A stretch of 64,000 nucleotides of DNA from Thermosynechococcaceae cyanobacterium MS004 (GTDB lineage Bacteria > Cyanobacteriota > Cyanobacteriia > Thermosynechococcales > Thermosynechococcaceae): assembly GCA_022402525.1 (NCBI GenBank), contig JAKRSB010000122.1, positions 1-64,000 of the forward strand, read 5' to 3'. The position numbers and the translations under genes were made by a program. The notes under the pieces are model-generated. The model was not told the origin of the DNA, did no database searches, and saw only the letters and a program-made list of their open reading frames with translations. Positions 1 through 64,000 of this stretch are shown here, one piece after another; position 1 is the first letter of the stretch, and each line of letters starts with the position of its first letter.

Positions 1-53
1 ATGCTGCAAAGCTAATCCCTGTAACACTTCTACGGACTTGTGGGCAATGGATA

Positions 54-170
54 GCCCAAAGACGAGGGGCTTAAGAATAAGAAGCTTGATTACTTCATTG
101 CCCCTCCTTCTCCCTAGGGAGAAGGAGGATGGGAGGATGAGGGGCGACTGTTTTTTGTCAAACTCACGTT
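54..170. mobile_element. Left-truncated copy of a MITE-like dispersed repeat
   Basis: This matches the right-hand part of the complete element at 35293-35449: 68 of 73 bases are identical between 98-170 and 35377-35449. It keeps the 26-bp perfect palindrome at 103-128, which folds into a hairpin, and the right terminal repeat (TCAAACTCACGTT, 158-170, one base different from the other copy). Similarity fades to the left of about position 54, and no left terminal repeat is visible, so this copy is truncated or decayed. It encodes no protein. Confidence 0.75.
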
Positions 171-191
171 ATGTAAAAATAGCGATCGCTA

Positions 192-221
192 TGATATGCC
201 CCAACTTGATATGCCCTAACT
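192..221. repeat. 15-bp tandem duplication in spacer
   Basis: Two copies of tgatatgccc(c/t)aact stand head to tail, differing at one base. They lie between the truncated repeat element and the 3' end of the next gene. This is one of many locus-specific duplications of this size in the window. Confidence 0.8.
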
Positions 222-272
222 TAACGGCTACCTGTACTGGGCCAATCGTCAGCCGTTTTTTCTAAAGCGCCA

Positions 273-785
273 TTATTCAGCTTCAGGCGCAGCCGGAGTT
301 TCCGGGCTAGTGCTGACGCTGGGGGGTGGACTGGGCACCGATGAACTGGCTGAGGCCGGACTGACTGAGGTCGAGCTGGCTGCTGAAACACTAGCTGAAG
401 GAGGGGCAGAGGCGATCGCGGGCTTGGCTGTGCTGCTCTCTGGCTTTGGTAGACCCAACTGCTCTCTGGCTTGATCCAACAGGCTTGTCGTACCCGACTG
501 GCCTAAAGACTTCGTAAACTTAGCCACCTCGGCCCAGGCGTATTCAAGCTTTGGTTCCTGAAGGGAATCCACCCAAGCCTTAACCTTTTGTCCTGACTGT
601 ACAGAAGACTCGCGAAACCAGTCAAAAAACACCAGCCCCAGGCATAAAAAGAGCCACAGAAGCTTTGTGGTTTCCCGCAGGATGCTCCAGGTAACCTGCA
701 CAGCATTTTGATAAGCCCTGAGCGTTTCTTCGCTTGAAACCGCTTGCCACCAAAGGTTAATTTGGCTCTGCAATGGATTACTCAT
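273..785 (-). CDS. Hypothetical single-pass membrane protein with Ala/Ser/Pro-rich tail
   Basis: The product has 170 residues and no family I recognise. Residues about 40-58 form one hydrophobic segment (LLWLFLCLGLVFF). Residues about 118-170 are low-complexity, rich in Ala, Ser and Pro and ending acidic. The start is ATG with a purine-rich stretch (AGAGAAAG) just upstream. It follows the A-type Fe-S carrier gene on the same strand after about 110 bp, so co-transcription is possible. A short three-fold repeat of about 12 bp (803-837, ctt-cgcaat pattern) lies in that gap. The tail could be a flexible stalk, but nothing in the sequence gives a function. Confidence 0.6.
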   Translation of the reverse strand: MSNPLQSQINLWWQAVSSEETLRAYQNAVQVTWSILRETTKLLWLFLCLGLVFFDWFRESSVQSGQKVKAWVDSLQEPKLEYAWAEVAKFTKSLGQSGTTSLLDQAREQLGLPKPESSTAKPAIASAPPSASVSAASSTSVSPASASSSVPSPPPSVSTSPETPAAPEAE

Positions 786-898
786 AAATCTTTCTCTTAG
801 ACCTTTGCAATGATCTTCGCAATAACTTTCGCAATCTTAAGACTACCAGGGTGTTCGCGGATTCTGGTTGAGGAGCATTCCTAGAGAACAGGCTCGGC

Positions 899-1264
899 CT
901 AGGTAAAGACCTCACTTGCGGGAGACTCAACTGAAAAAGAATGCCCACAGCTACAAATTTGGCTGGCCTTGGGATTATCAAACCGAAAGCTGCCGCCCAT
1001 CAAGTCTTCTGAGTAGTCAATCAACAGCCCTTCTAAAGACGGAAGGCTCTGCTGATTGACCAAAATCTGGAGCGTTCCACCCTCGTCAGCACATTCAAAA
1101 ACCTGATCTGCGGCCTGAGCAGACTCCGCAAAGTCTAGATGGTAAGACAAACCCGCACAGCCCTTAGGCTGAATGCTGATTCTCAACGCACCGTCACGAT
1201 TCGCTAGGTGTTTACGCTTGAGCCGCCGCACTTCAGCGATCGCAGTAGGACTGAGTGAAATCAT
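899..1264 (-). CDS. A-type iron-sulfur cluster carrier (IscA/SufA/HesB family)
   Basis: The 121-residue product fits the A-type carrier family, which binds Fe-S clusters or iron and hands clusters to apoproteins. It shows the core pattern KGCAGLSYHLDF, followed about 65 residues later by the C-terminal CSCGHSF. The three conserved cysteines are therefore present, with Ser between the last pair where CGCG is most usual. I start at the ATG at 1264 because the protein then begins MISLSPTAIAEV, as in relatives; an upstream in-frame TTG at 1306 would add 14 unconserved residues. No suf genes are adjacent. Family assignment is firm; the specific client is unknown. Confidence 0.88.
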   Translation of the reverse strand: MISLSPTAIAEVRRLKRKHLANRDGALRISIQPKGCAGLSYHLDFAESAQAADQVFECADEGGTLQILVNQQSLPSLEGLLIDYSEDLMGGSFRFDNPKASQICSCGHSFSVESPASEVFT

Positions 1265-1326
1265 GATTCTTTCTGTGGAGGATGGCCGCAACGTGCCAGC
1301 AGACAAAAACGACCGAACGTCATAAT

Positions 1327-1731
1327 CTAACGAACGTAATCATCGTCAAACCGCACGATATCATCTTCGCCTAAATACTCGCCGTTTTGAATTTCAATGA
1401 TCACAAGGGGCACCTTCCCAGGATTTTCTAGGCGGTGATGGGTAAAGCGAGGAACATAGGTCGACTCATTGGTCGAGAGCATAATCTCCTCATCACCGCG
1501 CGTGACCTTAGCAATACCGGAAATCACAATCCAGTGCTCGCTGCGGTGGTGGTGCATTTGCAGGCTAAGGCGATGATTGGGACTCACCTCAATTCGCTTA
1601 ATTTTATAGCCAGGGCCTTCTTCTAGAATGGTGAACGCGCCCCAGGGTCTAAGTTCAGTGGCTACTGCAGCCTCAGTGGCTCCAAGCGAGGTCAGCGCGA
1701 GGGATGATTCTATTTCTTTAGTTTGAACCAT
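1327..1731 (-). CDS. Stand-alone cupin of the mannose-6-phosphate isomerase type II family
   Basis: The 134-residue product corresponds to the C-terminal isomerase domain of ManC-type bifunctional enzymes, without the guanylyltransferase domain. It begins RPWGAFTILEEGPGYKIKRI and contains the cupin metal-binding histidines (MHHHRSEHW) and the second cupin motif (VPRFTHHRLENPG). Family members interconvert mannose-6-phosphate and fructose-6-phosphate for GDP-mannose and polysaccharide synthesis; that activity is inferred here. ATG start at 1731. The phosphodiester glycosidase gene upstream on the same strand is also polysaccharide-related, but the 158-bp gap makes an operon uncertain. Confidence 0.85.
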   Translation of the reverse strand: MVQTKEIESSLALTSLGATEAAVATELRPWGAFTILEEGPGYKIKRIEVSPNHRLSLQMHHHRSEHWIVISGIAKVTRGDEEIMLSTNESTYVPRFTHHRLENPGKVPLVIIEIQNGEYLGEDDIVRFDDDYVR

Positions 1732-1889
1732 AGGGCTTTAGCCTCATATCGCAACAATATAAATTTTGCTCTATCCTAACCGACGAATCTTATTCTGCGA
1801 TGCAATCTTAATGCTGAGGGGGAGATTTAAAAGTCTCCTCAAAAATCTCCTCGTGTATTATATTGCCCAGACCTGATGGCAAAAAATGC

Positions 1890-3722
1890 TTAGGGAGAGG
1901 GTTGTAAGAAGATTCCGATGCCGTTTTGTACCCGCGCAGCGGTTTTGGGATGGCGATCTAAAAGCTGGCCACCCAGGTACAGTGCGGTGGAGCTACCACC
2001 ATCTAGGTTCAGAGCATTGACCGAACCAAGCTGCTGCATGATCTGCGCCCATTCGCGGAGGGTGGGGCCTGCTCCGCCAGTACGATTATGGGTTACGGCC
2101 ATCAGCACCGTTCCGTTGGCCGTCTGGCCAATGCCGCTGCGGTCTGCAGCTTGGATCGCGAAACTGGGGCTAAACTGCTCCGCGATCGCATTTTCCACGA
2201 TGCGTCCATTGGCCACGAGCAAAGGGCCTGCGCCCATAATTTCGGGCATCGCCTCAAATTCCGGCAGAGAAGGCCGCGCCTGATACTGGATCTGCGATCC
2301 GGGGGCAAGGTCAGGGCTGGCGGGGGTATCGCGCAGCACCAGCAGATAGCCATTGCGGGGGATGGGAATGGCTACCCCACCTGCCGCCTGCTGGGACTGA
2401 ACTTGGTTATTCACGACGGTAATAATCTGCTCGTTCTTTAAGATTGGAGTATAGGCTGCGCCCCAAATGGGCGTGTAGCGCGCCATCCCCCGTTGAGGGT
2501 AGCCGCTGTTGCTAGAGGCGATCGCGAGGGCTGTCCCGCGACTCGTGACCAAACTCTCCTGCAGCATCAGCCGCCCCACCCTAAATTGTCCCTGGGCATT
2601 CCAGCCAATGACGCCCCGATTCAGAATGGGGCTAGATATCCAGGTGCCATTGCGTCGGATTGCGCCGAGGGGGGTTTGGCGATCGCGGGCGAAATAGCCA
2701 GCATTGATCGCCGCCGCCGCCTGATTCCCTTGAGCCATCGCGGAGAGTGGGTTGATCCCCACTAGCGCACTCCCACCCCAAAAAGGCTGAATTTTGAGGC
2801 CAGGCGCGCTGGGATTCACCGCCAGCCAAGTCACCGGAAACTGACTCTGGCCCAGGCGCACCAGCTCCTCACGCCACTCTATCCCCGGTGCCCACTGAAT
2901 TCGGCGCGACTTCATGGGCGTCTGTCGGATATCCACCACCAGTCTTGGTGGATTGTCGAGAGTCCAGATGTGGGGCTGAAAACTGCCGTCGGTCACGCCC
3001 TGAATACTAATTTGGCCTTTCCCTGGCACAGCGCGCAGGGACTTTAGCCCCGCCCCTGCCATCGCCTTAAGATCTTGAAGAACCCCTGCCGTGGCTGCTG
3101 CATCCACCTGAATCGTAAACTGGCGATCCGTGCGACCGGTTCTGCTATTGGTGAGGGATGCTAGCGTCCAGGGGGTTGGGCGGTCAAGGGTCACCACAAG
3201 CCGTCGCCCCCAGGGCTGCTGGCCTAACCGCAGAGACTGAATGGTTGCAGGCGGTGTTTGAATTTCAAGGGTTGACCCTCTCGGCTGTAATCTCCAGCCC
3301 CACTGCCGGGCAGCTTCTGTAATGTTGAGGTATCGAGCAGCGCCAGTCCGACTCCACTGGGTTGAGAGAGGAATGGGGGCGGCACTATACCAAATTGCTG
3401 GCTGTTGGGTGGAGGTTTGGCTATCGGCTAAGTCGCCGCCCAATACCCGCATCCAGGCGCTATCACTCACGCCCAGCGCCTGCTGTCCCGTGCGCTCATC
3501 CGACCAGACCGCCCATGCCCCGGCAAAGGGTTGACCATTCACAAGCAGTTGGCTGCCTTCTTGAAAGGGTGCGGCCAGTACAGGCGAAGCTAGGACGCCC
3601 ATCGCTAGAACAGCCGCCGAGAATGGAAGCGAGAATGACGTAAGAGTTAAATTTCGGTTCAGGCGAAAGCAAAGGGAGGGCTTTTGCGTCTCCCTTCGGG
3701 AATCAAGTGAAGAAAATTTCAT
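1890..3722 (-). CDS. Secreted phosphodiester glycosidase (NAGPA) domain protein with AMIN-like N-terminal region
   Basis: The product has 610 residues. A basic N-terminus followed by a hydrophobic stretch and AxA (PVLAAPF, about residue 50) suggests export. Residues about 165-265 (LRLGQQPWGRRLVVTLDRP to PRLVVDIRQ) resemble an AMIN-type beta domain that binds cell wall. The C-terminal half carries NAGPA/DUF2233 hallmarks: AAINAGYFARDRQTPLG, PEIMGAGPLLVANGR and LNLDGGSSTALYLGG. The family cleaves phosphodiester-linked sugars and is often labelled exopolysaccharide biosynthesis. I infer an action on envelope or extracellular glycans. ATG start at 3722. Length and domain order look complete. Confidence 0.82.
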   Translation of the reverse strand: MKFSSLDSRRETQKPSLCFRLNRNLTLTSFSLPFSAAVLAMGVLASPVLAAPFQEGSQLLVNGQPFAGAWAVWSDERTGQQALGVSDSAWMRVLGGDLADSQTSTQQPAIWYSAAPIPLSTQWSRTGAARYLNITEAARQWGWRLQPRGSTLEIQTPPATIQSLRLGQQPWGRRLVVTLDRPTPWTLASLTNSRTGRTDRQFTIQVDAAATAGVLQDLKAMAGAGLKSLRAVPGKGQISIQGVTDGSFQPHIWTLDNPPRLVVDIRQTPMKSRRIQWAPGIEWREELVRLGQSQFPVTWLAVNPSAPGLKIQPFWGGSALVGINPLSAMAQGNQAAAAINAGYFARDRQTPLGAIRRNGTWISSPILNRGVIGWNAQGQFRVGRLMLQESLVTSRGTALAIASSNSGYPQRGMARYTPIWGAAYTPILKNEQIITVVNNQVQSQQAAGGVAIPIPRNGYLLVLRDTPASPDLAPGSQIQYQARPSLPEFEAMPEIMGAGPLLVANGRIVENAIAEQFSPSFAIQAADRSGIGQTANGTVLMAVTHNRTGGAGPTLREWAQIMQQLGSVNALNLDGGSSTALYLGGQLLDRHPKTAARVQNGIGIFLQPSP

Positions 3723-3835
3723 TCAAATAGATTGGTTCAAAAAGGCAGCGCTTCGCGATCGCGGGAACGGAGGGTGCTAGACCCGTACTGTGGCAGTCCT
3801 GTGGGTAGAGCCCCATGTCCCTAGATAGGCACTAG

Positions 3836-4201
3836 CTAGGGAGCTGGCACAATCAGGGGTTGCCCAGCAGCGCTTGGAGCACCTTGAATTTTTTGCTGCT
3901 GTTTCTGGCGGAATTCATCCACCGCAGATTGAAACCCTTCATTTTGCTCTGCTTTGAAGTCGCTGTAGCTGCGGCCATTCATCAGCTGAATGCGGTTGAT
4001 TAAGCTAAAAATTGAGGATGAACTTTGCCCAGAGCCCGAAAAAAGATCGTTAATATCCGACTCGCCACTGACGCCCGTTGGCCCCGTTTGAGGGAAGGGG
4101 TTGGCAGTTTGTGCCAGGGATGGAGCTGTCCCAGCGCTGATGAAGGCGATCGCCCCGCAGGCTAGACACGACACTTTCCAGGCTTTAGTGATTGATTTCA
4201 T
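3836..4201 (-). CDS. Small secreted hypothetical protein
   Basis: The 121-residue product has a clear signal peptide: KSITKAWK, a hydrophobic core, then APSLAQT, with cleavage expected near residue 31. The mature part is Ser/Gly/Gln-rich with a short helical centre (INRIQLMNGRSYSDFKAEQNEGF) and a KQQQKI stretch. I recognise no catalytic motif. It lies on the same strand downstream-to-upstream with the glycosidase gene, separated by 113 bp, so a shared envelope role is possible but unproven. ATG start with no strong ribosome binding site. Confidence 0.6.
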   Translation of the reverse strand: MKSITKAWKVSCLACGAIAFISAGTAPSLAQTANPFPQTGPTGVSGESDINDLFSGSGQSSSSIFSLINRIQLMNGRSYSDFKAEQNEGFQSAVDEFRQKQQQKIQGAPSAAGQPLIVPAP

Positions 4202-4613
4202 AGCTGTCCCATCTCAAAAAGCAACAATCAGCAGGGCATGAATTTAGTCAGATGCAATTGATTCGGATGCAATGGGTTCAGATTCAAGACTCGTCTGCAA
4301 TCTTTGCCCTATCCATCCTTGATTCTACAGTCTACTTTTGAGAATCGTTTGTTCCACCGTTGCGCACAATTGAGAGTGTATTTTACATTGAGGTTGCGTC
4401 GTTTCACTGGCATGACTGAGAACTCTCTCCGTAAAATTATTTCAGGTACTATCGGATTCAATGGGGCCGAGCGCTAAATCTCAACCTTGGGTAAGGGGCA
4501 CCTTTAGTCTAAATTTTGGCGAACGCTTGTCAGTCCGACCCCTCGTCTGGGGAGTTCTAGGTAAAGAGAAGATCAAACCGGTTTGCAGGAAATGAGGGGG
4601 CAAGGTAAAACGG
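4202..4613. other. Divergent spacer with 15-bp triple repeat
   Basis: This 412-bp spacer separates two divergent genes, so both promoters should lie here. I see no RNA gene and no reading frame worth calling. At 4248-4292 there is a degenerate 15-bp tandem repeat, three units of the type tcagatgcaattgat, which lies within about 90 bp of the leftward gene's start. Confidence 0.6.
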
Positions 4614-5261
4614 ATGCAGTCAAATTACGCACAGCAGCTATCGCAAGAAGCCTGGAGGGAGTTGTCTGACGAGCGGGACAACCCGTCTTCTGCGCCCTCA
4701 TGTCCCTCTCCAGCCGAAGCAGCTTTTACGCAGTTTCGCAGCCACTTTGTGGGGAACATGGCGCTGAAGTCTGATGCCGAGACGGTGAAGCAGTACCTGG
4801 ACGCTCACAATGGCTGGTTTTGCCGTTGCGCGCATCCTATGAGCGTTGAGCCGGTCGGCACAGACGGGTATCAATTAATTGTGGGTCGCTATGGCTCCCT
4901 GGGCTATGAAATTGAGCCTAAAATTGGCCTGCGTTTACTGCCCCCAGATGATCAAGGCGTCTATCGCATTGAAACGATTCCTGAGTCGCCGGATGCAGAG
5001 TTAATGTATCAGGTGGACTTTAAGGCTGCCTTAAGGCTCGTAGATTCTCCTGCCAGTGATGATGCGATCGCGCTTACCCAGGTTGAATGGACGCTTGATC
5101 TAGATGTCTCCCTACTGTTTCCGCGCTTTATTCGCCGCCTCCCCCAATCTCTGATCAAAGCCACTGGCGATCGCCTACTGCAGCAAATTGTCCGCCAAGT
5201 CTCGCGTCGCCTCACCGCAAAGGTTCAGGACGATTTTCACGCTAGTCTCCAGGTACCCTAG
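4614..5261 (+). CDS. DUF1997 family protein
   Basis: The 215-residue product belongs to DUF1997, a family found in cyanobacteria and plastids. Its features are VKQYLDAHNGWFCRCAHPMSVEP, the glycine-rich IVGRYGSLGYEIEPKIGLRLLP, a repeated beta pattern, and the amphipathic end DLDVSLLFPRFIRRLPQSLIKATGDRLLQQIVRQVSRRL. No signal peptide or membrane segment is visible, so it is probably cytoplasmic; the fold may resemble a lipid-binding START-like domain, which is inference. ATG start at 4614. It is a single-gene unit ending at a strong hairpin. Confidence 0.75.
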   Translation: MQSNYAQQLSQEAWRELSDERDNPSSAPSCPSPAEAAFTQFRSHFVGNMALKSDAETVKQYLDAHNGWFCRCAHPMSVEPVGTDGYQLIVGRYGSLGYEIEPKIGLRLLPPDDQGVYRIETIPESPDAELMYQVDFKAALRLVDSPASDDAIALTQVEWTLDLDVSLLFPRFIRRLPQSLIKATGDRLLQQIVRQVSRRLTAKVQDDFHASLQVP

Positions 5262-5315
5262 CCCGCTTGCGATCGATAGGACTTGCAGAATAGCCCACCA
5301 ACCTCTGCCAGAACA

Positions 5316-5349
5316 AAGCGCCGAGTCTTTTAATAAAGACTCGGCGCTT
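5316..5349. terminator. Perfect 15-bp hairpin between convergent genes
   Basis: A 15-bp perfect stem (AAGCGCCGAGTCTTT and its complement) closes a 4-nt loop, TAAT. It sits about 55 bp after the DUF1997 stop and about 75 bp after the stop of the leftward LTxxQ gene, so it can serve both strands. No long T-run follows, so termination strength is inferred from the stem alone. Confidence 0.7.
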
Positions 5350-5359
5350 CGCTTGAACC

Positions 5360-5395
5360 ATTCAGAGGCATTAGTCTGAACTAATGCCTCTGAAT
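5360..5395. terminator. Second perfect hairpin (16-bp stem), tandem with the first
   Basis: The stem ATTCAGAGGCATTAGT pairs perfectly with 5380-5395 around the 4-nt loop CTGA. It is unrelated in sequence to the hairpin 10 bp to its left. It is the first structure met by transcripts of the leftward LTxxQ gene. No U-tract is visible on either strand. Confidence 0.55.
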
Positions 5396-5425
5396 CAATG
5401 AATCTGAACTTATGAAATAGTCTGA

Positions 5426-5854
5426 CTAACTTTTTCCGTTAGAACGAGCAATCATTTCATCAATGAGCTTTTGCTGCTGCGCTGGTGTCAGCACAGAAAA
5501 CAGTTCCTGAGCGACCCCAAGCTGCACTTCATTAAGCTTTGTTCTTTGGTCTGCCGTCAGGTTGAGCGTCTTGAAAGACTCTGAGTCGGCCTTCCCCGCC
5601 TCGGAAAGAACCTTGAGCTGTGCCAACTGCTCTGGGTTTAGCACCGCTTTAATCTTGACCGCAGCATCCGCTTGGATCGCGTCAACTTTAGGCTTCTGTT
5701 CAGGGGTTAGATCTAGGCCCTTCAAGATCTCGCTGACAGCCGCAGGGGTCGGTTCCCCTTGGGCCATCACAGGGCGGATCAGAGGCGTTCCAGACAGGGC
5801 CAAAATTCCAGCAGTAACGATTAGCGTTTTTCTAAGCATAGAGGGTCGATTCAT
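5426..5854 (-). CDS. Periplasmic LTxxQ-motif protein (Spy/CpxP-like)
   Basis: Read from the ATG at 5854 the product has 142 residues: MNRPSMLRKTL, a hydrophobic signal segment, then VMAQGEPTP with likely cleavage after VMA. The mature part has three helical repeats, each opening with the LTxxQ-type motif: LTPEQKPKVDAI, LTADQRTKLNEV and LTPAQQQKLIDEM, plus a related LNPEQLAQL. In Spy and CpxP these motifs line a cradle-shaped chaperone that detects envelope stress; that role is inferred here. The open frame continues upstream for about 100 codons through a tandem repeat, but that extension is not protein-like and would bury the signal peptide. Confidence 0.75.
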   Translation of the reverse strand: MNRPSMLRKTLIVTAGILALSGTPLIRPVMAQGEPTPAAVSEILKGLDLTPEQKPKVDAIQADAAVKIKAVLNPEQLAQLKVLSEAGKADSESFKTLNLTADQRTKLNEVQLGVAQELFSVLTPAQQQKLIDEMIARSNGKS

Positions 5855-6435
5855 AAGGTTTCCCCATATTTGGATGGGCGTTGGGAGAGTGTGATGTTCC
5901 CTAGTATGGCCGAAAAAATACTCAAATGGCATCCTTCTGTCATCGCCAAAATACACCCTGATTTTCCCTAAACGTCCGTTGTCCTTAGACGAGGATTTCT
6001 GAAAATGTTTCCCTGCAGGGACTCCCTCGTCAGTTAAGAGTTCAGCAAAAAAGTGTGTTGATACAAGTATCAGCATAAAAGGCCCGCTGCCCCATTTCCG
6101 CTGTCCCATTTCCGCTGCTCCATCTCTGAACCCCCATCTCTGAACTCCCATATTTTGCAGCGCTTCTCCATTTTCGAGATTTCTTGATTTTGAGCAATAT
6201 CATGAAATCTTGACATTGCGATCCCCAAAAAGCCTGAAAACTCATAGAAGCTCTTTGGGAAAAGGATTTAGGATATTGACTTCGACAAAAATATATTTCA
6301 TATTCGTTACATATTGATCCCAATATCGATCCCCACTTTAGATTAGATGTCCTTAAAAACTTGCAAGCCGATTGATACAAACCGATTTAATTGAGTGATT
6401 TTTCTACTGTTCCTGCTCAGGAGGTCTTTTGACCC
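5855..6435. other. 580-bp divergent spacer with 14-bp tandem repeat
   Basis: This spacer holds the promoters of the LTxxQ gene (leftward) and the DUF4912 gene (rightward). At 6088-6150 there are four and a half units of a 14-bp repeat: two of the type tgccccatttccgc followed by two of the type tgctccatctctga, so the array has two sub-families. The rest is AT-rich with no convincing gene. Confidence 0.65.
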
Positions 6436-7695
6436 ATGACTTACGACAATCCCTCTTTAGAGGAAATGACCCTCAGGCAGCTTCGACGAGTGGCGAGTCG
6501 CTACGGCGTTTCTCGTTATAGCCGAATGCGTAAAGACCAGCTCCTTGCTGCTATTCAAGAAGTTCAACAACAAGATTCTGTAGCTCCTATGGCACCACAT
6601 ACCTCTTCTGAAAATCCGATCACTGCTCAAGATGTTGTGGGCGCAGCCAAGTTTGATGTAGGCGCGACAAATGGAGCGACAGCGCTCTACGATCCCTCCT
6701 TGGCGGTTGTGGATGAAGGGTTGGGCGATTTACCCGAAGGCTACGGCGAAAGCAGAATTGTATTACTGCCTCGTGACCCTCAGTGGGCCTATGCTTACTG
6801 GGATATTCCTAATGAGCACCGCGCTCAACTGCGATCGCAGGGTGGACAGCAGCTTGCCTTGCGCATCTATGACTCTACGGATCTTGACCTCAATCATCAG
6901 GTTCCCCATAGCGTCCAAGAATACCCCTGTGATGAGCTGGCGAGAGAGTGGTATGTCCCCATTCCCGTAAGCGATCGCGACTACATTGTTGAAATTGGCT
7001 ACCGTACCTTTGATGGGCGCTGGCTGCTGCTGAGCCGCTCTGCGGCGGTGCGCATTCCGCCCACCTATCCTTCTGACTGGGTGGATGATCACTTTGTCAC
7101 CGTCGAATGGGAAACTGACCTGCGCGGCCAAGTTATCGCAGACCTCAAGCAGCCCAGCCGCACCGTAGTCACCTACGGCAAGACTGGCACCCCATCCACC
7201 ACAATTCACGATCAGCTCTTCGGGCTGGCGCAAGAGACGGAAGCGCTGCGGGTTGCGGGGTCTATCTATGGTTCGCAGCAGCTCAGTACAGTGCATGAGC
7301 AGGCTATTAGCTCCTATGTGTTCCCCTCTGGCGTTGGGCTATGGGCCGTGCCAACAGCCTCTGGCTTGACGGCCTCTGGTGCAGGACTCTTTTCAGGTTC
7401 AATCGGCGGCATCCGACCCCGACAGTTTTGGCTAGTCGCCGATGCGGAGCTGATTGTCTATGGTGCAACTGAGCCGGACGCCACCGTGACGATTGGCGGC
7501 AAGCAAATTCAGCTGAGTCCAGACGGCACGTTCCGTTATCAGATGTCTTTCCAGGATGGCCTGATCGACTTCCCGATTTTTGCCGTGGCTGCCGATGGTG
7601 AGCAAAACCGTGAAATTCACATGAAGTTCACCCGCGAGACGCCCGCCCGCCGCACCAATACAAAGGCAGAGGCGATCGAGGAATGGTTCGTCTAG
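6436..7695 (+). CDS. Rho-N-like plus DUF4912 domain protein
   Basis: The 419-residue product starts with a short helical module resembling the Rho termination factor N-terminal fold (LRQLRRVASRYGVSRYSRMRKDQLLAAI, about residues 11-40). A DUF4912 domain follows at about 110-225, with the family hallmarks IVLLPRDPQWAYAYWDIP, LALRIYDSTDLD, WYVPIPVSDRDYIVEIGY and the AAVRIPP end. The C-terminal part repeats a beta-rich pattern (AELIVYGATEPDATVTIGGKQIQLSPDG). DUF4912 proteins are common in cyanobacteria and their function is unknown; the N-terminal module suggests nucleic-acid binding. The start is set by AGGAGGT about 10 nt upstream. A strong palindromic terminator follows. Confidence 0.8.
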   Translation: MTYDNPSLEEMTLRQLRRVASRYGVSRYSRMRKDQLLAAIQEVQQQDSVAPMAPHTSSENPITAQDVVGAAKFDVGATNGATALYDPSLAVVDEGLGDLPEGYGESRIVLLPRDPQWAYAYWDIPNEHRAQLRSQGGQQLALRIYDSTDLDLNHQVPHSVQEYPCDELAREWYVPIPVSDRDYIVEIGYRTFDGRWLLLSRSAAVRIPPTYPSDWVDDHFVTVEWETDLRGQVIADLKQPSRTVVTYGKTGTPSTTIHDQLFGLAQETEALRVAGSIYGSQQLSTVHEQAISSYVFPSGVGLWAVPTASGLTASGAGLFSGSIGGIRPRQFWLVADAELIVYGATEPDATVTIGGKQIQLSPDGTFRYQMSFQDGLIDFPIFAVAADGEQNREIHMKFTRETPARRTNTKAEAIEEWFV

Positions 7696-7761
7696 CGATC
7701 GCTGGGCTAGGGATCTTACAGTTAGTAAACTTGCAGTCAGCAAACGAACGCTAACTAAAAC

Positions 7762-7801
7762 CCAAAAAGGCGTGTGGAAACGTTTCCACACGCCTTTTTG
7801 G
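7762..7801. terminator. 40-bp perfect palindrome, bidirectional terminator
   Basis: Every base from 7762 to 7801 pairs: CCAAAAAGGCGTGTGGAAAC, then its exact reverse complement. The arms begin and end with five A/T bases, so a U-run follows the GC-rich stem on either strand. It lies 67 bp after the DUF4912 stop. Confidence 0.9.
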
Positions 7802-7814
7802 TGATTGCTTTTCA

Positions 7815-8059
7815 TCCAGCCATTGCGATCGCTTGACCCATAGGGCATCTGAGCCTCAAGGATCGCTGTAGCGCTCAGCGATGGCCGCAGAAATGTTTTG
7901 GCGCAGTTGTTGTGGCACCAAGAGATTGACAACGCAGTTTGCTATCGGTTTTTGCAAATAAACGCGTGGCACTTGACACACAATTAAGATTTCTTTTCTT
8001 CGACCAGATCGTCGACTTAAGATGTGACTGATATCACCGTCAAGCCGCGTTAGGCTCAC
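7815..8059 (-). pseudogene. Possible frameshifted NIL-domain remnant
   Basis: Reading leftward from a GTG at 8059, one frame gives ILIVCQVPRVYLQKPIANCV and then NISAAIAE before a stop at 7856. A second frame then gives AILEAQMPYGSSDRNGW. Together they loosely follow the start of a NIL domain, which has a VP..Y..EPI motif, VNI.AA and then DGW. The end runs into the 7762-7801 terminator. The match is by eye and weak; it may be chance. A clear NIL domain elsewhere in the window (32409-32813) is not a close relative. Confidence 0.25.
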
Positions 8060-8160
8060 TAGATTAAAGAAGAACGTGACCTATGCTTTAGAAAAGACAG
8101 TTAGGAACAGCTAGTTAGAGCAATACTTTGAAAAACAATCTTCTCCAGCAAGGCAGTTTG

Positions 8161-8222
8161 AGTTTTAGCCAGTTAAGTTTTAGCCAGTCAAGTTTTAGCC
8201 AAGCTAAGTTTTAACCGAGCTG
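8161..8222. repeat. Four units of a 15-16 bp tandem repeat
   Basis: Units are agttttagccagtta, agttttagccagtca, agttttagccaagcta and agttttaaccgagctg. They lie in the leader 59 bp before the start of the COP23 gene. The rest of the 480-bp spacer after the terminator holds only the possible NIL remnant and AT-rich sequence. Confidence 0.85.
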
Positions 8223-8280
8223 AAACCCTTAAACCTTTACCCACATTTTTACTCAGCCTCTATTTACCCCCTTTAAAGCC

Positions 8281-8889
8281 ATGAAAGCCTCACTGTTCAA
8301 GACCCTTGCGATCGCCACCACGTTCGGAACCCTTGCGATCTCCCCCCTCCTTCAGCCGCAACCAGCCGCTGCTCAATTCACCGGCCAGCCCATTGGCCAG
8401 TCTATTGGCCAGTCCACCGGCCAGTCCACCGCCAAGTTTTTCTGTCGGGAATATCGCAACCCCAAGACTGGGGAACTGGTTCCTGCCACCTTTGCCAGCA
8501 CCAAGCGTGGCAGTGTTCCCATGATTCTTTGGAAATCCACCTTTTTTAGCAATGGAGCCAACAGCTTCTCACCCATCAACCGATGCATCGAAGTCTCGCG
8601 TCGCTTCCAAACCTTTTATAGTGAAGGCGTACTCACCTATCTCACCACTGGCCAAATGAACAACCAAAACGTCATTTGCGTGGCCGATGAGTACGGTGGC
8701 CCCTGCCGAGGACTGCTGCTCACCCTTGAGCCCAAAGACAATCCTACGCAGTTCTTACGGGATTTGACCAACCTGCGGACACGCGCCAGTGGCCCCATTA
8801 CTAGAGGCTCTGAGTCTCTCTACATCGACGTGGACGAGATGCTAGAAGCTGAGCCTACTGAAGCACCTCCCCTCACCGTCACGCCCTAG
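8281..8889 (+). CDS. COP23 domain secreted protein
   Basis: The 202-residue product has a signal peptide (MKASLFKTLAIAT to QPAAAQF, cleavage near residue 32) and a COP23-like domain. That domain has four cysteines (FFCREY, NRCIEVSRRF, NVICVADEYGGPC) and the pattern ASTKRGSVPMILWKS, SRRFQTFYSEGVLTYLTTGQ, LLLTLEPKDNP. The family is cyanobacterial and named after a circadian-oscillating polypeptide; its biochemical role is not known. Between signal and domain lies a 4-residue repeat (GQPI, GQSI, GQST, GQST) encoded by four 12-bp tandem units at 8380-8427. ATG start. Confidence 0.72.
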   Translation: MKASLFKTLAIATTFGTLAISPLLQPQPAAAQFTGQPIGQSIGQSTGQSTAKFFCREYRNPKTGELVPATFASTKRGSVPMILWKSTFFSNGANSFSPINRCIEVSRRFQTFYSEGVLTYLTTGQMNNQNVICVADEYGGPCRGLLLTLEPKDNPTQFLRDLTNLRTRASGPITRGSESLYIDVDEMLEAEPTEAPPLTVTP

Positions 8890-8926
8890 CCTTCAGATCC
8901 CTCACGTCTGAGCGAAGGCCCATTCA

Positions 8927-10480
8927 TTAGTGAAGAAAGTGACGGGTTTGGGTAAGCGCCATCACTAGACCCAGCTCGTCTGCGGCTTTAATCGAGTCCG
9001 CGTCTCTCACGCTGCCGCCGGGCTGCACGATCGCCGCAATGCCTGCCGCTGCTGCAGTTCTGACGGAGTCATCAAAGGGGAAAAATCCATCGCTGGCGAG
9101 TATCGCACCATGGGTGAAGTTCCCGGCCTGCTCCAAAGCAATTTTGACCGAGCCCACGCGGTTCATCTGGCCAGCCCCTACTCCGCGTGTGGTGCGATCG
9201 CCCGTGACAACAATGGCGTTGGACTTGACGTGCTTCACGACCTTCCAGGCAAAAAATAGTTCTGCCAACTGCTCTGGACTGGGCTTGGCTTGGGTGACAA
9301 TCTGCCAGTCGGACGGGGGCGTTAGGGCTTCATCTGCCGCTTGCGCTAAAAAACCACCCGCAATGGTTTTAAGGGTGACGGCAGGGCCACTGACGAGATC
9401 GGGTAAAATCATCACCCGCACCTTCCCTTTTGCCTGCAAAATTTCGGCGGCTTCTGGTTTGCAACCCGGAGCAACCACACATTCTAAGAAGGTCTGAGTG
9501 AGCGCCTGGGCGGTAGCAGCATCAATGGGTCGATTGAGCGCAACAATGCCGCCAAAGGCAGAGGTGGAATCCGCATCGAAGGCGCTTTGGTAGGCCGTGA
9601 CAAGAGACGATGCTTGAGCCACGCCGCAGGGGTTGTTGTGCTTCAGAATCGCCGCAGCGGGTTCATCTTCTGGGCTAGTAAACTCGGCAATGATTTGACG
9701 GGCAGCTTCCAGGTCTACCAAGTTGTTGTAGCTGAGTTCTTTACCCTGAAGCTGGGTGGCAGTCGCCCAGCCGGTTTCCCCTGTCCGATACCACAGGGCA
9801 GACTGGTGCGGATTTTCGCCATAGCGGAGGGTTTGCTGGGCCTGCCCCGAAAGACTAAAGGTTTGCAGCAGGGGCGCTTCCATAATGCTCTGGCTCAGGT
9901 AGGTTGCGATCGCGCTATCGTAGGCGGCGGTCTGTGAAAAGACCCGCAGGGCACAGCCTTTCCGGAAGGCGCGAGAGGCTTCGCCATTGTTGCCTAGCTC
10001 TTGAAGGTACAGCTCATACTGATCCGGTGCACACAGCACCGTGAGGTGAGCAAAATTTTTGGCAGCAGCTCTCAGCATCGCGGGGCCACCAATATCAATC
10101 TGCTCAATGGCAGCGGCTAAATCTTCGACCCCCTCAGCTTTTTGCTGGGCAATGGTCTGCTCAAAGGGGTATAGGTTGACCACCACTAGGTCAATGGGGC
10201 GAATATTGTTGTTTGTCAGATCCGCGCGATCGCTTTCTTCATCGCGGCGCGCCAAGATTCCACCATGGATGCGAGGGTGCAGCGTCTTGACCCGACCACC
10301 CAAAATTTCAGGTGCGCCCGTGTAGTCTGACACCTTAGTGACCGGGATTCCCGCCGCCTTTAAGACCGCTGCTGTACCGCCGCTGCTGATTAGCTCAAAC
10401 TGGAACTCATCCACCAGTCGCCGAGCAAAATCAACAATCCCCGTCTTATCGGATGTACTGAGAAGCGCCAAACGTGTCAT
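8927..10480 (-). CDS. purH: Bifunctional AICAR formyltransferase / IMP cyclohydrolase
   Basis: The 517-residue product has the full length of PurH, which performs the last two steps of IMP synthesis. The N-terminal cyclohydrolase domain (about 1-195) shows ALLSTSDKTGIVDFAR, SSGGTAAVLKAAGIPVTKVSDYTG, GRVKTLHPRIHGGILARR and DLVVVNLYPFE. The formyltransferase domain follows with LRYGENPHQSALWY, LKHNNPCGVA, DADSTSAFGGIVALNRP and KSNAIVVTGDRTTRGVGAGQMNRVGS. ATG start. It is transcribed as a single gene; the upstream spacer has a perfect 15-bp duplication at 10558-10587. Confidence 0.98.
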   Translation of the reverse strand: MTRLALLSTSDKTGIVDFARRLVDEFQFELISSGGTAAVLKAAGIPVTKVSDYTGAPEILGGRVKTLHPRIHGGILARRDEESDRADLTNNNIRPIDLVVVNLYPFEQTIAQQKAEGVEDLAAAIEQIDIGGPAMLRAAAKNFAHLTVLCAPDQYELYLQELGNNGEASRAFRKGCALRVFSQTAAYDSAIATYLSQSIMEAPLLQTFSLSGQAQQTLRYGENPHQSALWYRTGETGWATATQLQGKELSYNNLVDLEAARQIIAEFTSPEDEPAAAILKHNNPCGVAQASSLVTAYQSAFDADSTSAFGGIVALNRPIDAATAQALTQTFLECVVAPGCKPEAAEILQAKGKVRVMILPDLVSGPAVTLKTIAGGFLAQAADEALTPPSDWQIVTQAKPSPEQLAELFFAWKVVKHVKSNAIVVTGDRTTRGVGAGQMNRVGSVKIALEQAGNFTHGAILASDGFFPFDDSVRTAAAAGIAAIVQPGGSVRDADSIKAADELGLVMALTQTRHFLH

Positions 10481-10557
10481 GAAACCACAAGTCCTATTAC
10501 ACCTCTACCAGCATAGAGGCGATAGGCTGTCTTGACATAAGCATCTGGTCGCAAGCT

Positions 10558-10587
10558 TGTTATGGCATGGCTTGTTATGGCATGGCT
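10558..10587. repeat. Perfect 15-bp tandem duplication
   Basis: Two identical copies of tgttatggcatggct, followed by a decayed third start (tgctttg). They lie in the divergent promoter region between purH and the carboxylesterase gene. Confidence 0.85.
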
Positions 10588-10645
10588 TGCTTTGAGAACC
10601 GCGCATTGACCTACAGTAAGAAAGTCATACTCAACTCAACAGCCT

Positions 10646-11299
10646 GTGTCTCTTAACGCCCTTCTCTACCCTTCTCCCCCCCTTCCGGCGGCAGCTCAGC
10701 GCTTAATTGCCCTGCATGGGTGGGGGGCAAATGCTCAAGATCTAGTGTCTCTTGCACCCTCCCTTAATCTTAAAAATTGGCAGCTTTATTTCCCTAATGC
10801 CCCCATGCTGCACCCGCAATCTCCTGGTGGGCGCATGTGGTATGACCTCTCAACCCAAGAAGGACTGGAGTCGAGTCGCCAACAGTTGACCGACTGGATA
10901 CAGCCTAGTAATGAACCGACTGGCGAAGCTAGTGGGGCGATCGCCTCCACTCTTTCCAACATTCCCTTAAATCGTACCGTCTTGGCCGGGTTTTCCCAGG
11001 GGGGAGCCATGACCCTTGATGTTGGCATCCACCTCCCCCTAGCGGGACTTATCGTTCTGAGCGGATATCTCCATCCACCCGCAATACGCCCCCTACCTCA
11101 GACTTTCCCGCCAATTCTGATGATTCATGGACGGCAAGACCCCATTGTGCCGCTTGCAGCAGCTCAGTCCGCCCGCGATACATTGACGAAAGCGGGAGCG
11201 GTGGTGGAGTACCACGAGTTTGATATGGGCCATGAAATTCAGCCCCAGGTCTTAGCGCTAATTCAGGGGTTTGTGACTCAGCTTGGCATTGCAGATTAG
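10646..11299 (+). CDS. Alpha/beta hydrolase of the carboxylesterase/phospholipase family
   Basis: The 217-residue product matches the PF02230-type carboxylesterase family, small cytoplasmic serine esterases. The oxyanion-hole motif is LHGWGANAQD (24-27), the nucleophile elbow is GFSQGG with Ser117, the acid is Asp165 in HGRQDPIVP, and the base is His196 in DMGHEI. Length and triad order are complete. The start is GTG at 10646; no better ATG lies near it. Substrate is unknown. A 13-bp duplication (11433-11458, aaagtcatcccca/g) lies in the spacer after it. Confidence 0.85.
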   Translation: MSLNALLYPSPPLPAAAQRLIALHGWGANAQDLVSLAPSLNLKNWQLYFPNAPMLHPQSPGGRMWYDLSTQEGLESSRQQLTDWIQPSNEPTGEASGAIASTLSNIPLNRTVLAGFSQGGAMTLDVGIHLPLAGLIVLSGYLHPPAIRPLPQTFPPILMIHGRQDPIVPLAAAQSARDTLTKAGAVVEYHEFDMGHEIQPQVLALIQGFVTQLGIAD

Positions 11300-11547
11300 A
11301 AAGAAAATCCAATGGCAGTGAGCAATTCACCAAATAGGGTTTTGCGGTGATGGGGAGGGTCAGCTTAGCCCCGATGACTGAAGAGAATGATCTGTGAAAA
11401 TGAACTAACAAACACCCAGAACGTTACACCAGAAAGTCATCCCCAAAAGTCATCCCAGAAAATTGCCAGAGCCTTCATCCTGCGCGCTAGTCTTTACCGA
11501 CTACCCTTTATCCTAGAAAAAAGCTTACTTTCGCTGGTGACTTAATC

Positions 11548-12123
11548 ATGGCCCGTACTCCATCCACCATGTTGCCCTTAGGCACACCTGCCCCAGGATT
11601 TTCGTTGCCCAATGTCGTGACAGGGGCTTCAACCTCCCTATCCGACTTTGCTGGGTCAAAGGCATTGCTGGTCATATTTCTTTGCCAGCATTGTCCCTTT
11701 GTGATTCACATCAAGTCAGAGCTTGCCCACCTCGGCAAAGACTATGTTGAAAAAGGCGTTGGCATTGTGGCCATTAGCGCCAATGATGCCGAGAAGTATC
11801 CCCAAGATGATCCTGAGCATCTTAAGGCCATGGCTCAGGAGCTACACCTGAACTATCCGCTGTGCTATGACGAGACTCAGGTGATTGCCCATGCCTATCA
11901 AGCTGCCTGTACGCCAGACTTTTTCTTGTTTGATGGCGACTTCAAGCTGGTCTATCGCGGTCAGCTCGACAGTAGCCGCCCCGGCAATGATGAGCCTGTG
12001 ACCGGAGCTGATCTGCGCGCCGCGATCGATGCCGTACTGGCCGGACAGCCTGTGAGTGAAGACCAAAAGCCTAGCATTGGCTGCAATATTAAATGGAAGC
12101 CGGGTAACGAACCAGGATATTAA
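11548..12123 (+). CDS. Thioredoxin-fold redoxin (AhpC/TSA-like)
   Basis: The 191-residue product starts LGTPAPGFSLPNV, typical of the AhpC/TSA-Redoxin superfamily. It has the active-site segment FLCQHCPFV with Cys46 and Cys49; many relatives have Asn in place of the first Cys, so this copy retains a CxxC. The cis-Pro region is CTPDFFLFD, and another Cys lies near the end (IGCNIKWKPGN). Probable role is thiol reduction or peroxide handling in the cytosol; no signal peptide is visible. ATG start. It ends at a hairpin shared with the convergent clpP gene. Confidence 0.82.
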   Translation: MARTPSTMLPLGTPAPGFSLPNVVTGASTSLSDFAGSKALLVIFLCQHCPFVIHIKSELAHLGKDYVEKGVGIVAISANDAEKYPQDDPEHLKAMAQELHLNYPLCYDETQVIAHAYQAACTPDFFLFDGDFKLVYRGQLDSSRPGNDEPVTGADLRAAIDAVLAGQPVSEDQKPSIGCNIKWKPGNEPGY

Positions 12124-12178
12124 AGGCCACTCGCTGCCTGAATTGAATCTTGATCGCCTCGCTCGCTTGTATCCATAC

Positions 12179-12214
12179 CAAAAGCCCTGAAGAATAAATT
12201 CTTCAGGGCTTTTG
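12179..12214. terminator. Bidirectional terminator between redoxin and clpP genes
   Basis: The stem CAAAAGCCCTGAAGAAT pairs perfectly with 12198-12214 across a 2-nt gap (effectively a 4-nt loop). A U-run ends each arm, as needed for Rho-independent termination on both strands. Confidence 0.9.
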
Positions 12215-12239
12215 TACAGCAACTTAAAACAAGACCAAG

Positions 12240-12836
12240 CTAGAGCGATCGCTCAATCACGCTATCAATCAGGCCGTATTCCTTAGCCTCTTGTGCCGAC
12301 ATAAAGTAGTCGCGATCCGTATCCTTTTCAATTTTTTCGATGGGCTGGCCGCAGCGCTCCGCCAAAATTGAATTAAGAGAATGGCGAATTCTCAAAATTT
12401 CCTTGGCCTCAATCTCAATATCAGAAGCCTGCCGACGACCCGTCCCGCCCAATGGCTGGTGAATCATAATACGCGCATTGGGTAGCGCCAGTCGCTTGCC
12501 CTTGCTGCCCGCCGCCAGCAAAAACGCACCCATCGAAGCCGCCAGCCCCACACAAATCGTCACCACCTCAGACTTAATATGCTGCATGGTGTCGTAAATG
12601 GCCATCCCCGCCGTCACCGAGCCGCCGGGAGAGTTGATATAGATGTAGATCGGCTTGGTTTGGTCATCAGAGTCAAGGTACAGCATCGCCGCAATAATCG
12701 AATTTGCCAGCGAATCCGTCACCTCTTGGCCTAAAAAAATAATGCGCTCTTGGTTAAGGCGCGTGTAAATATCAATCCAGCGCTCATAGGTGCTGCCTGG
12801 AAGACGGTATGGAACGCTAGGGACGCCAATGGGCAT
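12240..12836 (-). CDS. clpP3: ATP-dependent Clp protease proteolytic subunit, ClpP3-type
   Basis: The 198-residue product is a catalytically complete ClpP serine protease subunit: Ser101 in GLAASMGAF, His126 in MIHQPLGG and Asp176 in DTDRDYFMS. It carries the usual [15 protein letters not shown] motif. It lies 109 bp downstream of clpR on the same strand, the arrangement in which cyanobacteria encode the mixed ClpP3/ClpR core that partners ClpC; the P3 label rests on that neighbour. ATG start with AGGAG about 9 nt upstream. Confidence 0.92.
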
Positions 12837-12945
12837 GACCGGAACTCCTGTGTAAAAGTTAAAAATAAATCCGTTAAGGGAATAGGGCCTTGAGTACAGC
12901 CTTTCCTAAAGGGTTTGGCCTGGGTTGAAGCAGCCTGCCCTGCGT

Positions 12946-13644
12946 TTAGATAGCCCCTGCCGCCAGCACGGAGGGCATTCCGGCATCCTTAGCACTTTCA
13001 AGGACAATATCAATCAAGCCGTACTCCTTGGCCTCTTGGGGCGTCATGTAGAGCATTCGGTCTGTGTCCTTTGCAATTTTGTCGACTGGCTGTCCCGTAT
13101 TGCGTGACAAGATTTCAAGCGTTGCCGTCTTATTGGCAATCACCTCTTTCGCCCGAATTTGAATATCAGAAGCCTGTCCCTGAGCGCCCGTGCGAGGTTG
13201 ATTCAGCACAATGGTTGCATGGGGCAGACTGGCCCGAAATCCTTTTGCACCGCTAGACAGAATCATGGCGGCCGTCCCCATCGCCTGACCTAGGCAAATC
13301 GTATGCACCGGCGGCTTAATGTACTGCAGCGTATCGCAAATGGCAAAGGCTTCTGTTTCGTAGCCGATCGCATCGCCGTCATACCAAGAAGTGCCGGTAG
13401 AGTTGATATAAAATCGGATCGGCTTTTCAGGGTCGTCAAACTGAAGATAGAGCAGTTGAGCAATAATCAGCTCCGTCACATCCATGCCCACTCTGCGTTT
13501 CACTTCATCTGAAGAAAACAGCGGCAGCCCAAGGTAAACAATTCGCTCTTTCAGCAGCAGCGAGGGCAGATCGGGTGGGGGCGTACGGATGTAGGAGTCG
13601 CCTCCGTAGTAGGGGGACTGAACAGCCTGAATCGGTGATTCCAT
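12946..13644 (-). CDS. clpR: ClpR, non-catalytic Clp protease subunit
   Basis: The 232-residue product is ClpP-like but lacks all three catalytic residues: the Ser position is Gly in GQAMGTAAM, the His is Asn in VLNQPR, and the Asp is Met in DTDRMLYM. It also has the extra loop after NSTGTSWYDGDAIGYETEAF that marks ClpR. In cyanobacteria ClpR forms mixed rings with ClpP3 and tunes degradation by ClpCP. I start at ATG 13644 (MESPIQAV); an in-frame TTG three codons earlier is less likely. It is the first gene of a clpR-clpP3 pair. Confidence 0.93.
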   Translation of the reverse strand: MESPIQAVQSPYYGGDSYIRTPPPDLPSLLLKERIVYLGLPLFSSDEVKRRVGMDVTELIIAQLLYLQFDDPEKPIRFYINSTGTSWYDGDAIGYETEAFAICDTLQYIKPPVHTICLGQAMGTAAMILSSGAKGFRASLPHATIVLNQPRTGAQGQASDIQIRAKEVIANKTATLEILSRNTGQPVDKIAKDTDRMLYMTPQEAKEYGLIDIVLESAKDAGMPSVLAAGAI

Positions 13645-13793
13645 GACGTGCAACTGCCTGAAATAAGTAGAGCTGATAACACTCTAGCAACTTTCTGAAC
13701 GGGATACTCTGGCACAATGGATCGATAAGGTAGCGAAACCCCTCCTGCCCGAACCAAAAATAATAAATTCACGTATAAGTGAGTTCACCAGGC

Positions 13794-13885
13794 ATTCACT
13801 TGGCTAAATTTACTCGGCCCATTCCCTTGGCTGATTCCCTCGGCTCACTCTCTCGGTTTATTCACTTGATTTATTCACCATTCCA
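13794..13885. repeat. Seven degenerate 13-bp tandem units before hemJ
   Basis: The units follow attc(a/c)ct(c/t)ggct-: attcacttggcta, attcccttggctg, attccctcggctc, actctctcggttt, attcacttgattt and others. One unit is 14 bp long. The array ends 12 bp before the hemJ start codon, so it forms most of the 5' leader. Confidence 0.85.
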
Positions 13886-13897
13886 TTGAGATCCGTC

Positions 13898-14473
13898 ATG
13901 CCTTACCTCTGGTTCAAAGCGTTTCATATTATTGGAGTTGTGGTTTGGTTTGCTGGGCTGTTTTATCTGGTGCGGCTCTTTATCTATCACGTCGAAGCCA
14001 GTGAAGAAGCAGAACCGGCCCAAGCTATTCTCAAAAAGCAGTACGGCATCATGGAAAAGCGTCTGCTCAATATCATTACGACTCCCGGCATGATTGTGAC
14101 GGTGGTCTGTGCGGTGGGGCTACTGGTGACGGAGCCAGCATTGCTAAAGCAGGGCTGGCTCCACGCCAAGCTGGGGTTTGTAGCGCTGCTGCTGGGTTAT
14201 CACTACTACTGCACTCGGCTGCTGAAGCAGCTTGAATTGGGCACTTGCCGCTGGAGTAGCCAGCAGTTGCGGGGGCTAAACGAAGCGCCTACGGTCTTGC
14301 TAGTGGTGATTGTGCTGCTGGCGGTCTTTAAGAACGGCTTCCCAACCAACGCAACGGTGTGGGTGATTTTTGGCCTCGTGGTGGCGATGGTGGCGACCAT
14401 TCAGCTTTATGCCCGTAAGCGCAGACTCGATAAAGAAAAGCAGTTAACGAGCGCTTCGGAACCTTCTGCTTAG
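13898..14473 (+). CDS. hemJ: HemJ-type protoporphyrinogen IX oxidase
   Basis: The 191-residue integral membrane protein matches HemJ, which oxidises protoporphyrinogen IX to protoporphyrin IX at the branch to heme and chlorophyll in most cyanobacteria. Features are LWFKAFHIIGVVVWFAGLFYLVRLFIYH in the first membrane helix with the conserved His, KRLLNIITTPGMIVTVV, LKQGWLHAKLGFVALLLGYHYYC, and LRGLNEAPTVLLVVIVLLAVFK. Four hydrophobic helices are visible. I use the ATG at 13898; a TTG 12 bp earlier lies in the repeat array. A histidine kinase gene follows after 33 bp and may be co-transcribed. Confidence 0.92.
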   Translation: MPYLWFKAFHIIGVVVWFAGLFYLVRLFIYHVEASEEAEPAQAILKKQYGIMEKRLLNIITTPGMIVTVVCAVGLLVTEPALLKQGWLHAKLGFVALLLGYHYYCTRLLKQLELGTCRWSSQQLRGLNEAPTVLLVVIVLLAVFKNGFPTNATVWVIFGLVVAMVATIQLYARKRRLDKEKQLTSASEPSA

Positions 14474-14506
14474 CCTTATTTTTCATTAGATTTTTCTACA
14501 AGAGTC

Positions 14507-15943
14507 ATGTTTCAGCAGACACGGCGGCGCTTGGCGCTTTGGTATACGGTGGTGACGGCCATCCTGCTGCTGATTTTTGCCAGTGGGTTTTATCTCTACG
14601 TGCGCGCAACGCTGATTGAGCGGGTGGATGATACCCTCCATCATGTGGTGGAAGTGGTGAGGCGATCGCTTGTGATTGAGCCAACTCTCCCGATCTCTGA
14701 TCCCTTTCAACCCGCAAGCCCTCAACACTATGCCGTCAACCTAGACGCCAGCTTTCGCAGTAATGCGGTCGTGGGAGAAGAAGATCGCATCGAGATGGAG
14801 TGGTTTAGCCCTTCCGGAACGCTCCTCTGGTCAACGCTCTCGGAGCCGCTGATGGTGCCAATTCATGTCCTGCTGGATGGAGAAACCATTAAGGTACGGC
14901 CAGATTATGTCCTGCGTCAGCTCACCGATCGCGTCGAATATCACGGCGATATCTTAGGCTATCTCAGGGTGAGTCATCCTTGGTTTGAAGTGGCTAAGCC
15001 TACGCGGGAGCTAGTGGTAGACCTAGCCGCAGGCATTAGCCTCATGATTGTGTTTGTGGGAGCAGCGGGCTGGTTTTTGTCGGGGCTAGCCATTGAGCCA
15101 ATTCAGGAATCCTATCAATACCTACGGCAGTTTACAGCGGATGCCTCCCATGAGCTGCGGAATCCCCTCGCGCTGATTCAAACCACGGTTCAGGTTGCCC
15201 TCAGTGATCCAGAGATGTCGCCCGTGGAGCAGCGCCAGCAATTTGAAGTGGTAGAGCGCCTCACCCGTCGACTAGGCAACTTGGTCAACGATCTGCTGTT
15301 CTTGGCGCGGCAGGATAGCGGCATGATTTTACCCAGCCGTCAGCCCTGCCCCCTTGATGCCCTGCTCATGGAGGTTGTAGAAGAGCAAACCCCTGCCGCT
15401 GCCGCAAAGCAGATTCGGCTTCAGCTTGACTTGGGCGGGGGCGATGCGACAATTCCCAACCTAGCGGAACCCTTTACGCTTCAGGGAGACTATGACCAGC
15501 TAGCTCGGCTGTTTACAAACTTGGTCAGCAATGGTCTTCAGCACACCCCAGAGGGCGGTCAGGTAGACATTAAGCTAGAGTCCATCAGCCGCTATGGGGA
15601 ACCGCACTTACAGGTTCTGGTCAAAGATACGGGGACAGGTATTCCAGAGGCAGCAATTCCCCATGTATTTGAGCGCTTCTATCGGGTTGACCCTGCCAGA
15701 CCCCGCACCGCTCAGCGAATAGATGCAAGCGCAGACACAGGAATTGAAAGCGTTAAGATTGCACCCTCGCCCAACTCTGGGACAGGATTGGGCTTAGCGA
15801 TCGCCAAGGCCATTTGTGAAGCCCACCAGGGTAGTATTTATATCGAGAGTCAGGTCAGTCAAGGCACCACGTTTCGTGTCATACTTCCGCAAAAGTGGGC
15901 GTTAGGTGCGACAACGCCAGGAACGCATCATCTTGTCGCTTGA
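14507..15943 (+). CDS. Two-component sensor histidine kinase, orphan
   Basis: The 478-residue product has two membrane helices (about 12-32 and 174-194) enclosing a sensing region of roughly 140 residues with no named domain. The H-box is FTADASHELRNPL with phospho-acceptor His215. Then come the N-box (LFTNLVSNGLQHTPEGG), G1 (DTGTGIPEAAIPHVFERFYR) and G2 (GTGLGLAIAKAICEAHQG). Between G1 and G2 sits an unusual loop of about 30 residues. No response regulator is adjacent. The gene starts 33 bp after hemJ; the sensed signal is unknown. Confidence 0.9.
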   Translation: MFQQTRRRLALWYTVVTAILLLIFASGFYLYVRATLIERVDDTLHHVVEVVRRSLVIEPTLPISDPFQPASPQHYAVNLDASFRSNAVVGEEDRIEMEWFSPSGTLLWSTLSEPLMVPIHVLLDGETIKVRPDYVLRQLTDRVEYHGDILGYLRVSHPWFEVAKPTRELVVDLAAGISLMIVFVGAAGWFLSGLAIEPIQESYQYLRQFTADASHELRNPLALIQTTVQVALSDPEMSPVEQRQQFEVVERLTRRLGNLVNDLLFLARQDSGMILPSRQPCPLDALLMEVVEEQTPAAAAKQIRLQLDLGGGDATIPNLAEPFTLQGDYDQLARLFTNLVSNGLQHTPEGGQVDIKLESISRYGEPHLQVLVKDTGTGIPEAAIPHVFERFYRVDPARPRTAQRIDASADTGIESVKIAPSPNSGTGLGLAIAKAICEAHQGSIYIESQVSQGTTFRVILPQKWALGATTPGTHHLVA

Positions 15944-16295
15944 TATATTCTGTTTCTTGATCCTGCAACCTGATTTTGTCGGGTTCATTTCACCCTTTGG
16001 ACGGACTCATTTTTCCCTTTTCATTGACTAGGCTCAAAGCGGAACTTTTCCTAACCTAGCCTCGACACTGTTATGACGATGGGGTAGGAAAATGGTTTTA
16101 GTCTCTTTGTAGAAAAAATCTCGACCCGGCGATCGCCATATCGTCCGTGGCGGAAATGGGCTTCACAACTTTGACAGTTTTCCCGACAGCTCCCTAGACT
16201 TTCCCCTCATTACTTTCCATTCAGCCCTTTTCACCGAACTTTGACGATCTTTAGTGCGTTAATCTAGCGAATTAATCTAGCGAGTTGAGTAACCT
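15944..16295. other. Spacer, 352 bp
   Basis: I see no gene. One HIP1-type site and a 13-bp duplication (ttaatctagcga + a/g, 16259-16284) are present. The duplication ends about 11 bp before the start of the next gene and may form part of its leader. Confidence 0.6.
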
Positions 16296-17162
16296 ATGCG
16301 TAAGGCTTTCATTGCATTGCTGACCATTACGGTAGCCTCTGGCGGTGGTCAACTTCCGCTAGTGGCTCAGCCCCTTAATTCAGGCCCTATTAATTCGGCC
16401 CCTAACAATTCAGTCCCTAATCGCCCTGCACCCAGCAGCGACGTGTATTTCCTGAATCGGGCTAAAAATTTGGCGCGTCAGGCTGCCATCAACGCCAACG
16501 GTGGTCTGGAGCGCTATCGTCCAGATGCAACGATGTACGGCCCCGCCGTGCAGACGGCCTATGTCCGCAACAGCGACGGCAGCATTACGTTCCAATTTAC
16601 GGGTACCACGCCTGGTGCATCCATCCCCAGCTTTGAAACCGTGGCCAGGGTTAACCCCAATGGCGTGGTCAGCTTGGAATATAACGGCGCACCCCGCAGC
16701 GCTATTGGTGGGGCTTCCCTGCCTGCACCCAGTATTCTTCCCCCTGTTCCCATTGCAGTTCCAGAGCCTAGCGCCCCGCCTACCGTACTTCCCCTAGTGC
16801 CTTCTGATGGGCCACTGCCAACCGCAGGTGCGATTACCCCGCGCTCAGTTCCTGCTGAGGGAACCATCGGTGCATCTCGTACTGCGATCGCCTGGGTTGA
16901 TCAAGATGCCTTTTTGTCTAGAGCCCAAAACCTAGCGCGACAGGCTGCCATTCGTGCAAATGGAGGACTGGCGACCTACCGTCCAGAACCGACGATGTTT
17001 GGCCCTTCTGCCCAAGCCCCCTTCCGAAGAAATCCAGATGGCAGTCTGACCTTTTCCTTTAAGGGTGGTGCACCGGGGGCATCAATCCTGACCCTAGAAT
17101 CTACCGTGGTGGTGAGCCCCAGCGGTAGTGTTGAAATTCAGTACAACGGCCCTATTCGCTAG
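16296..17162 (+). CDS. Secreted protein with two copies of an unknown ~84-residue domain
   Basis: The 288-residue product has a signal peptide (MRKAFIALLTITVASG to PLVAQPL). Residues 51-134 and 205-288 are two copies of one domain. Each has F.(N/S)RA.NLARQAAI.ANGGL..YRP..TM.GP, a DGS.TF.F.G..PGAS strand pair, and ends in (L/I).YNG..R. A Pro-rich linker of about 70 residues joins them. I recognise no catalytic residues; the conserved NLARQAAI.ANGGL helix suggests a small helix-plus-sheet fold. The stop codon overlaps the stop of the convergent queC (CTAG shared at 17159-17162). Confidence 0.75.
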   Translation: MRKAFIALLTITVASGGGQLPLVAQPLNSGPINSAPNNSVPNRPAPSSDVYFLNRAKNLARQAAINANGGLERYRPDATMYGPAVQTAYVRNSDGSITFQFTGTTPGASIPSFETVARVNPNGVVSLEYNGAPRSAIGGASLPAPSILPPVPIAVPEPSAPPTVLPLVPSDGPLPTAGAITPRSVPAEGTIGASRTAIAWVDQDAFLSRAQNLARQAAIRANGGLATYRPEPTMFGPSAQAPFRRNPDGSLTFSFKGGAPGASILTLESTVVVSPSGSVEIQYNGPIR

Positions 17163-17857
17163 GCGATCGCCCGATAGGGCAGCGGATCTTCCAGTCCAAG
17201 AGAGGCAAAAGCCGCCAGCCTGAGCTGACAGGAATCACAAACTCCGCAGGCAGCAGGGGGTACTTCACCGCCCCCATCGCTATAACAAGACCAAGTCTGG
17301 TGCCAAGGGACGCCCAATTTCTCTCCAAGCCGCACAATATCGGTTTTGTGCAAGTTGACTAGCGGCGCGACAATTTCAATGGGCGTTCCCTCCCGTCCTT
17401 GCTTGGTGCCGAGCTGAAAGACCATCTGCATCGCCGCCAAGAAGTCAGGCCGACAGTCTGGGTAACCAGAGTAATCTAGCTGATTTACGCCTATATGTAC
17501 CTGCTGTGCGCCAATGGCCTCAGCATAGGCCAGCCCAAAACTCAGAAAAATCGTATTGCGGGCAGGCACATAGGTAATGGGAATCTCAGTTCCCATCTCC
17601 GCCACGGAGCGCTGAGTGGGAAGCTCTAGCGCTAGGTCGGTGAGCGCCGACCCGCCCCAACTGCGTAAATCAAAGCGAAGGGTTTGATGTGCAGACACGG
17701 CCGCAGACTGCGCTAAACGAACCGCCGCGTCGAGTTCTTGACGGTGGCGCTGAAAATAGTCAAAGGAGAGCGCATAGCAGTCTAGACCTTTTGCCTTGGC
17801 CGCATAGAGTACCGTTGAGGAGTCTAGCCCCCCAGAGAGCAGAATCACTGCCTTCAT
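17159..17857 (-). CDS. queC: 7-cyano-7-deazaguanine synthase (QueC)
   Basis: From the ATG at 17857 the 232-residue product is a complete QueC, which makes preQ0 for queuosine. It has the PP-loop SGGLDSSTVLYAA at the N-terminus, SFDYFQRHRQELDAA, the ITYVPARNTIFLS segment, HIGVNQLDYSGYPDCRPDF, and the zinc-binding cysteines in the C-terminal CYSDGGG..ACGVCDSC. The frame stays open to 18166 upstream, but that extension resembles no QueC. queG, the last queuosine step, is also in the window at 37326, although not linked. Confidence 0.97.
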   Translation of the reverse strand: MKAVILLSGGLDSSTVLYAAKAKGLDCYALSFDYFQRHRQELDAAVRLAQSAAVSAHQTLRFDLRSWGGSALTDLALELPTQRSVAEMGTEIPITYVPARNTIFLSFGLAYAEAIGAQQVHIGVNQLDYSGYPDCRPDFLAAMQMVFQLGTKQGREGTPIEIVAPLVNLHKTDIVRLGEKLGVPWHQTWSCYSDGGGEVPPAACGVCDSCQLRLAAFASLGLEDPLPYRAIA

Positions 17858-18187
17858 GCCTGTTTTTTTAGTCCTTATTTTCTCTAGATTTCTACGAGTG
17901 AATAGAGCATTGTCCCCCGCAATATGACGCGCTTTACCTTTAGGCTGTACAGGAATGTCAATCTCTAAGGGGCTCATCCGTTGTGAAAGCTGCTTGCTAT
18001 GGTTGGGGCGATCGCAGTTCAGCCCCAGCATTGGTTGGGCGATCGCCGCGTGGGCACTATTCTCTCTCGGTGTGATCGCTACGCACCAAGAGTCCGCAAT
18101 CGTGAAAACCTCAGTATCAGGGATTGCCGTTGCGAAAGCAGTCAATCGCCATGGCGACAGATGCATTTATGGCTGACAGCAATCAGT
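17858..18187. other. Spacer, 330 bp, no gene recognised
   Basis: The queC promoter should lie here. Two GCGATCGC-type sites are present. An open frame continuous with queC crosses most of it but lacks family similarity. I see no RNA gene or terminator. Confidence 0.5.
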
Positions 18188-18592
18188 CTATGGTGTAATC
18201 AGTGGAACCTTTGGGAAGTAGGTTCGGTAACGCTTTACATCTCGTGTTAACAAAGGGATTTCAGCAACCAAAGCGTGAGCACCAATATAAAAATCGGGCA
18301 GGGGAGATCGCCGTTCTCCTCCGCGACGACGGTATTCTAAAAAGCCTTGCCCAGAGAGGAATGCTGCCTCATAGGGCAAGGGATCGCGGCGGAAAAAATC
18401 TGCGGGGATTGCTGATTCTAGCTCTTGTTGCTGACTAAAGCCAATGGAAATTTCAGCGTAGATGATGGGGTTTATGACCAATGCTCCTCGATCTGCATAT
18501 TCTGCAAGTTTTTGGGCAGACCATTCAAACCATTGGGGGTCTTCGGTCAAGACGTCAAGGATGATGTTGCTATCGACTAGGATATCGGTCAT
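18188..18592 (-). CDS. vapC: PIN-domain toxin, VapC family
   Basis: The 134-residue product is a PIN-domain endoribonuclease of the VapC toxin class. The acidic active-site residues are in place: Asp7 (ILVDSNIILDVL), Glu47 (INPIIYAEI), Asp100 (PLPDFYIGAHA) and Asp118 (LLTRDVKRY). It overlaps the upstream antitoxin gene by 4 bp (ATGA), the usual coupling. Length is normal and the frame intact, so the module looks functional. RNA target is unknown. Confidence 0.9.
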   Translation of the reverse strand: MTDILVDSNIILDVLTEDPQWFEWSAQKLAEYADRGALVINPIIYAEISIGFSQQQELESAIPADFFRRDPLPYEAAFLSGQGFLEYRRRGGERRSPLPDFYIGAHALVAEIPLLTRDVKRYRTYFPKVPLITP

Positions 18593-18813
18593 GAAGGGTC
18601 GCGGGTGAGCTGCATAATCTCGTCGGTGCTTAAGTTTCGGGTTGCTTTACCGCGCATGACAGCAATAATGTTTGCGCATCGGGTTGGGGTTGGCTTGCGA
18701 ATTTGTAGGGTATCGCCAATGACTTCAAGCTGAATTTCTGTGCTGGGGAACAGTCCGAGCTGTTTTTGAATATCAGGGGGAATGGTGATTTGGCCTTCGG
18801 CGTTTATTTTCAT
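18589..18813 (-). CDS. vapB: AbrB/MazE-type antitoxin partner of VapC
   Basis: The 74-residue product starts MKINAEGQITIPPDIQKQLGL, the swapped-hairpin AbrB DNA-binding fold. Its C-terminal tail (RCANIIAVMRGKATRNLSTDEIMQLTRD) is the part expected to wrap the toxin. ATG at 18813; the open frame extends 11 codons further but the AbrB fold begins here. The stop overlaps the vapC start by 4 bp. Antitoxins of this kind usually repress their own operon. Confidence 0.88.
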   Translation of the reverse strand: MKINAEGQITIPPDIQKQLGLFPSTEIQLEVIGDTLQIRKPTPTRCANIIAVMRGKATRNLSTDEIMQLTRDPS

Positions 18814-18903
18814 AGATGTAGAGTCTTTATTAAGGCTGCACAACAAGTCTAGTCCTTAAATCCCAACGATCACCCTCTACACCCCAATGCGATCGCAGTT
18901 GCA

Positions 18904-18973
18904 AAAACAGGCGATCGCCTAGACCCAAATCACAGCTTTGGCAAAGTGTATGTAGATTCCTGAGATCGCTGAC
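18904..18973 (-). pseudogene. HNH endonuclease C-terminal fragment (copy 1)
   Basis: The leftward translation gives VSDLRNLHTLCQSCDLGLGDR, which closely parallels TNDLSNLHTLCQSCNLSKGDR in the longer HNH fragment at 19457-19663. The DNA is similar too (caaat-acagctttggcaaag). No start codon or upstream HNH motif is left. It is evidently a relic duplicate of the same gene family. Confidence 0.7.
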
Positions 18974-19026
18974 GCAAACGAACAAAAAATTAGGCAGATG
19001 GTTGCGAAAAAACGGATTTCAGATCT

Positions 19027-19131
19027 CTATAGCCAGAAGCGTTCACCAGCTTCAACATTTACAGTCAAAAAGTAATCCAGAATTTCATCTAAATCTTGGT
19101 TGGCAGCTTCGGTAATCACATACTGATTCAT
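19027..19131 (-). pseudogene. Truncated ParE/RelE-type toxin
   Basis: From an ATG at 19131 the frame reads MNQYVITEAANQDLDEILDY followed by FLTVNVEAGERFWL and a stop after 34 codons. The opening is typical of the ParE family, whose members have about 95 residues, so roughly two thirds is missing. The ATG overlaps the TGA of the parD relic by 4 bp (ATGA), preserving the usual module layout. It should be non-functional. Confidence 0.7.
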
Positions 19132-19394
19132 GCCTGGGCAGATCGGGTCTGCTCAATTTTTGCCTGAAGGCGGGTAAGCACAGAGTTTGAGTCAACAACT
19201 TTGCCAAGCTCGATTTATTTTAGTCCAGTTGCCACTTTTTGACGGGTGATGGCAAGCCACTCACCGTGATCTTGCTGCCAGTTTTCTAGAAGCTAAAAGG
19301 CTTGACTAATGAGTTCATCTACGTTGGCATAGCGACCGCTCGCAAGCTGGTTCTGGATAAATTGTTCGTGTTCGGGACGCAAAGAAATGGTCAT
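19128..19394 (-). pseudogene. ParD-type antitoxin with two in-frame stops
   Basis: The frame of 89 codons begins MTISLRPEHEQFIQNQLASG, then RYANVDELISQAF, a ParD/CopG-like ribbon-helix-helix start. A TAG at codon 34 (19293-19295) and a TAA at codon 60 (19215-19217) interrupt it. The remaining parts (LLENWQQDHGEWLAITRQKVATGLK and the rest) still read as ParD-like helix. The full-length frame ends in the ATGA overlap with parE. The antitoxin decayed by base substitution and not by deletion. Confidence 0.78.
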
Positions 19395-19456
19395 GAGTTG
19401 ACCTTTAGATGAATTTAATTGGATTGTAGCGTTTAGCGCCTCTTGCGTCGAAACGT

Positions 19457-19663
19457 TTATATACAAAAATGGCGCCTAAACCGTGGGTCTAGGCGATCGC
19501 CTTTACTCAAATTACAGCTTTGGCAAAGGGTATGCAGATTGCTCAGGTCATTGGTGCCGCCTTTGGCAAGGGGAATAATGTGATCGATGTGAAGTGGTGA
19601 TTGTTGAGCAGAATTACCGCAGCTCTGGCACTGATGGCGATCGCAAAGCTCTAGCTTGTGCAA
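19457..19663 (-). CDS. HNH endonuclease fragment
   Basis: The up to 68-residue translation holds a compact HNH motif: CDRHQCQSCG, HIDHIIPLAKGGTNDLSNLH, CQSCNLSKGDR. Both zinc CxxC pairs and the His-Asn-His core are intact. It has no ATG: only a TTG at 19663 is available, inside a 13-bp duplication (ctagcttgtgcaa / ctagcttgtgaat, 19651-19676) whose TAG closes the frame upstream. It is most likely the C-terminal piece of a longer HNH protein. A shorter relic of the same type lies at 18904-18973. Confidence 0.55.
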   Translation of the reverse strand: MHKLELCDRHQCQSCGNSAQQSPLHIDHIIPLAKGGTNDLSNLHTLCQSCNLSKGDRLDPRFRRHFCI

Positions 19664-19686
19664 CTAGCTTGTGAATATGGCATGGA

Positions 19687-21318
19687 CTAGGGACGCTTCC
19701 AGCGCCATAGCTCTCCTACGACGGGTTGGAACTGTCCACCATACTTAGCGACAAACTCGCTTCTGAAGTAGTCGGGCAAATTAAGTAAAAAGATGGGTTG
19801 AGCCGTATTAGAAAGGGTCGGAATTTCCTTGGAAAGCCCTACTTCTTTAAGGAGCAGGAGCTTCACGGTGTCGTTAAGTAAGTAGCTCAGGGAGACGACA
19901 TTGGCAGGGTTATAGCCAAAGGCATCGGTCATTAATAGAGGGCGATCGCTGGCGTTAAGAACTTGAGCAATTTGGGGATGGTGATAGCTCATGACTTTAT
20001 TCCACCAAGTATTAGCCTGGGCATAGGTGCCGTAGGAGGTCAGTCCCGCGATCGCCAACGCAATCGACAGCGCAATCCCAACAACTTGTTTGGAGCGTAC
20101 CGCCGTCAAGCACTCAGAAATCAGGTAGGCGACAGCAACTTGGAGGCAAAGGAAAAAAGGCAGAAAATAGCGCGTCACCGTTGAGCGCTGCCCACCGAAC
20201 AACAAATCTGGGACAAGGAGGGGAAGCGAAGTCCCAATCAGTAGGGCTACCACAAACCACCAAACAGACCGGGGCGCTTTTGTAATCAAAAAGTAAAACG
20301 CATAGATTTCCAGGAGTACGATTGGAATAATCACAACCCAGTTGAGCTGAGCATCGGGTGAAAACAAATCGATATCCCGATCAAAAAAAACGCGGGTTAG
20401 GTTCAGCATCCACATCTGGAAAACCATCGGCAATGGAAGCGAAACGTTAATCCAAGCGGTAGATGCTTTAAAGACCTCAGAATACGTTCTCAGGAAATAA
20501 ATCCAGGGGGTAAAGGCGAGGACGGCGATCGCCCCGGTGAATAAAAAGTCGATCACGGTGCGGGTGAGCTGCCACTGAAGTTGAAATCCATCCTTGATTT
20601 TTTGGATATGGATGGGATTAGATCCCAGCACATACAGCCCATGCCCTAGGGCCACAAGTGCCGAAAAAACCGCTGTGTAGAAGGACAGAATTAACGTAAC
20701 GCCATAGAGCGCCCAGGATTGCCATTGCTGGAGGCGGACTGCCCGAAGCAGTGCGGCGCTACTGAATAGCGTGAGGGCGGTGAGCAAGCTATACTCTCGT
20801 GCTTCCTGGGCATAGACCAGATGAATGGGAGAGAGCGCTAAAAGGGCGATCGCCACCCAGCCCACCAGGGCTGAGGCAAACAATTCTTGGCACAGCCAAT
20901 ACATCGCCGGAAACACCAGCAGACTGAGGAGTGCGGCAAAGCTGCGGGTGACGAGGATGGAGTCTCCCCACCCGCGCATCCAGAAATGCAGCAGCAGATA
21001 AAACAGAGGGGGATGCTGGGGATCTTCACTCCCTAACCCAAACACCAACTGGGCTAAAGTTCGAGGGGGGTCAATGCGCTGAAAGGCTAGTAAAGCCGAG
21101 GGTGCAGTTTCCTGCCCGGTAAAGAAGGTTGCCCGCAGCTCCGAGGCCGTGTGAGCCGTAGCTTCCATGGAGGTAAAGACCTCATCATGCCAGTAGACTT
21201 TCTGTCCCAAATGGCTGAAGCGAAACAGGATGCCAAGGGCAAGCAGCACAATCACAACCCACTTGACGAGCGCAGGCGGAGGCTTGGCAATTGGCTGGAG
21301 ATTCTCCATCAGCGGCAT
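19687..21318 (-). CDS. GT39-type membrane glycosyltransferase (ArnT/PMT-like)
   Basis: The 543-residue product has about ten or more hydrophobic helices and the GT-C signature: after the first helix comes YWHDEVFTS, the acidic pair expected in the first external loop. Then follow HPPLFYLLLHFWMRGWGDS, RSFAALLSLLVFPAMYWL and HLVYAQEAREYSLLTAL. Family members transfer sugars from polyprenyl-phosphate donors at the membrane. The C-terminal part (ASDRPLLMTDAFGYN to FQPVVGELWRW) is a soluble extracytoplasmic domain. ATG at 21318. Acceptor unknown; no glycan operon surrounds it. Confidence 0.82.
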   Translation of the reverse strand: MPLMENLQPIAKPPPALVKWVVIVLLALGILFRFSHLGQKVYWHDEVFTSMEATAHTASELRATFFTGQETAPSALLAFQRIDPPRTLAQLVFGLGSEDPQHPPLFYLLLHFWMRGWGDSILVTRSFAALLSLLVFPAMYWLCQELFASALVGWVAIALLALSPIHLVYAQEAREYSLLTALTLFSSAALLRAVRLQQWQSWALYGVTLILSFYTAVFSALVALGHGLYVLGSNPIHIQKIKDGFQLQWQLTRTVIDFLFTGAIAVLAFTPWIYFLRTYSEVFKASTAWINVSLPLPMVFQMWMLNLTRVFFDRDIDLFSPDAQLNWVVIIPIVLLEIYAFYFLITKAPRSVWWFVVALLIGTSLPLLVPDLLFGGQRSTVTRYFLPFFLCLQVAVAYLISECLTAVRSKQVVGIALSIALAIAGLTSYGTYAQANTWWNKVMSYHHPQIAQVLNASDRPLLMTDAFGYNPANVVSLSYLLNDTVKLLLLKEVGLSKEIPTLSNTAQPIFLLNLPDYFRSEFVAKYGGQFQPVVGELWRWKRP

Positions 21319-21399
21319 CCTCGGTAGGGCGATACCGAATCATTCTAGTCCTCGCGGACTTTATCGGTGGGATGGCAACCATAAACGCAGCCCATGACC

Positions 21400-22068
21400 T
21401 TAGATCCTTGGGGGCGCAATGAGATGTCGCTGCACCGCCACGGCAATGGCCTGAGCGCGATCGCTAACCTGCAGCTTGTGCAGGATGGCATGGACATGGA
21501 CTCGCACAGTTCCCGGCGTAATATACAGATCTGCGGCAATCTCTGGGTTGGTTTTGCCCGTGGCCAGGAGCGCCAAAATCTCTTGCTCTCGTTGGGTTAG
21601 GGGGCTACTGGAGTCTTGCTTAACCGCAATGTCCTGGAGAGGCTGAAAGGCGGTTTGGATGGCCTTGGTTGCTGCGGAATCCCACCAAGAGGCACCCGCT
21701 GTCACAGAACGAATCGCCAAAAGCAGCTTTTCTGACGCAATGCCTTTGAGGCAGTACCCTTGGGCACCCGCCTCAATCAGACGATTGATCAGACTGGGCT
21801 GGGCATGGGACGTTAAAACCAGAATGGGTAAATCAGGACAGCGCTGCTTAATCTGGCGGCAGGCTTCAATGCCACCAATCCCAGGAAGGCCCACATCCAG
21901 CAGCACCAGATCAATCTGCACCTGGCTGACAAGCGCGATCGCCGCTTCCCCATCTTCTGCCTCTGCTGCAATGATGAGTTCAGGTTCTTGCTCCAGCCGC
22001 ACCTGTAGACCGAGGCGAAACAGCTCATCGTCTTCAACCAGCAAAATGCGAAGCGGTGCGGAACTCAT
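21400..22068 (-). CDS. NarL/LuxR-family response regulator
   Basis: The 222-residue product has a receiver domain (RILLVEDDELFRLG, phospho-acceptor Asp58 in LVLLDVGLPGIGG, ILVLTSHA, YCLKGI) and a C-terminal LuxR helix-turn-helix (LTQREQEILALLATGKTNPEIAADLY, then ITPGTVRVHVHAILHKL). I start at ATG 22068, one base after the stop of the kinase gene, so the two are translationally coupled. The frame is open further upstream but overlaps the kinase. It is the cognate regulator of the adjacent kinase. Confidence 0.92.
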   Translation of the reverse strand: MSSAPLRILLVEDDELFRLGLQVRLEQEPELIIAAEAEDGEAAIALVSQVQIDLVLLDVGLPGIGGIEACRQIKQRCPDLPILVLTSHAQPSLINRLIEAGAQGYCLKGIASEKLLLAIRSVTAGASWWDSAATKAIQTAFQPLQDIAVKQDSSSPLTQREQEILALLATGKTNPEIAADLYITPGTVRVHVHAILHKLQVSDRAQAIAVAVQRHLIAPPRI

Positions 22069-22069
22069 G

Positions 22070-23194
22070 TCAGACACGCTGAGAGAATGCAGCCGACAAA
22101 ACCGGTAGCTTAAATCCAAAGGTCGCACCCTTGGGCAGCCCTTCTTGGGGGGACGGTCGGTTTTCTGCCCAGATTGTACCACCGTGGGCTTCAACAATCT
22201 GGCGGGAGAGATACAGCCCTAGCCCAGAACCCTTTGCCTGGCGATCACTGTAGTGTCCCTGGTAGAAGCGCTCAAAAAGCTGGCTGAATTCCTCTGGGTG
22301 CAGACCTGCCCCTGTATCTAAGATTTTCACCACCTGATAGGACGGCTGGGATTCTAGCCGAACTTCAATGCGATCGCCTCGGTGGGAGTGATTAATTGCA
22401 TTGACCAGTAAATTGATCAGCACCCGCTGAAGCTGTAGGGCATCGCCTTGCACCCAAAGAGACTGACGGAAACCAGACGCTCCGTAGCTAAAACCAATAT
22501 GAATCCGCCGCGCTGATGCCAATTCTCGGAGGGTACTGACGGCTTCTTCGGCTAGGGGGATTAAATCAAGGGGCTCTAGCTGGAGCGTCAGCCCCTCTGT
22601 GTCGTTGCGGTACACATCCAGAAGGGTTTCCAGGAGCTGGAGGCTGGTCTGATGGCTACGGGTGAGGGTCTCTAGTACCTTTTGCTGGGCGGATTGTACA
22701 ATGCCAAACCGTCCTGATTGGAACGCTTTTAGGGTTTCAATTGCGCCCAAAATTGGGGTCTTAAGGTCGTGGGTGAGGGTAGAGGCAAAGTCTTCTCGGA
22801 GCTGCACGAGCTGCTCTTGCGCCTGGAGCTTCGTCTGCTGCTGGGCGATCGCCGTTTCGTAACGACGATTGCGATCGCTCAGAATGGCGGTCACAATCAG
22901 GGCGATAACCGCAATAACGCGGCTGGCGATCGTTGAGGGGTCAACCCTCTCATGCCCCGGCAGATGGATATTGAGTAGCGTTAACCCCACCGCAATCATG
23001 GTTGAGAAGATCGCGGGTTTACGCCCCAACCGAGAGGTAGTGAGCAGAATAGGGCCAATATAGAAATAGCCAAAAATATAGTCTGGCGGCGTTGCAAACT
23101 CTAAGGCAAAGATGCCGCCAAAAAAACTCGCAATGAGCCAAACGATGCCAGAGCGAGGGTTTAAGGTCAAGAAGACAGGCTGAAGTTTGAACAA
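22070..23194 (-). CDS. Membrane histidine kinase paired with the NarL-type regulator
   Basis: The up to 374-residue product has an N-terminal block of three to four hydrophobic helices with short loops (about 15-105). A coiled linker and the H-box DFASTLTHDLKTPILGA with His142 follow. The ATPase domain has VLINLLVNAINHSHRGD, DTGAGLHPEEFSQLFERFYQ and GSGLGLYLSRQIVEAHGG. No periplasmic sensing domain is evident, so the signal may be sensed in the membrane. The start is not certain: TTG 23194 is the first in-frame choice and no ATG is close. Its stop precedes the regulator ATG by one base. Confidence 0.9.
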   Translation of the reverse strand: MFKLQPVFLTLNPRSGIVWLIASFFGGIFALEFATPPDYIFGYFYIGPILLTTSRLGRKPAIFSTMIAVGLTLLNIHLPGHERVDPSTIASRVIAVIALIVTAILSDRNRRYETAIAQQQTKLQAQEQLVQLREDFASTLTHDLKTPILGAIETLKAFQSGRFGIVQSAQQKVLETLTRSHQTSLQLLETLLDVYRNDTEGLTLQLEPLDLIPLAEEAVSTLRELASARRIHIGFSYGASGFRQSLWVQGDALQLQRVLINLLVNAINHSHRGDRIEVRLESQPSYQVVKILDTGAGLHPEEFSQLFERFYQGHYSDRQAKGSGLGLYLSRQIVEAHGGTIWAENRPSPQEGLPKGATFGFKLPVLSAAFSQRV

Positions 23195-23387
23195 AGTTTA
23201 GAAGAATAAATCGATCCTAATCGCCGTGAATGTTTTCCAAATCTTAATGGAGTAAATCGATCAGTTCACTGTCTAATAGCGCCCATTACCCGCCGCAGAC
23301 AGTTCCCGAACATCGCCGATCACTTCTAACGATCAGGTGGATGAGCGTTATTAGGTTGCGGAATTAGAACGCGGTAGATTGTTGAAT

Positions 23388-23981
23388 TTATTCAAGATTA
23401 AAATGCTGCTTAGATCTAAAATCTAAAGCTCTTTCATACATTACTATGAAATATTTTTCTAGCTTTCCATTATACTTTTTATGTTCATCAATGATTCGAT
23501 TCAGATCGCTGTCGCTCAAGAGGCTCTCAAAAAATAACCAACCTAATAAATGAGCCGTGGTCTGCACCTTATGATGAGTCAAGACTTCTTCAGCAAGATT
23601 TCTTGCGCCTCTATCGTCAGTCAAGAAGGCTAGAGGCGTTTTCTTTGCATAAGCAATAGATGCTAGTTCGCCCTTACCAAGCTTCTTACGCTTCTGTAGT
23701 AAACCAATTTCTTGTAGATCTTCAATATCAAGAGGATAATGCTGAAACCTCCCATCTTCCATTTCTTGTCTTAATAAATTTTGCAGTGCAATATCTTCAG
23801 ACTTAGCCTTTGTTCTGGGTTTGTATAAGCATTCGTAATAAACAAAGTCAGTGCAGCAAAAAGAGCATTCTGCAAAATAAGCTCTTGTACGAAGAAGTTG
23901 AGACGAAATAATATTCCAAATCGCACAAGAATCTACGACATTAAGCTTATGAAATCTAGATGGATCACGCTCAGTTGCCAT
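23388..23981 (-). CDS. PIN-like domain protein, partner of an XRE-ImmA protein
   Basis: The 197-residue product looks like a divergent PIN-fold nuclease: Asp17 in LNVVDSCAIWNI, Glu105 in LGKGELASIAYA, and the pair Asp122-Asp123 in LAFLTDDRGARN, with the spacing of a PIN active site. It is longer than VapC. The gene overlaps the end of the upstream XRE-ImmA gene by 11 bp, so they form a tight pair. The DNA is markedly AT-rich next to the flanks and lacks HIP1 sites, suggesting horizontal acquisition. I infer a toxin or effector role; the name of any described system cannot be assigned from sequence alone. Confidence 0.6.
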   Translation of the reverse strand: MATERDPSRFHKLNVVDSCAIWNIISSQLLRTRAYFAECSFCCTDFVYYECLYKPRTKAKSEDIALQNLLRQEMEDGRFQHYPLDIEDLQEIGLLQKRKKLGKGELASIAYAKKTPLAFLTDDRGARNLAEEVLTHHKVQTTAHLLGWLFFESLLSDSDLNRIIDEHKKYNGKLEKYFIVMYERALDFRSKQHFNLE

Positions 23982-25128
23982 ACATTAAAACTCTCCCATA
24001 CAGGTCTGCCATTTCATTTAACTCACGCTCACTTACTAAAAGCATTTCTGCCAATCGACCTGCTGATATAAAATCTTGTTCATACGCTTCAAAGCAAAGA
24101 TTAACGTAAAAGGTTGACAATCCTCTTTTTAATGATTGTTCTCGGCGCAGTCGAGTTGCTGGAGATAAGCTTGCTGGCAACTCTGGATCAATCTTTCTAT
24201 CTGAAGGTACTTTGACAGCCTTAATTTGTATCGCAGTAGATTGTGATATAAGATTTGCATTTTTTAAGGCGTTTGCTAAAGCTTCAGTGCTCACTTTCAA
24301 TCTATTAGCCCAATCAATTGCTTTATCAGTAGTCCAATTACTTGAGTCTGGAATATTTCTTAAAAAATCTGGTGGCATAAGATAACGAGATGCGAATGTA
24401 TTTGCTCTAATCTCTACAAGGTTACTTTTATCCCATACAAAAGAAACAATAAAATCTTCTTCTTCATCTAAAATTGCATGAGCTGATTCATGGGCAGCCG
24501 TAAACCTTTGCCTGTATACATCTTCGCTATAATTGACCAATATACATTTTCCAGCAGTAGGATGTTTAATATATAAACCAGAAATGTTTGAATTGCCTAG
24601 CTGACGACGAAATATATGAAATCCTAAACGGCGGAAATCATCATAGATATCACTACCTACTTGAATGGAGGAGTAACCAAAATGCTCTCTAAGTTTTGTT
24701 GCTGCCTGCTCACCATGACCTTTAAAATAATCTCCAACTTTAGAAAATCTAAAAGGTTTGTAATCTCTTCTAGGAGGAGCGTTAAGCAGAAATTCCTCAC
24801 ATTCACATAGAAATAAGAATTCTTGTATAGTCCAACGATCTTCTTTAGAAAACTCATTGCCATGTCTTCTATATAGAGTCTCAGTCTGTTCAAATGGAGC
24901 TAGCTTTTCATTAGAAATAAAAAATTGGTAGTCACATTGATAGTAGTCAGCCAGAATAAGAACTTCATCCCCTGTAGGTCGCCTCTTTGCATTTTCTAGA
25001 GTAGCTAGAGCTTGAGTTGATATACCTGTTGCGGCTGAAACCTCGTCAAGAGAAGTTTTAAGTTGTTCACGATATTTTCTAAGTTTTGAACTGAATAGGC
25101 TGAGATCGAACGTCATAGAAAAACACAT
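23971..25128 (-). CDS. XRE-family HTH with ImmA/IrrE zinc-peptidase domain
   Basis: The 385-residue product has an XRE helix-turn-helix at about 15-65 (LRKYREQLKTSLDEVSAATG, ISTQALATLENAKRRPTGDE). A COG2856-type metallopeptidase domain follows with the zinc motif HESAH (213-217, AAHESAHAIL) and the second helix NTFASRYLMPPDFL. Such proteins repress mobile or toxin genes and are cleaved, or cleave a partner, on induction. The C-terminal 100 residues are family-specific. Start is ATG 25128 or the nearby ATG 25116. It overlaps the PIN-like gene by 11 bp. Confidence 0.82.
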   Translation of the reverse strand: MCFSMTFDLSLFSSKLRKYREQLKTSLDEVSAATGISTQALATLENAKRRPTGDEVLILADYYQCDYQFFISNEKLAPFEQTETLYRRHGNEFSKEDRWTIQEFLFLCECEEFLLNAPPRRDYKPFRFSKVGDYFKGHGEQAATKLREHFGYSSIQVGSDIYDDFRRLGFHIFRRQLGNSNISGLYIKHPTAGKCILVNYSEDVYRQRFTAAHESAHAILDEEEDFIVSFVWDKSNLVEIRANTFASRYLMPPDFLRNIPDSSNWTTDKAIDWANRLKVSTEALANALKNANLISQSTAIQIKAVKVPSDRKIDPELPASLSPATRLRREQSLKRGLSTFYVNLCFEAYEQDFISAGRLAEMLLVSERELNEMADLYGRVLMYGN

Positions 25129-25260
25129 CCTTGGAGGATTCTTGCTCCAAGATAACTCTACAAAAGGACATTAAGCTACTGCGCTCGCAACTCAACTCTC
25201 AACACCCTGCCAAGAGCTTTTAAGGACTTTCCCAACCAATAGTCTCAAGCAACCTAACAA

Positions 25261-26367
25261 TTATTTCTCAGTCGCAATAATGTGTAAATCAATATGTTGG
25301 CGGTGAATCAGCCGCATCAGTCGCTGGGTAAAGGAACCCTTGAGGAGATGTTTCCAGCGGGACTGCTGACTTTCGCCAATGATGATTTGGGTGATGTGGT
25401 AGGTCGCGGCAGCTTCGGCGATCGCCTTGGGCACATCGCTACTTCTGACCCGCAGAAATTCGCCGCCAAATTCTTTGCAGAGCTTTTCGCAGGTTTCCAC
25501 ATGGAGGCTTTCGGCTTTAGAGAGAAAGCGATCGGAGGAATCCACCAAGATGGCGTAGAGCGGCGCATTCATGTAGCCAGAGAGCCGTGCCCCTCGTCGC
25601 AGGAGCTGTACAGAGTTGGGGTAGGTTGAAAGACACACCAAGACCCGTTCGTGGATATTACAAATCTGCCCCGCCAGCAGTAGACCATTGGCTTCTTCTT
25701 CGACGGTATCCGCCACTTCTCGCAGAGCAAGCTCCCGTAGGGCAATGAGATGGCGACGCTGAAAGAAATTGGCGAGGGACTGCTGAATTTTGTCAGGGGC
25801 GTAGATTTTACCCTCTAGCAGCCGCTGCTCCAAGGTTTCGGGGGTGACATCGACCACAACGACCTGATCCGCTGCTTCCAACACGCGATCGGGGATGCGC
25901 TCTCGCACCACTACGCCCGTAATTCTTGCCACGAGGTCATTCAAGCTTTCGAGGTGCTGAATATTGACGGTGGAGTACACATCAATTCCGGCGTTAAGGA
26001 TCAGTTCAACATCCTGGTAGCGCTTTTCCCGTGCAGAGCCAGGGACGTTGGTATGGGCAAGCTCATCAATGAGGACGAGCTGGGGCGATCGCGCAATCAC
26101 GCCCTCGATATCCAGTTCGAGCAGACCAAGTTCGCCTACGGCAACGCTAGGGACAATCTCTAGGCCAACAATCTTATCCGCAGTTTCTTTGCGTCCGTGG
26201 GTTTCCACCACCCCCACCACCACATCAATTCCTTCTTGCTTTAGGAGATGGGCTTCTTCCAGCATTTTGTAGGTTTTACCCACCCCAGGAGCCATGCCAA
26301 TGAAGATTTTATGCTTTCCACGACGAGCGATGTGGGGATAGAACAGGTCGGCAGAGGGGTGACTCAT
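25261..26367 (-). CDS. Truncated KdpD: N-terminal KdpD domain plus USP-like domain
   Basis: The 368-residue product covers only the cytoplasmic N-terminal part of KdpD. The Walker A motif is FIGMAPGVGKTYKML (24-32), with GVVETHGRKET, LVLIDELAHTNVPGSAREKRYQDV, and the universal-stress-like domain (ILVDSSDRFLSKAE to IIIGESQQSRWKHLLKGSFTQRL). The membrane, histidine-kinase and ATPase parts of full KdpD are absent. Short KdpD proteins of this form are known in cyanobacteria. No kdpABC or kdpE lies nearby. Start is ATG 26367; a TTG two codons earlier is less likely. Confidence 0.88.
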   Translation of the reverse strand: MSHPSADLFYPHIARRGKHKIFIGMAPGVGKTYKMLEEAHLLKQEGIDVVVGVVETHGRKETADKIVGLEIVPSVAVGELGLLELDIEGVIARSPQLVLIDELAHTNVPGSAREKRYQDVELILNAGIDVYSTVNIQHLESLNDLVARITGVVVRERIPDRVLEAADQVVVVDVTPETLEQRLLEGKIYAPDKIQQSLANFFQRRHLIALRELALREVADTVEEEANGLLLAGQICNIHERVLVCLSTYPNSVQLLRRGARLSGYMNAPLYAILVDSSDRFLSKAESLHVETCEKLCKEFGGEFLRVRSSDVPKAIAEAAATYHITQIIIGESQQSRWKHLLKGSFTQRLMRLIHRQHIDLHIIATEK

Positions 26368-26377
26368 TCTCAATCAA

Positions 26378-26422
26378 ATGTATTTTGATCGCATATATTT
26401 TGATCGCATGTATTTTGATCAC
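26378..26422. repeat. Three 15-bp tandem units upstream of truncated kdpD
   Basis: Units atgtattttgatcgc, atatattttgatcgc and atgtattttgatcac stand head to tail. They begin 10 bp before the kdpD start and fill most of its leader. Confidence 0.9.
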
Positions 26423-26486
26423 AACAGCTCAATAACCGCTGGTAGCAGCCCAATACTCCATGCCAGTTCTTTCCTCAAGATACAAG

Positions 26487-27410
26487 TCAGCCAGATGACG
26501 ATGTAAATAGCGCTGAAATTTTGGCCTGCATTCGGGCTGTTTCACTCTCGTTATTCACCTGCTCCGGATCTTCTTTCATAAAAGACTCACCAATCAGGAC
26601 GGCATGGGCACCCGCATCCGCAACGGTTTGGAGATCTGTGGCGGTGTGGATGCCAGATTCGCTAACAATCACAATTTCTTTTTGCAGGAGGTCTGCTTGA
26701 CGCTGCTGAATCAAGCCAAGGGTCGTTTCTAAAGAGACTGAAAAGTCTTCTAAATTGCGATTGTTAATGCCAATGAGTTCAGCGTCTAAGGCTAAAACCC
26801 GATCCAGTTCTTCTAGGGTATGTACTTCTACAAGGGCGGTCATGCCCAGCAATTTTACAATCTTGAGAAAGTAGGTCAGATTTTGATCGTCCAAGATTGC
26901 GGCAATTAGCAAAACTGCGTCCGCACCGCGCGATCGCGCTAAAAAAATCTGGTACGGGTATAGGACAAAATCTTTGCACAACAGCGGAATCTGAACGGCT
27001 GCGCGAATTTGACTTAGGTATTCAAAACTGCCCTGAAAAAATTTCGTATCGGTTAATACGGAAAGACAGCTTGCACCAGCGGCTTCGTAGGCCTGGGCGA
27101 TCGCAACGGGGTCAAAGTGTTGCCGAAATACCCCCTTGCTGGGAGACGCTTTTTTGACTTCAGCAATCAATGCGGGAGAGGTTTTGCCTTGGCGAAGTGC
27201 GGCCAAAAAATTGAGGGGTGGTGCAGCCTTTTCGACCTGTTTTTTTAGCTCCACCAGGGGCACTGCCTCGCGTCGCTTGTCCACCTCGTACTCTTTATGC
27301 CACACAATCTTTTCAAGAATATTGCGGGGTTCTGCGTCCTCTGCGGTGATCTGATAACTCAGGGATTCAGAGACGATGGCAGGATTGGGAGGACGACGGC
27401 GAATTTGCAT
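26487..27410 (-). CDS. trpC: Indole-3-glycerol phosphate synthase
   Basis: The 307-residue product is TrpC, the fourth step of tryptophan synthesis. It has an N-terminal extension of about 40 residues and then [104 protein letters not shown] and IVSESGI. The catalytic Lys and Glu motifs are all present. ATG at 27410. It is divergent from panC/cmk across a 310-bp spacer. Confidence 0.96.
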
Positions 27411-27482
27411 AGTAGTCTCAGACAGGTGAATGATGATCCAGGCAGATGATCAAGGTAGATTGCCCTGAGCTTTAGCCTAGCA

Positions 27483-27497
27483 AACCCTGTCAGGGTT
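27483..27497. promoter_or_regulatory. Candidate operator dyad between trpC and panC/cmk
   Basis: AACCCTGTCAGGGTT is a perfect 7-bp inverted repeat with one central base. It lies 73 bp from the trpC start in a spacer that must hold divergent promoters. Its size suits a dimeric repressor, but no regulator is identified. Confidence 0.3.
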
Positions 27498-27520
27498 AAA
27501 ACGTCTGAGAGACTAGACTC

Positions 27521-27573
27521 AGAAGGTCAACCCAAAAGGCCAACCCAAGAAGTTAACCCAAGAGGCTGGCCCA
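27521..27573. repeat. Four 13-14 bp tandem units in the trpC-panC spacer
   Basis: Units are agaaggtcaaccca, aaaggccaaccca, agaagttaaccca and agaggctggccca. They lie about 150 bp before the panC/cmk start. The remainder of this 310-bp spacer holds the dyad at 27483 and no gene. Confidence 0.85.
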
Positions 27574-27722
27574 AGCGTTGAGTAAAATCTTCAAGGACAA
27601 ACGGATCACCCCTGAGACATTGCTCGTGATGCCCAAAACAGGCATACTCAATCAGCCTTGGATTCAGCAGTCCTGGATCAGCAGTTCCGAGTTAGTGGTT
27701 CATCTTGTTGAGGGGTCAAGTC

Positions 27723-29378
27723 ATGACGAATCCCCGCGTTTCTGTGCTGAAAACGGCGGTAGGGCTTCAGTGTTTTCTAGATCGCTGTTTTTTAGATCAG
27801 GAGACAAGAAGCTCTAGCACCCAATCGACCCCTTCCTTGGCGTTAATTCAAGAGTTCGGTCATCTAAGGCCACAGGGATTAGGGCTGGTTCCCACAATGG
27901 GGGCACTCCATGCTGGCCACTTGAGTTTGATTCAAAGGGCGCGTCAAGAAAATGCCGTGGTTGTGGTCAGCATTTTTGTGAACCCCCTCCAGTTTGCGCC
28001 AGGAGAAGACTTTGCACGATACCCTCGCAGCCTAGCGGCAGATCTAGAGCTATGTCAGTCGGCTGGGGTGGATGCCGTTTTCATGCCGGAAGCTTCTGAC
28101 CTGTTGAGCCAAGAACCCATGACGCAGGTGATGCCGCCACCACACCTGACGGATCGGCTGTGCGGGCGATCGCGTCCGGGGCATTTTGAGGGTGTGGCCA
28201 CGATTGTTTTAAAGCTGCTTAGCCTTGTGCAGCCGACCCGCGCCTACTTTGGGCGCAAAGATGCACAGCAACTGGCCATTTTGCAAACAATGGTGCGGGA
28301 TTTGAGCTTATCCGTAGACATTGTGCCCTGTCCCATTTTGCGAGAGCCGAGTGGGTTGGCCTATAGCTCTCGAAATCAATACCTAACCTCTGTTCAGCGA
28401 CAACAGGCGGCTGTCCTTTCTCAAAGCCTGACTCAAGCCCAGGCGCTGCTCCGTCAGGGATATCGAGATCGGGAAACCTTGCTTGGTGGCGTCCGGCAGC
28501 ATCTCGCCCAGGAACCCGCTGTGCAGCTAGAATACTTAGAGTTTGTTCATCCAGAAACTTTAGCGTTTCTTTCTGAGGTTAAGCACACCGGCATGATTGC
28601 GATCGCAGCCCGCATTGGCACTACTCGACTCATTGATAATGTTGTTTTAGATGGCCGCCGCCCGATCCTGGCGATCGATGGCCCCGCTGGCGCAGGTAAG
28701 TCCACCGTGACCCGCCGCAGCGCTGCCAAACTGGGGCTGCTGTATCTGGATACGGGGGCGATGTATCGGGCGATGACCTGGCTGGTGCTGCAGTCTGGGC
28801 TGAGCTTTGCCGATGAAGTGGCGATCGCAGATTTAGTCAGTCAGGCCAACATTGAGCTGTTCCCCGGCGCACAGCCCACAGACCCACTTACCGTGCGCGT
28901 CAATGGGACGGACGTAACCGCCGCTATTCGCTCCCTAGAAGTCACCTCTCAAGTTTCTACCCTTGCCGCTCAGCCTGCGGTGCGTCAGATTCTAAAGCAG
29001 CAGCAGCAGGCCTTTGGTCAACAGGGCGGCATTGCCGCTGAAGGTCGGGATATCGGCACCCATGTCTTCCCAGATGCGGGACTTAAAATTTTTCTGACCG
29101 CGTCCCATGAAGAACGCGCCCGTCGCCGCTACCAAGAACTTCAGGCTGCCGCAGCCCTCTCCGACACGCCCTCGAAAACCCCCTCCATTACCTACGAGCA
29201 GCTTGTGACGGATATTGCCGAGCGCGATCGCAAGGATAGCCAGCGGGCCGTTGCCCCCCTGCGCAAAGCAGAGGACGCCGTGGAGCTTTTGACTGACGGC
29301 CTATCCATTGATGAAGTTGTTGATGAAATCGTGACACTCTATCACAAACGATGCGCAGACCCATCCTATGGGGTGTAG
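27723..29378 (+). CDS. panC/cmk: Bifunctional pantoate-beta-alanine ligase / cytidylate kinase
   Basis: The 551-residue product fuses PanC (pantothenate synthesis) to CMP kinase, a fusion characteristic of cyanobacteria. The PanC part shows GLVPTMGALHAGHLSLI, VVVSIFVNPLQFAPGEDFARYPR, RSRPGHFEGVATIV, YFGRKDAQQLAI and SSRNQYL. The kinase part begins near residue 315 with ILAIDGPAGAGKSTVTRR, then LYLDTGAMYRAMTWLVL and GGIAAEGRDIGTHVFPDAGLKIFL. The start is ATG 27723, with GAGG about 10 nt upstream; a TTG 18 bp earlier lacks such a site. The N-terminus is longer than in single PanC enzymes. Confidence 0.96.
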   Translation: MTNPRVSVLKTAVGLQCFLDRCFLDQETRSSSTQSTPSLALIQEFGHLRPQGLGLVPTMGALHAGHLSLIQRARQENAVVVVSIFVNPLQFAPGEDFARYPRSLAADLELCQSAGVDAVFMPEASDLLSQEPMTQVMPPPHLTDRLCGRSRPGHFEGVATIVLKLLSLVQPTRAYFGRKDAQQLAILQTMVRDLSLSVDIVPCPILREPSGLAYSSRNQYLTSVQRQQAAVLSQSLTQAQALLRQGYRDRETLLGGVRQHLAQEPAVQLEYLEFVHPETLAFLSEVKHTGMIAIAARIGTTRLIDNVVLDGRRPILAIDGPAGAGKSTVTRRSAAKLGLLYLDTGAMYRAMTWLVLQSGLSFADEVAIADLVSQANIELFPGAQPTDPLTVRVNGTDVTAAIRSLEVTSQVSTLAAQPAVRQILKQQQQAFGQQGGIAAEGRDIGTHVFPDAGLKIFLTASHEERARRRYQELQAAAALSDTPSKTPSITYEQLVTDIAERDRKDSQRAVAPLRKAEDAVELLTDGLSIDEVVDEIVTLYHKRCADPSYGV

Positions 29379-29551
29379 GATGCCAATAGAGGGTTATTTA
29401 GTGTCCAATTTTACAAAATGACTGGTTGATGAGCGGTCTGTCAGGTAATCCAGACTCGCTCAGGACGGGATTCATCTTGAACAGGGAACGCTAGGAGAAG
29501 CCCGAAGCGAGTTGAGGTAGGGTGTTGGTTCATTCCATTTCGAGAAAAAGC

Positions 29552-30721
29552 ATGAAGGTGGCGGACAGGATTGCACAAGTACCTGCATCCATGACCCTGG
29601 TGATCGCTGCTCAAGCTAAGGCGATGAAGGCGGAGGGGCTAGATGTATTGGGGTTTGGTGCGGGGGAGCCAGATTTTGATACGCCAGACCATATTAAGGC
29701 CGCTGCTAAAAAGGCGCTGGATGAAGGCAAAACAAAGTACGGTGCGGCGGCTGGAGAAATGGCCCTGCGCGAAGCGATCGCCCGCAAGCTGAATGAAGAC
29801 AACCAACTTCCGTATCAGCCTGAGAATATTCTGGTGACCAACGGCGGTAAGCATTCGCTTTACAACCTCATGCAGGCCATGGTAAATCCGGGGGATGAGG
29901 TCATTATCCCGGCACCTTACTGGTTGAGCTATCCCGAAATGGTGAAGCTAGCGGGCGGTGTACCTGTGCTCGTGCAGACCGATCTGAGCAGCGACTTTAA
30001 GATTACCCCCGACCAGTTACGTCAAGCCCTTACGCCGCGCACGAAGTTTTTTATCCTCAACTCGCCCTCGAATCCCACAGGCGTTGTCTACACGCCCAGC
30101 GAAATCAAAGCCTTGGGCGAGGTGCTTCTACAGCATGATGTGTGGATCGTCTCGGACGAAATTTACGAAAAAATTCTCTACGACGGAGCAGAGCAGGTCA
30201 GTATTGGCTCCCTGAGCCGAGATCTCTTTGAGCGCACTTTTGTCAGCAATGGATTCGCCAAAAGTTACTCCATGACCGGATGGCGCGTTGGCTATATCGC
30301 TGGCCCCCTAGAAGCCATCAAGGCCATGACCCGCCTGCAAAGCCACAGTACCTCTAATGTCTGTACCTTTGCCCAGTACGGCGCGATCGCCGCGTTAGAA
30401 GGCTCCCAAGACTGCGTGGCGGAGATGCTGGCGGCGTTTGCGGGTCGGCGACGTATTATTCTAGAGGCGATCGCCGCGATTCCAGGGCTAGACTGCCCTA
30501 GACCAGACGGGGCATTTTATGTCTTCCCCAGCATCCGCAAAACAGGAATGACCTCCCAAGACTTTTGTGCCGAGCTGTTGGCCTCCCATCAAGTTGCAGT
30601 GGTGCCCGGAATTGCCTTCGGTGAAGACAGCGCCATTCGCCTCTCTTATGCCCTCGATGAAAGTAGCCTGCTCAAAGGAATGGAGCGACTAGAGCGCTTT
30701 ATGCGATCGCGCTTTTTCTAG
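29552..30721 (+). CDS. aspC: Pyridoxal-phosphate aminotransferase, aspartate aminotransferase type
   Basis: The 389-residue product is a class I aminotransferase of the prokaryotic AspC group. It has [40 protein letters not shown], the substrate-binding [47 protein letters not shown], and the PLP lysine in [20 protein letters not shown]. It probably makes aspartate from oxaloacetate and glutamate, or acts on related acids. The ATG at 29552 is chosen since [16 protein letters not shown] aligns with the family start; a GTG 30 bp earlier adds unconserved residues. Confidence 0.93.
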
Positions 30722-30868
30722 ACCCTGTGCTTTTGTTCCGCTCTAGTCGCTCTCAGGCCAATTGTCACGAAAGCGTTACATTAGTCCATCCATCATTGGG
30801 ACTAGAGCAGATACCGTAATGATCAATACTTCCTGCTCTGGGCAAATTGCCTAGGCTCTTGAGAGTAC

Positions 30869-30970
30869 GCTCGTTCTAATCGTTCGTTCTAATGTTGTTC
30901 TCATTAGAACAAGCTAGGGATAGCTAAGAACAGTTCAGATAAGAGCATTTCAGTCAGAGCATTAGGAGTC
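30869..30970. repeat. Two short tandem duplications before the NDH-2 gene
   Basis: At 30869-30906 there are about three units of cg(t)tcgttctaat (13 bp, the third diverged). At 30942-30970 two units share agagcatt and end in agtc (14-15 bp); they end 8 bp before the start codon. Confidence 0.65.
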
Positions 30971-30978
30971 AGGGATTC

Positions 30979-32370
30979 ATGGCCGAACATCGCCATCGCG
31001 TTGTGATTGTGGGAGGTGGCTTCGGTGGTCTGTATGCAGCCAAGTCCTTGGGGCGCGCCCCGGTGGATATTACCCTCATTGATAAGCGAAACTTTCACCT
31101 GTTTCAGCCCCTGCTGTACCAGGTGGCTACGGGTACACTTTCCCCTGCGGACATTTCTTCTCCCCTGCGCGGCATCCTGAGTCAGCAGCGCAATACCCAG
31201 GTATTGATGGATCACGTCATTGACGTGGACGCCAAGCAGCAGCATGTGGTGACGCCCAATCGCGTGATTCCCTACGACACGCTGATTGTGGCGACAGGGG
31301 TGCGCCATCACTATTTCGGCAACGACGACTGGAAAAAAACCGCTCCTGGACTGAAGACCGTTGAAGATGCGCTCAACATGCGGCGGCGAATTTTCCTGGC
31401 CTTTGAGGCTGCTGAAAAAGAAAGCGATCCAGAAAAGCGACAGGCACTGCTAACCTTTGTGATTGTGGGCGGTGGCCCTACGGGGGTTGAGCTGGCCGGT
31501 GCGATCGCAGAATTAGCCTTCAAAACCCTCAAAAACGACTTCCGCAATATTGATGTGCAGCAAACCAAAGTGCTGCTCCTGGAGGGGCTAGATCGGGTCT
31601 TGCCCCCCTATGCCCCAGAACTATCGGGGAAAGCAGCCGCCTCCTTACAGCGCTTGGGCGTAACTATCATGACCGAAACCCGCGTCACCCAGGTGGATGC
31701 CAATGGTGTGACCGTGCAGCGGGATGGCCAAACTTCTGTGATTCCCTCAGAGACAGTGCTGTGGGCGGCAGGGGTTAAGGCCTCTTCTGTGGGCAAGCTG
31801 CTCTCGGAACGCACGGGGGTGGCCCTAGACCGAGTGGGTCGGGTGATGGTTGACTCAGACTTGAGCGTGCCGGGATACGGCAATATTTTTGTGATTGGCG
31901 ATTTGGCAAACTTTTCCCACCAGCCCACGACCCAGGGCAAAGATAGCGCAGCGCCCCCTCCCTCCCTCCCTGGGGTGGCACCCGTAGCCATTCAAGAAGG
32001 GCAGTATGTGGCCAGCAAAATTTGTGCCCAGCTTGCTGGGAAGCCAAAAGCACCCTTCCGCTACAAAGAAGTGGGAAGCCTTGCGATCATTGGCCAAAAT
32101 CTGGCCGTAGTTGATCTGGGGTTTGTAAAGTTCTCTGGCCCAATTGCTTGGCTAGTCTGGATTTTTGCCCATGTTTACTATCTCATTGAGTTTGATAACA
32201 AGCTGCTGGTTCTGCTCCAGTGGGGCTGGAATTACTTCACTCGCCAGCGCGGAGCCAGACTCATTACAGGGGAAGCAACGCTTTCAAGTCCCGTTCCTAG
32301 CGCCTCTCCCAGCCCTGGGAAGCAAGGGAGTGACGCGCTGAATGATCGCGTTTCGGTTGAGGTGAGTTAG
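30979..32370 (+). CDS. Type II NAD(P)H dehydrogenase
   Basis: The 463-residue product is a two-dinucleotide-fold flavoprotein of the NDH-2 family: FAD motif RVVIVGGGFGGLYAAKSLG, then HLFQPLLYQVATGTLSPADISSPLR, NAD motif FVIVGGGPTGVELAGAIAELA, DSDLSVPGYGNIFVIGDLA and VAIQEGQYVASKICAQL. The C-terminal amphipathic and hydrophobic segment (PIAWLVWIFAHVYYLIEFDNKLLVLLQW) anchors it to the membrane. It passes electrons from NAD(P)H to quinone without pumping. It resembles the NdbA type more than NdbB, by eye. ATG start at 30979. Confidence 0.92.
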   Translation: MAEHRHRVVIVGGGFGGLYAAKSLGRAPVDITLIDKRNFHLFQPLLYQVATGTLSPADISSPLRGILSQQRNTQVLMDHVIDVDAKQQHVVTPNRVIPYDTLIVATGVRHHYFGNDDWKKTAPGLKTVEDALNMRRRIFLAFEAAEKESDPEKRQALLTFVIVGGGPTGVELAGAIAELAFKTLKNDFRNIDVQQTKVLLLEGLDRVLPPYAPELSGKAAASLQRLGVTIMTETRVTQVDANGVTVQRDGQTSVIPSETVLWAAGVKASSVGKLLSERTGVALDRVGRVMVDSDLSVPGYGNIFVIGDLANFSHQPTTQGKDSAAPPPSLPGVAPVAIQEGQYVASKICAQLAGKPKAPFRYKEVGSLAIIGQNLAVVDLGFVKFSGPIAWLVWIFAHVYYLIEFDNKLLVLLQWGWNYFTRQRGARLITGEATLSSPVPSASPSPGKQGSDALNDRVSVEVS

Positions 32371-32373
32371 CGC

Positions 32374-32416
32374 TCAATCCTAGAGGTCAATCCTAGAGGT
32401 TGTTGATCCTAGAAGT
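32374..32416. repeat. 13-bp tandem duplication between convergent genes
   Basis: Two perfect units of tcaatcctagagg (32374-32399) and a decayed third, ttgatcctagaag (32404-32416). The third unit overlaps the 3' end of the leftward ferredoxin gene. Confidence 0.8.
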
Positions 32417-32813
32417 TGGTCGATATTGCCTGAACGGGGCAGGTGGGCACGCACTGCTCGCAGACAATGCAGCGCGATCGCGTGAAGTTAAGCAGAAAGG
32501 TTTTAGAGTCCAGGGTGAGGGCTTCCGTGGGGCAGGTGCCCGTACAGAGTCCACAGTGGACACAGGCTTCTTCGTTAATCAAAATTTCGCGGTTGGCGAG
32601 GGATACGGTGATCTCTTGCGATCGCATCCAGTCTAGGGCTGCATCGAGCTGGTCAATATCGCCAGCCAGCTCCACCACAATCTTGCCCACTTGGTTGGGT
32701 GCCACCTGGGCGCGAATAATATTGGCGGCAATATTAAAATCTTTTGCCAGCCGATAGGTGATGGGCATCTGCACCATTCGTCGCGGAAAGGTGAGAGTCA
32801 CGCGCTTCTTCAC
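32409..32813 (-). CDS. NIL domain plus 2[4Fe-4S] ferredoxin
   Basis: The 134-residue product joins an N-terminal NIL domain (RVTLTFPRRMVQMPITYRLA, KDFNIAANIIRAQV to AALDWMRSQEITV) to a bacterial-type ferredoxin with two cluster motifs, CVHCGLCTGTCP and CIVCEQCVPTCP. The NIL domain otherwise occurs in methionine ABC transporters as a ligand sensor. The fusion is widespread in cyanobacteria and its redox partner is not established. The start is GTG 32813, directly preceded by an in-frame stop, so no longer form is possible. An 18-bp duplication (gattcacagggttgt--, 32853-32888) lies just upstream. Confidence 0.9.
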   Translation of the reverse strand: MKKRVTLTFPRRMVQMPITYRLAKDFNIAANIIRAQVAPNQVGKIVVELAGDIDQLDAALDWMRSQEITVSLANREILINEEACVHCGLCTGTCPTEALTLDSKTFLLNFTRSRCIVCEQCVPTCPVQAISTNF

Positions 32814-32977
32814 AGGGTTGTTAGCTCACAGTGTTTGGATGCACAGTTTTTTGATTCACAGGGTTGTTAAGATTCACAGGGTTGTAAGGACAGGGTTATA
32901 AATCTCGACAAAATTGCCCCTCTCTTCATCTTAGCAAGCTCGCCAGCATGACTCAGCGGAGCATAAAAACGCGCGCA

Positions 32978-33034
32978 TTGAACCTGGAAATTGAGCCTAG
33001 CCTAGAGGTTGAGCCTAGAAGTTGAACCCAGAAA
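32978..33034. repeat. Tandem units of 13 bp (one of 18 bp) after the rqcH gene
   Basis: Units open with ttga(a/g)cc: ttgaacctggaaa, an 18-bp expanded unit, ttgagcctagaag and ttgaacccagaaa. The array abuts the rqcH stop codon at 33037. Confidence 0.75.
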
Positions 33035-33036
33035 GC

Positions 33037-34788
33037 TTATCCTGTTGGCAGTAGCTCCGCCGCCGTCAGCCCAGCGATCGCGGATTGGGGATTGCCCCAA
33101 AGAATGGTTTCATGCTTGTAAATGACCATGCCGGGTTTTGCCCCTTTGGGTTTGTAAATGTGCTGGGGCTGGGTATAGACCACCGGCACCTGATGGCTTT
33201 GACGAGCACGGCTATGGTAAGCCGCAAGATTGGCTGCATACTGCAAGTCTTCGGGGGTGGGGCTAGCGCCTGCCTCCAGCCGCAGCAGGACGTGACTGCC
33301 AGGAATCTCTTGGGTGTGAAACCAAAGATCGTAAGTGCTGGCGGTGCGAAAGGTGAGCAGCTCATTTTGGCGATTGTTGCGTCCAATGAGGATCTCTAGG
33401 CCGCTGGGGGTGCGAAAGCGATGGAAGTCGGCTTGTGCTTGAGCGGGGGCGCGGTAGTCTGGGTCGGCGAGATATCCTTGCTGAATTAACTCTTCTCGCA
33501 CTTCGGCCAAAACCTGAAGATCGGCGCTGGTTTGATAGTGCTCAAACGGCTGAAGGATCGTTTCCACTTGCTCTAAGTAGTCGATTTCCTGCTGGACGGC
33601 GGCGAGCAAGGGTGTCACGTAGTCACGGGCGCGCTTGAGCTTTTGGTGGCGCTTGTATAGGGCCTGGGCATTTTGGACGGCGCTGCGTTCTGGGTCAAGG
33701 GCGATCGCCACAGGCTGTCCTGTCTCGAAATCTGGGAGCTGAATTTGTTTCATGCCGACTTGCCAGTCCTGCAGATGCGCCATGAGCAGGTCGGCTTTTT
33801 GACGGTAGCTGTCGGCTTTGGCAGATGCATTGAGCTGTTTGAGGAAGACATCGGCTTTGGTGCGCAGTTTGGCTAGCGCCACCCCTAATTTTTGCAAAAG
33901 CTGATGGCGAAGCTGACTAAATTCCTGCTGATTCAGGCGATCGCTGTAGTATTGCTCCACTAAGTCCTGCACCGACTCCGCAGACTGGTCTATCCCCCAA
34001 CCCAATACGCTATAGCCATCGGGTGATCGCCGTCCTGGGGTAAAGGTCTGGGTGGCGATCGCCGTGAGCCAGCCCTGCCATTTCTGGAATAGTTGCGACC
34101 ATTCTGCTGCCGTGAGGGTGTCAACCGAGCGGTTGGGATCAAGATTTGCGGCCTCCAGCATCGCCACCACTAGAGCTGAACTCACGCCTCGATAGGTTTT
34201 GAGCAGTACGGACTTCAGCGGTGCTGGCACAAGGACAAGGCGTTCTTGCCAAGATTCTTGAGATTCGCTCAGGGTTGGCGTGGGGCCAGTAAGGGCAGGC
34301 GGTAGAGTATAGGGCTGTCCGGTCTGAATAGGGCGGACGCTGGACTGAGTAGCGCTAACCTGATGGGCGGCGGTCACAATCGTATTTTCAGCAGTCGCCA
34401 AAATAACGTTGCTGTACTTGCCCATAATTTCAACATAAAGGTGCCACTGGGCTGGCTCTTGGGGTCGCTGGGCAAACTGTAGATCAATCACCCGCTCCCA
34501 GGGCGACAGTTGCTCTACGGCCACCAGCACCAGTCCGCTGAGCTGATGGCGTAACTGCTGGCTAAAGGTAAAGGTATCCGGCGATCGTGGGGGGGCAGCG
34601 CTTGTGCCCAATCGGGCGGCCTGTGGGTGCCAGCAAAGGGTCAGCCAGCCCCGATGCTCAAGGGTGCGCAGCGCTAGCTTAACCGTAAAGCGATCGCATT
34701 GATACACCTGCTCCAGCCTTGCCGGAATCCACTGCGATCGCACCTCCGCACAGAGGGCGATCAGCGTTGTCAAATCAACCTGCTGCAT
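33037..34788 (-). CDS. rqcH: RqcH / NFACT-family ribosome quality control protein
   Basis: The 583-residue product is a full-length NFACT protein (Rqc2 homologue). The N-terminal NFACT-N domain starts MQQVDLTTLIALCAEV and includes LYVEIMGKYSNVIL. The centre is a coiled-coil (about 270-410), and the C-terminal NFACT-R part has FHRFRTPSGLEILIGRNNRQN, DLWFHTQEIPGSHVLLR and YKPKGAKPGMVIYKHE. RqcH binds obstructed 50S subunits and adds alanine tails to stalled chains. Annotated by tradition as fibronectin-binding protein, which is misleading. ATG start at 34788. Confidence 0.9.
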   Translation of the reverse strand: MQQVDLTTLIALCAEVRSQWIPARLEQVYQCDRFTVKLALRTLEHRGWLTLCWHPQAARLGTSAAPPRSPDTFTFSQQLRHQLSGLVLVAVEQLSPWERVIDLQFAQRPQEPAQWHLYVEIMGKYSNVILATAENTIVTAAHQVSATQSSVRPIQTGQPYTLPPALTGPTPTLSESQESWQERLVLVPAPLKSVLLKTYRGVSSALVVAMLEAANLDPNRSVDTLTAAEWSQLFQKWQGWLTAIATQTFTPGRRSPDGYSVLGWGIDQSAESVQDLVEQYYSDRLNQQEFSQLRHQLLQKLGVALAKLRTKADVFLKQLNASAKADSYRQKADLLMAHLQDWQVGMKQIQLPDFETGQPVAIALDPERSAVQNAQALYKRHQKLKRARDYVTPLLAAVQQEIDYLEQVETILQPFEHYQTSADLQVLAEVREELIQQGYLADPDYRAPAQAQADFHRFRTPSGLEILIGRNNRQNELLTFRTASTYDLWFHTQEIPGSHVLLRLEAGASPTPEDLQYAANLAAYHSRARQSHQVPVVYTQPQHIYKPKGAKPGMVIYKHETILWGNPQSAIAGLTAAELLPTG

Positions 34789-35019
34789 GGTTTTATGTTT
34801 AAGTTTTATGATCCCTGGCGTTGCAGAGGGGATAGAAAAGAACGGCTCAAAAGCCCTTGTCGTCAGGAAAATCAGGCTTTATGCCCAAAAAACTCCTATT
34901 TATAGTTGTGGCTGCTGGATGTTTGCCGATAGGATGACTGAAGAGACACGGGGGAAACCCAGCCTCGCTTGGCTGGCCTGTGGGGGGCCATTCGATACTC
35001 TGTATTTAGGACTGAGATC

Positions 35020-35286
35020 ATGGATAGTATTAAGCTCATTAACATCGGGTTCGGGAATATTGTCTCTGCCAACCGCGTCATTGCCATTGTGAGTCCAGAA
35101 TCCGCGCCGATCAAGCGCATCATTACCGACGCGCGGGAGCGTGGACAGCTAATTGATGCAACCTACGGACGCCGAACCCGTGCTGTTATTGTGGCAGACT
35201 CAGGGCACGTCATTCTATCCGCCATTCAGCCTGAAACGGTTGCGAATCGTTTTATGGTCAGCAAGGATGCCCATGAGAGCGAATAG
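35020..35286 (+). CDS. remA: RemA/DUF370 family regulator
   Basis: The 88-residue product matches DUF370/Rem[75 protein letters not shown]. In Bacillus RemA binds DNA and activates matrix and osmoprotection genes; the cyanobacterial role is less known. ATG at 35020 is chosen because the family begins at [10 protein letters not shown]. In many bacteria remA lies directly before gmk; here a MITE and a Uma2 gene separate them. Confidence 0.9.
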
Positions 35287-35292
35287 CTGAAT

Positions 35293-35449
35293 AACGTGAG
35301 TTCGATGATGCACTGGAAGCCCCTCCTCCCAAACCCCTCTCCCAAAGGCGAGGAGCTTAAGAAACTTGGCTTTTAATTGCCCCTCCTTCTCCCTAGGGAG
35401 AAGGAGGATGGGAGGATGAGGGGCCGTTGTGTTTTGTCGAACTCACGTT
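35293..35449. mobile_element. Complete 157-bp MITE-like element
   Basis: The ends are perfect 13-bp inverted repeats, AACGTGAGTTCGA (35293-35305) and TCGAACTCACGTT (35437-35449). GAAT flanks both ends (35289-35292 and 35450-35453), a plausible 4-bp target duplication. Inside lies a 26-bp perfect palindrome (35382-35407) within a purine/pyrimidine-skewed region. There is no coding capacity. A second, truncated copy is at 54-170. The left end is 7 bp after the remA stop codon. Confidence 0.85.
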
Positions 35450-35715
35450 GAATCCCTTATCGCTTCAGAATAGATGTGGTAGGTGTGTTTTTTTGTAATT
35501 TGTAGGCTGATGGGTGACAAACCCCATGAGCGTGCCGAACACACACCATAAGACTGGTGGATAGCAGGTGGTTGTAGGCTCCTTTTGGAGCACTGTTCAA
35601 CCGAGCAGAACTGGCTGAGGGTTCAGCTCTTGTAAAAGACTATGGTGAAGTGCATTAGCGCTCATTCAATTCGTGCTCATATATTACGTGCTCATGTATG
35701 AATGGAGGACACTTT
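35450..35715. other. Spacer before the Uma2 gene, with hairpin and 15-bp duplication
   Basis: An imperfect hairpin (GAGC-A-GAAC, 35603-35611, with GTTC-A-GCTC, 35621-35629) and a 15-bp duplication (ttcgtgctcatatat / tacgtgctcatgtat, 35670-35699) are visible. The duplication ends 4 bp before the GGAGG of the Uma2 gene. No gene is seen. Confidence 0.55.
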
Positions 35716-36531
35716 ATGACCGCGATCCAAGTCCGTCAGAGCAGTCCATTGCCCCCCATTACCTGGGAAAAACTACCGCCGGATTTTGAGTTGCCAGATG
35801 AACCTGTGGAAAATAACCTTCAACCCTTATTGGCCGCAGCTTTACGAGAAGCGCTGGAATTGGCGGGCTTGATTCTTGAATCTGCGTTGATTGCCTCAAA
35901 TTTTGGAATTTGTGCCACGGTGGGGGCTAAGACGCTTGTCAAAGCTCCAGATTGGGTCTATGTGAAATCTGTGCAGCCCCTTTCAGAGGGGGAGGTAAGG
36001 CGGAGCTATACGCCCCATGTGGAGGGAGAGGTGCCTGCTGTTGTGATGGAGTTTATCTCGGAATCTGAGGGGGGGAAATATTCTATTAACCCTCACTATC
36101 CCTACGGGAAGTGGCATTTTTATGAATGCATTCTTAAGATTCCGGTGTATGTCATTTTTCACCCCAGGACGGGGGAACTTGATGTGTATCGCTTGACGGA
36201 GGGTCAGTATAAGCAGCAGGTGCCGGATGAGAATAATTTTTACTGGCTTGAGGAAATTGGCTTATTTTTGGGGCTATGGCGCGGCAAGAAAGCGGAAATG
36301 ACCGCGACTTGGTTGCGCTGGTGGGATCAGTCGGGGAATCTCTTGTTATGGGGGAGTGAGCAGATTGATCAGGAACGACAACAAGTTGAGCAGGAACGGC
36401 AACGGGCTGAGCAGGAACGGCAACGGGCTAAAACAGCTGAGGTTGCGCTTGAGCAGGAAAGGCGCTTAAATGAACGTCTTGCACAGAAGTTAATGGAGCT
36501 TGGGGTTAGTTCTGAGGCGTTGGACGGATAA
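35716..36531 (+). CDS. Uma2 family putative endonuclease with C-terminal coiled coil
   Basis: The 271-residue product is a Uma2 (DUF820) protein with a PD-(D/E)xK-like core: KAPDWVYV and AVVMEFISESEGGKYSINP, then YPYGKWHFYECILKIPVYVIFHP and GELDVYRLTEGQY. The C-terminus (about 213-262) is a heptad-like QERQ..EQERQRAEQERQRA coiled coil, partly generated by a perfect 21-bp duplication at 36388-36429. Uma2 genes are strongly multiplied in cyanobacteria; their function is unsettled. The start is ATG 35716, with GGAGG 7 nt upstream. No HIP1 site is present in the gene. Confidence 0.85.
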   Translation: MTAIQVRQSSPLPPITWEKLPPDFELPDEPVENNLQPLLAAALREALELAGLILESALIASNFGICATVGAKTLVKAPDWVYVKSVQPLSEGEVRRSYTPHVEGEVPAVVMEFISESEGGKYSINPHYPYGKWHFYECILKIPVYVIFHPRTGELDVYRLTEGQYKQQVPDENNFYWLEEIGLFLGLWRGKKAEMTATWLRWWDQSGNLLLWGSEQIDQERQQVEQERQRAEQERQRAKTAEVALEQERRLNERLAQKLMELGVSSEALDG

Positions 36532-36612
36532 ATTACGAGCATAAAGACTCGCCACAAGCCTAACCCCTCAGCGACAAAAGCCTGAAACGACGGAAGTAAT
36601 GCCTGAGCGTAT

Positions 36613-37245
36613 ATGTCTGAGCAACCGCGATCGCCCTTAATTTTTCCCAAGTCCTCCCAAAGTCCTCCCCTGGCTGCACGGCCTGGGGCAGAGCAGACGC
36701 TGATTGTCTTCACTGGCCCCAGTGGCGTTGGAAAGGGAACGGTACTCCAGGCACTACTAGCGCTTCATCCAGAACTGAAGGTATCTACCTCAGCGACAAC
36801 TCGTAAGCCCAGAGATGGCGAAGTGGATGGGCAGCACTACTTTTTTTTGACGCGATCGCAGTTTCAGGACATGGTGGCGCAGGACGAGTTTTTGGAATGG
36901 GCTGAGTTTGCGGGCAACCTCTACGGAACGCCCCGCCTGCCCGTATTTGAGCGGATTGAGCAGGGGCAGCGGGTCATTTTAGAAATTGAGCTAGAGGGGG
37001 CCCGTCAGGTGCGCAAAACAGCCCCCAGCGCGCTCCAGATTTTTGTGCGACCGCCCTCTCTGGCAGAGCTAGAGGCTCGGATTCGCAAGCGCGGCCAAGA
37101 TTCTGAAGAGGCGATCGCCCGTCGTCTCGCCCGTGCAGAAATTGAGCTGGCTTCAGCAGATGAATTTGATATTTGCCTGACCAACGACTCCCTTGAACAG
37201 ACTGTTGCTGAGCTGGAAAAAATCCTGTTTCCAGGGCATTCCTAA
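36613..37245 (+). CDS. gmk: Guanylate kinase
   Basis: The 210-residue product phosphorylates GMP to GDP. The P-loop is LIVFTGPSGVGKGTVLQALL, followed by VSTSATTRKPRDGEVDGQHYFFLTR, FLEWAEFAGNLYGTPR, VILEIELEGARQVRK and the C-terminal R..R lid (EEAIARRLARAEIEL). About 35 unconserved residues precede the P-loop region. ATG at 36613. It follows the Uma2 gene by 81 bp and is the natural partner of remA upstream. Confidence 0.96.
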   Translation: MSEQPRSPLIFPKSSQSPPLAARPGAEQTLIVFTGPSGVGKGTVLQALLALHPELKVSTSATTRKPRDGEVDGQHYFFLTRSQFQDMVAQDEFLEWAEFAGNLYGTPRLPVFERIEQGQRVILEIELEGARQVRKTAPSALQIFVRPPSLAELEARIRKRGQDSEEAIARRLARAEIELASADEFDICLTNDSLEQTVAELEKILFPGHS

Positions 37246-37307
37246 CCTACAGAATGGTCAGTACACATCAAAACATCCTGAGCGGGTTGGAACGTGAAGG
37301 CTATCAG

Positions 37308-37346
37308 CGCCTATGATCAACGCCCATGATCAATACCCATGATGTA
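37308..37346. repeat. Three 13-bp units covering the queG start codon
   Basis: Units are cgcctatgatcaa, cgcccatgatcaa and tacccatgatgta. Since 13 is not a multiple of three, each unit's ATG is in a different frame. Only the middle one (37326) opens queG. The first (37313) begins a 10-codon frame, stop included, that overlaps the queG start. Confidence 0.85.
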
Positions 37347-38333
37347 AAGCAAAAAGCCCTCAGCATTGGGTTCCATAAGGTGGGAATTTCCGGTGTTTCT
37401 AACGGGACGCCACCCCTTCAGACCAGCGCCCAGCGGCTCCAAAACTGGCTTGACCAAGGAAATCATGCTGACATGGCCTGGATGAAGGATCCTAGACGAC
37501 AGGATATCCTTCAGGTCATGCCGGAGGTACGCTCTGTAATTTCTGTCGCGATGAATTACAATACCCTACCCCATCACGCTCTGCCCCAAGACTCTCCTGG
37601 GAGTTCGGCCAGTGGCCTGCAAGGGCAGCGCGCTAAAATCTCGCGCTATGGCTGGGGGCGAGACTATCATAAAGTATTGCAGAAGCGCCTTAAGGCGCTC
37701 AGCACTTGGCTCCAGGAGCAGGGGGAAGGGATTGAAGCTCGGTACTATGTAGATACGGGGCCGATTCAAGAAAAAGCCTGGGCGCAAAATGCCGGACTGG
37801 GCTGGATTGGCAAGCACAGTAATCTTATTACGAGAGAGTATGGCTCCTGGGTGTTTTTGGGAGAGGTGCTGACTAACGTAGCGCTAACGCCGGATGCGCC
37901 CCACCCAGAACACTGCGGTACCTGCACCCGCTGTATAGATGCCTGCCCCACACAGGCGATCGCTCAGCCTTTTGTGGTAGACGCCAATCGCTGTATTGCA
38001 TACCACACCATCGAAAATCGGTCTGCGGAAATTCCAACGGTGATCGCCCCCCATCTCCAGAACTGGGTGGCGGGCTGCGATATTTGCCAAGAAGTATGCC
38101 CCTGGAACGAACGCTTTGCCCAAGAGACTGATATTGCGGACTTTCAGCCCTACCCCCAAAACCTAGCCCCACCGCTGGTAGAACTGGCACACCTGTCAGA
38201 GCAAGACTGGGATCAGCGCTTTCGAGCCTCAGCGCTGCGGCGGATCCGACCGGATATGATGCGGCGCAACGCCCAGGCATCTTTGCCAAACGAGAACCCC
38301 TACACTGCTCATGAAGCCAGCCCTCTTGAGTAA
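37326..38333 (+). CDS. queG: Epoxyqueuosine reductase (QueG)
   Basis: The 335-residue product is QueG, the cobalamin and iron-sulfur enzyme that reduces epoxyqueuosine to queuosine in tRNA. It shows ADMAWMKDPRRQDILQVMPE, RYGWGRDYHKVLQKRLKAL, RYYVDTGPIQEKAWAQNAGL, GWIGKHSNLI, and the two cluster motifs CGTCTRCIDACPTQAI and CDICQEVCPWN. Start is ATG 37326, one of three ATGs in a 13-bp repeat; the others are out of frame. With queC at 17159 the genome encodes at least the first and last queuosine steps. Confidence 0.95.
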   Translation: MINTHDVKQKALSIGFHKVGISGVSNGTPPLQTSAQRLQNWLDQGNHADMAWMKDPRRQDILQVMPEVRSVISVAMNYNTLPHHALPQDSPGSSASGLQGQRAKISRYGWGRDYHKVLQKRLKALSTWLQEQGEGIEARYYVDTGPIQEKAWAQNAGLGWIGKHSNLITREYGSWVFLGEVLTNVALTPDAPHPEHCGTCTRCIDACPTQAIAQPFVVDANRCIAYHTIENRSAEIPTVIAPHLQNWVAGCDICQEVCPWNERFAQETDIADFQPYPQNLAPPLVELAHLSEQDWDQRFRASALRRIRPDMMRRNAQASLPNENPYTAHEASPLE

Positions 38334-38470
38334 CACGATGCCCATTTGATAGGGGTTTAACGCTAAGATTGAGTTTGCGGTGAAAATAATTCACATTACA
38401 TTGAAATTTCAGTGTTTTTACATTGGATATATTCTCGTTTCAGTATTAATGTTGTACTGGAGGTAGAAAA

Positions 38471-38908
38471 ATGTCAGCTTTAACAGCCAATCAAGCAATC
38501 TTAAATTTGCAGCCAGGTCCAACCTGGACTTCATTTGAGCAGTTTCGCAGACATGGCGGTAGTAGCTTAGGCTCTCTTGCCAGCGGTCAAGTTGCAACAC
38601 TACAGACTAAGACAGGACAGTATCGCATTATCAAAGAACAAGACTTTCAGCAGCTCTATGGCTTAGCGCGTGATGTCGAACGGCTGCGGGGGGGCTTTAG
38701 CTGCATACTGAAGGCGGTTAAAGTTGTTCAAAAGCATAGTGACTCAGAGAGTATTGAGTCGTTAATTTCCGTTGTCAACATGATGGGAAGTATTCCTGAG
38801 CTTCCTACCCGAAGTGATTTTGAACCTCTGACTCCTGAAGGATTTGAGCTTGATCCTGAAGACGCGGTAGAGCTTGATTTCGCGAAGATTTCGCGTCCTC
38901 TTGGTTAG
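38471..38908 (+). CDS. Unknown protein, first gene of a two-gene cassette
   Basis: The 145-residue product is unrecognised. The start is secure: ATG 38471 with GGAGGT 6 nt upstream. Residues about 20-60 (TWTSFEQFRRHGGSSLGSLA to GQYRIIKEQDFQQLYGLARDV) look folded and basic, then a helix ERLRGGFSCILKAVKVVQKH, and an acidic C-terminus (about 112-140). A small basic-then-acidic protein preceding a larger one is a layout seen in antitoxin-first pairs, but no antitoxin fold is identifiable. DNA is AT-richer than neighbours and lacks HIP1 sites. Confidence 0.65.
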   Translation: MSALTANQAILNLQPGPTWTSFEQFRRHGGSSLGSLASGQVATLQTKTGQYRIIKEQDFQQLYGLARDVERLRGGFSCILKAVKVVQKHSDSESIESLISVVNMMGSIPELPTRSDFEPLTPEGFELDPEDAVELDFAKISRPLG

Positions 38909-38932
38909 ATCGCTGTCGTATTGCACATCTGT

Positions 38933-39610
38933 ATGGAGCGAGTCTCGCATCAAATGAACAATCCCCCAAGCAATTTGGCTGAGCTTGAGGCTTGTTTGCA
39001 AGATCTTTCCCATGATGAGAAGGCAGCAGAACTGATCCGAAGCTTTGCCAAGTCCATGGAAAAGTCCAAGCGTCTGAGTACCTTCAATCAAGAAGGAGCC
39101 TTGATACGAAGACCTATTTTGCACAATCAAGTCCTGGAACAGCAGCTTATTGGTGCTGAGGAAGATTACTTTTCCTTGCTACAAGGGGATATTGTTCAGA
39201 CAGATTTGGGCTATTTTTTGGGTGAGCGAATTGTAGATGCAAAGTTTGCGATTGCTACATCCACTTGTGACTTGGTTTCTGGCCGTCGAGCCTACGCGGT
39301 TTTACTACGTGTTCAGCCGATCAAGCAGGATGATAAAAATGTCCAGAGCGTAATTGGGCAGCTTTTAAAATTTGATTCAACGCGAAGGATGTATCTTCCA
39401 CCTTTGCCTGGCGATCCTCAGGAGGTTGTTGCGAATGCTATTTTGTTTGATGGGTTAATCCAGATTAGGCTTGATGACTTACTATTGGCGAGTCGATACG
39501 CTAGTCTGAGCTTAGTGGGATGGCGCATTTTTGGTTCACTCATTCGTAACACTATCGTGCGGACAAGCGAAAGTGAAGTCAGAATGCGGATGAGTCTGAG
39601 CAAGGCATAG
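38933..39610 (+). CDS. Unknown protein with CDL motif, second gene of the cassette
   Basis: The up to 225-residue product is unrecognised. The most distinctive stretch is LLQGDIVQTDLGYFLGERIV followed by KFAIATSTCDLVSGRRAYAVLL, in which a Cys-Asp pair follows a beta strand. The C-terminus is basic (VGWRIFGSLIRNTIVRTSES). The N-terminal third is helical (NLAELEACLQDLSHDEKAAE). Start may be ATG 38933 or ATG 38954; neither has a close ribosome binding site, suggesting coupling to the gene 24 bp upstream. No membrane segment. Function not inferable beyond a likely partnership with the first gene. Confidence 0.6.
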   Translation: MERVSHQMNNPPSNLAELEACLQDLSHDEKAAELIRSFAKSMEKSKRLSTFNQEGALIRRPILHNQVLEQQLIGAEEDYFSLLQGDIVQTDLGYFLGERIVDAKFAIATSTCDLVSGRRAYAVLLRVQPIKQDDKNVQSVIGQLLKFDSTRRMYLPPLPGDPQEVVANAILFDGLIQIRLDDLLLASRYASLSLVGWRIFGSLIRNTIVRTSESEVRMRMSLSKA

Positions 39611-39679
39611 AGATCTCGCTTTCCAGACGTTACCTCCTAGACTGGTAGTGAGATTTGCCTTTTTAAGCAGAAATTTGCG

Positions 39680-42025
39680 GTGAGCTACGAACCCCTTCAC
39701 CATAAGTATCGTCCCCAAACCTTTGCGGATTTGGTGGGGCAGGAGGCGATCACCACCACCCTCAGCAACGCCATGCGCCTGCGCCGTATTGCCCCGGCCT
39801 ATCTGTTTACAGGGCCTAGAGGGACGGGCAAAACCTCCAGCGCTCGTATTTTGTCTAAATCCCTCAATTGCCTGAGTAGCCCTGTCCCCACGCCAGAACC
39901 CTGTGGGGTCTGCGATGCCTGCCAGTCAATTACCAGGGGGGGTGCCCTAGATGTGATTGAAATTGACGCGGCCAGCAATACTGGAGTTGACAATATCCGT
40001 GAGCTGATTGAACGCGCTCAGTTTGCACCTGTGCAGTGCCGCTACAAGATCTACTGCCTAGACGAAGTTCATATGCTGAGTACGGCGGCCTTTAACGCTT
40101 TACTCAAAACCCTAGAGGAACCCCCCGATCGCGTGGTGTTTATTCTGGCCACAACCGATCCCCAGCGGGTGCTGCCCACTATTATTTCGCGCTGCCAGCG
40201 GTTTGATTTTCGACGCATTCCGCTTCCGGCCATGATCCAGCATTTGACCATGATTGCCCAGGCGGAAAACGTTGCGATCGCCCCAACTGCGGTGGAGCTT
40301 GTGGCGCAAATTGCCCAGGGCGGCCTGCGGGATGCAGAAAGTCTGCTGGATCAGCTCAGCCTGCTAACGGGCGAAATTACCGTAGATCGGGTCTGGGATC
40401 TGGTGGGTTCCGTGCCCGAACAGGATCTGATGGCCCTGTCTAAAGCGATCGCCACCGCCAACCCAGAGATCATTCTAGAGCGCACCCGCCACCTCCTCGA
40501 CCGTGGCCGCGAACCCCTGATCGTGCTACAAAACCTCACGGGTTTTTATCGAGATTTACTCATTGCTAAAACCGCACCCAACCGCCGCGACCTCGTGGCC
40601 GTCACCGAACCCACTTGGAACACCCTCATTGAATTTGCAAAAGAGCTAGACCTTAGCGCAATTCTGGCAGGACAGCAGCACCTTCGCACCTGCGAGGTTC
40701 AGGTCAAAAATACAACTCAGCCGCGCCTATGGCTCGAAGTCGCTCTGTTGGGACTCATTTCCCTCCCCTCCACGATTAACACTAGCCCGCAACCCCAGAC
40801 TGCTGTCGTCCCAACTCGATCCGCCCCTACTCTTCCAGTAACCGTTCCCACCTCTCAGTCTTCAAATGCCTATGCAGCAAATGCCTATGCAGCAAACTCC
40901 TCTCCAGCCAACCCTTCTGAAACCCATCCGGCGATCGCAGAGCCTGTCTTTTCTGCGGAATCACCGTCCCCATCAACGGCTCGCCCTAGAGTCGTTCCAG
41001 TCACCCCTTCAGGGTCTCTCGATCAAAACGATGCGCCTTGGCCATCAGACCCCCTAGCGTCTGCACCCATTGAAGAGACAGCCCTCCAAGCACAGCCCAT
41101 TTCCCAAGAGCAGCCAATCCCCGCAGAGATTCCACCTGCTCCAGCGATCGCCAAAGAAGCGATCGCGCCGGCTTTTCCAACTCAGTCCGAAGCAACTACC
41201 TTTCCTACCGCTTCTCCCGTGCAGTCCGCTGAGAGCATCGAGCTAGACCTGGCTCAGCTTTGGAAACAGGTGCTAGGGCAGCTTAACCGCCCGACCCAAG
41301 CATTACTCAGTGAGCATGGGCAGCTACTTTCCTTTCGAGGCCGCGAAGCGCAGATTGGTATTCGGAACGCTTCCCTGGCGCGCCTCGCCCAAAATAAACT
41401 GCCCGATGTAGAAGCAGGCTTTTTCAAGGTTTTTAACCGGAAGGTCGGCGTCAGCCTTCAGATTATGACCGCACAAAGCCATCCGCCTAGCGCCGCTTCC
41501 ACCCCTTCTGCCTCAACCCGCCCTGGATCGACCCATGCACCCACTCAGTCCCCCGTCCATCTGCCAACCCCCTCACCTACCAACGGGTCAGCTAATGGGG
41601 CAGCAAACGGGCTGAACCACGCGGAACCCTCACTCTCGTCGGTGCCGCAAGCGATCGCATCCCCTGTCCTAGCCGATCAAACCCTTCCCCATTCTGATAC
41701 GGGATCTACTTCTGGATCGACATTTGGGACAGTGCCCCAGTCGTCCCAATCATCCCAGTCGCCCCAGCCGTATCCAAGCTCCAATGGAACGGCTGCGGCT
41801 TTACCGACCGCTGTCTTACCAACCGCTCCCCCATCTTGGGAAACCTATGACGAGCTAACCCATTCCGCCAGGAATTTTGCCCAGTTTTTTAACGGCTCTC
41901 TCGTTAATTTAGACGGCAGCGAACCAGAAGGAGGCGAGCCCCTGAGTGAAATCTTGCCTGCTGCTGAGATATTGACCAGTGAATCGATTGATGGGCCAGA
42001 GTGGGAGGATTCCGAAGAAAAATAA
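39680..42025 (+). CDS. dnaX: DNA polymerase III subunits gamma/tau
   Basis: The 781-residue product is the clamp-loader ATPase. Residues 1-370 are the conserved part: YRPQTFADLVGQEAI, P-loop YLFTGPRGTGKTSSAR (45-53), the zinc-binding CGVCDACQ region, DEVHMLSTAAFNALLKTLEEPP, and the sensor 1 segment VVFILATTDPQRVLPTIISRCQRFDF. The remaining half is long and Pro/Ser/Thr/Ala-rich, with a more ordered block at about 515-600 (LAQLWKQVLGQLNRPTQALLSEHG). A 15-bp duplication (40865-40894) produces AYAANAYAAN. Start is GTG 39680. No intein is present. Confidence 0.95.
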   Translation: MSYEPLHHKYRPQTFADLVGQEAITTTLSNAMRLRRIAPAYLFTGPRGTGKTSSARILSKSLNCLSSPVPTPEPCGVCDACQSITRGGALDVIEIDAASNTGVDNIRELIERAQFAPVQCRYKIYCLDEVHMLSTAAFNALLKTLEEPPDRVVFILATTDPQRVLPTIISRCQRFDFRRIPLPAMIQHLTMIAQAENVAIAPTAVELVAQIAQGGLRDAESLLDQLSLLTGEITVDRVWDLVGSVPEQDLMALSKAIATANPEIILERTRHLLDRGREPLIVLQNLTGFYRDLLIAKTAPNRRDLVAVTEPTWNTLIEFAKELDLSAILAGQQHLRTCEVQVKNTTQPRLWLEVALLGLISLPSTINTSPQPQTAVVPTRSAPTLPVTVPTSQSSNAYAANAYAANSSPANPSETHPAIAEPVFSAESPSPSTARPRVVPVTPSGSLDQNDAPWPSDPLASAPIEETALQAQPISQEQPIPAEIPPAPAIAKEAIAPAFPTQSEATTFPTASPVQSAESIELDLAQLWKQVLGQLNRPTQALLSEHGQLLSFRGREAQIGIRNASLARLAQNKLPDVEAGFFKVFNRKVGVSLQIMTAQSHPPSAASTPSASTRPGSTHAPTQSPVHLPTPSPTNGSANGAANGLNHAEPSLSSVPQAIASPVLADQTLPHSDTGSTSGSTFGTVPQSSQSSQSPQPYPSSNGTAAALPTAVLPTAPPSWETYDELTHSARNFAQFFNGSLVNLDGSEPEGGEPLSEILPAAEILTSESIDGPEWEDSEEK

Positions 42026-42028
42026 ACA

Positions 42029-42053
42029 AAATGCTATATTTTTAACAGCATTT
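42029..42053. terminator. Weak hairpin after dnaX
   Basis: AAATGCT and AGCATTT (7-bp perfect stem) enclose an 11-nt AT-rich loop, starting 4 bp after the dnaX stop. Stability is low, so termination here is a guess. Confidence 0.35.
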
Positions 42054-42095
42054 AGCTTCTGAATAGCGTTTGAGTATACAGGTCATCACAGAACA

Positions 42096-42770
42096 ATGAA
42101 AATTTCTGTTAGGCTTCCTCGGCGTCGCCAGTCGAGCCGTTCCGGGCTGTATTTCATTCTCTGTGGCGTAACGCTGGCAGTGCAGGCCGTGTTTCTGACA
42201 CCTGCTCAAGCCATTCAGGATAAACTCACCTTTGCAAGCCGAGACATTAACGAGATGTGGGCGCGGCAATTCCAGCAGCTTGGCCGAAGCTGGGTCAGCC
42301 CTAGGGTCTATATTTATTCGGGCCGTATCCAAACGCCCTGCGGCGTCATGAACAACTGGAATGCGCAATACTGTCCCCGCAACCACTCAATTTATCTCAA
42401 CGAGCCCTTTGTTCGCCGCATCAATCATCAGGTGGGTGATTTTGCGGCAATTACAGTGCTGGCTCATGAATACGGCCATGCTGTCCAGCGCTTGCTTGGA
42501 CTCTCGACCGTGAGCCGCTATCCAGTCCAAGATGAACTCCAGGCGGACTGTTTTGCTGGGTTCTATGCCCAGGACGCCAACCGTCGCAAGCTCCTTGACC
42601 CTGGCGATATTCCAGAAGCGACTGCCCAATCCTACGCCAGCGGTGATCCAGCCTTTGACCTCAATGCTCACGGAACGCCCAACCAGCGGGTACGGGCTTT
42701 TCACCTGGGCTTTGACCAGGGATTTCAGTCTTGCCTCAGCTATTCAACCTGGCACCAGCGCTTTAGGTAA
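42096..42770 (+). CDS. Exported neutral zinc metallopeptidase (YpfJ-like)
   Basis: The 224-residue product starts with a basic region and one hydrophobic segment (SGLYFILCGVTLAVQAVFL) followed by TPAQAIQ, a signal peptide or anchor. The PF04228-like domain has YIYSGRIQTPCGVMNNWNAQ, YCPRNHSIYLNEPF, the zinc motif LAHEYGHAVQRLLG, DELQADCFAGFYA, and DLNAHGTPNQRVRAFHLGF. Family members are putative zinc peptidases; substrates are unknown. The last 8 bp overlap the end of the convergent aminotransferase-like gene. ATG at 42096. Confidence 0.85.
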   Translation: MKISVRLPRRRQSSRSGLYFILCGVTLAVQAVFLTPAQAIQDKLTFASRDINEMWARQFQQLGRSWVSPRVYIYSGRIQTPCGVMNNWNAQYCPRNHSIYLNEPFVRRINHQVGDFAAITVLAHEYGHAVQRLLGLSTVSRYPVQDELQADCFAGFYAQDANRRKLLDPGDIPEATAQSYASGDPAFDLNAHGTPNQRVRAFHLGFDQGFQSCLSYSTWHQRFR

Positions 42771-43935
42771 GGTTAGGACGACTCAGGCTGAGTAACGGGT
42801 CAGAAAGTTTGTCGGCTAGGGCCTGGAGTAGCCGAACATTCTCAGCCTCGGTTCTGACGGCAACGCGGAAGTAGCGATCGCCCAGTTCTGCAAAACTCAT
42901 GCAGTCCCGAATAAGCAGCCGCTGCTGTAGAAGCGCCTTTTGGAGCGCCAAAACAGATGCGTCACAGTGGACGAGAAAGAAATTTGCGGCACTGGGCAGG
43001 GGTGTCAGTCCCGATAGTGCCGCCAGCCCTGCCTGAAGCTGCGGCTTGGCTGCGGCTAACCAGTCGTAGGTCGCACCCTGAAACGCGATGTCCTGCAGTC
43101 CTGCAACCCCGGCCTGCATCGCTAACACATTCACAGACCAAGGGTCACGCCACTGCTGCCACTGAGCCAGCCGATCTGGATGGGCGATTGCATAGCCGAG
43201 ACGCAGCCCTGGGATGCTGTAAAACTTCGTGAGCGATCGCAAAACCACTAAATTGGGATGCGCCTCAATTTCACCCACTAGGCTATAGGCATCTTCCTGG
43301 GGCAAAAACTCCATGAAGGCTTCATCCACAACCACCTGACTAAAGCAATCCAGGAGGGGAAGTAGATCTGCTTTTGTGGCGATTTGCCCCGTTGGGTTGT
43401 GGGGATTATTCAGCAAGAGTCCGCTCGCAGAAGCCTCTTGCGCATCAAAACTAGGATCGCTTAAGAAGGCCGCAAGCGATCGCAACAGAAAATCCTCGGA
43501 TAGATCCGCCCACAACGCCACCGAACGAGACGGCAGATCGATAGGAAGATTGAGATTATGGGTCAAAATTTTTGCCCCAAACGCTCGCAACGCTCGGCCA
43601 TAGTCGCTAAACGCCGGAGTTACGAGATGCACCTGCTTCAGCTCGCTTAAGCTACGGCAGGCCCAGGTCAAAAGTTCCGCCGCACCGTTGCCGACTAAAA
43701 TCCAGTCCATCGGCACTTGGTGGAGCTGACTGAGCGCCTGTCGAAGAATCGTTGAGGCTGGGTCTGGGTAAGATGAAATTTCGTCTAAATGTTGCCGAAT
43801 TGCCTTCAGCACCGACTGAGGCGGCCCTAGGGGATTAATGCTGGCTGAAAAATCTAAAATTTCTGTGGGAAGGCAACCTGCCTGAGCCGCTGCCCAGGAC
43901 AGATTACCACCATGCTGAGGTCGAAAAATAGACAA
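42763..43935 (-). CDS. cobD: CobD/CobC-type threonine-phosphate decarboxylase (aminotransferase fold)
   Basis: The 390-residue PLP enzyme begins RPQHGGNLSWAAAQAG and LDFSASINPLGPP, the hallmarks of the cobalamin-pathway decarboxylase that forms aminopropanol phosphate. It continues with ILVGNGAAELLTWACRSL, LLLNNPHNPTGQIAT, VVVDEAFMEFLP and the lysine motif VLRSLTKFYSIPGLRLGYAIA. Histidinol-phosphate aminotransferase is the alternative, but the HGGN opening favours the cobalamin enzyme. The start is TTG 43935, with no ATG near. It converges with the zinc peptidase gene with 8-bp overlap. Confidence 0.8.
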   Translation of the reverse strand: MSIFRPQHGGNLSWAAAQAGCLPTEILDFSASINPLGPPQSVLKAIRQHLDEISSYPDPASTILRQALSQLHQVPMDWILVGNGAAELLTWACRSLSELKQVHLVTPAFSDYGRALRAFGAKILTHNLNLPIDLPSRSVALWADLSEDFLLRSLAAFLSDPSFDAQEASASGLLLNNPHNPTGQIATKADLLPLLDCFSQVVVDEAFMEFLPQEDAYSLVGEIEAHPNLVVLRSLTKFYSIPGLRLGYAIAHPDRLAQWQQWRDPWSVNVLAMQAGVAGLQDIAFQGATYDWLAAAKPQLQAGLAALSGLTPLPSAANFFLVHCDASVLALQKALLQQRLLIRDCMSFAELGDRYFRVAVRTEAENVRLLQALADKLSDPLLSLSRPNLT

Positions 43936-43960
43936 GCTGCTTGCGGCGATAGGGCTGAAC

Positions 43961-44236
43961 TTACTTCGCCACCTTTTCTTTAAACAGCTTCCCAGCAGAA
44001 AATGCAGGTACTTTTGTGGCAGGGATCTTCATTTTAGCCCCAGTTTTGGGGTTTCGTCCTTCACGAGCTTTACGCTCACGGGACTCAAAAGAACCAAATC
44101 CGACCAGCGTAACCTTATTGCCCGAAGACACAGACTCCACGATCGTTTCGAGTGCAGCGGATAACACTGCATCGGCCTGCTTCTTCGTGACGCTTGCCTT
44201 ATCGGCGATCGCGTCCACCAGTTCTCCCTTATTCAT
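43961..44236 (-). CDS. hup: HU-type DNA-binding protein
   Basis: The 91-residue product is a standard HU protein, the main bacterial nucleoid architectural protein. It begins MNKGELVDAIADKASVTKKQ, continues with VTLVGFGSFESRERKAREGRNP, and ends with KMKIPATKVPAFSAGKLFKE. Intact and of typical length. ATG at 44236. It is the first gene leftward of the 800-bp spacer and precedes the cobD-like gene by 25 bp, so the two may share a transcript. Confidence 0.97.
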   Translation of the reverse strand: MNKGELVDAIADKASVTKKQADAVLSAALETIVESVSSGNKVTLVGFGSFESRERKAREGRNPKTGAKMKIPATKVPAFSAGKLFKEKVAK

Positions 44237-45038
44237 GCATGAACTCCTCTATGCATTCACCATTTACGTTTTAAACTCGCGTCTATCTAAATCTGGTTTG
44301 AGTAGATTCAAGGAGAAGTTCTGAGTAGAATCCTAGCTTGAATCTGCCAGAACCTAGACGGACATCGAATTTCAATGGTTTATTCTAATGCCTATCCCTA
44401 AAATATCAAACTACAAAACTCATAAAATATCGCAGTTTCAGGATGTTCTAAGGGGCATAATATTCCGATCTACTGCTGAAGAAAATTATCTGACTTGACA
44501 AAATAGCTGAAATCATTGCCTAGAAAGCTTTTTGGCCATTATCTCGTCCTGAGGAGAAACGCAAAAATGTAGCATTTGAACATTAGCGCCAAAGCGTTGA
44601 AGAACATGAGCTTTGGCGCTAATGCCTGTTTATATGAAGAATTCTTAATAAACTTCCCCTTAAGGCCATTCTTTTCCTGAATCTTCTCTGGAAGATGGCT
44701 CGGCCAAGCGGGAGAAAGTCGACAAGTTTAATGCTGTCAGCAGCCGATTTCAATTCCTGACCACCCTGACTGCCCTGACTGCTTCTCTGGCTTTACCTCA
44801 AGAGTCAGCCAGCCTTGACTCAACACAGCCTTGACTCAACACAGCCTTAACTCAGCACACATTGAGGCATGCTCACGACACATTGAACACACATTGAGGC
44901 ATGCTCACTTCGGGATTTTGATGCTAGCTTTAGCGCATAGGTTTAAAAACACGATTAAAGTTACGGCTTTAACATTGACAGACAAACAACATCAACATTG
45001 ACAGACAACATATATCGGGAATCATCTGGTAATCATCT
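44237..45038. other. 800-bp repeat-rich spacer between hup and a YaaW-like gene
   Basis: The longest gene-free stretch in the window. It contains a perfect 15-bp hairpin (44581-44624), a 9-bp duplication (ccctgactg, 44764-44781), three 16-bp units (agccttgactcaacac type, 44811-44858), a 21-bp direct repeat (44856-44876 and 44888-44908, containing GCATGC), and a 15-bp direct repeat (aacattgacagacaa, 44971 and 44994). It lacks HIP1 sites. No protein-coding frame is convincing. Promoters for both flanking genes must be here. Confidence 0.75.
44581..44624. terminator. Perfect 15-bp hairpin inside the spacer
   Basis: CATTAGCGCCAAAGC pairs with GCTTTGGCGCTAATG across a 14-nt loop. On the minus strand it is followed within 20 nt by a run of five T, as for a Rho-independent terminator, yet no gene ends here. 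It could end an unannotated leftward RNA or protect hup transcription from readthrough. Confidence 0.5.
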
Positions 45039-45878
45039 ATGGACGAGCTAAGAACAGCGCTTGAGCTGGCAACGGAGGATGAGCTACAGGATCTGACGCA
45101 GATTCTTTTTCAGCGGAAGTTTAACCCTCTGGACTACCTAAAGGGCTTAGACCCTGTGCATGTGCAAAGTCGCGATCGCATCCAGTGGCTAGACGCCCTT
45201 GAAGAACGGTTCCGATTTCTAGCCGCCGACGGCCTGACGGTTCTGCGCGGGGGGTCTCAGTCTGTGACCTACCGCCAGGTCTTGGTACGGGTAGGAAAGT
45301 ATCTCAAAATTCGCCTGTCCCCCAGCCTGTCCACCACTGACCTAGAGGCAGAGTTATTTTTGAGTCTGCTTCAGCGCACCTGGCAAAAAATGCCTAAGCG
45401 TGATCAGCAGGACTTAATGCAGCGGGTGCAGATAGCCCTTCAGAAGTCGAGTACCGAGCCGCTGCCCCTGAGCTGTCACCCTGATCCCCTGCGTTTGATT
45501 GTGGAGGGGGGTGGATTTTTAGCCTTAAGTTCGGTGCTGAGTCCGCTGATTGTGCGCCAGATCGCTCAGCAGTTTGCCCTTCACTTTGCAGCCCATCAGG
45601 CCGCCGTTAATCTAGCGGCGGGTTCTTTGAAAGTGGGTTCTTTACAGCTTCAGCGACAGGTAATGGCCCAAGCTGCAAGGCAGGGCATGAAGTCAGCCGC
45701 TATTCGATACAGCGCCACTCGCGGCTTAATTGCTGCGGTGGGAAGCGCCCTCTGGGTAGGCTTTCTTGCAGACTTAGGCTGGCGGACAATCTCTACAAAC
45801 TATGGCCGGGTCATCCCCATTATCTTTACGCTGGCTCAAATTCGTTTGACTCGATCTGAATGGGGCTATGCTGCTTGA
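45039..45878 (+). CDS. YaaW-like protein of unknown function
   Basis: The 279-residue product resembles the YaaW/UPF0174 family by eye. It has the opening LATEDELQDLTQIL, VLRGGSQSVTYRQVLVRVGKYLKIRL, and LEAELFLSLLQRTWQKMPKRDQQDLM, and ends with a hydrophobic glycine/alanine-rich tail (TRGLIAAVGSALWVGFLADL to VIPIIFTLAQIRL). The tail may associate with membranes. The family has no known activity. ATG at 45039 follows a short duplication (aatcatct, 45020 and 45031). Confidence 0.6.
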   Translation: MDELRTALELATEDELQDLTQILFQRKFNPLDYLKGLDPVHVQSRDRIQWLDALEERFRFLAADGLTVLRGGSQSVTYRQVLVRVGKYLKIRLSPSLSTTDLEAELFLSLLQRTWQKMPKRDQQDLMQRVQIALQKSSTEPLPLSCHPDPLRLIVEGGGFLALSSVLSPLIVRQIAQQFALHFAAHQAAVNLAAGSLKVGSLQLQRQVMAQAARQGMKSAAIRYSATRGLIAAVGSALWVGFLADLGWRTISTNYGRVIPIIFTLAQIRLTRSEWGYAA

Positions 45879-46068
45879 GTCTAGTTTTTTGAGTCTGGGC
45901 TGTGTGAGATGAAGGTGAAGCCCGCATCATTTGCCCATTAACGAATCACCTAGCCTAGAATAAGTTTGTTCAGCGACGGGTCGTGAAAGCGATCGCGTCG
46001 CTTTGGTTTGAGTTCTTCCCAGTAAGGGTTATGCCCTTCCTCCACAAGATCCTATAGCATCTAACCCT

Positions 46069-46800
46069 ATGACCATCGCCTCCCCCACACCCCATGATTG
46101 GCTTGCGCCATCCCACTTCATCATGTTGGGGATGATTGGTTTGTTTGGGCTGGCCCACAGCGGACTGGCGGCACTCCGGCTAAGTGCCGAAAAAAAGATC
46201 GGCCCCCGCCCCTACCGTGTCCTGTTTGCCCTCGTCAGCATTAGCCTCGCGATCGCCCTGATTACCTATTTTTTAAATCATCGCTATGACGGAGTGCAGC
46301 TCTGGCAGCTTCAGGGACAGCCCGCTTTAGAGCCGCTGGTCTGGACGCTCTCCGCCGTATCGTTTATCTTTCTCTACCCGTCAACGTTTAACCTGCTCGA
46401 AATCGCGGCCATCCAGCAGCCTCAAGTCCACCTCCATAATGCAGGGATCATTCGGGTGACAAGACACCCTCAGATGGTGGGGCAGGTCATCTGGTGCGTG
46501 GCTCATACCCTATGGATTGGCACCACCTTTACCCTCGCCACTTCCCTAGGGCTGATTGGCTATCATCTCTTTGCCGTCTGGCATGGCGATCGCCGTCTTA
46601 AAGTCCGGTATGGCGCAGCCTTTGAGGCTGTCCAAGCACAAACCTCTGTTCTGCCCTTCTGGGCCATTCTTCAGGGGCGACAGACCCTAGTCCTCCAAGA
46701 ATTTGTGCGGCCCGCCTATGCGGGGATCGTCGCCTTCGTATTGTTATTCTGGTGGCTCCATCCTTGGATGATGAGTGCGGCAGCGAACATTCGCTGGTAG
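46069..46800 (+). CDS. NnrU/Z-ISO family membrane protein
   Basis: The 243-residue product has about six membrane helices and the NnrU signature: LFGLAHSGLAALR, the GPRPYRVLFALVS segment, NAGIIRVTRHPQMVGQVIWC, AHTLWIGTTFTLATSLGL and VWHGDRRLKVRYGAAFEAVQ. Plant Z-ISO, the heme-dependent 15-cis-zeta-carotene isomerase, belongs to this family and cyanobacteria carry homologues, so a role in carotenoid synthesis is plausible but inferred. ATG at 46069. A thioredoxin gene starts 47 bp after its end. Confidence 0.8.
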   Translation: MTIASPTPHDWLAPSHFIMLGMIGLFGLAHSGLAALRLSAEKKIGPRPYRVLFALVSISLAIALITYFLNHRYDGVQLWQLQGQPALEPLVWTLSAVSFIFLYPSTFNLLEIAAIQQPQVHLHNAGIIRVTRHPQMVGQVIWCVAHTLWIGTTFTLATSLGLIGYHLFAVWHGDRRLKVRYGAAFEAVQAQTSVLPFWAILQGRQTLVLQEFVRPAYAGIVAFVLLFWWLHPWMMSAAANIRW

Positions 46801-46846
46801 CATGTGCCTAGGCACTGTAAATATTCATCGGGCAAGTACGATCCCC

Positions 46847-47206
46847 ATGATTGCAACCATCAATGAACAAGCTTTTAAGACAGAAGTTTTAAATTCTCCA
46901 AACCCAGTCATCGTCAGCTTTTCGACACCTTGGTGCGGGCCTTGCCGGATGATTGAGCCCCTATTGCTCACCCTCCAAAAAAGCGAAGAAAAGCCTGTCA
47001 AGGTTTTCAAAGTGAATGCAGACGAGAACTTTTGGCTAGCAAAGCGTTATGAATTGACCACAATTCCAACGGTGCTGCTTTTCCATCAGGGCGTGCCAGT
47101 CTATCGCCTGGAGCAAATTGGCGATCGTACAGAGTTTTTGGGCAGCCTTAAAACAGCCCTAGACCGTATCCCCGCTTACTCCCTTGAAAACTCTTTGACT
47201 CCATAA
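46847..47206 (+). CDS. Thioredoxin
   Basis: The 119-residue product is a complete thioredoxin domain: VIVSFSTPWCGPCRMIEPLL with the active-site WCGPC, VKVFKVNADENFWLAKRYELTTIPTVLLF with the cis-Pro (TIPT), and HQGVPVYRLEQIG. No signal peptide, so it acts in the cytosol as a thiol-disulfide reductant. ATG at 46847 is chosen because the domain begins at MIATINEQAF; the frame is open upstream into the NnrU gene. Confidence 0.9.
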   Translation: MIATINEQAFKTEVLNSPNPVIVSFSTPWCGPCRMIEPLLLTLQKSEEKPVKVFKVNADENFWLAKRYELTTIPTVLLFHQGVPVYRLEQIGDRTEFLGSLKTALDRIPAYSLENSLTP

Positions 47207-47572
47207 TCGCCTACGGGAGTCATCCCAGACCCTTAGAACTTCTTAGAACAGATTTTATAGATCTAGTCTAAAAAGACTAGGCTTAAAATTCTGGCCTGCT
47301 TTGGCGCGAGCTGAGAAGTGGCCTGGGAAATGGCTGGCCTGGGAAATGGCTGGGCTATGACAGCTTGGTTTGAAAGCTCTAGTCGACCCATCTGGGACAG
47401 AATATTGATTGCCTGAACACCAGAATGTAAGGTCAACATCTTCTTTATATAGAAGAGATGTCCTATGAAGAAGAATTCTCTATGAAGAAAATGTTGGGTT
47501 TTTGAAGAGTGTGTCACAATTGAGACTGTTTTCTGCCTAGAAACCCATGTTGATGTTTCAGCAGCATAAGTG
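47207..47572. other. Spacer before ndhF1 with 16-bp duplication and weak hairpin
   Basis: A 7-bp stem CTAGTCT/AGACTAG with an AAAA loop (47263-47280) is a possible weak terminator for the thioredoxin gene. A perfect 16-bp tandem duplication ggcctgggaaatggct lies at 47320-47351. The rest is the AT-rich leader or promoter of ndhF1; no gene is seen. Confidence 0.6.
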
Positions 47573-49630
47573 ATGGAACCCTTGTATGAATATGCCTGGC
47601 TGATTCCAGTGTTTCCCCTTCTGGGAGCCATGCTGGTCGGTTCAGGTCTGATCTCGTTTAATCGCGCCACTAATGCACTGCGTCAGATGAATGCAGTGGT
47701 CATCATTTCTTTCCTCGGCGCAGCAATGTCCATGTCTTTTGCGCTCCTGTGGAGCCAAATTCACGGTCATCCAGTCTTTCTTCGTACTTTTGAATGGGCT
47801 TCGGCGGGTAGCTTTCATTTGACGATGGGCTACACCATTGACCACCTGACCGCCATGATGTTGGTGGTGGTGACGACGGTGGCCTTTTTGGTCATGGTCT
47901 ATACCGATGGCTACATGGCCCACGATCCAGGCTACGTTCGGTTCTATGCCTATCTCAGCCTGTTTAGTGCCTCAATGCTGGGCTTGGTGATCAGTCCTAA
48001 TCTGGTGCAGGTCTATATTTTTTGGGAGCTGGTGGGGATGTGTTCCTACCTGCTGGTTGGCTTTTGGTACGATCGCAAGGCTGCGGCCAATGCCGCCCAA
48101 AAAGCTTTTGTAACCAATCGGGTGGGTGACTTTGGCCTACTTCTCGGTATTTTGGGGCTGTACTGGACGACGGGAAGTTTCGACTTCCAGATCATTGGCG
48201 ATCGCCTGCAGGAGCTGGTAAGCAGCGGCCAGATTAGCATCGTCATTGCCAGCATTTTTGCCATTCTGGTCTTTCTAGGCCCTGCCGCTAAATCAGCGCA
48301 GTTTCCGCTCCACGTTTGGCTACCCGACGCGATGGAGGGCCCCACACCGATCTCTGCTCTGATTCATGCCGCCACGATGGTTGCGGCAGGAGTCTTTTTA
48401 ATTGCGCGGATGTTTCCCGTGTTTGAGGGCATTCCAGCCGTCATGAACTTGATTGCCTGGACGGGAGCCTTTACCGCCTTTTTGGGTGCCAGTATTGCCA
48501 TTACCCAAAATGACATTAAAAAGGGCTTGGCCTACTCCACCATTTCCCAGTTGGGCTATATGGTCATGGCCATGGGCATCGGTGCCTATTCCGCAGGGTT
48601 ATTCCACCTCATGACCCACGCCTACTTTAAGGCCATGCTGTTTTTGGGCTCTGGCTCCGTCATTCACGGCATGGAAGATGTCGTGGGACACAATCCTGCC
48701 TTAGCTCAGGATATGCGCGTCATGGGCGGACTGCGAAAGTTTATGCCCCTGACCGCGACCAGCTTTTTGGTCGGCTGTCTTGCCATTTCTGGAATTCCGC
48801 CCTTTGCGGGGTTCTGGTCTAAGGACGAAATTTTAGGCAAGGCTTTTGAAGCCAATCCTGCCCTGTGGATTCTGGGCTGGCTCACGGCTGGCATTACGGC
48901 CTTTTATATGTTTCGGATGTACTTTATGACCTTTGAGGGGCCATTCCGAGGCAACAGCACCCAGGCCAAAGCAGAACTGCTGAAAGCACCTGCCCTAGCC
49001 TTTGGCCCTGGCGCGATGGATCCTAGGGAGCTTGAGCAGGGGCATGACGGCCATGATTCTCACGATGCCCATCACGGCAGCGAATCGCCCCACGAGTCTC
49101 CTCTAACCATGACCCTGCCGCTGCTGATTTTGGCGGTGCCGTCGGTTTTGATTGGGCTATTGGGGACGCCATTTCATAACTACTTTGAAGCCTTCATCTA
49201 CTCTCCCAATGAGACTGCGGCGGAAGCACTCCAGGCGGCTACAGAGGCCGACCTGTCGGAGTTTTGGGTGATGGCAGGGAACTCCGTGGGCATTTCGCTG
49301 ATCGGCATTACCCTGGCTTCGTTGATGTATCTGCGACACAAAATTGACCCGGCTGCGATCGCCGCCAAGATTCAGCCGCTGTATCAGCTTTCGCTCAATA
49401 AATGGTACTTCGACAATATTTATGATGCTGTCTTTGTACGCGGCACTCGTCGGATTGCCCGTCAGGTGCTCGAAGTTGACTACAACGTCGTAGATGGAGC
49501 CGTTAACTTTACTGGTTTTCTGGCCGTCATCACAGGAGAAGGTCTGAAATATTTTGAAAATGGTCGGGCGCAGTTTTATGCCCTGATTATCTTTCTTGCC
49601 GTTTTGGGCTTTGTCATCGTGGCCGTTTAA
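47573..49630 (+). CDS. ndhF1: NAD(P)H-quinone oxidoreductase subunit 5 (NdhF1)
   Basis: The 685-residue antiporter-like subunit of NDH-1L begins MEPLYEYAWLIPVFPLLGAMLVG. It includes the conserved helices VYIFWELVGMCSYLLVGFWYDR, FPLHVWLPDAMEGPTPISALIHAATMVAAGVFL, KKGLAYSTISQLGYMVMAMG, HLMTHAYFKAMLFLGSGSVIHGMEDV and ISGIPPFAGFWSKDEIL, plus the long C-terminal lateral helix. It belongs to the thylakoid complex for respiration and cyclic electron flow. I start at ATG 47573; a GTG one codon earlier is possible. ndhD1 follows on the same strand. Confidence 0.97.
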   Translation: MEPLYEYAWLIPVFPLLGAMLVGSGLISFNRATNALRQMNAVVIISFLGAAMSMSFALLWSQIHGHPVFLRTFEWASAGSFHLTMGYTIDHLTAMMLVVVTTVAFLVMVYTDGYMAHDPGYVRFYAYLSLFSASMLGLVISPNLVQVYIFWELVGMCSYLLVGFWYDRKAAANAAQKAFVTNRVGDFGLLLGILGLYWTTGSFDFQIIGDRLQELVSSGQISIVIASIFAILVFLGPAAKSAQFPLHVWLPDAMEGPTPISALIHAATMVAAGVFLIARMFPVFEGIPAVMNLIAWTGAFTAFLGASIAITQNDIKKGLAYSTISQLGYMVMAMGIGAYSAGLFHLMTHAYFKAMLFLGSGSVIHGMEDVVGHNPALAQDMRVMGGLRKFMPLTATSFLVGCLAISGIPPFAGFWSKDEILGKAFEANPALWILGWLTAGITAFYMFRMYFMTFEGPFRGNSTQAKAELLKAPALAFGPGAMDPRELEQGHDGHDSHDAHHGSESPHESPLTMTLPLLILAVPSVLIGLLGTPFHNYFEAFIYSPNETAAEALQAATEADLSEFWVMAGNSVGISLIGITLASLMYLRHKIDPAAIAAKIQPLYQLSLNKWYFDNIYDAVFVRGTRRIARQVLEVDYNVVDGAVNFTGFLAVITGEGLKYFENGRAQFYALIIFLAVLGFVIVAV

Positions 49631-49648
49631 GTCTCAAGGATTAGCCTC

Positions 49649-49700
49649 AACGGTAAGCTTCAAGGCTAAGCTTCAAGGCTAAGCTTCAGGGCTGAGCTGC
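49649..49700. repeat. Four 13-bp tandem units between ndhF1 and ndhD1
   Basis: Units are aacggtaagcttc, aaggctaagcttc (twice) and agggctgagctgc. They start 18 bp after the ndhF1 stop, inside what should be the ndhF1-ndhD1 transcript. Each central unit contains AAGCTT. Confidence 0.9.
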
Positions 49701-49795
49701 AGTGCAAACCTTAAACCCAGCATCAACGCGAATCCGCTGCTGTTCCCGCAACGACTCCCATCCCGTCCTCTGCCAGTGCAAAGGGTTATTCGCCT

Positions 49796-51388
49796 ATGAC
49801 ATTCGCTAACTTTCCGTGGCTAACCACCGTCATTTTCTTCCCGATTTTGGCCTCTGCTGCCATTCCCTTTATTCCTGACCCCTCCGAAAAGGGTAGAACG
49901 GTTCGCTGGTATGCTCTCGTCATCGGCCTAATCAATTTTGCGCTCATCGTCACGGCCTTTTATACCCAGTACGACTTTTCTAGCGCCGAGCTTCAGCTAG
50001 TTGAGAGCTACGACTGGATTCCGCAAATTGGGCTGAAGTGGTCGGTGGCGGCAGACGGGCTTTCCATGCCGCTGATTTTGCTGACGGGCTTTATTACCAC
50101 CCTGGCGACCTTGGCCGCTTGGCCCATCACCATGAAGCCTAGATTTTTCTACTTCTTGCTGCTGGCGATGTACGGCGGACAAATTGCCGTCTTTGCGGTT
50201 CAAGATATGCTGGTGTTCTTTCTGGTCTGGGAGCTGGAACTCATTCCGGTGTACCTGCTGTTGTCCATCTGGGGTGGCTATAAACGGCTCTATGCCGCAA
50301 CGAAGTTTATTCTCTATACTGCAGGCAGCTCGCTTTTTATTTTGGTTGCGGCTCTGGCCATGGCCTTTTATGGGGGCACCATTACCTTTGATATGCATGA
50401 GCTAGGGCTGAAGGACTACGGGCAAACCTTTCAGCTTCTCGTTTATGGTGGCCTACTCATCTCCTATGCGGTAAAGCTTCCCATTATTCCACTGCATACC
50501 TGGCTTCCGGATGCCCACGGGGAAGCAACGGCACCCGTCCACATGCTGCTGGCTGGCATTTTGCTAAAAATGGGCGGGTATGCGCTGATTCGCATGAATG
50601 TTGAAATGCTGCCTGCTGCCCACGCATTTTTTGCGCCCGCCTTAGTGGTCTTGGGGGTCGTCAACATTATCTATGCGGCGCTGACCTCCTTTGCCCAGCG
50701 TAACCTCAAGCGCAAAATCGCCTATTCTTCTATCTCCCACATGGGATTTGTGCTGATTGGCATTGCCTCCTACACCGACCTCGGCATTAGCGGTGCCGTA
50801 CTGCAAATGGTGTCTCACGGACTCATTGGTGCAAGCCTTTTCTTCTTGGTTGGGGCGACCTACGATCGCACCCATACACTCATCCTTGAAGAGATGGGCG
50901 GGGTGGGGCAAAAAATGCCAAAGATTTTTGCCATGTTTACAGCCTGCTCGATGGCGTCTTTAGCGCTGCCGGGGATGAGCGGCTTTGTGGCGGAGCTGAT
51001 GGTGTTTGTTGGGTTCTTTACCAGTGACGCCTACAGCACCACTTTCCGACTGATCGTGGTGTTCTTGGCAGCGGTTGGCGTTATTTTGACGCCCATTTAC
51101 CTGCTATCCATGCTGCGAGAGATTTTCTATGGCTCGGAAAATAAAGAGTTAGTCTCCCACGAGGCGCTCATTGATGCAGAACCCCGCGAGGTGTTCATTA
51201 TTGCTTGTCTGCTGGTTCCAATTATTGGAATTGGGCTTTACCCCAAGGCCTTGACTCAAATCTATGATGCTAAAACTGCGGCGCTCAATCTCAGGATTCG
51301 AGCTGAGGTGCCTTCCCTTAATGCAGCCGCTAAGCTCACGGCCCCTGTGGTGGGAATGGCGTCTGTGAAGGCTCCGCTTCTAGACTAA
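49796..51388 (+). CDS. ndhD1: NAD(P)H-quinone oxidoreductase subunit 4 (NdhD1)
   Basis: The 530-residue subunit begins [20 protein letters not shown]. It shows the proton-channel helices [107 protein letters not shown] and [20 protein letters not shown]. It pairs with NdhF1 in NDH-1L. ATG at 49796. A Rho-independent terminator lies 45 bp after its stop. Confidence 0.97.
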
Positions 51389-51432
51389 ACCGACTTCCCT
51401 CAAACCTCTCTTGAGGCTGAGACACTGTTTAT

Positions 51433-51466
51433 CAAAGGCGACCCGTTTCAATGCGGGTCGCCTTTG
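51433..51466 (+). terminator. Terminator after ndhD1
   Basis: CAAAGGCGACCCG pairs perfectly with CGGGTCGCCTTTG around an 8-nt loop. It lies 45 bp after the ndhD1 stop. The U-tract is short, but the 13-bp GC-rich stem is strong. Confidence 0.85.
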
Positions 51467-51540
51467 CACTAGATGGGCGATCGCTCGATGCGCCAAGAAT
51501 CTAGCCCAATGCTCGAACCCAACGGCCTAGCCGTGAGGGG

Positions 51541-52716
51541 ATGTGCTGCTCGTTTTTGACAACCAAGATTAGACTAGAAGGCAGCGTAAGCGTTCTGTTT
51601 AGTCTGAAGGCTAAAGTCGTGGTATCGGTCAACCGTATTGAGAATGAAATTCAGCCCAGTAGTCCAGCGGATAACAGCGCAGCGGATAGTCCCGCCGATA
51701 ATATTCAAAGCCGCAAAGCCGATCACATCAGAATTTGTTTGGATGATGTTGTGCAGTGCAAAGTCGCTTCTAGCGGTCTTGAGCGCTATCGTTTTCACCA
51801 TTCCTGCCTGCCGGAACTAGACTATGACGAGATTTCCTTAGCAACTTCCTTTTTAGGGCACGGGCTGGGTGCACCCTTACTGATTTCTTCTATGACGGGC
51901 GGCACAGAGCTTGCGAAAAGTATCAACAAGCGCCTTGCCGTTGTAGCTCAACAGTTTGGCCTTGCGATGGGCGTTGGTTCCCAGCGGGTTGCCATTGAAA
52001 AACCTGAAATTGCCGATACCTTTGCCGTGCGTCAATCTGCGCCGGACGCCTTCTTGATGGCGAATTTGGGAGCTGTGCAGTTGAACTACGGCTACGGGAT
52101 AGACCAATGCCGTCGCGTCGTGGATGCGCTAGAGGCGAACGCTTTGATTTTGCATCTCAACCCGCTCCAGGAATGTGTGCAGAGTCATGGAGATCGCAAT
52201 TTCAAGGGGCTATTCCGCAAAATTGAGTCACTTTGCCAGCAGCTTACCGTTCCGGTGGTGGTTAAGGAAGTGGGCAACGGCATCTCCGGGGCGATCGCTC
52301 AGCGACTGCTAGAAGTGGGCGTGAGCGCCATTGATGTGGCGGGCACTGGAGGGACATCCTGGGCCAAGGTTGAAGGGGAGCGTGCTCTAGATGCACAACA
52401 GCGCCGGCTGGGCGAGACCTTTGCAGAATGGGGCCTACCGACCGCAGACTGTGTGAAAGAAGTACGGGCGATCGCCCCGACGGTTCCTCTGATTGCTTCT
52501 GGTGGGTTGCGGACTGGGCTGGATGTAGCCAAGGCGATCGCCCTAGGTGCAGACCTTGGCGGCATGGCCTATCCCTTCCTGAGTGCAGCCCACGAATCAG
52601 AGCAAGCCCTACAGCAGTTGGTTGAAAGCATTCTGGCCGAGCTAAAAACGGTTCTGCTCTGCACCGCAAGCGCAACGCTGCCAGAGCTCAAGCAGGCCAA
52701 GCTGAAGGCACTCTAG
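51541..52716 (+). CDS. fni: Type 2 isopentenyl-diphosphate delta-isomerase
   Basis: The up to 391-residue FMN enzyme interconverts IPP and DMAPP for carotenoids, chlorophyll tails and quinones. It shows [124 protein letters not shown] and [22 protein letters not shown]. The start is uncertain: ATG 51541 gives a non-homologous N-terminus of about 55 residues, GTG 51619 a shorter one. A small repeat (SPADN...SPADN) lies in that extension. Confidence 0.93.
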
Positions 52717-52769
52717 ATTCATGCGCTATTAATACCCTAGGTTTATACCCAAGAGCCATACTCTAAAAA

Positions 52770-52841
52770 CTCCCCAGGCAAGATTCGAACTTGCGACCAA
52801 TCGGTTAACAGCCGACCGCTCTACCACTGAGCTACTGAGGA
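52770..52841 (-). tRNA. tRNA-Asn (GTT)
   Basis: The 72-nt cloverleaf reads on the minus strand from TCCTCAG (acceptor) through GTAGCTCAGTGGTAGAGC (D arm), the anticodon loop CTGTTAACC with GTT, and GGTTCGAAT-type T arm (AAGTTCGAATCTT), to CTGGGGA and discriminator G. All four stems pair, with one G-U in the acceptor. CCA is not encoded. Confidence 0.97.
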
Positions 52842-53381
52842 TTGCGTATTTCATATTAACGACTATCAGGGGAATTTGGCAAGCCTCCGCAGTCGTTTTG
52901 AGCAATCTCGTTCAAGCCAACTCATGGAGCGATCGCAACTACAGCACTCAGAGAAGAACATCTCTATCGCAAAAGTCTGCCTATCCTCTAAGAAAGGTGC
53001 TGAGCCTATGACTACCCCAAAAGGGGGTTAGCCGCCATAAAGCCATCATTTGGGTTTAATTGGGAGTTTTTTAAGGATTTGAGGAGACTTGGGCTCAAAA
53101 ATGCTCTCTATAGGCGACGATGACACAAAGAATGGAGACATCAAGCTTATAATCTTGAAATACATCTTTATAAGAAAGTTTTTATCTTTGCAAATCCCCA
53201 CAAACCTTCGTCAAACAATGGTGTTAAGCAATAAAGTCATGATGGGTTGAGGCCCCACCTCTCAAAATAAGAAGCCCGTTAAATCCAAAACATGCTAAAC
53301 CCAAAACACGTTAAATCTAAAACACGTTAAATCCAAACGTTAAATCCAAAACTTTCGACCCCTTGAAGATTGAGTTATACA
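52842..53381. other. 540-bp spacer upstream of rpaA
   Basis: It separates tRNA-Asn (leftward) from rpaA (rightward). A short hairpin (CTACCCC-AAAA-GGGG, 53012-53031) and a five-unit tandem repeat at 53278-53354 are visible. The rest is AT-rich with no gene recognised. The rpaA promoter must lie here. Confidence 0.6.
53278..53354. repeat. Five tandem units (16, 16, 16, 13, 16 bp) before rpaA
   Basis: The consensus is gttaaatccaaaacac; the fourth unit has lost three bases. The array ends 27 bp before the rpaA start codon and so fills its leader or core promoter. Confidence 0.9.
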
Positions 53382-54146
53382 ATGAAGCCTCGTATTTTGG
53401 TCATTGATGATGATCCTGCTATTGCGGAACTGGTTGCTATAAATCTAGAAATGGCTGGTTACGACGTCACCCAAGCGACCGACGGAATGAAGGGACAGGC
53501 GCTTGCCGTGCAGCTTGTGCCGGACTTGGTCATGCTCGATCTCATGCTGCCCAAGGTGGATGGGTTTACCATTTGTCAGCGTCTCCGCCGCGATGAGCGA
53601 ACCTCAGATATTCCCGTTCTGATGTTGACGGCGCTCAGCCAGACGCAAGATAAGGTGGAAGGCTTTAATGCAGGGGCTGACGACTATCTGACCAAGCCAT
53701 TTGAGCTAGAAGAAATGCTGGCGCGGGTCAGAGCCTTACTCCGCCGCACGGATCGCATTCCTCAAGCCGCTAAGCATACTGAAATCCTAAGCTACGGCCC
53801 GCTGACCCTCATTCCGGAGCGGTTTGAAGTACTCTGGCAGGAGAAGGTCATTAAGCTGACCCGCCTTGAGTTTGAATTACTGCACTGCTTGCTTCAGCGT
53901 CATGGCCAGACCGTATCGCCCAGCGAAATCTTGCAGGAGGTCTGGGGCTATGACCCCAATGACGATATTGAAACCATTCGGGTGCATGTGCGGCACCTGC
54001 GAACCAAACTAGAGCCTGACCCCCGACACCCGCGCTTCATCAAAACCGTCTACGGAGCTGGGTACTGTTTAGAGCTGCCTTCTGACAACCCAGACGCGAT
54101 CGCAGATCTAGATGTAGCGATCGACAAAACAGCCTTGGTGGAATAA
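53382..54146 (+). CDS. rpaA: OmpR-family response regulator, RpaA-like
   Basis: The 254-residue product begins [20 protein letters not shown] and has phospho-acceptor Asp53 in [55 protein letters not shown], and the winged helix ([75 protein letters not shown]). From memory this closely follows RpaA, the circadian output regulator phosphorylated at Asp53 through SasA. Start is ATG 53382; a TTG 12 bp earlier is unlikely. The call as RpaA and not another OmpR regulator is by recognition, not alignment. Confidence 0.82.
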
Positions 54147-54184
54147 CGCTGTAGCGCTTAAGCCGCTGCCCCCTCTGCCCCTCA

Positions 54185-54234
54185 GGACTTTGTGACTCGT
54201 GGAACTTTACGACTCATGGGACTTTACGACTCAT
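54185..54234. repeat. Three 16-17 bp units overlapping the end of the GIY-YIG gene
   Basis: Units are ggactttgtgactcgt, ggaactttacgactcat and gggactttacgactcat. The last unit contains the stop codon of the leftward gene (TAA at 54224-54226), so the duplication has grown across a gene boundary. Confidence 0.85.
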
Positions 54235-54907
54235 GAGTTTGTTGGGTCTGCTCTCGAATAACGGCGCTCCAGTTATCTTCATTCATGGCGGCTGATAAAT
54301 CTTTCCGCTGTTCTGTCGCAGTCTGAACAGTTTCTGCATGCAGGGTATCATCGGCCATGGCGCGCCGCAGCTTCAGCTTCTTCTCTTCGTAGGCTTCTCG
54401 CTCGGCAGCAGACATGACCTGAACTGCGGCTTCTTTGACCGTTCCAGCCCAGGTGCCGTCTAGGTTGCCGGGGGGTGGGCTAGGCAGTGTGGCGATCCAT
54501 TCATCCCGCAGCTTTTCCATCTCGTCCCGTTTTGGGAACTTAAAGGGCTGCACCGTCACAAAGGCGCAAACCTCCGCTCCCATTTGGGTTAAGTGACCCC
54601 GTAAAGACAGCACGACGTTGCGCGAGTAGCCAATGAATTGGGTCTGGCGATCGCCATTCAGCACCGCATAGACGCCTGCAATCTTTGCATTTTGTCCATT
54701 CTCACACCAGACCTCAGTCGGGACTGGACTGTTCACATCGGCGGCTGACATCGGTGTATTCACCGGACTGGCGACATGCTCATCCGCCGAGCTGTATAAA
54801 AAGTCATGCAGACCCTGGTGTGCTTGGGGGACGTTTTGGTGCTCAATGGGCGCTGGATGTTTGGGATTCACCGGTATTGCTCGCTGGAGGGCTGGTTCTG
54901 GCTCCAT
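54224..54907 (-). CDS. GIY-YIG-like domain protein
   Basis: The 227-residue product contains a GIY-YIG-type core at about 77-110: AGVYAVLNGDRQTQFIGYSR, NVVLSLRGHL, in which GVY and FIGYSRN replace the classic GIY and YIG. The N-terminal 70 residues are polar and probably disordered; the C-terminal third is helical and charged (AAEREAYEEKKLKLRRAM). Similar proteins occur in cyanobacteria with unknown function; nuclease activity is unproven. Its last codons and stop lie in a tandem repeat. ATG at 54907. Confidence 0.72.
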   Translation of the reverse strand: MEPEPALQRAIPVNPKHPAPIEHQNVPQAHQGLHDFLYSSADEHVASPVNTPMSAADVNSPVPTEVWCENGQNAKIAGVYAVLNGDRQTQFIGYSRNVVLSLRGHLTQMGAEVCAFVTVQPFKFPKRDEMEKLRDEWIATLPSPPPGNLDGTWAGTVKEAAVQVMSAAEREAYEEKKLKLRRAMADDTLHAETVQTATEQRKDLSAAMNEDNWSAVIREQTQQTHES

Positions 54908-54956
54908 TATCGCTCATAGATCTCAACCCTCATCGATCCTGGCCGATTGTTCTAGA

Positions 54957-55003
54957 ATGCGAAAGATGCGGATGGTCAAAGATGTGAATGGTCAAAGATG
55001 AGG
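54957..55003. repeat. Three 15-16 bp tandem units in the divergent spacer
   Basis: Units are atgcgaaagatgcgg, atggtcaaagatgtga and atggtcaaagatgagg, between the divergent GIY-YIG and lytic transglycosylase genes. Confidence 0.8.
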
Positions 55004-55107
55004 ATTGTCTCCAGCCTTCAGATCTAAAATTTATGATTGTGATTTAGGATTCCGCCGAATCGTTGCCGAATCGTTACGGATCTTGAAATAAAGGGCAATT
55101 GCCAGGT

Positions 55108-57294
55108 ATGCGGCCAAGTATGCGTCAGTCTTTGTTAGGAAATCTCAAGCGTTCTTCTCCCTTGCTGCTGTCTATGGGATTGGGTGGTCTTGTCGTCATT
55201 GGGTCGCTGTATGGCCTTTCTCGACTGTGGCCGCAGCAGCCAGCCCTATCCCCGCCACCAGCGAGTGAAAAGCCAGTTGAGTCTGCTACTTCTCGTGTTC
55301 AGTCCCTTTCCTTTCAGACTGCCGCTGTCCGCAGACCCACCTTAGAAAACCTCGCGCGTCAGGGAACCCCCACGGAACAAAACCAGGCGCGCTACCTGCT
55401 GGCTGCTGATGCAGTGCGTCAGCAGAAGGGTGCTGATGCTCTGCAGTGGCTAGATGGACTGGAAGCGCGCTATCCACTCCTTGCCCCTAGAATTTTAGGA
55501 CTGCGCGCCCAAGCCTACACCCTCAATCAGCAGGAGGATCAAGCCAAGCAGACCTGGAAGCAACTCCTCACGCAGTTTCCCAAAGATCCCGCAGCAGGGG
55601 ATGCCTATAGCGCCCTCAGCAAAATCGATTCTAGCTACCAGGGCCAGGCGATCGCCAATCTTCCCGCCCATCCACGCACGGTTGATCTAGCCGTTGAGCG
55701 CCTAAAGCAAGCGCCAAAGGATCGGGACATGCTGATGCTGGTAGCGCAGTACGGCCACCACCTGAAAGCCTACCGCACCTATCTCGATGCGCTAGTGAAG
55801 CTGGGGGCGCAGCTCACCCCCCAAGAGTGGCAAAAGGTCGGCTTTGGTTACTGGGAAAAACAGCATTATAAAGAGGCAGGTCTGGCCTATAGCCGTGCAC
55901 CGGGGACGTCCCGGAATGCCTATCGCGCCGCCCGTGGGCTGCAGCTCGGCGACGAAAATCAATCGGCTCGATCCGCCTACCAACGGATGATTGCCGCGTT
56001 TCCCCAAGCGCCTGAAACTCCTAAGGCCTTGATTCGGCTGGCAGATCTCACGGATGACTCGGCCCAGGCGATCGCCCATCTTGACCAGGCCATGCAGCTC
56101 GCTACTCAGCTCAAGCGCCCTGAAGATAGTGGCGATGCGATCGCCCGTAAAGCCCGACGGCTCAAGGCCATTAGCCCCACCCAGCAGGCCAGCACCGAAG
56201 CCCAGCTCCTTAAGGACTGGAGCCAAACCGCCGCCGCTGCTGAGCTGCGCTGGAGTCGCGCCTGGGCAGCGGCCAAGGCGCAGCAGTTTGAAACCGCGCG
56301 ACAGTGGGCGCAGCAAATTAGCCAGAGCAATCCAGACAGCCCTCAGGCCCCCAAGGCCCTCTTCTGGTCTGGGAAATGGGCTGAGCGCCTCCGAAACCCC
56401 GCCGCTCGCCAGAAAGACTTTAATCAGCTCTGGCAGCGCCACCCAGAGTCTTACTATGCCTGGCGCGTGGCGTCTTTGTCCGGCCAGCCCGTTGGGGATT
56501 TTCAGTCTCTGCGCTCCCAAGTGCCGATCCTGAGGGTGCCTACCCAGCGCTTACCCTTGCGCGCGGGATCTGCTGCACTTCAGGAGCTGTACCTGTTGGG
56601 CGAAGGGCGCGCTGCCTGGGAGCAGTGGCAGGTGGAGTTCCAAACCCGCGAAACCCCATCTATTCCAGAACAGCTTACCGATGGACTCGTGAGATTAGAG
56701 GTGGGCGAATACCTGGATGGACTGTTTATGCTGGACAATCTGCGCGATCGCGTCCTGACCGAGCCAGAAAATGCGTCCCAGCGTGACGCCATTCTGGCGC
56801 TCTCCAAAAATCCCCTGTATTTTCAGGCGCTTTACCCAATTCCCTACTGGGAAGAAATTCAGCGCTGGTCGCAAGCCCAGTCTCTAAACCCCGTCCTCGT
56901 GCTGGGACTCATGCGCCAGGAGTCGCGCTTCACCCGTGATATTAAATCCGTCGTCGGCGCAACCGGACTCATGCAGCTCATGCCGGAAACCGCTCAAGAA
57001 GTAGCCGGGGCGCTGAAGCTCAAGACCTATGATCTAGAGAACCCCAGCGACAATATCCGGCTGGGCACCTGGTACCTTAACTCAACCCACGAAACCTTTC
57101 AGGGCAACTCCCTCCTGGCGATCGCCAGCTATAATGCCGGCCCCGGCAGTGTCGATGGCTGGCTTAAAACCCTCGATACATCTGACACCGATATCTTCAT
57201 CGAAACGATTCCCTTCGATGAAACTCAAAACTACGTCAAAACAGTGCTTGAGAACTACTGGAACTACCTACGTCTCTATCAAGCTCCTGCTTAA
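55108..57294 (+). CDS. Lytic transglycosylase with TPR-like superhelix (Slt70 type)
   Basis: The roughly 728-residue product has an N-terminal membrane anchor (SSPLLLSMGLGGLVVIGSLYG) and a Pro-rich linker. A long helical-repeat region follows (about 60-560: LLAADAVRQQKGADALQWLDGL, SPQAPKALFWSGKWAERLRNP and others). The C-terminal SLT domain has the catalytic Glu in LMRQESRFTRDIKSVVGATG, then LMQLMPETAQEVA and IASYNAGPGSVDGWL. It cleaves peptidoglycan, forming anhydro-muropeptides. ATG at 55108 is the first in frame; ATG 55120 is also possible. Confidence 0.93.
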   Translation: MRPSMRQSLLGNLKRSSPLLLSMGLGGLVVIGSLYGLSRLWPQQPALSPPPASEKPVESATSRVQSLSFQTAAVRRPTLENLARQGTPTEQNQARYLLAADAVRQQKGADALQWLDGLEARYPLLAPRILGLRAQAYTLNQQEDQAKQTWKQLLTQFPKDPAAGDAYSALSKIDSSYQGQAIANLPAHPRTVDLAVERLKQAPKDRDMLMLVAQYGHHLKAYRTYLDALVKLGAQLTPQEWQKVGFGYWEKQHYKEAGLAYSRAPGTSRNAYRAARGLQLGDENQSARSAYQRMIAAFPQAPETPKALIRLADLTDDSAQAIAHLDQAMQLATQLKRPEDSGDAIARKARRLKAISPTQQASTEAQLLKDWSQTAAAAELRWSRAWAAAKAQQFETARQWAQQISQSNPDSPQAPKALFWSGKWAERLRNPAARQKDFNQLWQRHPESYYAWRVASLSGQPVGDFQSLRSQVPILRVPTQRLPLRAGSAALQELYLLGEGRAAWEQWQVEFQTRETPSIPEQLTDGLVRLEVGEYLDGLFMLDNLRDRVLTEPENASQRDAILALSKNPLYFQALYPIPYWEEIQRWSQAQSLNPVLVLGLMRQESRFTRDIKSVVGATGLMQLMPETAQEVAGALKLKTYDLENPSDNIRLGTWYLNSTHETFQGNSLLAIASYNAGPGSVDGWLKTLDTSDTDIFIETIPFDETQNYVKTVLENYWNYLRLYQAPA

Positions 57295-57301
57295 AGCCTG
57301 A

Positions 57302-57323
57302 GTTGAACCAATGTTGAACCAAT
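57302..57323. repeat. 11-bp tandem duplication after the transglycosylase gene
   Basis: Two perfect copies of gttgaaccaat. Just beyond, 57350-57382 contains two related tctagact-ctgg segments overlapping the end of the leftward gene. Confidence 0.7.
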
Positions 57324-57371
57324 CTCTGATTTGCTGGCGCTAGGCCAGTAGTCTAGACTGCTGGCTCTAGA

Positions 57372-58070
57372 CTACTGGCGAAAGGGCGGACGACTACGCA
57401 TCTCGCTGAGATGGGTCTGGGAAGAGGGGCTAAATCCTTGGGAATTGGCAATTTGGGAGGGGCCTGGAGCCTTTTTGGTCACAAGCTGCCTTGCCCACAC
57501 CACCAGATCCGTACCCTGTACCTGATCTACCCAGCCCAAGAGCTTCATCCTGAGCTGTCCATGCTCACACTCCATTCCCTTGAGGGAATACCAAGTTTCC
57601 TTAGACCCAGATAGACCCTTCCGCCACACCAGCAAATCCATTGGGATGCCGGAGCGTAGACCAATACCGCGCCCCCAGCACGCCCTCCACAGCTCTTTTG
57701 CCGTAGCGCACTGAAGCTCATAGCCCTCTGGCGCTTCGCAGTAGCGGTAAATATAGCAGCCTTCTGCTGGCGCTTTAGACATGGGGTAAAATGACTGTGC
57801 CCGCAGGATGTCGTGCATCAATTTGCCAGACGGCGAACCATGACGTACCACAATCTCCATGGGCGTTGTCTTCAGCTTGGCCGTGGCAATGATGCCCTCT
57901 TTTGTGGAGAGGAGCTGCATACTGTCAAATAAAGGCTCGGTTCTGAGGTGATGATTAGACAGCAAAACGGTCTGTCCATGAAAAAACTCTTCGATAAAAG
58001 TTTGAATCAAAACCTCATCGGACATTGCCTCGGAAGGCCGCGTAGATCTGACTTCAGCGTGACTCACCAT
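57372..58070 (-). CDS. Conserved-looking protein of unknown function
   Basis: The 232-residue product is not recognised. It appears well folded from about residue 20 to 190: EEFFHGQTVLLSNHHLRTEP, LLSTKEGIIATAKLKTTPMEIVVRHGSP, SFYPMSKAPAEGCYIYRYCE, and WYSLKGMECEHGQLRMKLLGWVDQVQ. The C-terminal 40 residues are polar and probably disordered. No signal peptide, membrane segment or catalytic motif stands out. ATG at 58070. It stands alone, convergent with the transglycosylase gene. Confidence 0.65.
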   Translation of the reverse strand: MVSHAEVRSTRPSEAMSDEVLIQTFIEEFFHGQTVLLSNHHLRTEPLFDSMQLLSTKEGIIATAKLKTTPMEIVVRHGSPSGKLMHDILRAQSFYPMSKAPAEGCYIYRYCEAPEGYELQCATAKELWRACWGRGIGLRSGIPMDLLVWRKGLSGSKETWYSLKGMECEHGQLRMKLLGWVDQVQGTDLVVWARQLVTKKAPGPSQIANSQGFSPSSQTHLSEMRSRPPFRQ

Positions 58071-58625
58071 AACAGGCTCCTGCTGTGCACTTTGGCTATG
58101 ACATCCCCCGCTAAGCTATCAAGCTTAACAAACCAGTTTTTGAGTGGCCACTCTATTGGCTTTACTTTGACTATATCCTTTGATTTTTAGCGTCAGTTTT
58201 GACGAACTTTCCTGACGAACTTTTTGCTACATACTCCTTGCTATATACAAGTAGCCCAATATATTTAATAATGCCCTATTTTTTACGTCTCTGCCAACAC
58301 AGGACTTCTGATAAACCTCCCCTAGAATGAAGCCTGGGTGATCGCCTTTTGTTGGGCGGGTTGGTTCGTGTAATGCGTCAACCTTAGCGGGGGAACTGTA
58401 CTGCCGCCAGACCCCTGAATTTCCCAACGGTTTAGGCTGATCGCCTGATCCGATAGGCCCATTCATTTAGCATCTATTCACCCAACATTTATCCACCCAA
58501 CATTTATCCACCCAGCAGCTATTCACTATTTACCTTGAGCCTCTCCATGCTTCAACCAGCAGATTGGGTTGATCTGCGGCTTTAATTGACCGGCTTTCCT
58601 AATCTTGATTTGCCTTCTTTTTCCT
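58071..58625. other. 555-bp spacer upstream of ppk1, with repeat and possible structured segment
   Basis: A four-unit 15-bp repeat (catttatccacccaa type) occupies 58471-58530. Between about 58330 and 58460 the sequence is GC-richer than its surroundings and carries complementary pieces (GTTGGG near 58350, CCCAAC near 58429) and repeated TGATCGCC. It may be a structured leader or small RNA, or just part of the ppk1 promoter. No protein gene is convincing. Confidence 0.5.
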
Positions 58626-61016
58626 ATGCAAAGCTCTACCGTTCGTGTATATCAGTTGGCCAAAGATCTCAACCTAAGCTCTAAGGTGATCTTAAAAATT
58701 TGTCAGGAAAGACAGATTCCCGTCTCTGCGGCCACCAGTTCGCTGTCGGTGCAGCAGGCAGAGGAGGTTCGCGCACTGGTGAAGGCAGAGTCTACTCCGG
58801 TCTCTCCAGAAGCGATCGCGAGCTCTACCCCAAAGGCTCAAACGATTCCCGCTGCACTCTATAGCGCGCAGTATTATTTCAACCGAGAGCTTAGCTGGCT
58901 CCGGTTTAATGAGCGTGTTCTGCATGAAGCCTTTGACCCCAGAAATCCGCTGCTAGAGCGCCTGAAGTTTATGGCAATTTTTAGCACTAACCTGGATGAG
59001 TACTTCATGGTGCGTATTTCTGGGCTCCAGCAGCAGGTGGCTGCTCAGGTGACTCAACGCACCCAAGACGGCATGATGCCCCAGGAGCAGCTAGACGCTA
59101 TTCATGCAGAACTGAAGCCTCTGGTGACGCGACAGCATCGATATTTTTGCCATGATCTCACGCAGCAATTGGCCAAAGCAGGGATTCATGTCTTGACCTA
59201 TCAAGATCTCAATGAGAAGCAGATTGATAACCTGCAAACTTACTTCCTAGAGCAAATTTTTCCCGTCTTAACGCCCCTGGCCGTTGACCCAGGCCACCCG
59301 TTTCCCTATATTTCTACCCTGAGTTTGAGCTTGGCGGTGGTGGTTCGCGATCGCGAAAGCAATGAAGATCATTTCGCACGGGTGAAGGTGCCGGATCGTC
59401 TCCCTCGGTTTGTGCCGGTGACCAGCTCTAAGGATGAAGATGAGGACGGGAATAAAATCCGCTGGTCTGGGGTGCCGCTAGAGCAGGTGATTGCCCATAA
59501 TGCCTACAAGCTCTTTCCAGGAATGGATGTAAAGGCCTGCCACCCCTTTCGGATTACGCGCAATGCGGATTTTGAAATTGAGGAGGAGGAGGCAGATGAC
59601 CTCTTGCTGGCCATTGAGCAGGAGCTGCGTAAGCGCCGATTTGGATTCGTGGTGCGCATGGAAATTCAGGCAGGGATGCCTCTGGAGCTTCAGCAAACGC
59701 TCATGAACGAAATGGGGCTAAAGGATCAGGATGTGTACGCGGTGGAAGGGTTAATTTGCCTCAATGATTTATTTTCCCTGAGTAGCCTGCCATTTCCTGA
59801 GCTGAAGGAAAAATCCTGGACGCCTGTGGTACCTGCGGCATGGAAGAAGCTTGCGCCGCTGACCCTAGAGGATGACCCGAATGTGGGCGATCGCCCTTCA
59901 GAAGATAGCCCGTCAGACATTTTTTCCCTGATTCGCTCGCAGGATTTGCTGGTGCACCATCCCTACGAGTCCTTTACCGCCACCGTCCAGCGCTTTATCG
60001 CGGAGGCCGCCTACGACCCCGATGTTCTAACCATTAAGATGACCCTGTACCGCACCGCCGGAGACTCACGGGATGCCGCATCTCCCATTGTCAACAGCCT
60101 GATTGCCGCCGCCGAAAACGGCAAGCAGGTGGTGGTGCTGGTGGAGCTGAAGGCGCGGTTTGATGAAGAAAATAATATTCTCTGGGCGCGCAAGCTAGAG
60201 AAGGTGGGGGTGCATGTGGTCTATGGCCTGGTGGGGCTAAAGACCCACACCAAAGTCGCCCTCGTGGTGCGCCGCGAAGGCCAAAAGCTACGGCGCTATG
60301 TCCACATCGGCACGGGGAACTACAACCCTAAAACGGCTCGGCTCTATACGGATTTAGGCCTCTTTAGCTGCCGCGATGATTTAGGCGCAGACCTGACCGA
60401 TCTGTTTAACTACCTAACGGGCTATGCTAAGCAGCTTTCTTACCGCAAGATTCTAATTGCCCCTGTCAACCTCCGGGACCGCATGATTGAGCTAGTGCGA
60501 CGAGAGGCAGAGCTACAGCGACGCGGCAAGAAAGGGCGCATCATCATCAAGATGAACTCGCTGATTGACCCAGACCTGATCGCGGCACTCTATAGCGCCT
60601 CTCAAGCTGGGGTGCAAATTGATGCGATCGTGCGGGGTATTTGTGCCCTAAAACCCGGACTGAAGGGCATTAGCGACAATATTCGGGTCATTAGTATCAT
60701 TGGCCGCTTTTTAGAGCATGAGCGGGTCTTTTATTTTCACAACAACGGGCACCCCAAGGTCTTTATTGGCAGTGCCGACTGGCGACCCCGCAACCTAGAG
60801 CGTCGCGTGGAGGCGGTGGTGCCCATTGAAGATCCGGCCTTGCTGATTCAGATGCAGGAAATTCTAGATCTGTATTTGGCGGATAACCGTCACGCCTGGG
60901 ATCTACAGCCTGACGGTCAGTATATTCAGCGCCGTCCGGCCAATGGCGAGCCAGAACAAAGCTCCCATCGCCTGCTTATGAAGGTTGCCCTACAGCATGC
61001 CCACACCCTCACTTGA
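58626..61016 (+). CDS. ppk1: Polyphosphate kinase 1 with N-terminal IF2_N-like domain
   Basis: The 796-residue product is PPK1, which reversibly builds polyphosphate from ATP. From about residue 78 it follows the family: YYFNRELSWLRFNERVLHEA, FSTNLDEYFMVRISGLQQQV, DVLTIKMTLYRTAGDS, KQVVVLVELKARFDEENNI, and the PLD-like histidines His541 in LKTHTKVALVV and His698 in RFLEHERVFYF, with YVHIGTGNYNPKTARLYTD between. Residues 5-55 (VRVYQLAKDLNLSSKVILKI to SLSVQQAEEVRALV) match the small N-terminal domain of initiation factor IF2, an unusual addition. Start is ATG 58626. Confidence 0.95.
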   Translation: MQSSTVRVYQLAKDLNLSSKVILKICQERQIPVSAATSSLSVQQAEEVRALVKAESTPVSPEAIASSTPKAQTIPAALYSAQYYFNRELSWLRFNERVLHEAFDPRNPLLERLKFMAIFSTNLDEYFMVRISGLQQQVAAQVTQRTQDGMMPQEQLDAIHAELKPLVTRQHRYFCHDLTQQLAKAGIHVLTYQDLNEKQIDNLQTYFLEQIFPVLTPLAVDPGHPFPYISTLSLSLAVVVRDRESNEDHFARVKVPDRLPRFVPVTSSKDEDEDGNKIRWSGVPLEQVIAHNAYKLFPGMDVKACHPFRITRNADFEIEEEEADDLLLAIEQELRKRRFGFVVRMEIQAGMPLELQQTLMNEMGLKDQDVYAVEGLICLNDLFSLSSLPFPELKEKSWTPVVPAAWKKLAPLTLEDDPNVGDRPSEDSPSDIFSLIRSQDLLVHHPYESFTATVQRFIAEAAYDPDVLTIKMTLYRTAGDSRDAASPIVNSLIAAAENGKQVVVLVELKARFDEENNILWARKLEKVGVHVVYGLVGLKTHTKVALVVRREGQKLRRYVHIGTGNYNPKTARLYTDLGLFSCRDDLGADLTDLFNYLTGYAKQLSYRKILIAPVNLRDRMIELVRREAELQRRGKKGRIIIKMNSLIDPDLIAALYSASQAGVQIDAIVRGICALKPGLKGISDNIRVISIIGRFLEHERVFYFHNNGHPKVFIGSADWRPRNLERRVEAVVPIEDPALLIQMQEILDLYLADNRHAWDLQPDGQYIQRRPANGEPEQSSHRLLMKVALQHAHTLT

Positions 61017-61044
61017 TGCCGCACCAACCCTCGTGAAGACCTAC

Positions 61045-63003
61045 TTACTCTACCGTGACGGATTTTGCGAGGTTGCGGGGCTGATCGACATCCAGTCCTC
61101 GGAGGGCAGCAATATGGTAGGCCAGGAGCTGGAGGGGAATCACCGTTAGGACGGGGGAGAGCAGCTCATCAATTTCTGGGACGGGCAATAAGGTATCGAA
61201 GGTGTCCTGGGCGTCCTGTTCGTTCATGGGGGTAACGCCGATGAGCTGGGCATCTCTGGCTCTGGCTTCTTGGGCATTGGAGAGCACTTTTTCAAAGACT
61301 GTCCCCGGCATGGCGATCGCCACTACGGGCACTTTGGCATCGAGGAGCGCAATGGGGCCATGCTTCATTTCTCCAGCGGGGTAGCCCTCGGCGTGGATAT
61401 AGCTAATTTCTTTGAGCTTGAGGGCACCTTCGAGGGCGATGGGGAAATTGATGCCGCGACCGAGGTAGATAAAGTCGTGGGTATCGAGGAAATTATGGGC
61501 GAGGGTTTCCACATAGCGCTCTTGGCTTTCTAAAATCTGCTCGACTAGTGCCGGAAGCTGGCGTAGACCTTCCACAATTTCGCCCATGCGCGTTGGGGTT
61601 AGGGTTTGGCGATGGTGAGACAGATCCAGCGCCAGTAGATAAAAGGCAATGAGCTGAGCCACAAAGGTTTTGGTGGCCGCCACCCCAATTTCAATGCCCG
61701 CATGGGTGTCAATGACGTGGGGAATCATGCGCCCCAGGGAGCTTTCGGGGCGATTGGTGATGCCTAAAAATCGGGCGCGATAGGTATCGGTTTTGTCGGC
61801 GCGGCGCTTGCCCTCTAGCTCTAGGGCGGCTAGGGTGTCTGCGGTTTCACCGGATTGGGTGACGCCAATCATCAGGGTGTTGGGGGTGAGGGGCGCAGGC
61901 GCGTAGCGGAACTCAGAGGCATAATGCACTTCTGTGGGGATGCCCGCCACTTGCTCTAGTAGGTACTTACCAACCAAACTGGCATGCCAGCTTGTCCCAC
62001 AGGCCAAGATATGGATTTGCTGAAGGTCTGTGTACAGGTCTGCCGGAAGATTTAATCGAATGGGGCTTTGAGATGGGCTTTGAGGCTGGCCGCTTTGAGG
62101 CTGGCCGCTTTGAAGCTGGTCGGGCTGCCAAGCGTCATCTAAATAGTTTTCGAGGCAGGTGCGGACCACACCGGGCTGCTCATAGATTTCCTTGAGCATG
62201 AAGTGCTTGAAGCCCTGTTTTTCTACCATCACAGGGTTCCAGCTTAGGGTTCTGGGGGTTTTGCGGAGGCGATCGCCATTGAAATGATAGACCTCAACTC
62301 CGGTACAGGTGAGTCGGGCAATTTCGCCATTATCCAGGGGCAGAATGGTTTGGGTATAGGCAATGAGGGCGGGGGTATCGGAAGCGCAGTAAAATTCGCC
62401 CTGCCCATAGCCAATCACCAACGGAGCCTGCTGTCGCGCCACAATGAGCTCGTTGGGGAAGTCTGCTGAAATGACGGCGATCGCAAAAGCGCCCTGGAGC
62501 TGATTGACCGCTGCGCGCACGGCACGAAGGAGTAGAGAGGCGTGATCGGCCTTGACCACTGGTGCCTCCGCAGAGTCCGACTGGAACTGCTGGAGGTGAT
62601 CGGCAATGAGGTGAGGGATGACTTCTGTATCGGTTTCTGAGCGAAAGGTGTAGCCCTTTTGCTTGAGGAGTTCGCGGAGTTCTCGATAGTTTTCAATAAT
62701 GCCGTTCTGCACCACCGCCAGCCGCTCCTGTTCATCACGGTGGGGGTGGGCGTTGTATTCTTCGGGCTTGCCGTGGGTGGCCCAGCGCGTATGGCCAATG
62801 CCTAGCGAGGCTGGATATTCCCAAGTGGTCAACTTATCGGCCAGGTTATGGAGCTTACCTTTGGCGCGGATACAGTGCAGCTCGCCCTCCCAGATTGCCG
62901 CAATCCCCGCAGAGTCATACCCGCGATACTCTAGCTTCTGGAGGCCAGAGAGCAGAATTTGACTGGCTTGCTGGGGGCCAATATAGCCAACAATTCCACA
63001 CAT
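61045..63003 (-). CDS. glmS: Glutamine-fructose-6-phosphate aminotransferase (isomerizing)
   Basis: The 652-residue product makes glucosamine-6-phosphate for peptidoglycan and LPS. It starts MCGIVGYIGPQ with the nucleophile Cys2, then GIGHTRWATHGKPEEYNAHPH and LKQKGYTFRSETDTEVIPHL. Two SIS domains follow (ACGTSWHASLVGKYLLEQVA, GVTQSGETADTLAALE, GRGINFPIALEGALKLKEIS), ending NLAKSVTVE. The linker between halves has an extra QSGQPQSGQPQSPSQSP stretch encoded by three 15-bp tandem units (62078-62122). No glmS ribozyme is expected or seen. ATG at 63003. Confidence 0.97.
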   Translation of the reverse strand: MCGIVGYIGPQQASQILLSGLQKLEYRGYDSAGIAAIWEGELHCIRAKGKLHNLADKLTTWEYPASLGIGHTRWATHGKPEEYNAHPHRDEQERLAVVQNGIIENYRELRELLKQKGYTFRSETDTEVIPHLIADHLQQFQSDSAEAPVVKADHASLLLRAVRAAVNQLQGAFAIAVISADFPNELIVARQQAPLVIGYGQGEFYCASDTPALIAYTQTILPLDNGEIARLTCTGVEVYHFNGDRLRKTPRTLSWNPVMVEKQGFKHFMLKEIYEQPGVVRTCLENYLDDAWQPDQLQSGQPQSGQPQSPSQSPIRLNLPADLYTDLQQIHILACGTSWHASLVGKYLLEQVAGIPTEVHYASEFRYAPAPLTPNTLMIGVTQSGETADTLAALELEGKRRADKTDTYRARFLGITNRPESSLGRMIPHVIDTHAGIEIGVAATKTFVAQLIAFYLLALDLSHHRQTLTPTRMGEIVEGLRQLPALVEQILESQERYVETLAHNFLDTHDFIYLGRGINFPIALEGALKLKEISYIHAEGYPAGEMKHGPIALLDAKVPVVAIAMPGTVFEKVLSNAQEARARDAQLIGVTPMNEQDAQDTFDTLLPVPEIDELLSPVLTVIPLQLLAYHIAALRGLDVDQPRNLAKSVTVE

Positions 63004-63111
63004 ACCGCAATTCCTTTGCTGTCACGATCAGCCTAATGGAGAAGAAGCACATCTATATCTAGGCGCTGTACTACAGTCTAGGGGACTGGGGCGAGCTGTT
63101 TGAGCCAGTAT

Positions 63112-63143
63112 AGTTTCTAGACCCTGAAGTTTCTAGACCCTGC
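63112..63143. repeat. 16-bp tandem duplication upstream of glmS
   Basis: Two copies of agtttctagaccctg(a/c) in the spacer between eda and glmS. Confidence 0.85.
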
Positions 63144-63176
63144 TGCTCAGCCTTGCATCAAGATCCTCAATAACGT

Positions 63177-63932
63177 TTACAGCGCCATGCTAGGCGAGGT
63201 GGTTTGCTGGGTCTGCAAGCTATGAACCAAATTTTGCATTCGATTCGTGATCGCCTGCCAGTCCCGCTGCTGTACCGATGCTGGGGGAAATAGATCCTCG
63301 GCTAACCCCAAGGCGATCGCCCCAGCCTCAATAAACGCTCTGGCGTTCTCCAGGGTGACGCCACCTGTGGGAATCAGTGGAATGCGATCAAGGGGTGCCT
63401 GAAGGCGACGAATATAGTCCACGCCGCCCACCGCGCCCACGGGGAAGACCTTGACGGCACTGGCCCCCGCATTCCAGGCGGTGACAATTTCTGTGGGCGT
63501 CAGGGTGCCCGGATGCATCGGAATCTGGCGATCGCGTCCGTACTGAATCATCTCCGCGTCGGTGTGGGGCATGAAGGCAAACTGTATTCCCGCCAAAATT
63601 GCCAGCTTCAGATCGGCAAGGCTGAGCAGCGTTCCGCAGCCAATCAGACAGTGGGGCAGTTCGGTTCGCAAGGTTTCAATTAGCGTTCCAGGGCGATCGC
63701 TGTTCCAGGTGACTTCGATAAGGCGACAGCCCCCTGCTGCCACCGCCTTTGCCATATCGCGTCCTAGGGCAATATCATCCGTGCGGATCACGGCGATCGC
63801 CCGATGGATTTTCAGAACTTCTAGCCAATCCTGATTTGCGAGGTGAGGCTCCTGGGGAAAAGCTGCACCGTTCGGTTTTAGGCTTGATTCTAGCTTCGGT
63901 TTTGAGCGCCGCAATGGCTTAACGGTTGGCAT
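63177..63932 (-). CDS. eda: KDPG/KHG aldolase
   Basis: The 251-residue product is a class I aldolase of the KDPG/KHG type, which splits 2-keto-3-deoxy-6-phosphogluconate (Entner-Doudoroff) and 4-hydroxy-2-oxoglutarate. The catalytic Glu73 lies in CRLIEVTWNS and the Schiff-base Lys161 in ASAVKVFPVGAVGG; LIGCGTLLS and IPLIPTGGVTLENA are also present. About 34 residues precede the conserved start, so the true start may lie downstream of ATG 63932. The ATG overlaps the 3' end of a possible upstream gene by 14 bp. Confidence 0.88.
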   Translation of the reverse strand: MPTVKPLRRSKPKLESSLKPNGAAFPQEPHLANQDWLEVLKIHRAIAVIRTDDIALGRDMAKAVAAGGCRLIEVTWNSDRPGTLIETLRTELPHCLIGCGTLLSLADLKLAILAGIQFAFMPHTDAEMIQYGRDRQIPMHPGTLTPTEIVTAWNAGASAVKVFPVGAVGGVDYIRRLQAPLDRIPLIPTGGVTLENARAFIEAGAIALGLAEDLFPPASVQQRDWQAITNRMQNLVHSLQTQQTTSPSMAL

Positions 63933-64000
63933 AGGCCGCGATGGGTTCTTTGATCCAGCGGATATAGAGATGCTTAAAGGTGGACTTTAGAACACGGGGC
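63919..64000 (-). CDS. Possible 3' end of a gene running off the window
   Basis: Reading leftward from the window edge an open frame gives PRVLKSTFKHLYIRWIKEPI and then AAYANR before a TAA at 63919-63921. It overlaps the eda start by 14 bp, a typical operon junction. Only 26 codons are visible, so neither family nor reality can be settled. Confidence 0.35.
   Translation of the reverse strand, partial: PRVLKSTFKHLYIRWIKEPIAAYANR

Follow-up and report, generated by a model that had tools for sequence, protein, structure and literature searches.

The window, by which we mean the whole stretch of 64,000 nucleotides analysed here, raises the question of how so many of its intergenic spacers came to hold a short tandem duplication of their own local sequence. 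Short tandem duplications are a main source of new DNA, and it is unsettled how they originate at sites where slippage as yet has no repeat to act on. The initial annotation listed tandem direct repeats at 26 positions. Using TRF, a lag-match detector, a near-tandem scan and direct reading of doubtful cases, we confirmed each of them there or within about 20 bp (Table 1); the weakest, with imperfect copies, were those listed at 11433, 19651, 30869, 32978 and 35670. The wider sample comprised 684 kb of the window's own cyanobacterial assembly, a draft in 150 contigs, and 121.6 kb of this sample was noncoding. For noncoding arrays, dinucleotide shuffles served as the null control and 47 kb from G001 and G002 as the same-genus comparison; the spacers of these two are too diverged for reliable spacer-by-spacer alignment except in a few cases.

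Table 1. Tandem arrays in the window, with the in-frame arrays within genes in the last five lines.
Positions	Unit (bp)	Copies	Setting	Remarks
192..222	15	2.1	spacer	TRF and lag-match detector
4241..4287	15	3.1	spacer	diverged
6084..6151	14 and 14			two adjoining unrelated arrays: CCGCTGCCCCATTT x2.4-2.9; CCATCTCTGAACCC x2.3
8161..8213	15	3.5	spacer	
10555..10589	15	2.3	spacer	perfect
11433..11458	13 (lag)	2		imperfect copies, AAAGTCATCCC repeated; direct sequence reading
13813..13878	13	4-5	spacer	diverged
16259..16283	13	1.9	spacer	
19651..19673	13 (lag)	2	spacer	decayed
26381..26420	15	2.7	spacer	
27523..27566	13	3.4	spacer	diverged
30871..30901	13 (lag)		spacer	
32374..32400	13	2.1	spacer	perfect
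32827..32888	15, then 18 (lag)	2.3-2.6 (15 bp)	spacer	18-bp lag repeat GATTCACAGGGTTGT at 32853
32999..33033	13	2.7	spacer	
35660..35695	15	2.4	spacer	
37303..37343	13	3.2		reaches into start of CDS 37326
44810..44859	16	3.1	spacer	
47319..47353	16	2.2	inside doubtful short ORF	perfect
49633..49702	13	5.4	spacer	gapped relative to G002 sequence
53277..53352	16	3.6-4.9	spacer	grades into 13 bp
54187..54235	17	2.9	gene end	
54962..55009	16	3	spacer	
55054..55075	11	2		perfect, without junction homology
57302..57323	11	2		perfect, without junction homology
57352..57379	14	2	spacer / gene end	
58471..58514	15	2.9	spacer	
63112..63142	16	1.9	spacer	
8383..8431	12		COP23-family gene, 8281-8889 (+)	in-frame
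16375..16420	15		CDS 16296-17162	in-frame; 7 aa missing in G001 homologue
36365..36429	21		Uma2-like CDS	in-frame
40863..40912	15		DnaX, 39680-42025 (+)	in-frame
62077..62119	15	2.9	GlmS, 61045-63003 (-), GATase-SIS linker	in-frame

The noncoding sample contained 231 arrays with units of 11–18 bp, compared with none in the shuffles and 2 in the 47 kb from G001 and G002. When a loose detector was applied to spacers of at least 60 bp, such arrays were found in 48% of the 44 spacers in the window and in 54% of the 397 in the genome sample, whereas occupancy was 0–0.5% after shuffling and 3.6% in G001 and G002. The arrays are therefore genome-wide, as had been claimed, but they occupy about half of the spacers and not nearly every one. 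The unit lengths of 225 noncoding arrays (11 bp, 18; 12 bp, 16; 13 bp, 45; 14 bp, 62; 15 bp, 44; 16 bp, 22; 17 bp, 11; 18 bp, 7) form a unimodal distribution with its mode at 14 bp, in young and old arrays alike. The lengths had been described as mostly 13 or 15–16 bp; the smaller number of arrays in a single window did not reveal the 14-bp mode. Thus, neither of the outcomes named beforehand as counting against the proposal, an equal density in shuffled spacers or a flat length distribution, was seen. A threshold-free autocorrelation of the noncoding DNA showed a hump at lags 13–15, reaching +2.3% at lag 14, and none of the other genomes tested showed an equally clear one. Exact duplications also peaked at 13–15 bp (24, 33 and 20, respectively), with 0 in the shuffles and about 1 at each length in the pooled relatives. 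Within the assembly, 13 small contigs had only 2 arrays in about 23 kb of noncoding DNA, compared with about 2.3 per kb on the large contigs; the nearly array-free contigs are small and low in GC. In another cyanobacterium, G029 (RM1_1_8), one contig hints that the signature recurs.

The unit differs at each locus, as the initial annotation had noted. Every unit is a unique local sequence, and a dispersed repeat family or common motif was rejected since the units do not cluster. Only 77 of 3086 9-mers were common to more than one array, and to three at most, against a rough chance estimate of 36; the enrichment of 6-mers (AATGGG, AACCCA) was weak, barely survived correction and concerned a minority of arrays. 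The base bias was slight, with 29% A in the units and 27.5% in noncoding DNA. Copy numbers ranged from 2 to 7, and arrays of 3–7 copies were common. The median identity of adjacent copies was 93%, 55 of the 225 arrays were perfect, and point differences between copies favoured transitions by 2.8:1. The excess over both shuffles and relatives, together with the uniqueness of the units, supports the genome-wide mutational bias that had been proposed.

Inside genes, arrays with units divisible by three outnumbered the others by 80 to 3; if genes held arrays as densely as noncoding DNA does, they would have 310 in-frame and 731 frameshifting ones. Several genic arrays are insertions absent from homologues. 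For example, the array in GlmS is part of a 14-aa insert that most homologues examined lack, including those of G001 and G002. The mutational bias can thus build low-complexity linkers in essential proteins: GlmS, DnaX and, apparently, PolA.

It had also been suggested that the arrays are possibly tolerated or selected in 5' leaders. If they were functional cis elements, that is, repeated protein-binding or RNA sites under selection in these leaders, this would account for the arrays that lie close upstream of start codons, and divergent spacers are indeed those that most often hold an array (65%), but they are also the longest. However, 50 array edges fell at a distance of 10–60 bp from a start codon, compared with 59 ± 6 under uniform placement, and in tandem spacers the arrays thin out towards the start codon. 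Furthermore, arrays occur in genes and in convergent spacers too (1.9 per kb, with 2.2 in tandem and 2.6 in divergent spacers), and their unique units have only the weak 6-mer enrichment in common. The position tests reject the regulatory reading for the class as a whole, and we regard it as highly unlikely; a few individual arrays could have been co-opted for function. Repeats that fill spacers look regulatory but need not be. An assembly or sequencing artefact might be suspected in a draft of so many contigs, but the independent point mutations of the copies, with their preference for transitions, and an in-frame filter in genes beyond what an assembler could produce make it scarcely conceivable. 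Transposon footprints, in which target-site duplications of about 14 bp would be left behind by later precise excision, would also be homology-free tandem copies of local sequence. However, the lengths extend from 11 to 18 bp, many arrays have 3–7 copies, and the abundant MITE-like family of about 155 bp has flanking repeats of 6–8 bp, not 14, at most copies; these short flanking repeats speak against such an origin, which we consider very improbable. No further abundant dispersed elements were found in the 684 kb. Inserts 7, 11 and 14 bp long, which resemble local duplications, distinguish copies of the 155-bp element. Overall, the frame filtering, the absent leader bias and the lack of a shared motif lead us to conclude that the arrays are very probably neither regulatory elements nor a repeat family but the signature of a mutational process, on which selection has acted as a filter.

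This signature suggests a copying error that is specific to the lineage, is unusually constant in size and is not seen in the closest sequenced relatives. We propose that a lineage-specific process duplicates 11–18 bp (mode 14) of any resident-chromosome sequence via ligated flaps, an explanation that, taken whole, we consider evenly poised between right and wrong. At a nick, or at a repair or Okazaki gap, the polymerase would lift off the downstream strand over about 14 nt, and the resulting flap would be ligated rather than cut. Large-loop intermediates escape MutS, and the ligated flap would form a loop too large for MutS recognition, which the next replication would fix as a tandem duplication without any need for homology. 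Once two copies were present, ordinary slippage or recombination between them could produce 3–7 copies, and point mutations would then erode the arrays. Scars would accumulate in spacers and protein linkers because selection would purge frameshifting events and most in-frame events from genes. The presence of MutS and the absence of Ku in this genome were counted in favour of the large-loop, flap-based route. The flap step itself is a molecular step that we infer and hold with more doubt than confidence, since PolA, the main bacterial flap nuclease, retains its conserved 5'-nuclease motifs. Paired nicks, one on each strand, could explain the 14-bp mode just as well.

Staggered breaks of the latter kind, with opposite-strand nicks about 14 nt apart, filled-in overhangs and blunt joining that duplicates the overhang, would yield a similar product, namely a short tandem duplication with little junction homology and a size set by the stagger, and small tandem duplications form in this way in mouse ES cells (PMC8355091). 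However, Ku is required in the mouse cells, and no match to Ku (PF02735) was found in the 12 genomes searched, this one and 11 others; the B. subtilis control matched. Classical break joining is therefore not available and Ku-dependent joining was rejected, so that staggered breaks would need an assumed Ku-independent end joining and a hypothetical source of 14-nt staggers, and we consider them an unlikely origin. Sequence-specific nicking was also rejected: the signals in the boundary logos were weak (for example, few Gs at −3, χ2 of 13.2 over 24 positions), and no junction motif remained significant once the number of positions tested had been corrected for. Plain replication slippage between short direct repeats lying by chance about 14 bp apart, raised by a replication or repair defect and followed by more slippage, would fit the copy numbers of 2–7. 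In 55 clean duplications, junction homology of 0, 1, 2, 3, 4 and 5 nt was found in 21, 14, 8, 6, 5 and 1 cases, respectively, against chance values of 30, 16, 6, 2, 0.7 and 0.2. The modest excess at 3–5 nt (12 seen, 3 expected) suggests that some events may begin by ordinary slippage, but it concerns a minority; about two thirds of the clean duplications have 0–1 nt, near chance. Slippage alone also leaves the narrow 14-bp mode unexplained, and MutS, MutS2 and RecJ are present. Of the slippage or repair bias originally put forward, the mutational bias thus stands, but plain slippage is only weakly indicated because most clean two-copy duplications barely exceed chance homology, and we consider it improbable.

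The suspected loss of repair genes did not hold, as PolA with its 5'-nuclease motifs intact, MutS, MutS2 and RecJ were all found. MutS and MutS2 are full-length open frames, so the loss of mutS expected of a mismatch-repair mutator is not seen here. PolA occurs in a single copy, as in unaffected relatives, and a second, strand-displacing PolA was rejected for this reason. Judged from its sequence, its 5'-nuclease domain and acidic motifs are intact, unlike the defective or missing 5' flap nuclease expected of a FEN-deficiency type of flap ligation; we found no gene difference that would let flaps persist. Loss of sbcCD as the cause also fails, since SbcD is below the cut-off here but equally so in the array-free relatives (G001, G002, G004, G007 and G010), and G029, a possibly affected genome, has it.

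On this chromosome, duplication events that are independent of one another and can be dated number in the hundreds, all within one narrow size class. With array-free near relatives and intact usual-suspect repair genes, this means that the question of origin can be tested through genome comparisons and by following new mutations as they appear. We suggest, tentatively and with more doubt than confidence, that some cyanobacterial lineages carry an unrecognised nicking, strand-displacing or flap-joining activity with a footprint of about 14 nt, which continually writes homology-independent tandem duplications of near-fixed size into the chromosome; it would have had more than one origin, here and in RM1_1_8. 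If so, it would constitute a measurable mutational signature that seeds new spacer sequence and protein linkers.

Among known systems, the cyanobacterial STRR are tandem, mostly intergenic 7-mers that recur across loci. The arrays share this setting, but their units of 11–18 bp are unique to each locus; of 246 noncoding arrays, only 2 have a 7-bp unit, the commonest unit length is 14 bp and the listed 14-mers are not doubled heptamers, which bears out the distinction drawn in the initial annotation. In rad27/FEN1-deficient yeast, unprocessed flaps lead to duplications that use flanking repeats of several nucleotides, whereas here such repeats are mostly missing and the flap nuclease of PolA looks intact. 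Intergenic tandem repeats in a bacterium are also known from Ehrlichia ruminantium, where they are ascribed to active expansion and contraction (PMC10710844); by that description, the process acts where a contracted genome has long intergenic stretches, whereas here short duplications of near-fixed size are created. Mammalian small tandem duplications at staggered breaks, for example those made by Cas9 nickase, are short, local and mostly without junction homology, but they depend on Ku and CST-Pol alpha-primase (PMC8355091), and Ku is absent here. The Borg extrachromosomal elements have pervasive, recently formed tandem repeats that are virtually absent from the associated host genomes, with site-specific units in spacers and genes that are divisible by three in genes (Schoelmerich et al. 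2023, PMC9879509). The present arrays likewise have unique units, are in-frame when genic, are recent and are missing in relatives. However, nearly all Borg repeats are perfect; they are strongly enriched in A, units of 18, 20 and 21 nt are given as examples, and about half of the repeats lie in ORFs (PMC9879509). The arrays described here have unit lengths that peak sharply at 14 bp, lack a base bias of that order, include many two-copy and eroded members and lie on a bacterial chromosome. Of the systems known, Borg tandem repeats come closest, although their unit size, composition and age structure set them apart.

The sample comprised 684 kb of the MS004 assembly (4.93 Mb, 150 contigs), 112–200 kb from each of eight relatives, and some 80 segments, none longer than 22 kb, of other bacterial genomes. 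Arrays were detected with TRF, with a stricter detector and, for spacer percentages, with a loose one; dinucleotide shuffles served as the control. Because genes were called with a simple in-house hexamer-based caller, gene starts are approximate. In the window, TRF returned 48 rows and the stricter detector 28 arrays, and tandem repeats, some of them weak, were present at all 26 positions of the initial annotation. The noncoding DNA of the MS004 sample (121.6 kb) held 231 arrays with units of 11–18 bp, as against 0 in the shuffles; the excess over chance is real. Corresponding noncoding arrays numbered 0 and 2 in the same-genus genomes G001 and G002, respectively, and 0–36 per 100 kb in G004, G011 and three members of the window's family, namely Petrachloros mirabilis, Lyngbya confervoides BDU141951 and a 2,593,857-bp genome, which we take to be Thermosynechococcus BP-1. 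One 50-kb stretch of E. coli had none. With the loose detector, 54% of spacers in the MS004 sample carried an array, compared with 3.6% in G001 and G002 together, so that the arrays are widespread, in about every second spacer rather than in nearly every one as originally proposed.

The unit lengths of the noncoding arrays are unimodal: the 62 arrays at 14 bp are flanked by 45 at 13 bp and 44 at 15 bp, and the counts drop to 16 at 12 bp and 11 at 17 bp. The spectrum is thus not flat and peaks at 13–15 bp, and the earlier reading of lengths as mostly 13 or 15–16 gives way to a single mode at 14. Exact duplications numbered 24, 33 and 20 at 13, 14 and 15 bp, with a lesser bump (13) at 11 bp. Threshold-free autocorrelation of noncoding DNA gave a hump at lags 13–15 that was clear in MS004 only; smaller excesses, with less sequence behind them, appeared in G004 (lag 14) and Lyngbya (lags 13–14). 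Seemingly spaced repeats probably belong with the tandem arrays, in eroded form, since their lag is also mostly 12–17. The mode was equal in young (≤3% mismatch) and older arrays, and the duplication process has therefore kept its character while copies diverged by up to about 20%.

The units consist of local sequence and almost none is common to several arrays, as first noted. A concentration in 5′ leaders was not borne out: 50 arrays lay 10–60 bp from starts (59 ± 6 expected), arrays became sparser nearer the start codon, and divergent spacers held 2.6 arrays per kb, tandem ones 2.2 and convergent ones 1.9.

Within genes, 80 arrays were in-frame (unit divisible by three) and 3 were not, against 310 in-frame and 731 frameshifting arrays expected at the noncoding rate, a pattern that looks like uniform mutational input filtered by selection. 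Insertion in the MS004 lineage was confirmed against homologues for several genes; other alignments were in some cases ambiguous and in some without insertion. GlmS is longer by 14 residues in the region that separates the GATase and SIS domains; of five homologous stretches in the alignments, four do not have these residues, those of G001 and G002 among them. The array in a Uma2-like gene may be an ordinary coiled-coil repeat, because its unit does not fit the main size class and related repeats occur in homologues. In polA of MS004 (L264), the residues directly before the PolA 5′-nuclease domain, AKESRAKESRAK, look like the product of a 15-bp in-frame duplication within the polymerase gene itself.

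Coordinates of features in the window and in other stretches of DNA (L-numbers)
Feature	Stretch	Positions	Remark
MITE-like copy	window	near 52-189	degenerate
MITE-like copy	window	35294-35449	
Array in Uma2-like gene	window	36366-36429	21 bp x3, in-frame, EQERQRA repeats
GlmS gene	window	61045-63003	
Other MITE-like copies	L106, L118, L121, L124, L126, L127, L130, L133, L137, L138, L141		
Array-poor small contigs	L103-L105, L107, L109-L113, L115-L117, L120		
Five unrelated 14-15 bp arrays	L063	2578-12098	

A dispersed, palindromic MITE-like family of about 155 bp (about 14 copies in 684 kb; ends AACGTGAGTTCGA...TCGAACTCACGTT; flanking direct repeats mostly 6–8 bp) varies among its copies, and the inserts responsible, 7, 11 and 14 bp long, resemble local duplications. 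Thirteen contigs of less than 9 kb contained 2 arrays in about 23 kb of noncoding DNA, compared with about 2.3 per kb in the large contigs. They are mostly of lower GC and carry accessory genes (restriction-modification, DndB, TonB receptor); we interpret them as plasmid DNA or recent acquisitions in which scars have not yet had time to accumulate. The presence of HIP1 sites suggests a cyanobacterial origin, although some may be foreign.

In 55 clean two-copy duplications, the match extended beyond the unit by 0, 1, 2, 3, 4 and 5 nt in 21, 14, 8, 6, 5 and 1 cases (about 30, 16, 6, 2, 0.7 and 0.2 expected by chance). Most events therefore needed no prior repeat; to judge from the excess at longer runs, a minority may have needed one. 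At the array edges no motif was significant. In mouse cells, similar duplications arise when staggered breaks are filled in and joined blunt (PMC8355091), but this route would have to operate in MS004 without its usual factor, as Ku had no match in this or 11 other genomes searched. Nor did the suspected losses of repair genes show up: MutS, MutS2 and RecJ are present, PolA is single-copy with intact flap-nuclease motifs, and SbcD falls below the cut-off in MS004 but also in array-free relatives. We favor ligation of a flap of about 14 nt displaced at a nick, which would produce a tandem duplication, because it would require no homology, Ku or break and the displacement length would fix the characteristic size. 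Large loops escape MutS, and the ligated flap would leave a loop too large for it. The intact PolA motifs, however, speak against flap ligation.

A second lineage may be affected: on a 12.6-kb contig of Synechococcales cyanobacterium RM1_1_8 (L063), some 3 kb of noncoding DNA contains five arrays with units of 14–15 bp, although this sample is small and was chosen as extreme among 76 loci. Another cyanobacterium (G021, L252–L261) has many noncoding tandem repeats with a broad excess at lags 4–14 and no 14-bp mode, and probably reflects a different process. Searches of the open-access literature turned up no description of a single-mode duplication signature near 14 bp in a bacterial chromosome, which is not proof of novelty. 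Tandem-repeat turnover in spacers is known in a bacterium, Ehrlichia ruminantium (PMC10710844). The closest description found is that of Borg elements, whose tandem repeats are likewise independent, with unique units, and in-frame within genes; however, almost every Borg repeat is perfect and A-rich, and the units given as examples measure 18–21 nt (PMC9879509), unlike those of the MS004 arrays.
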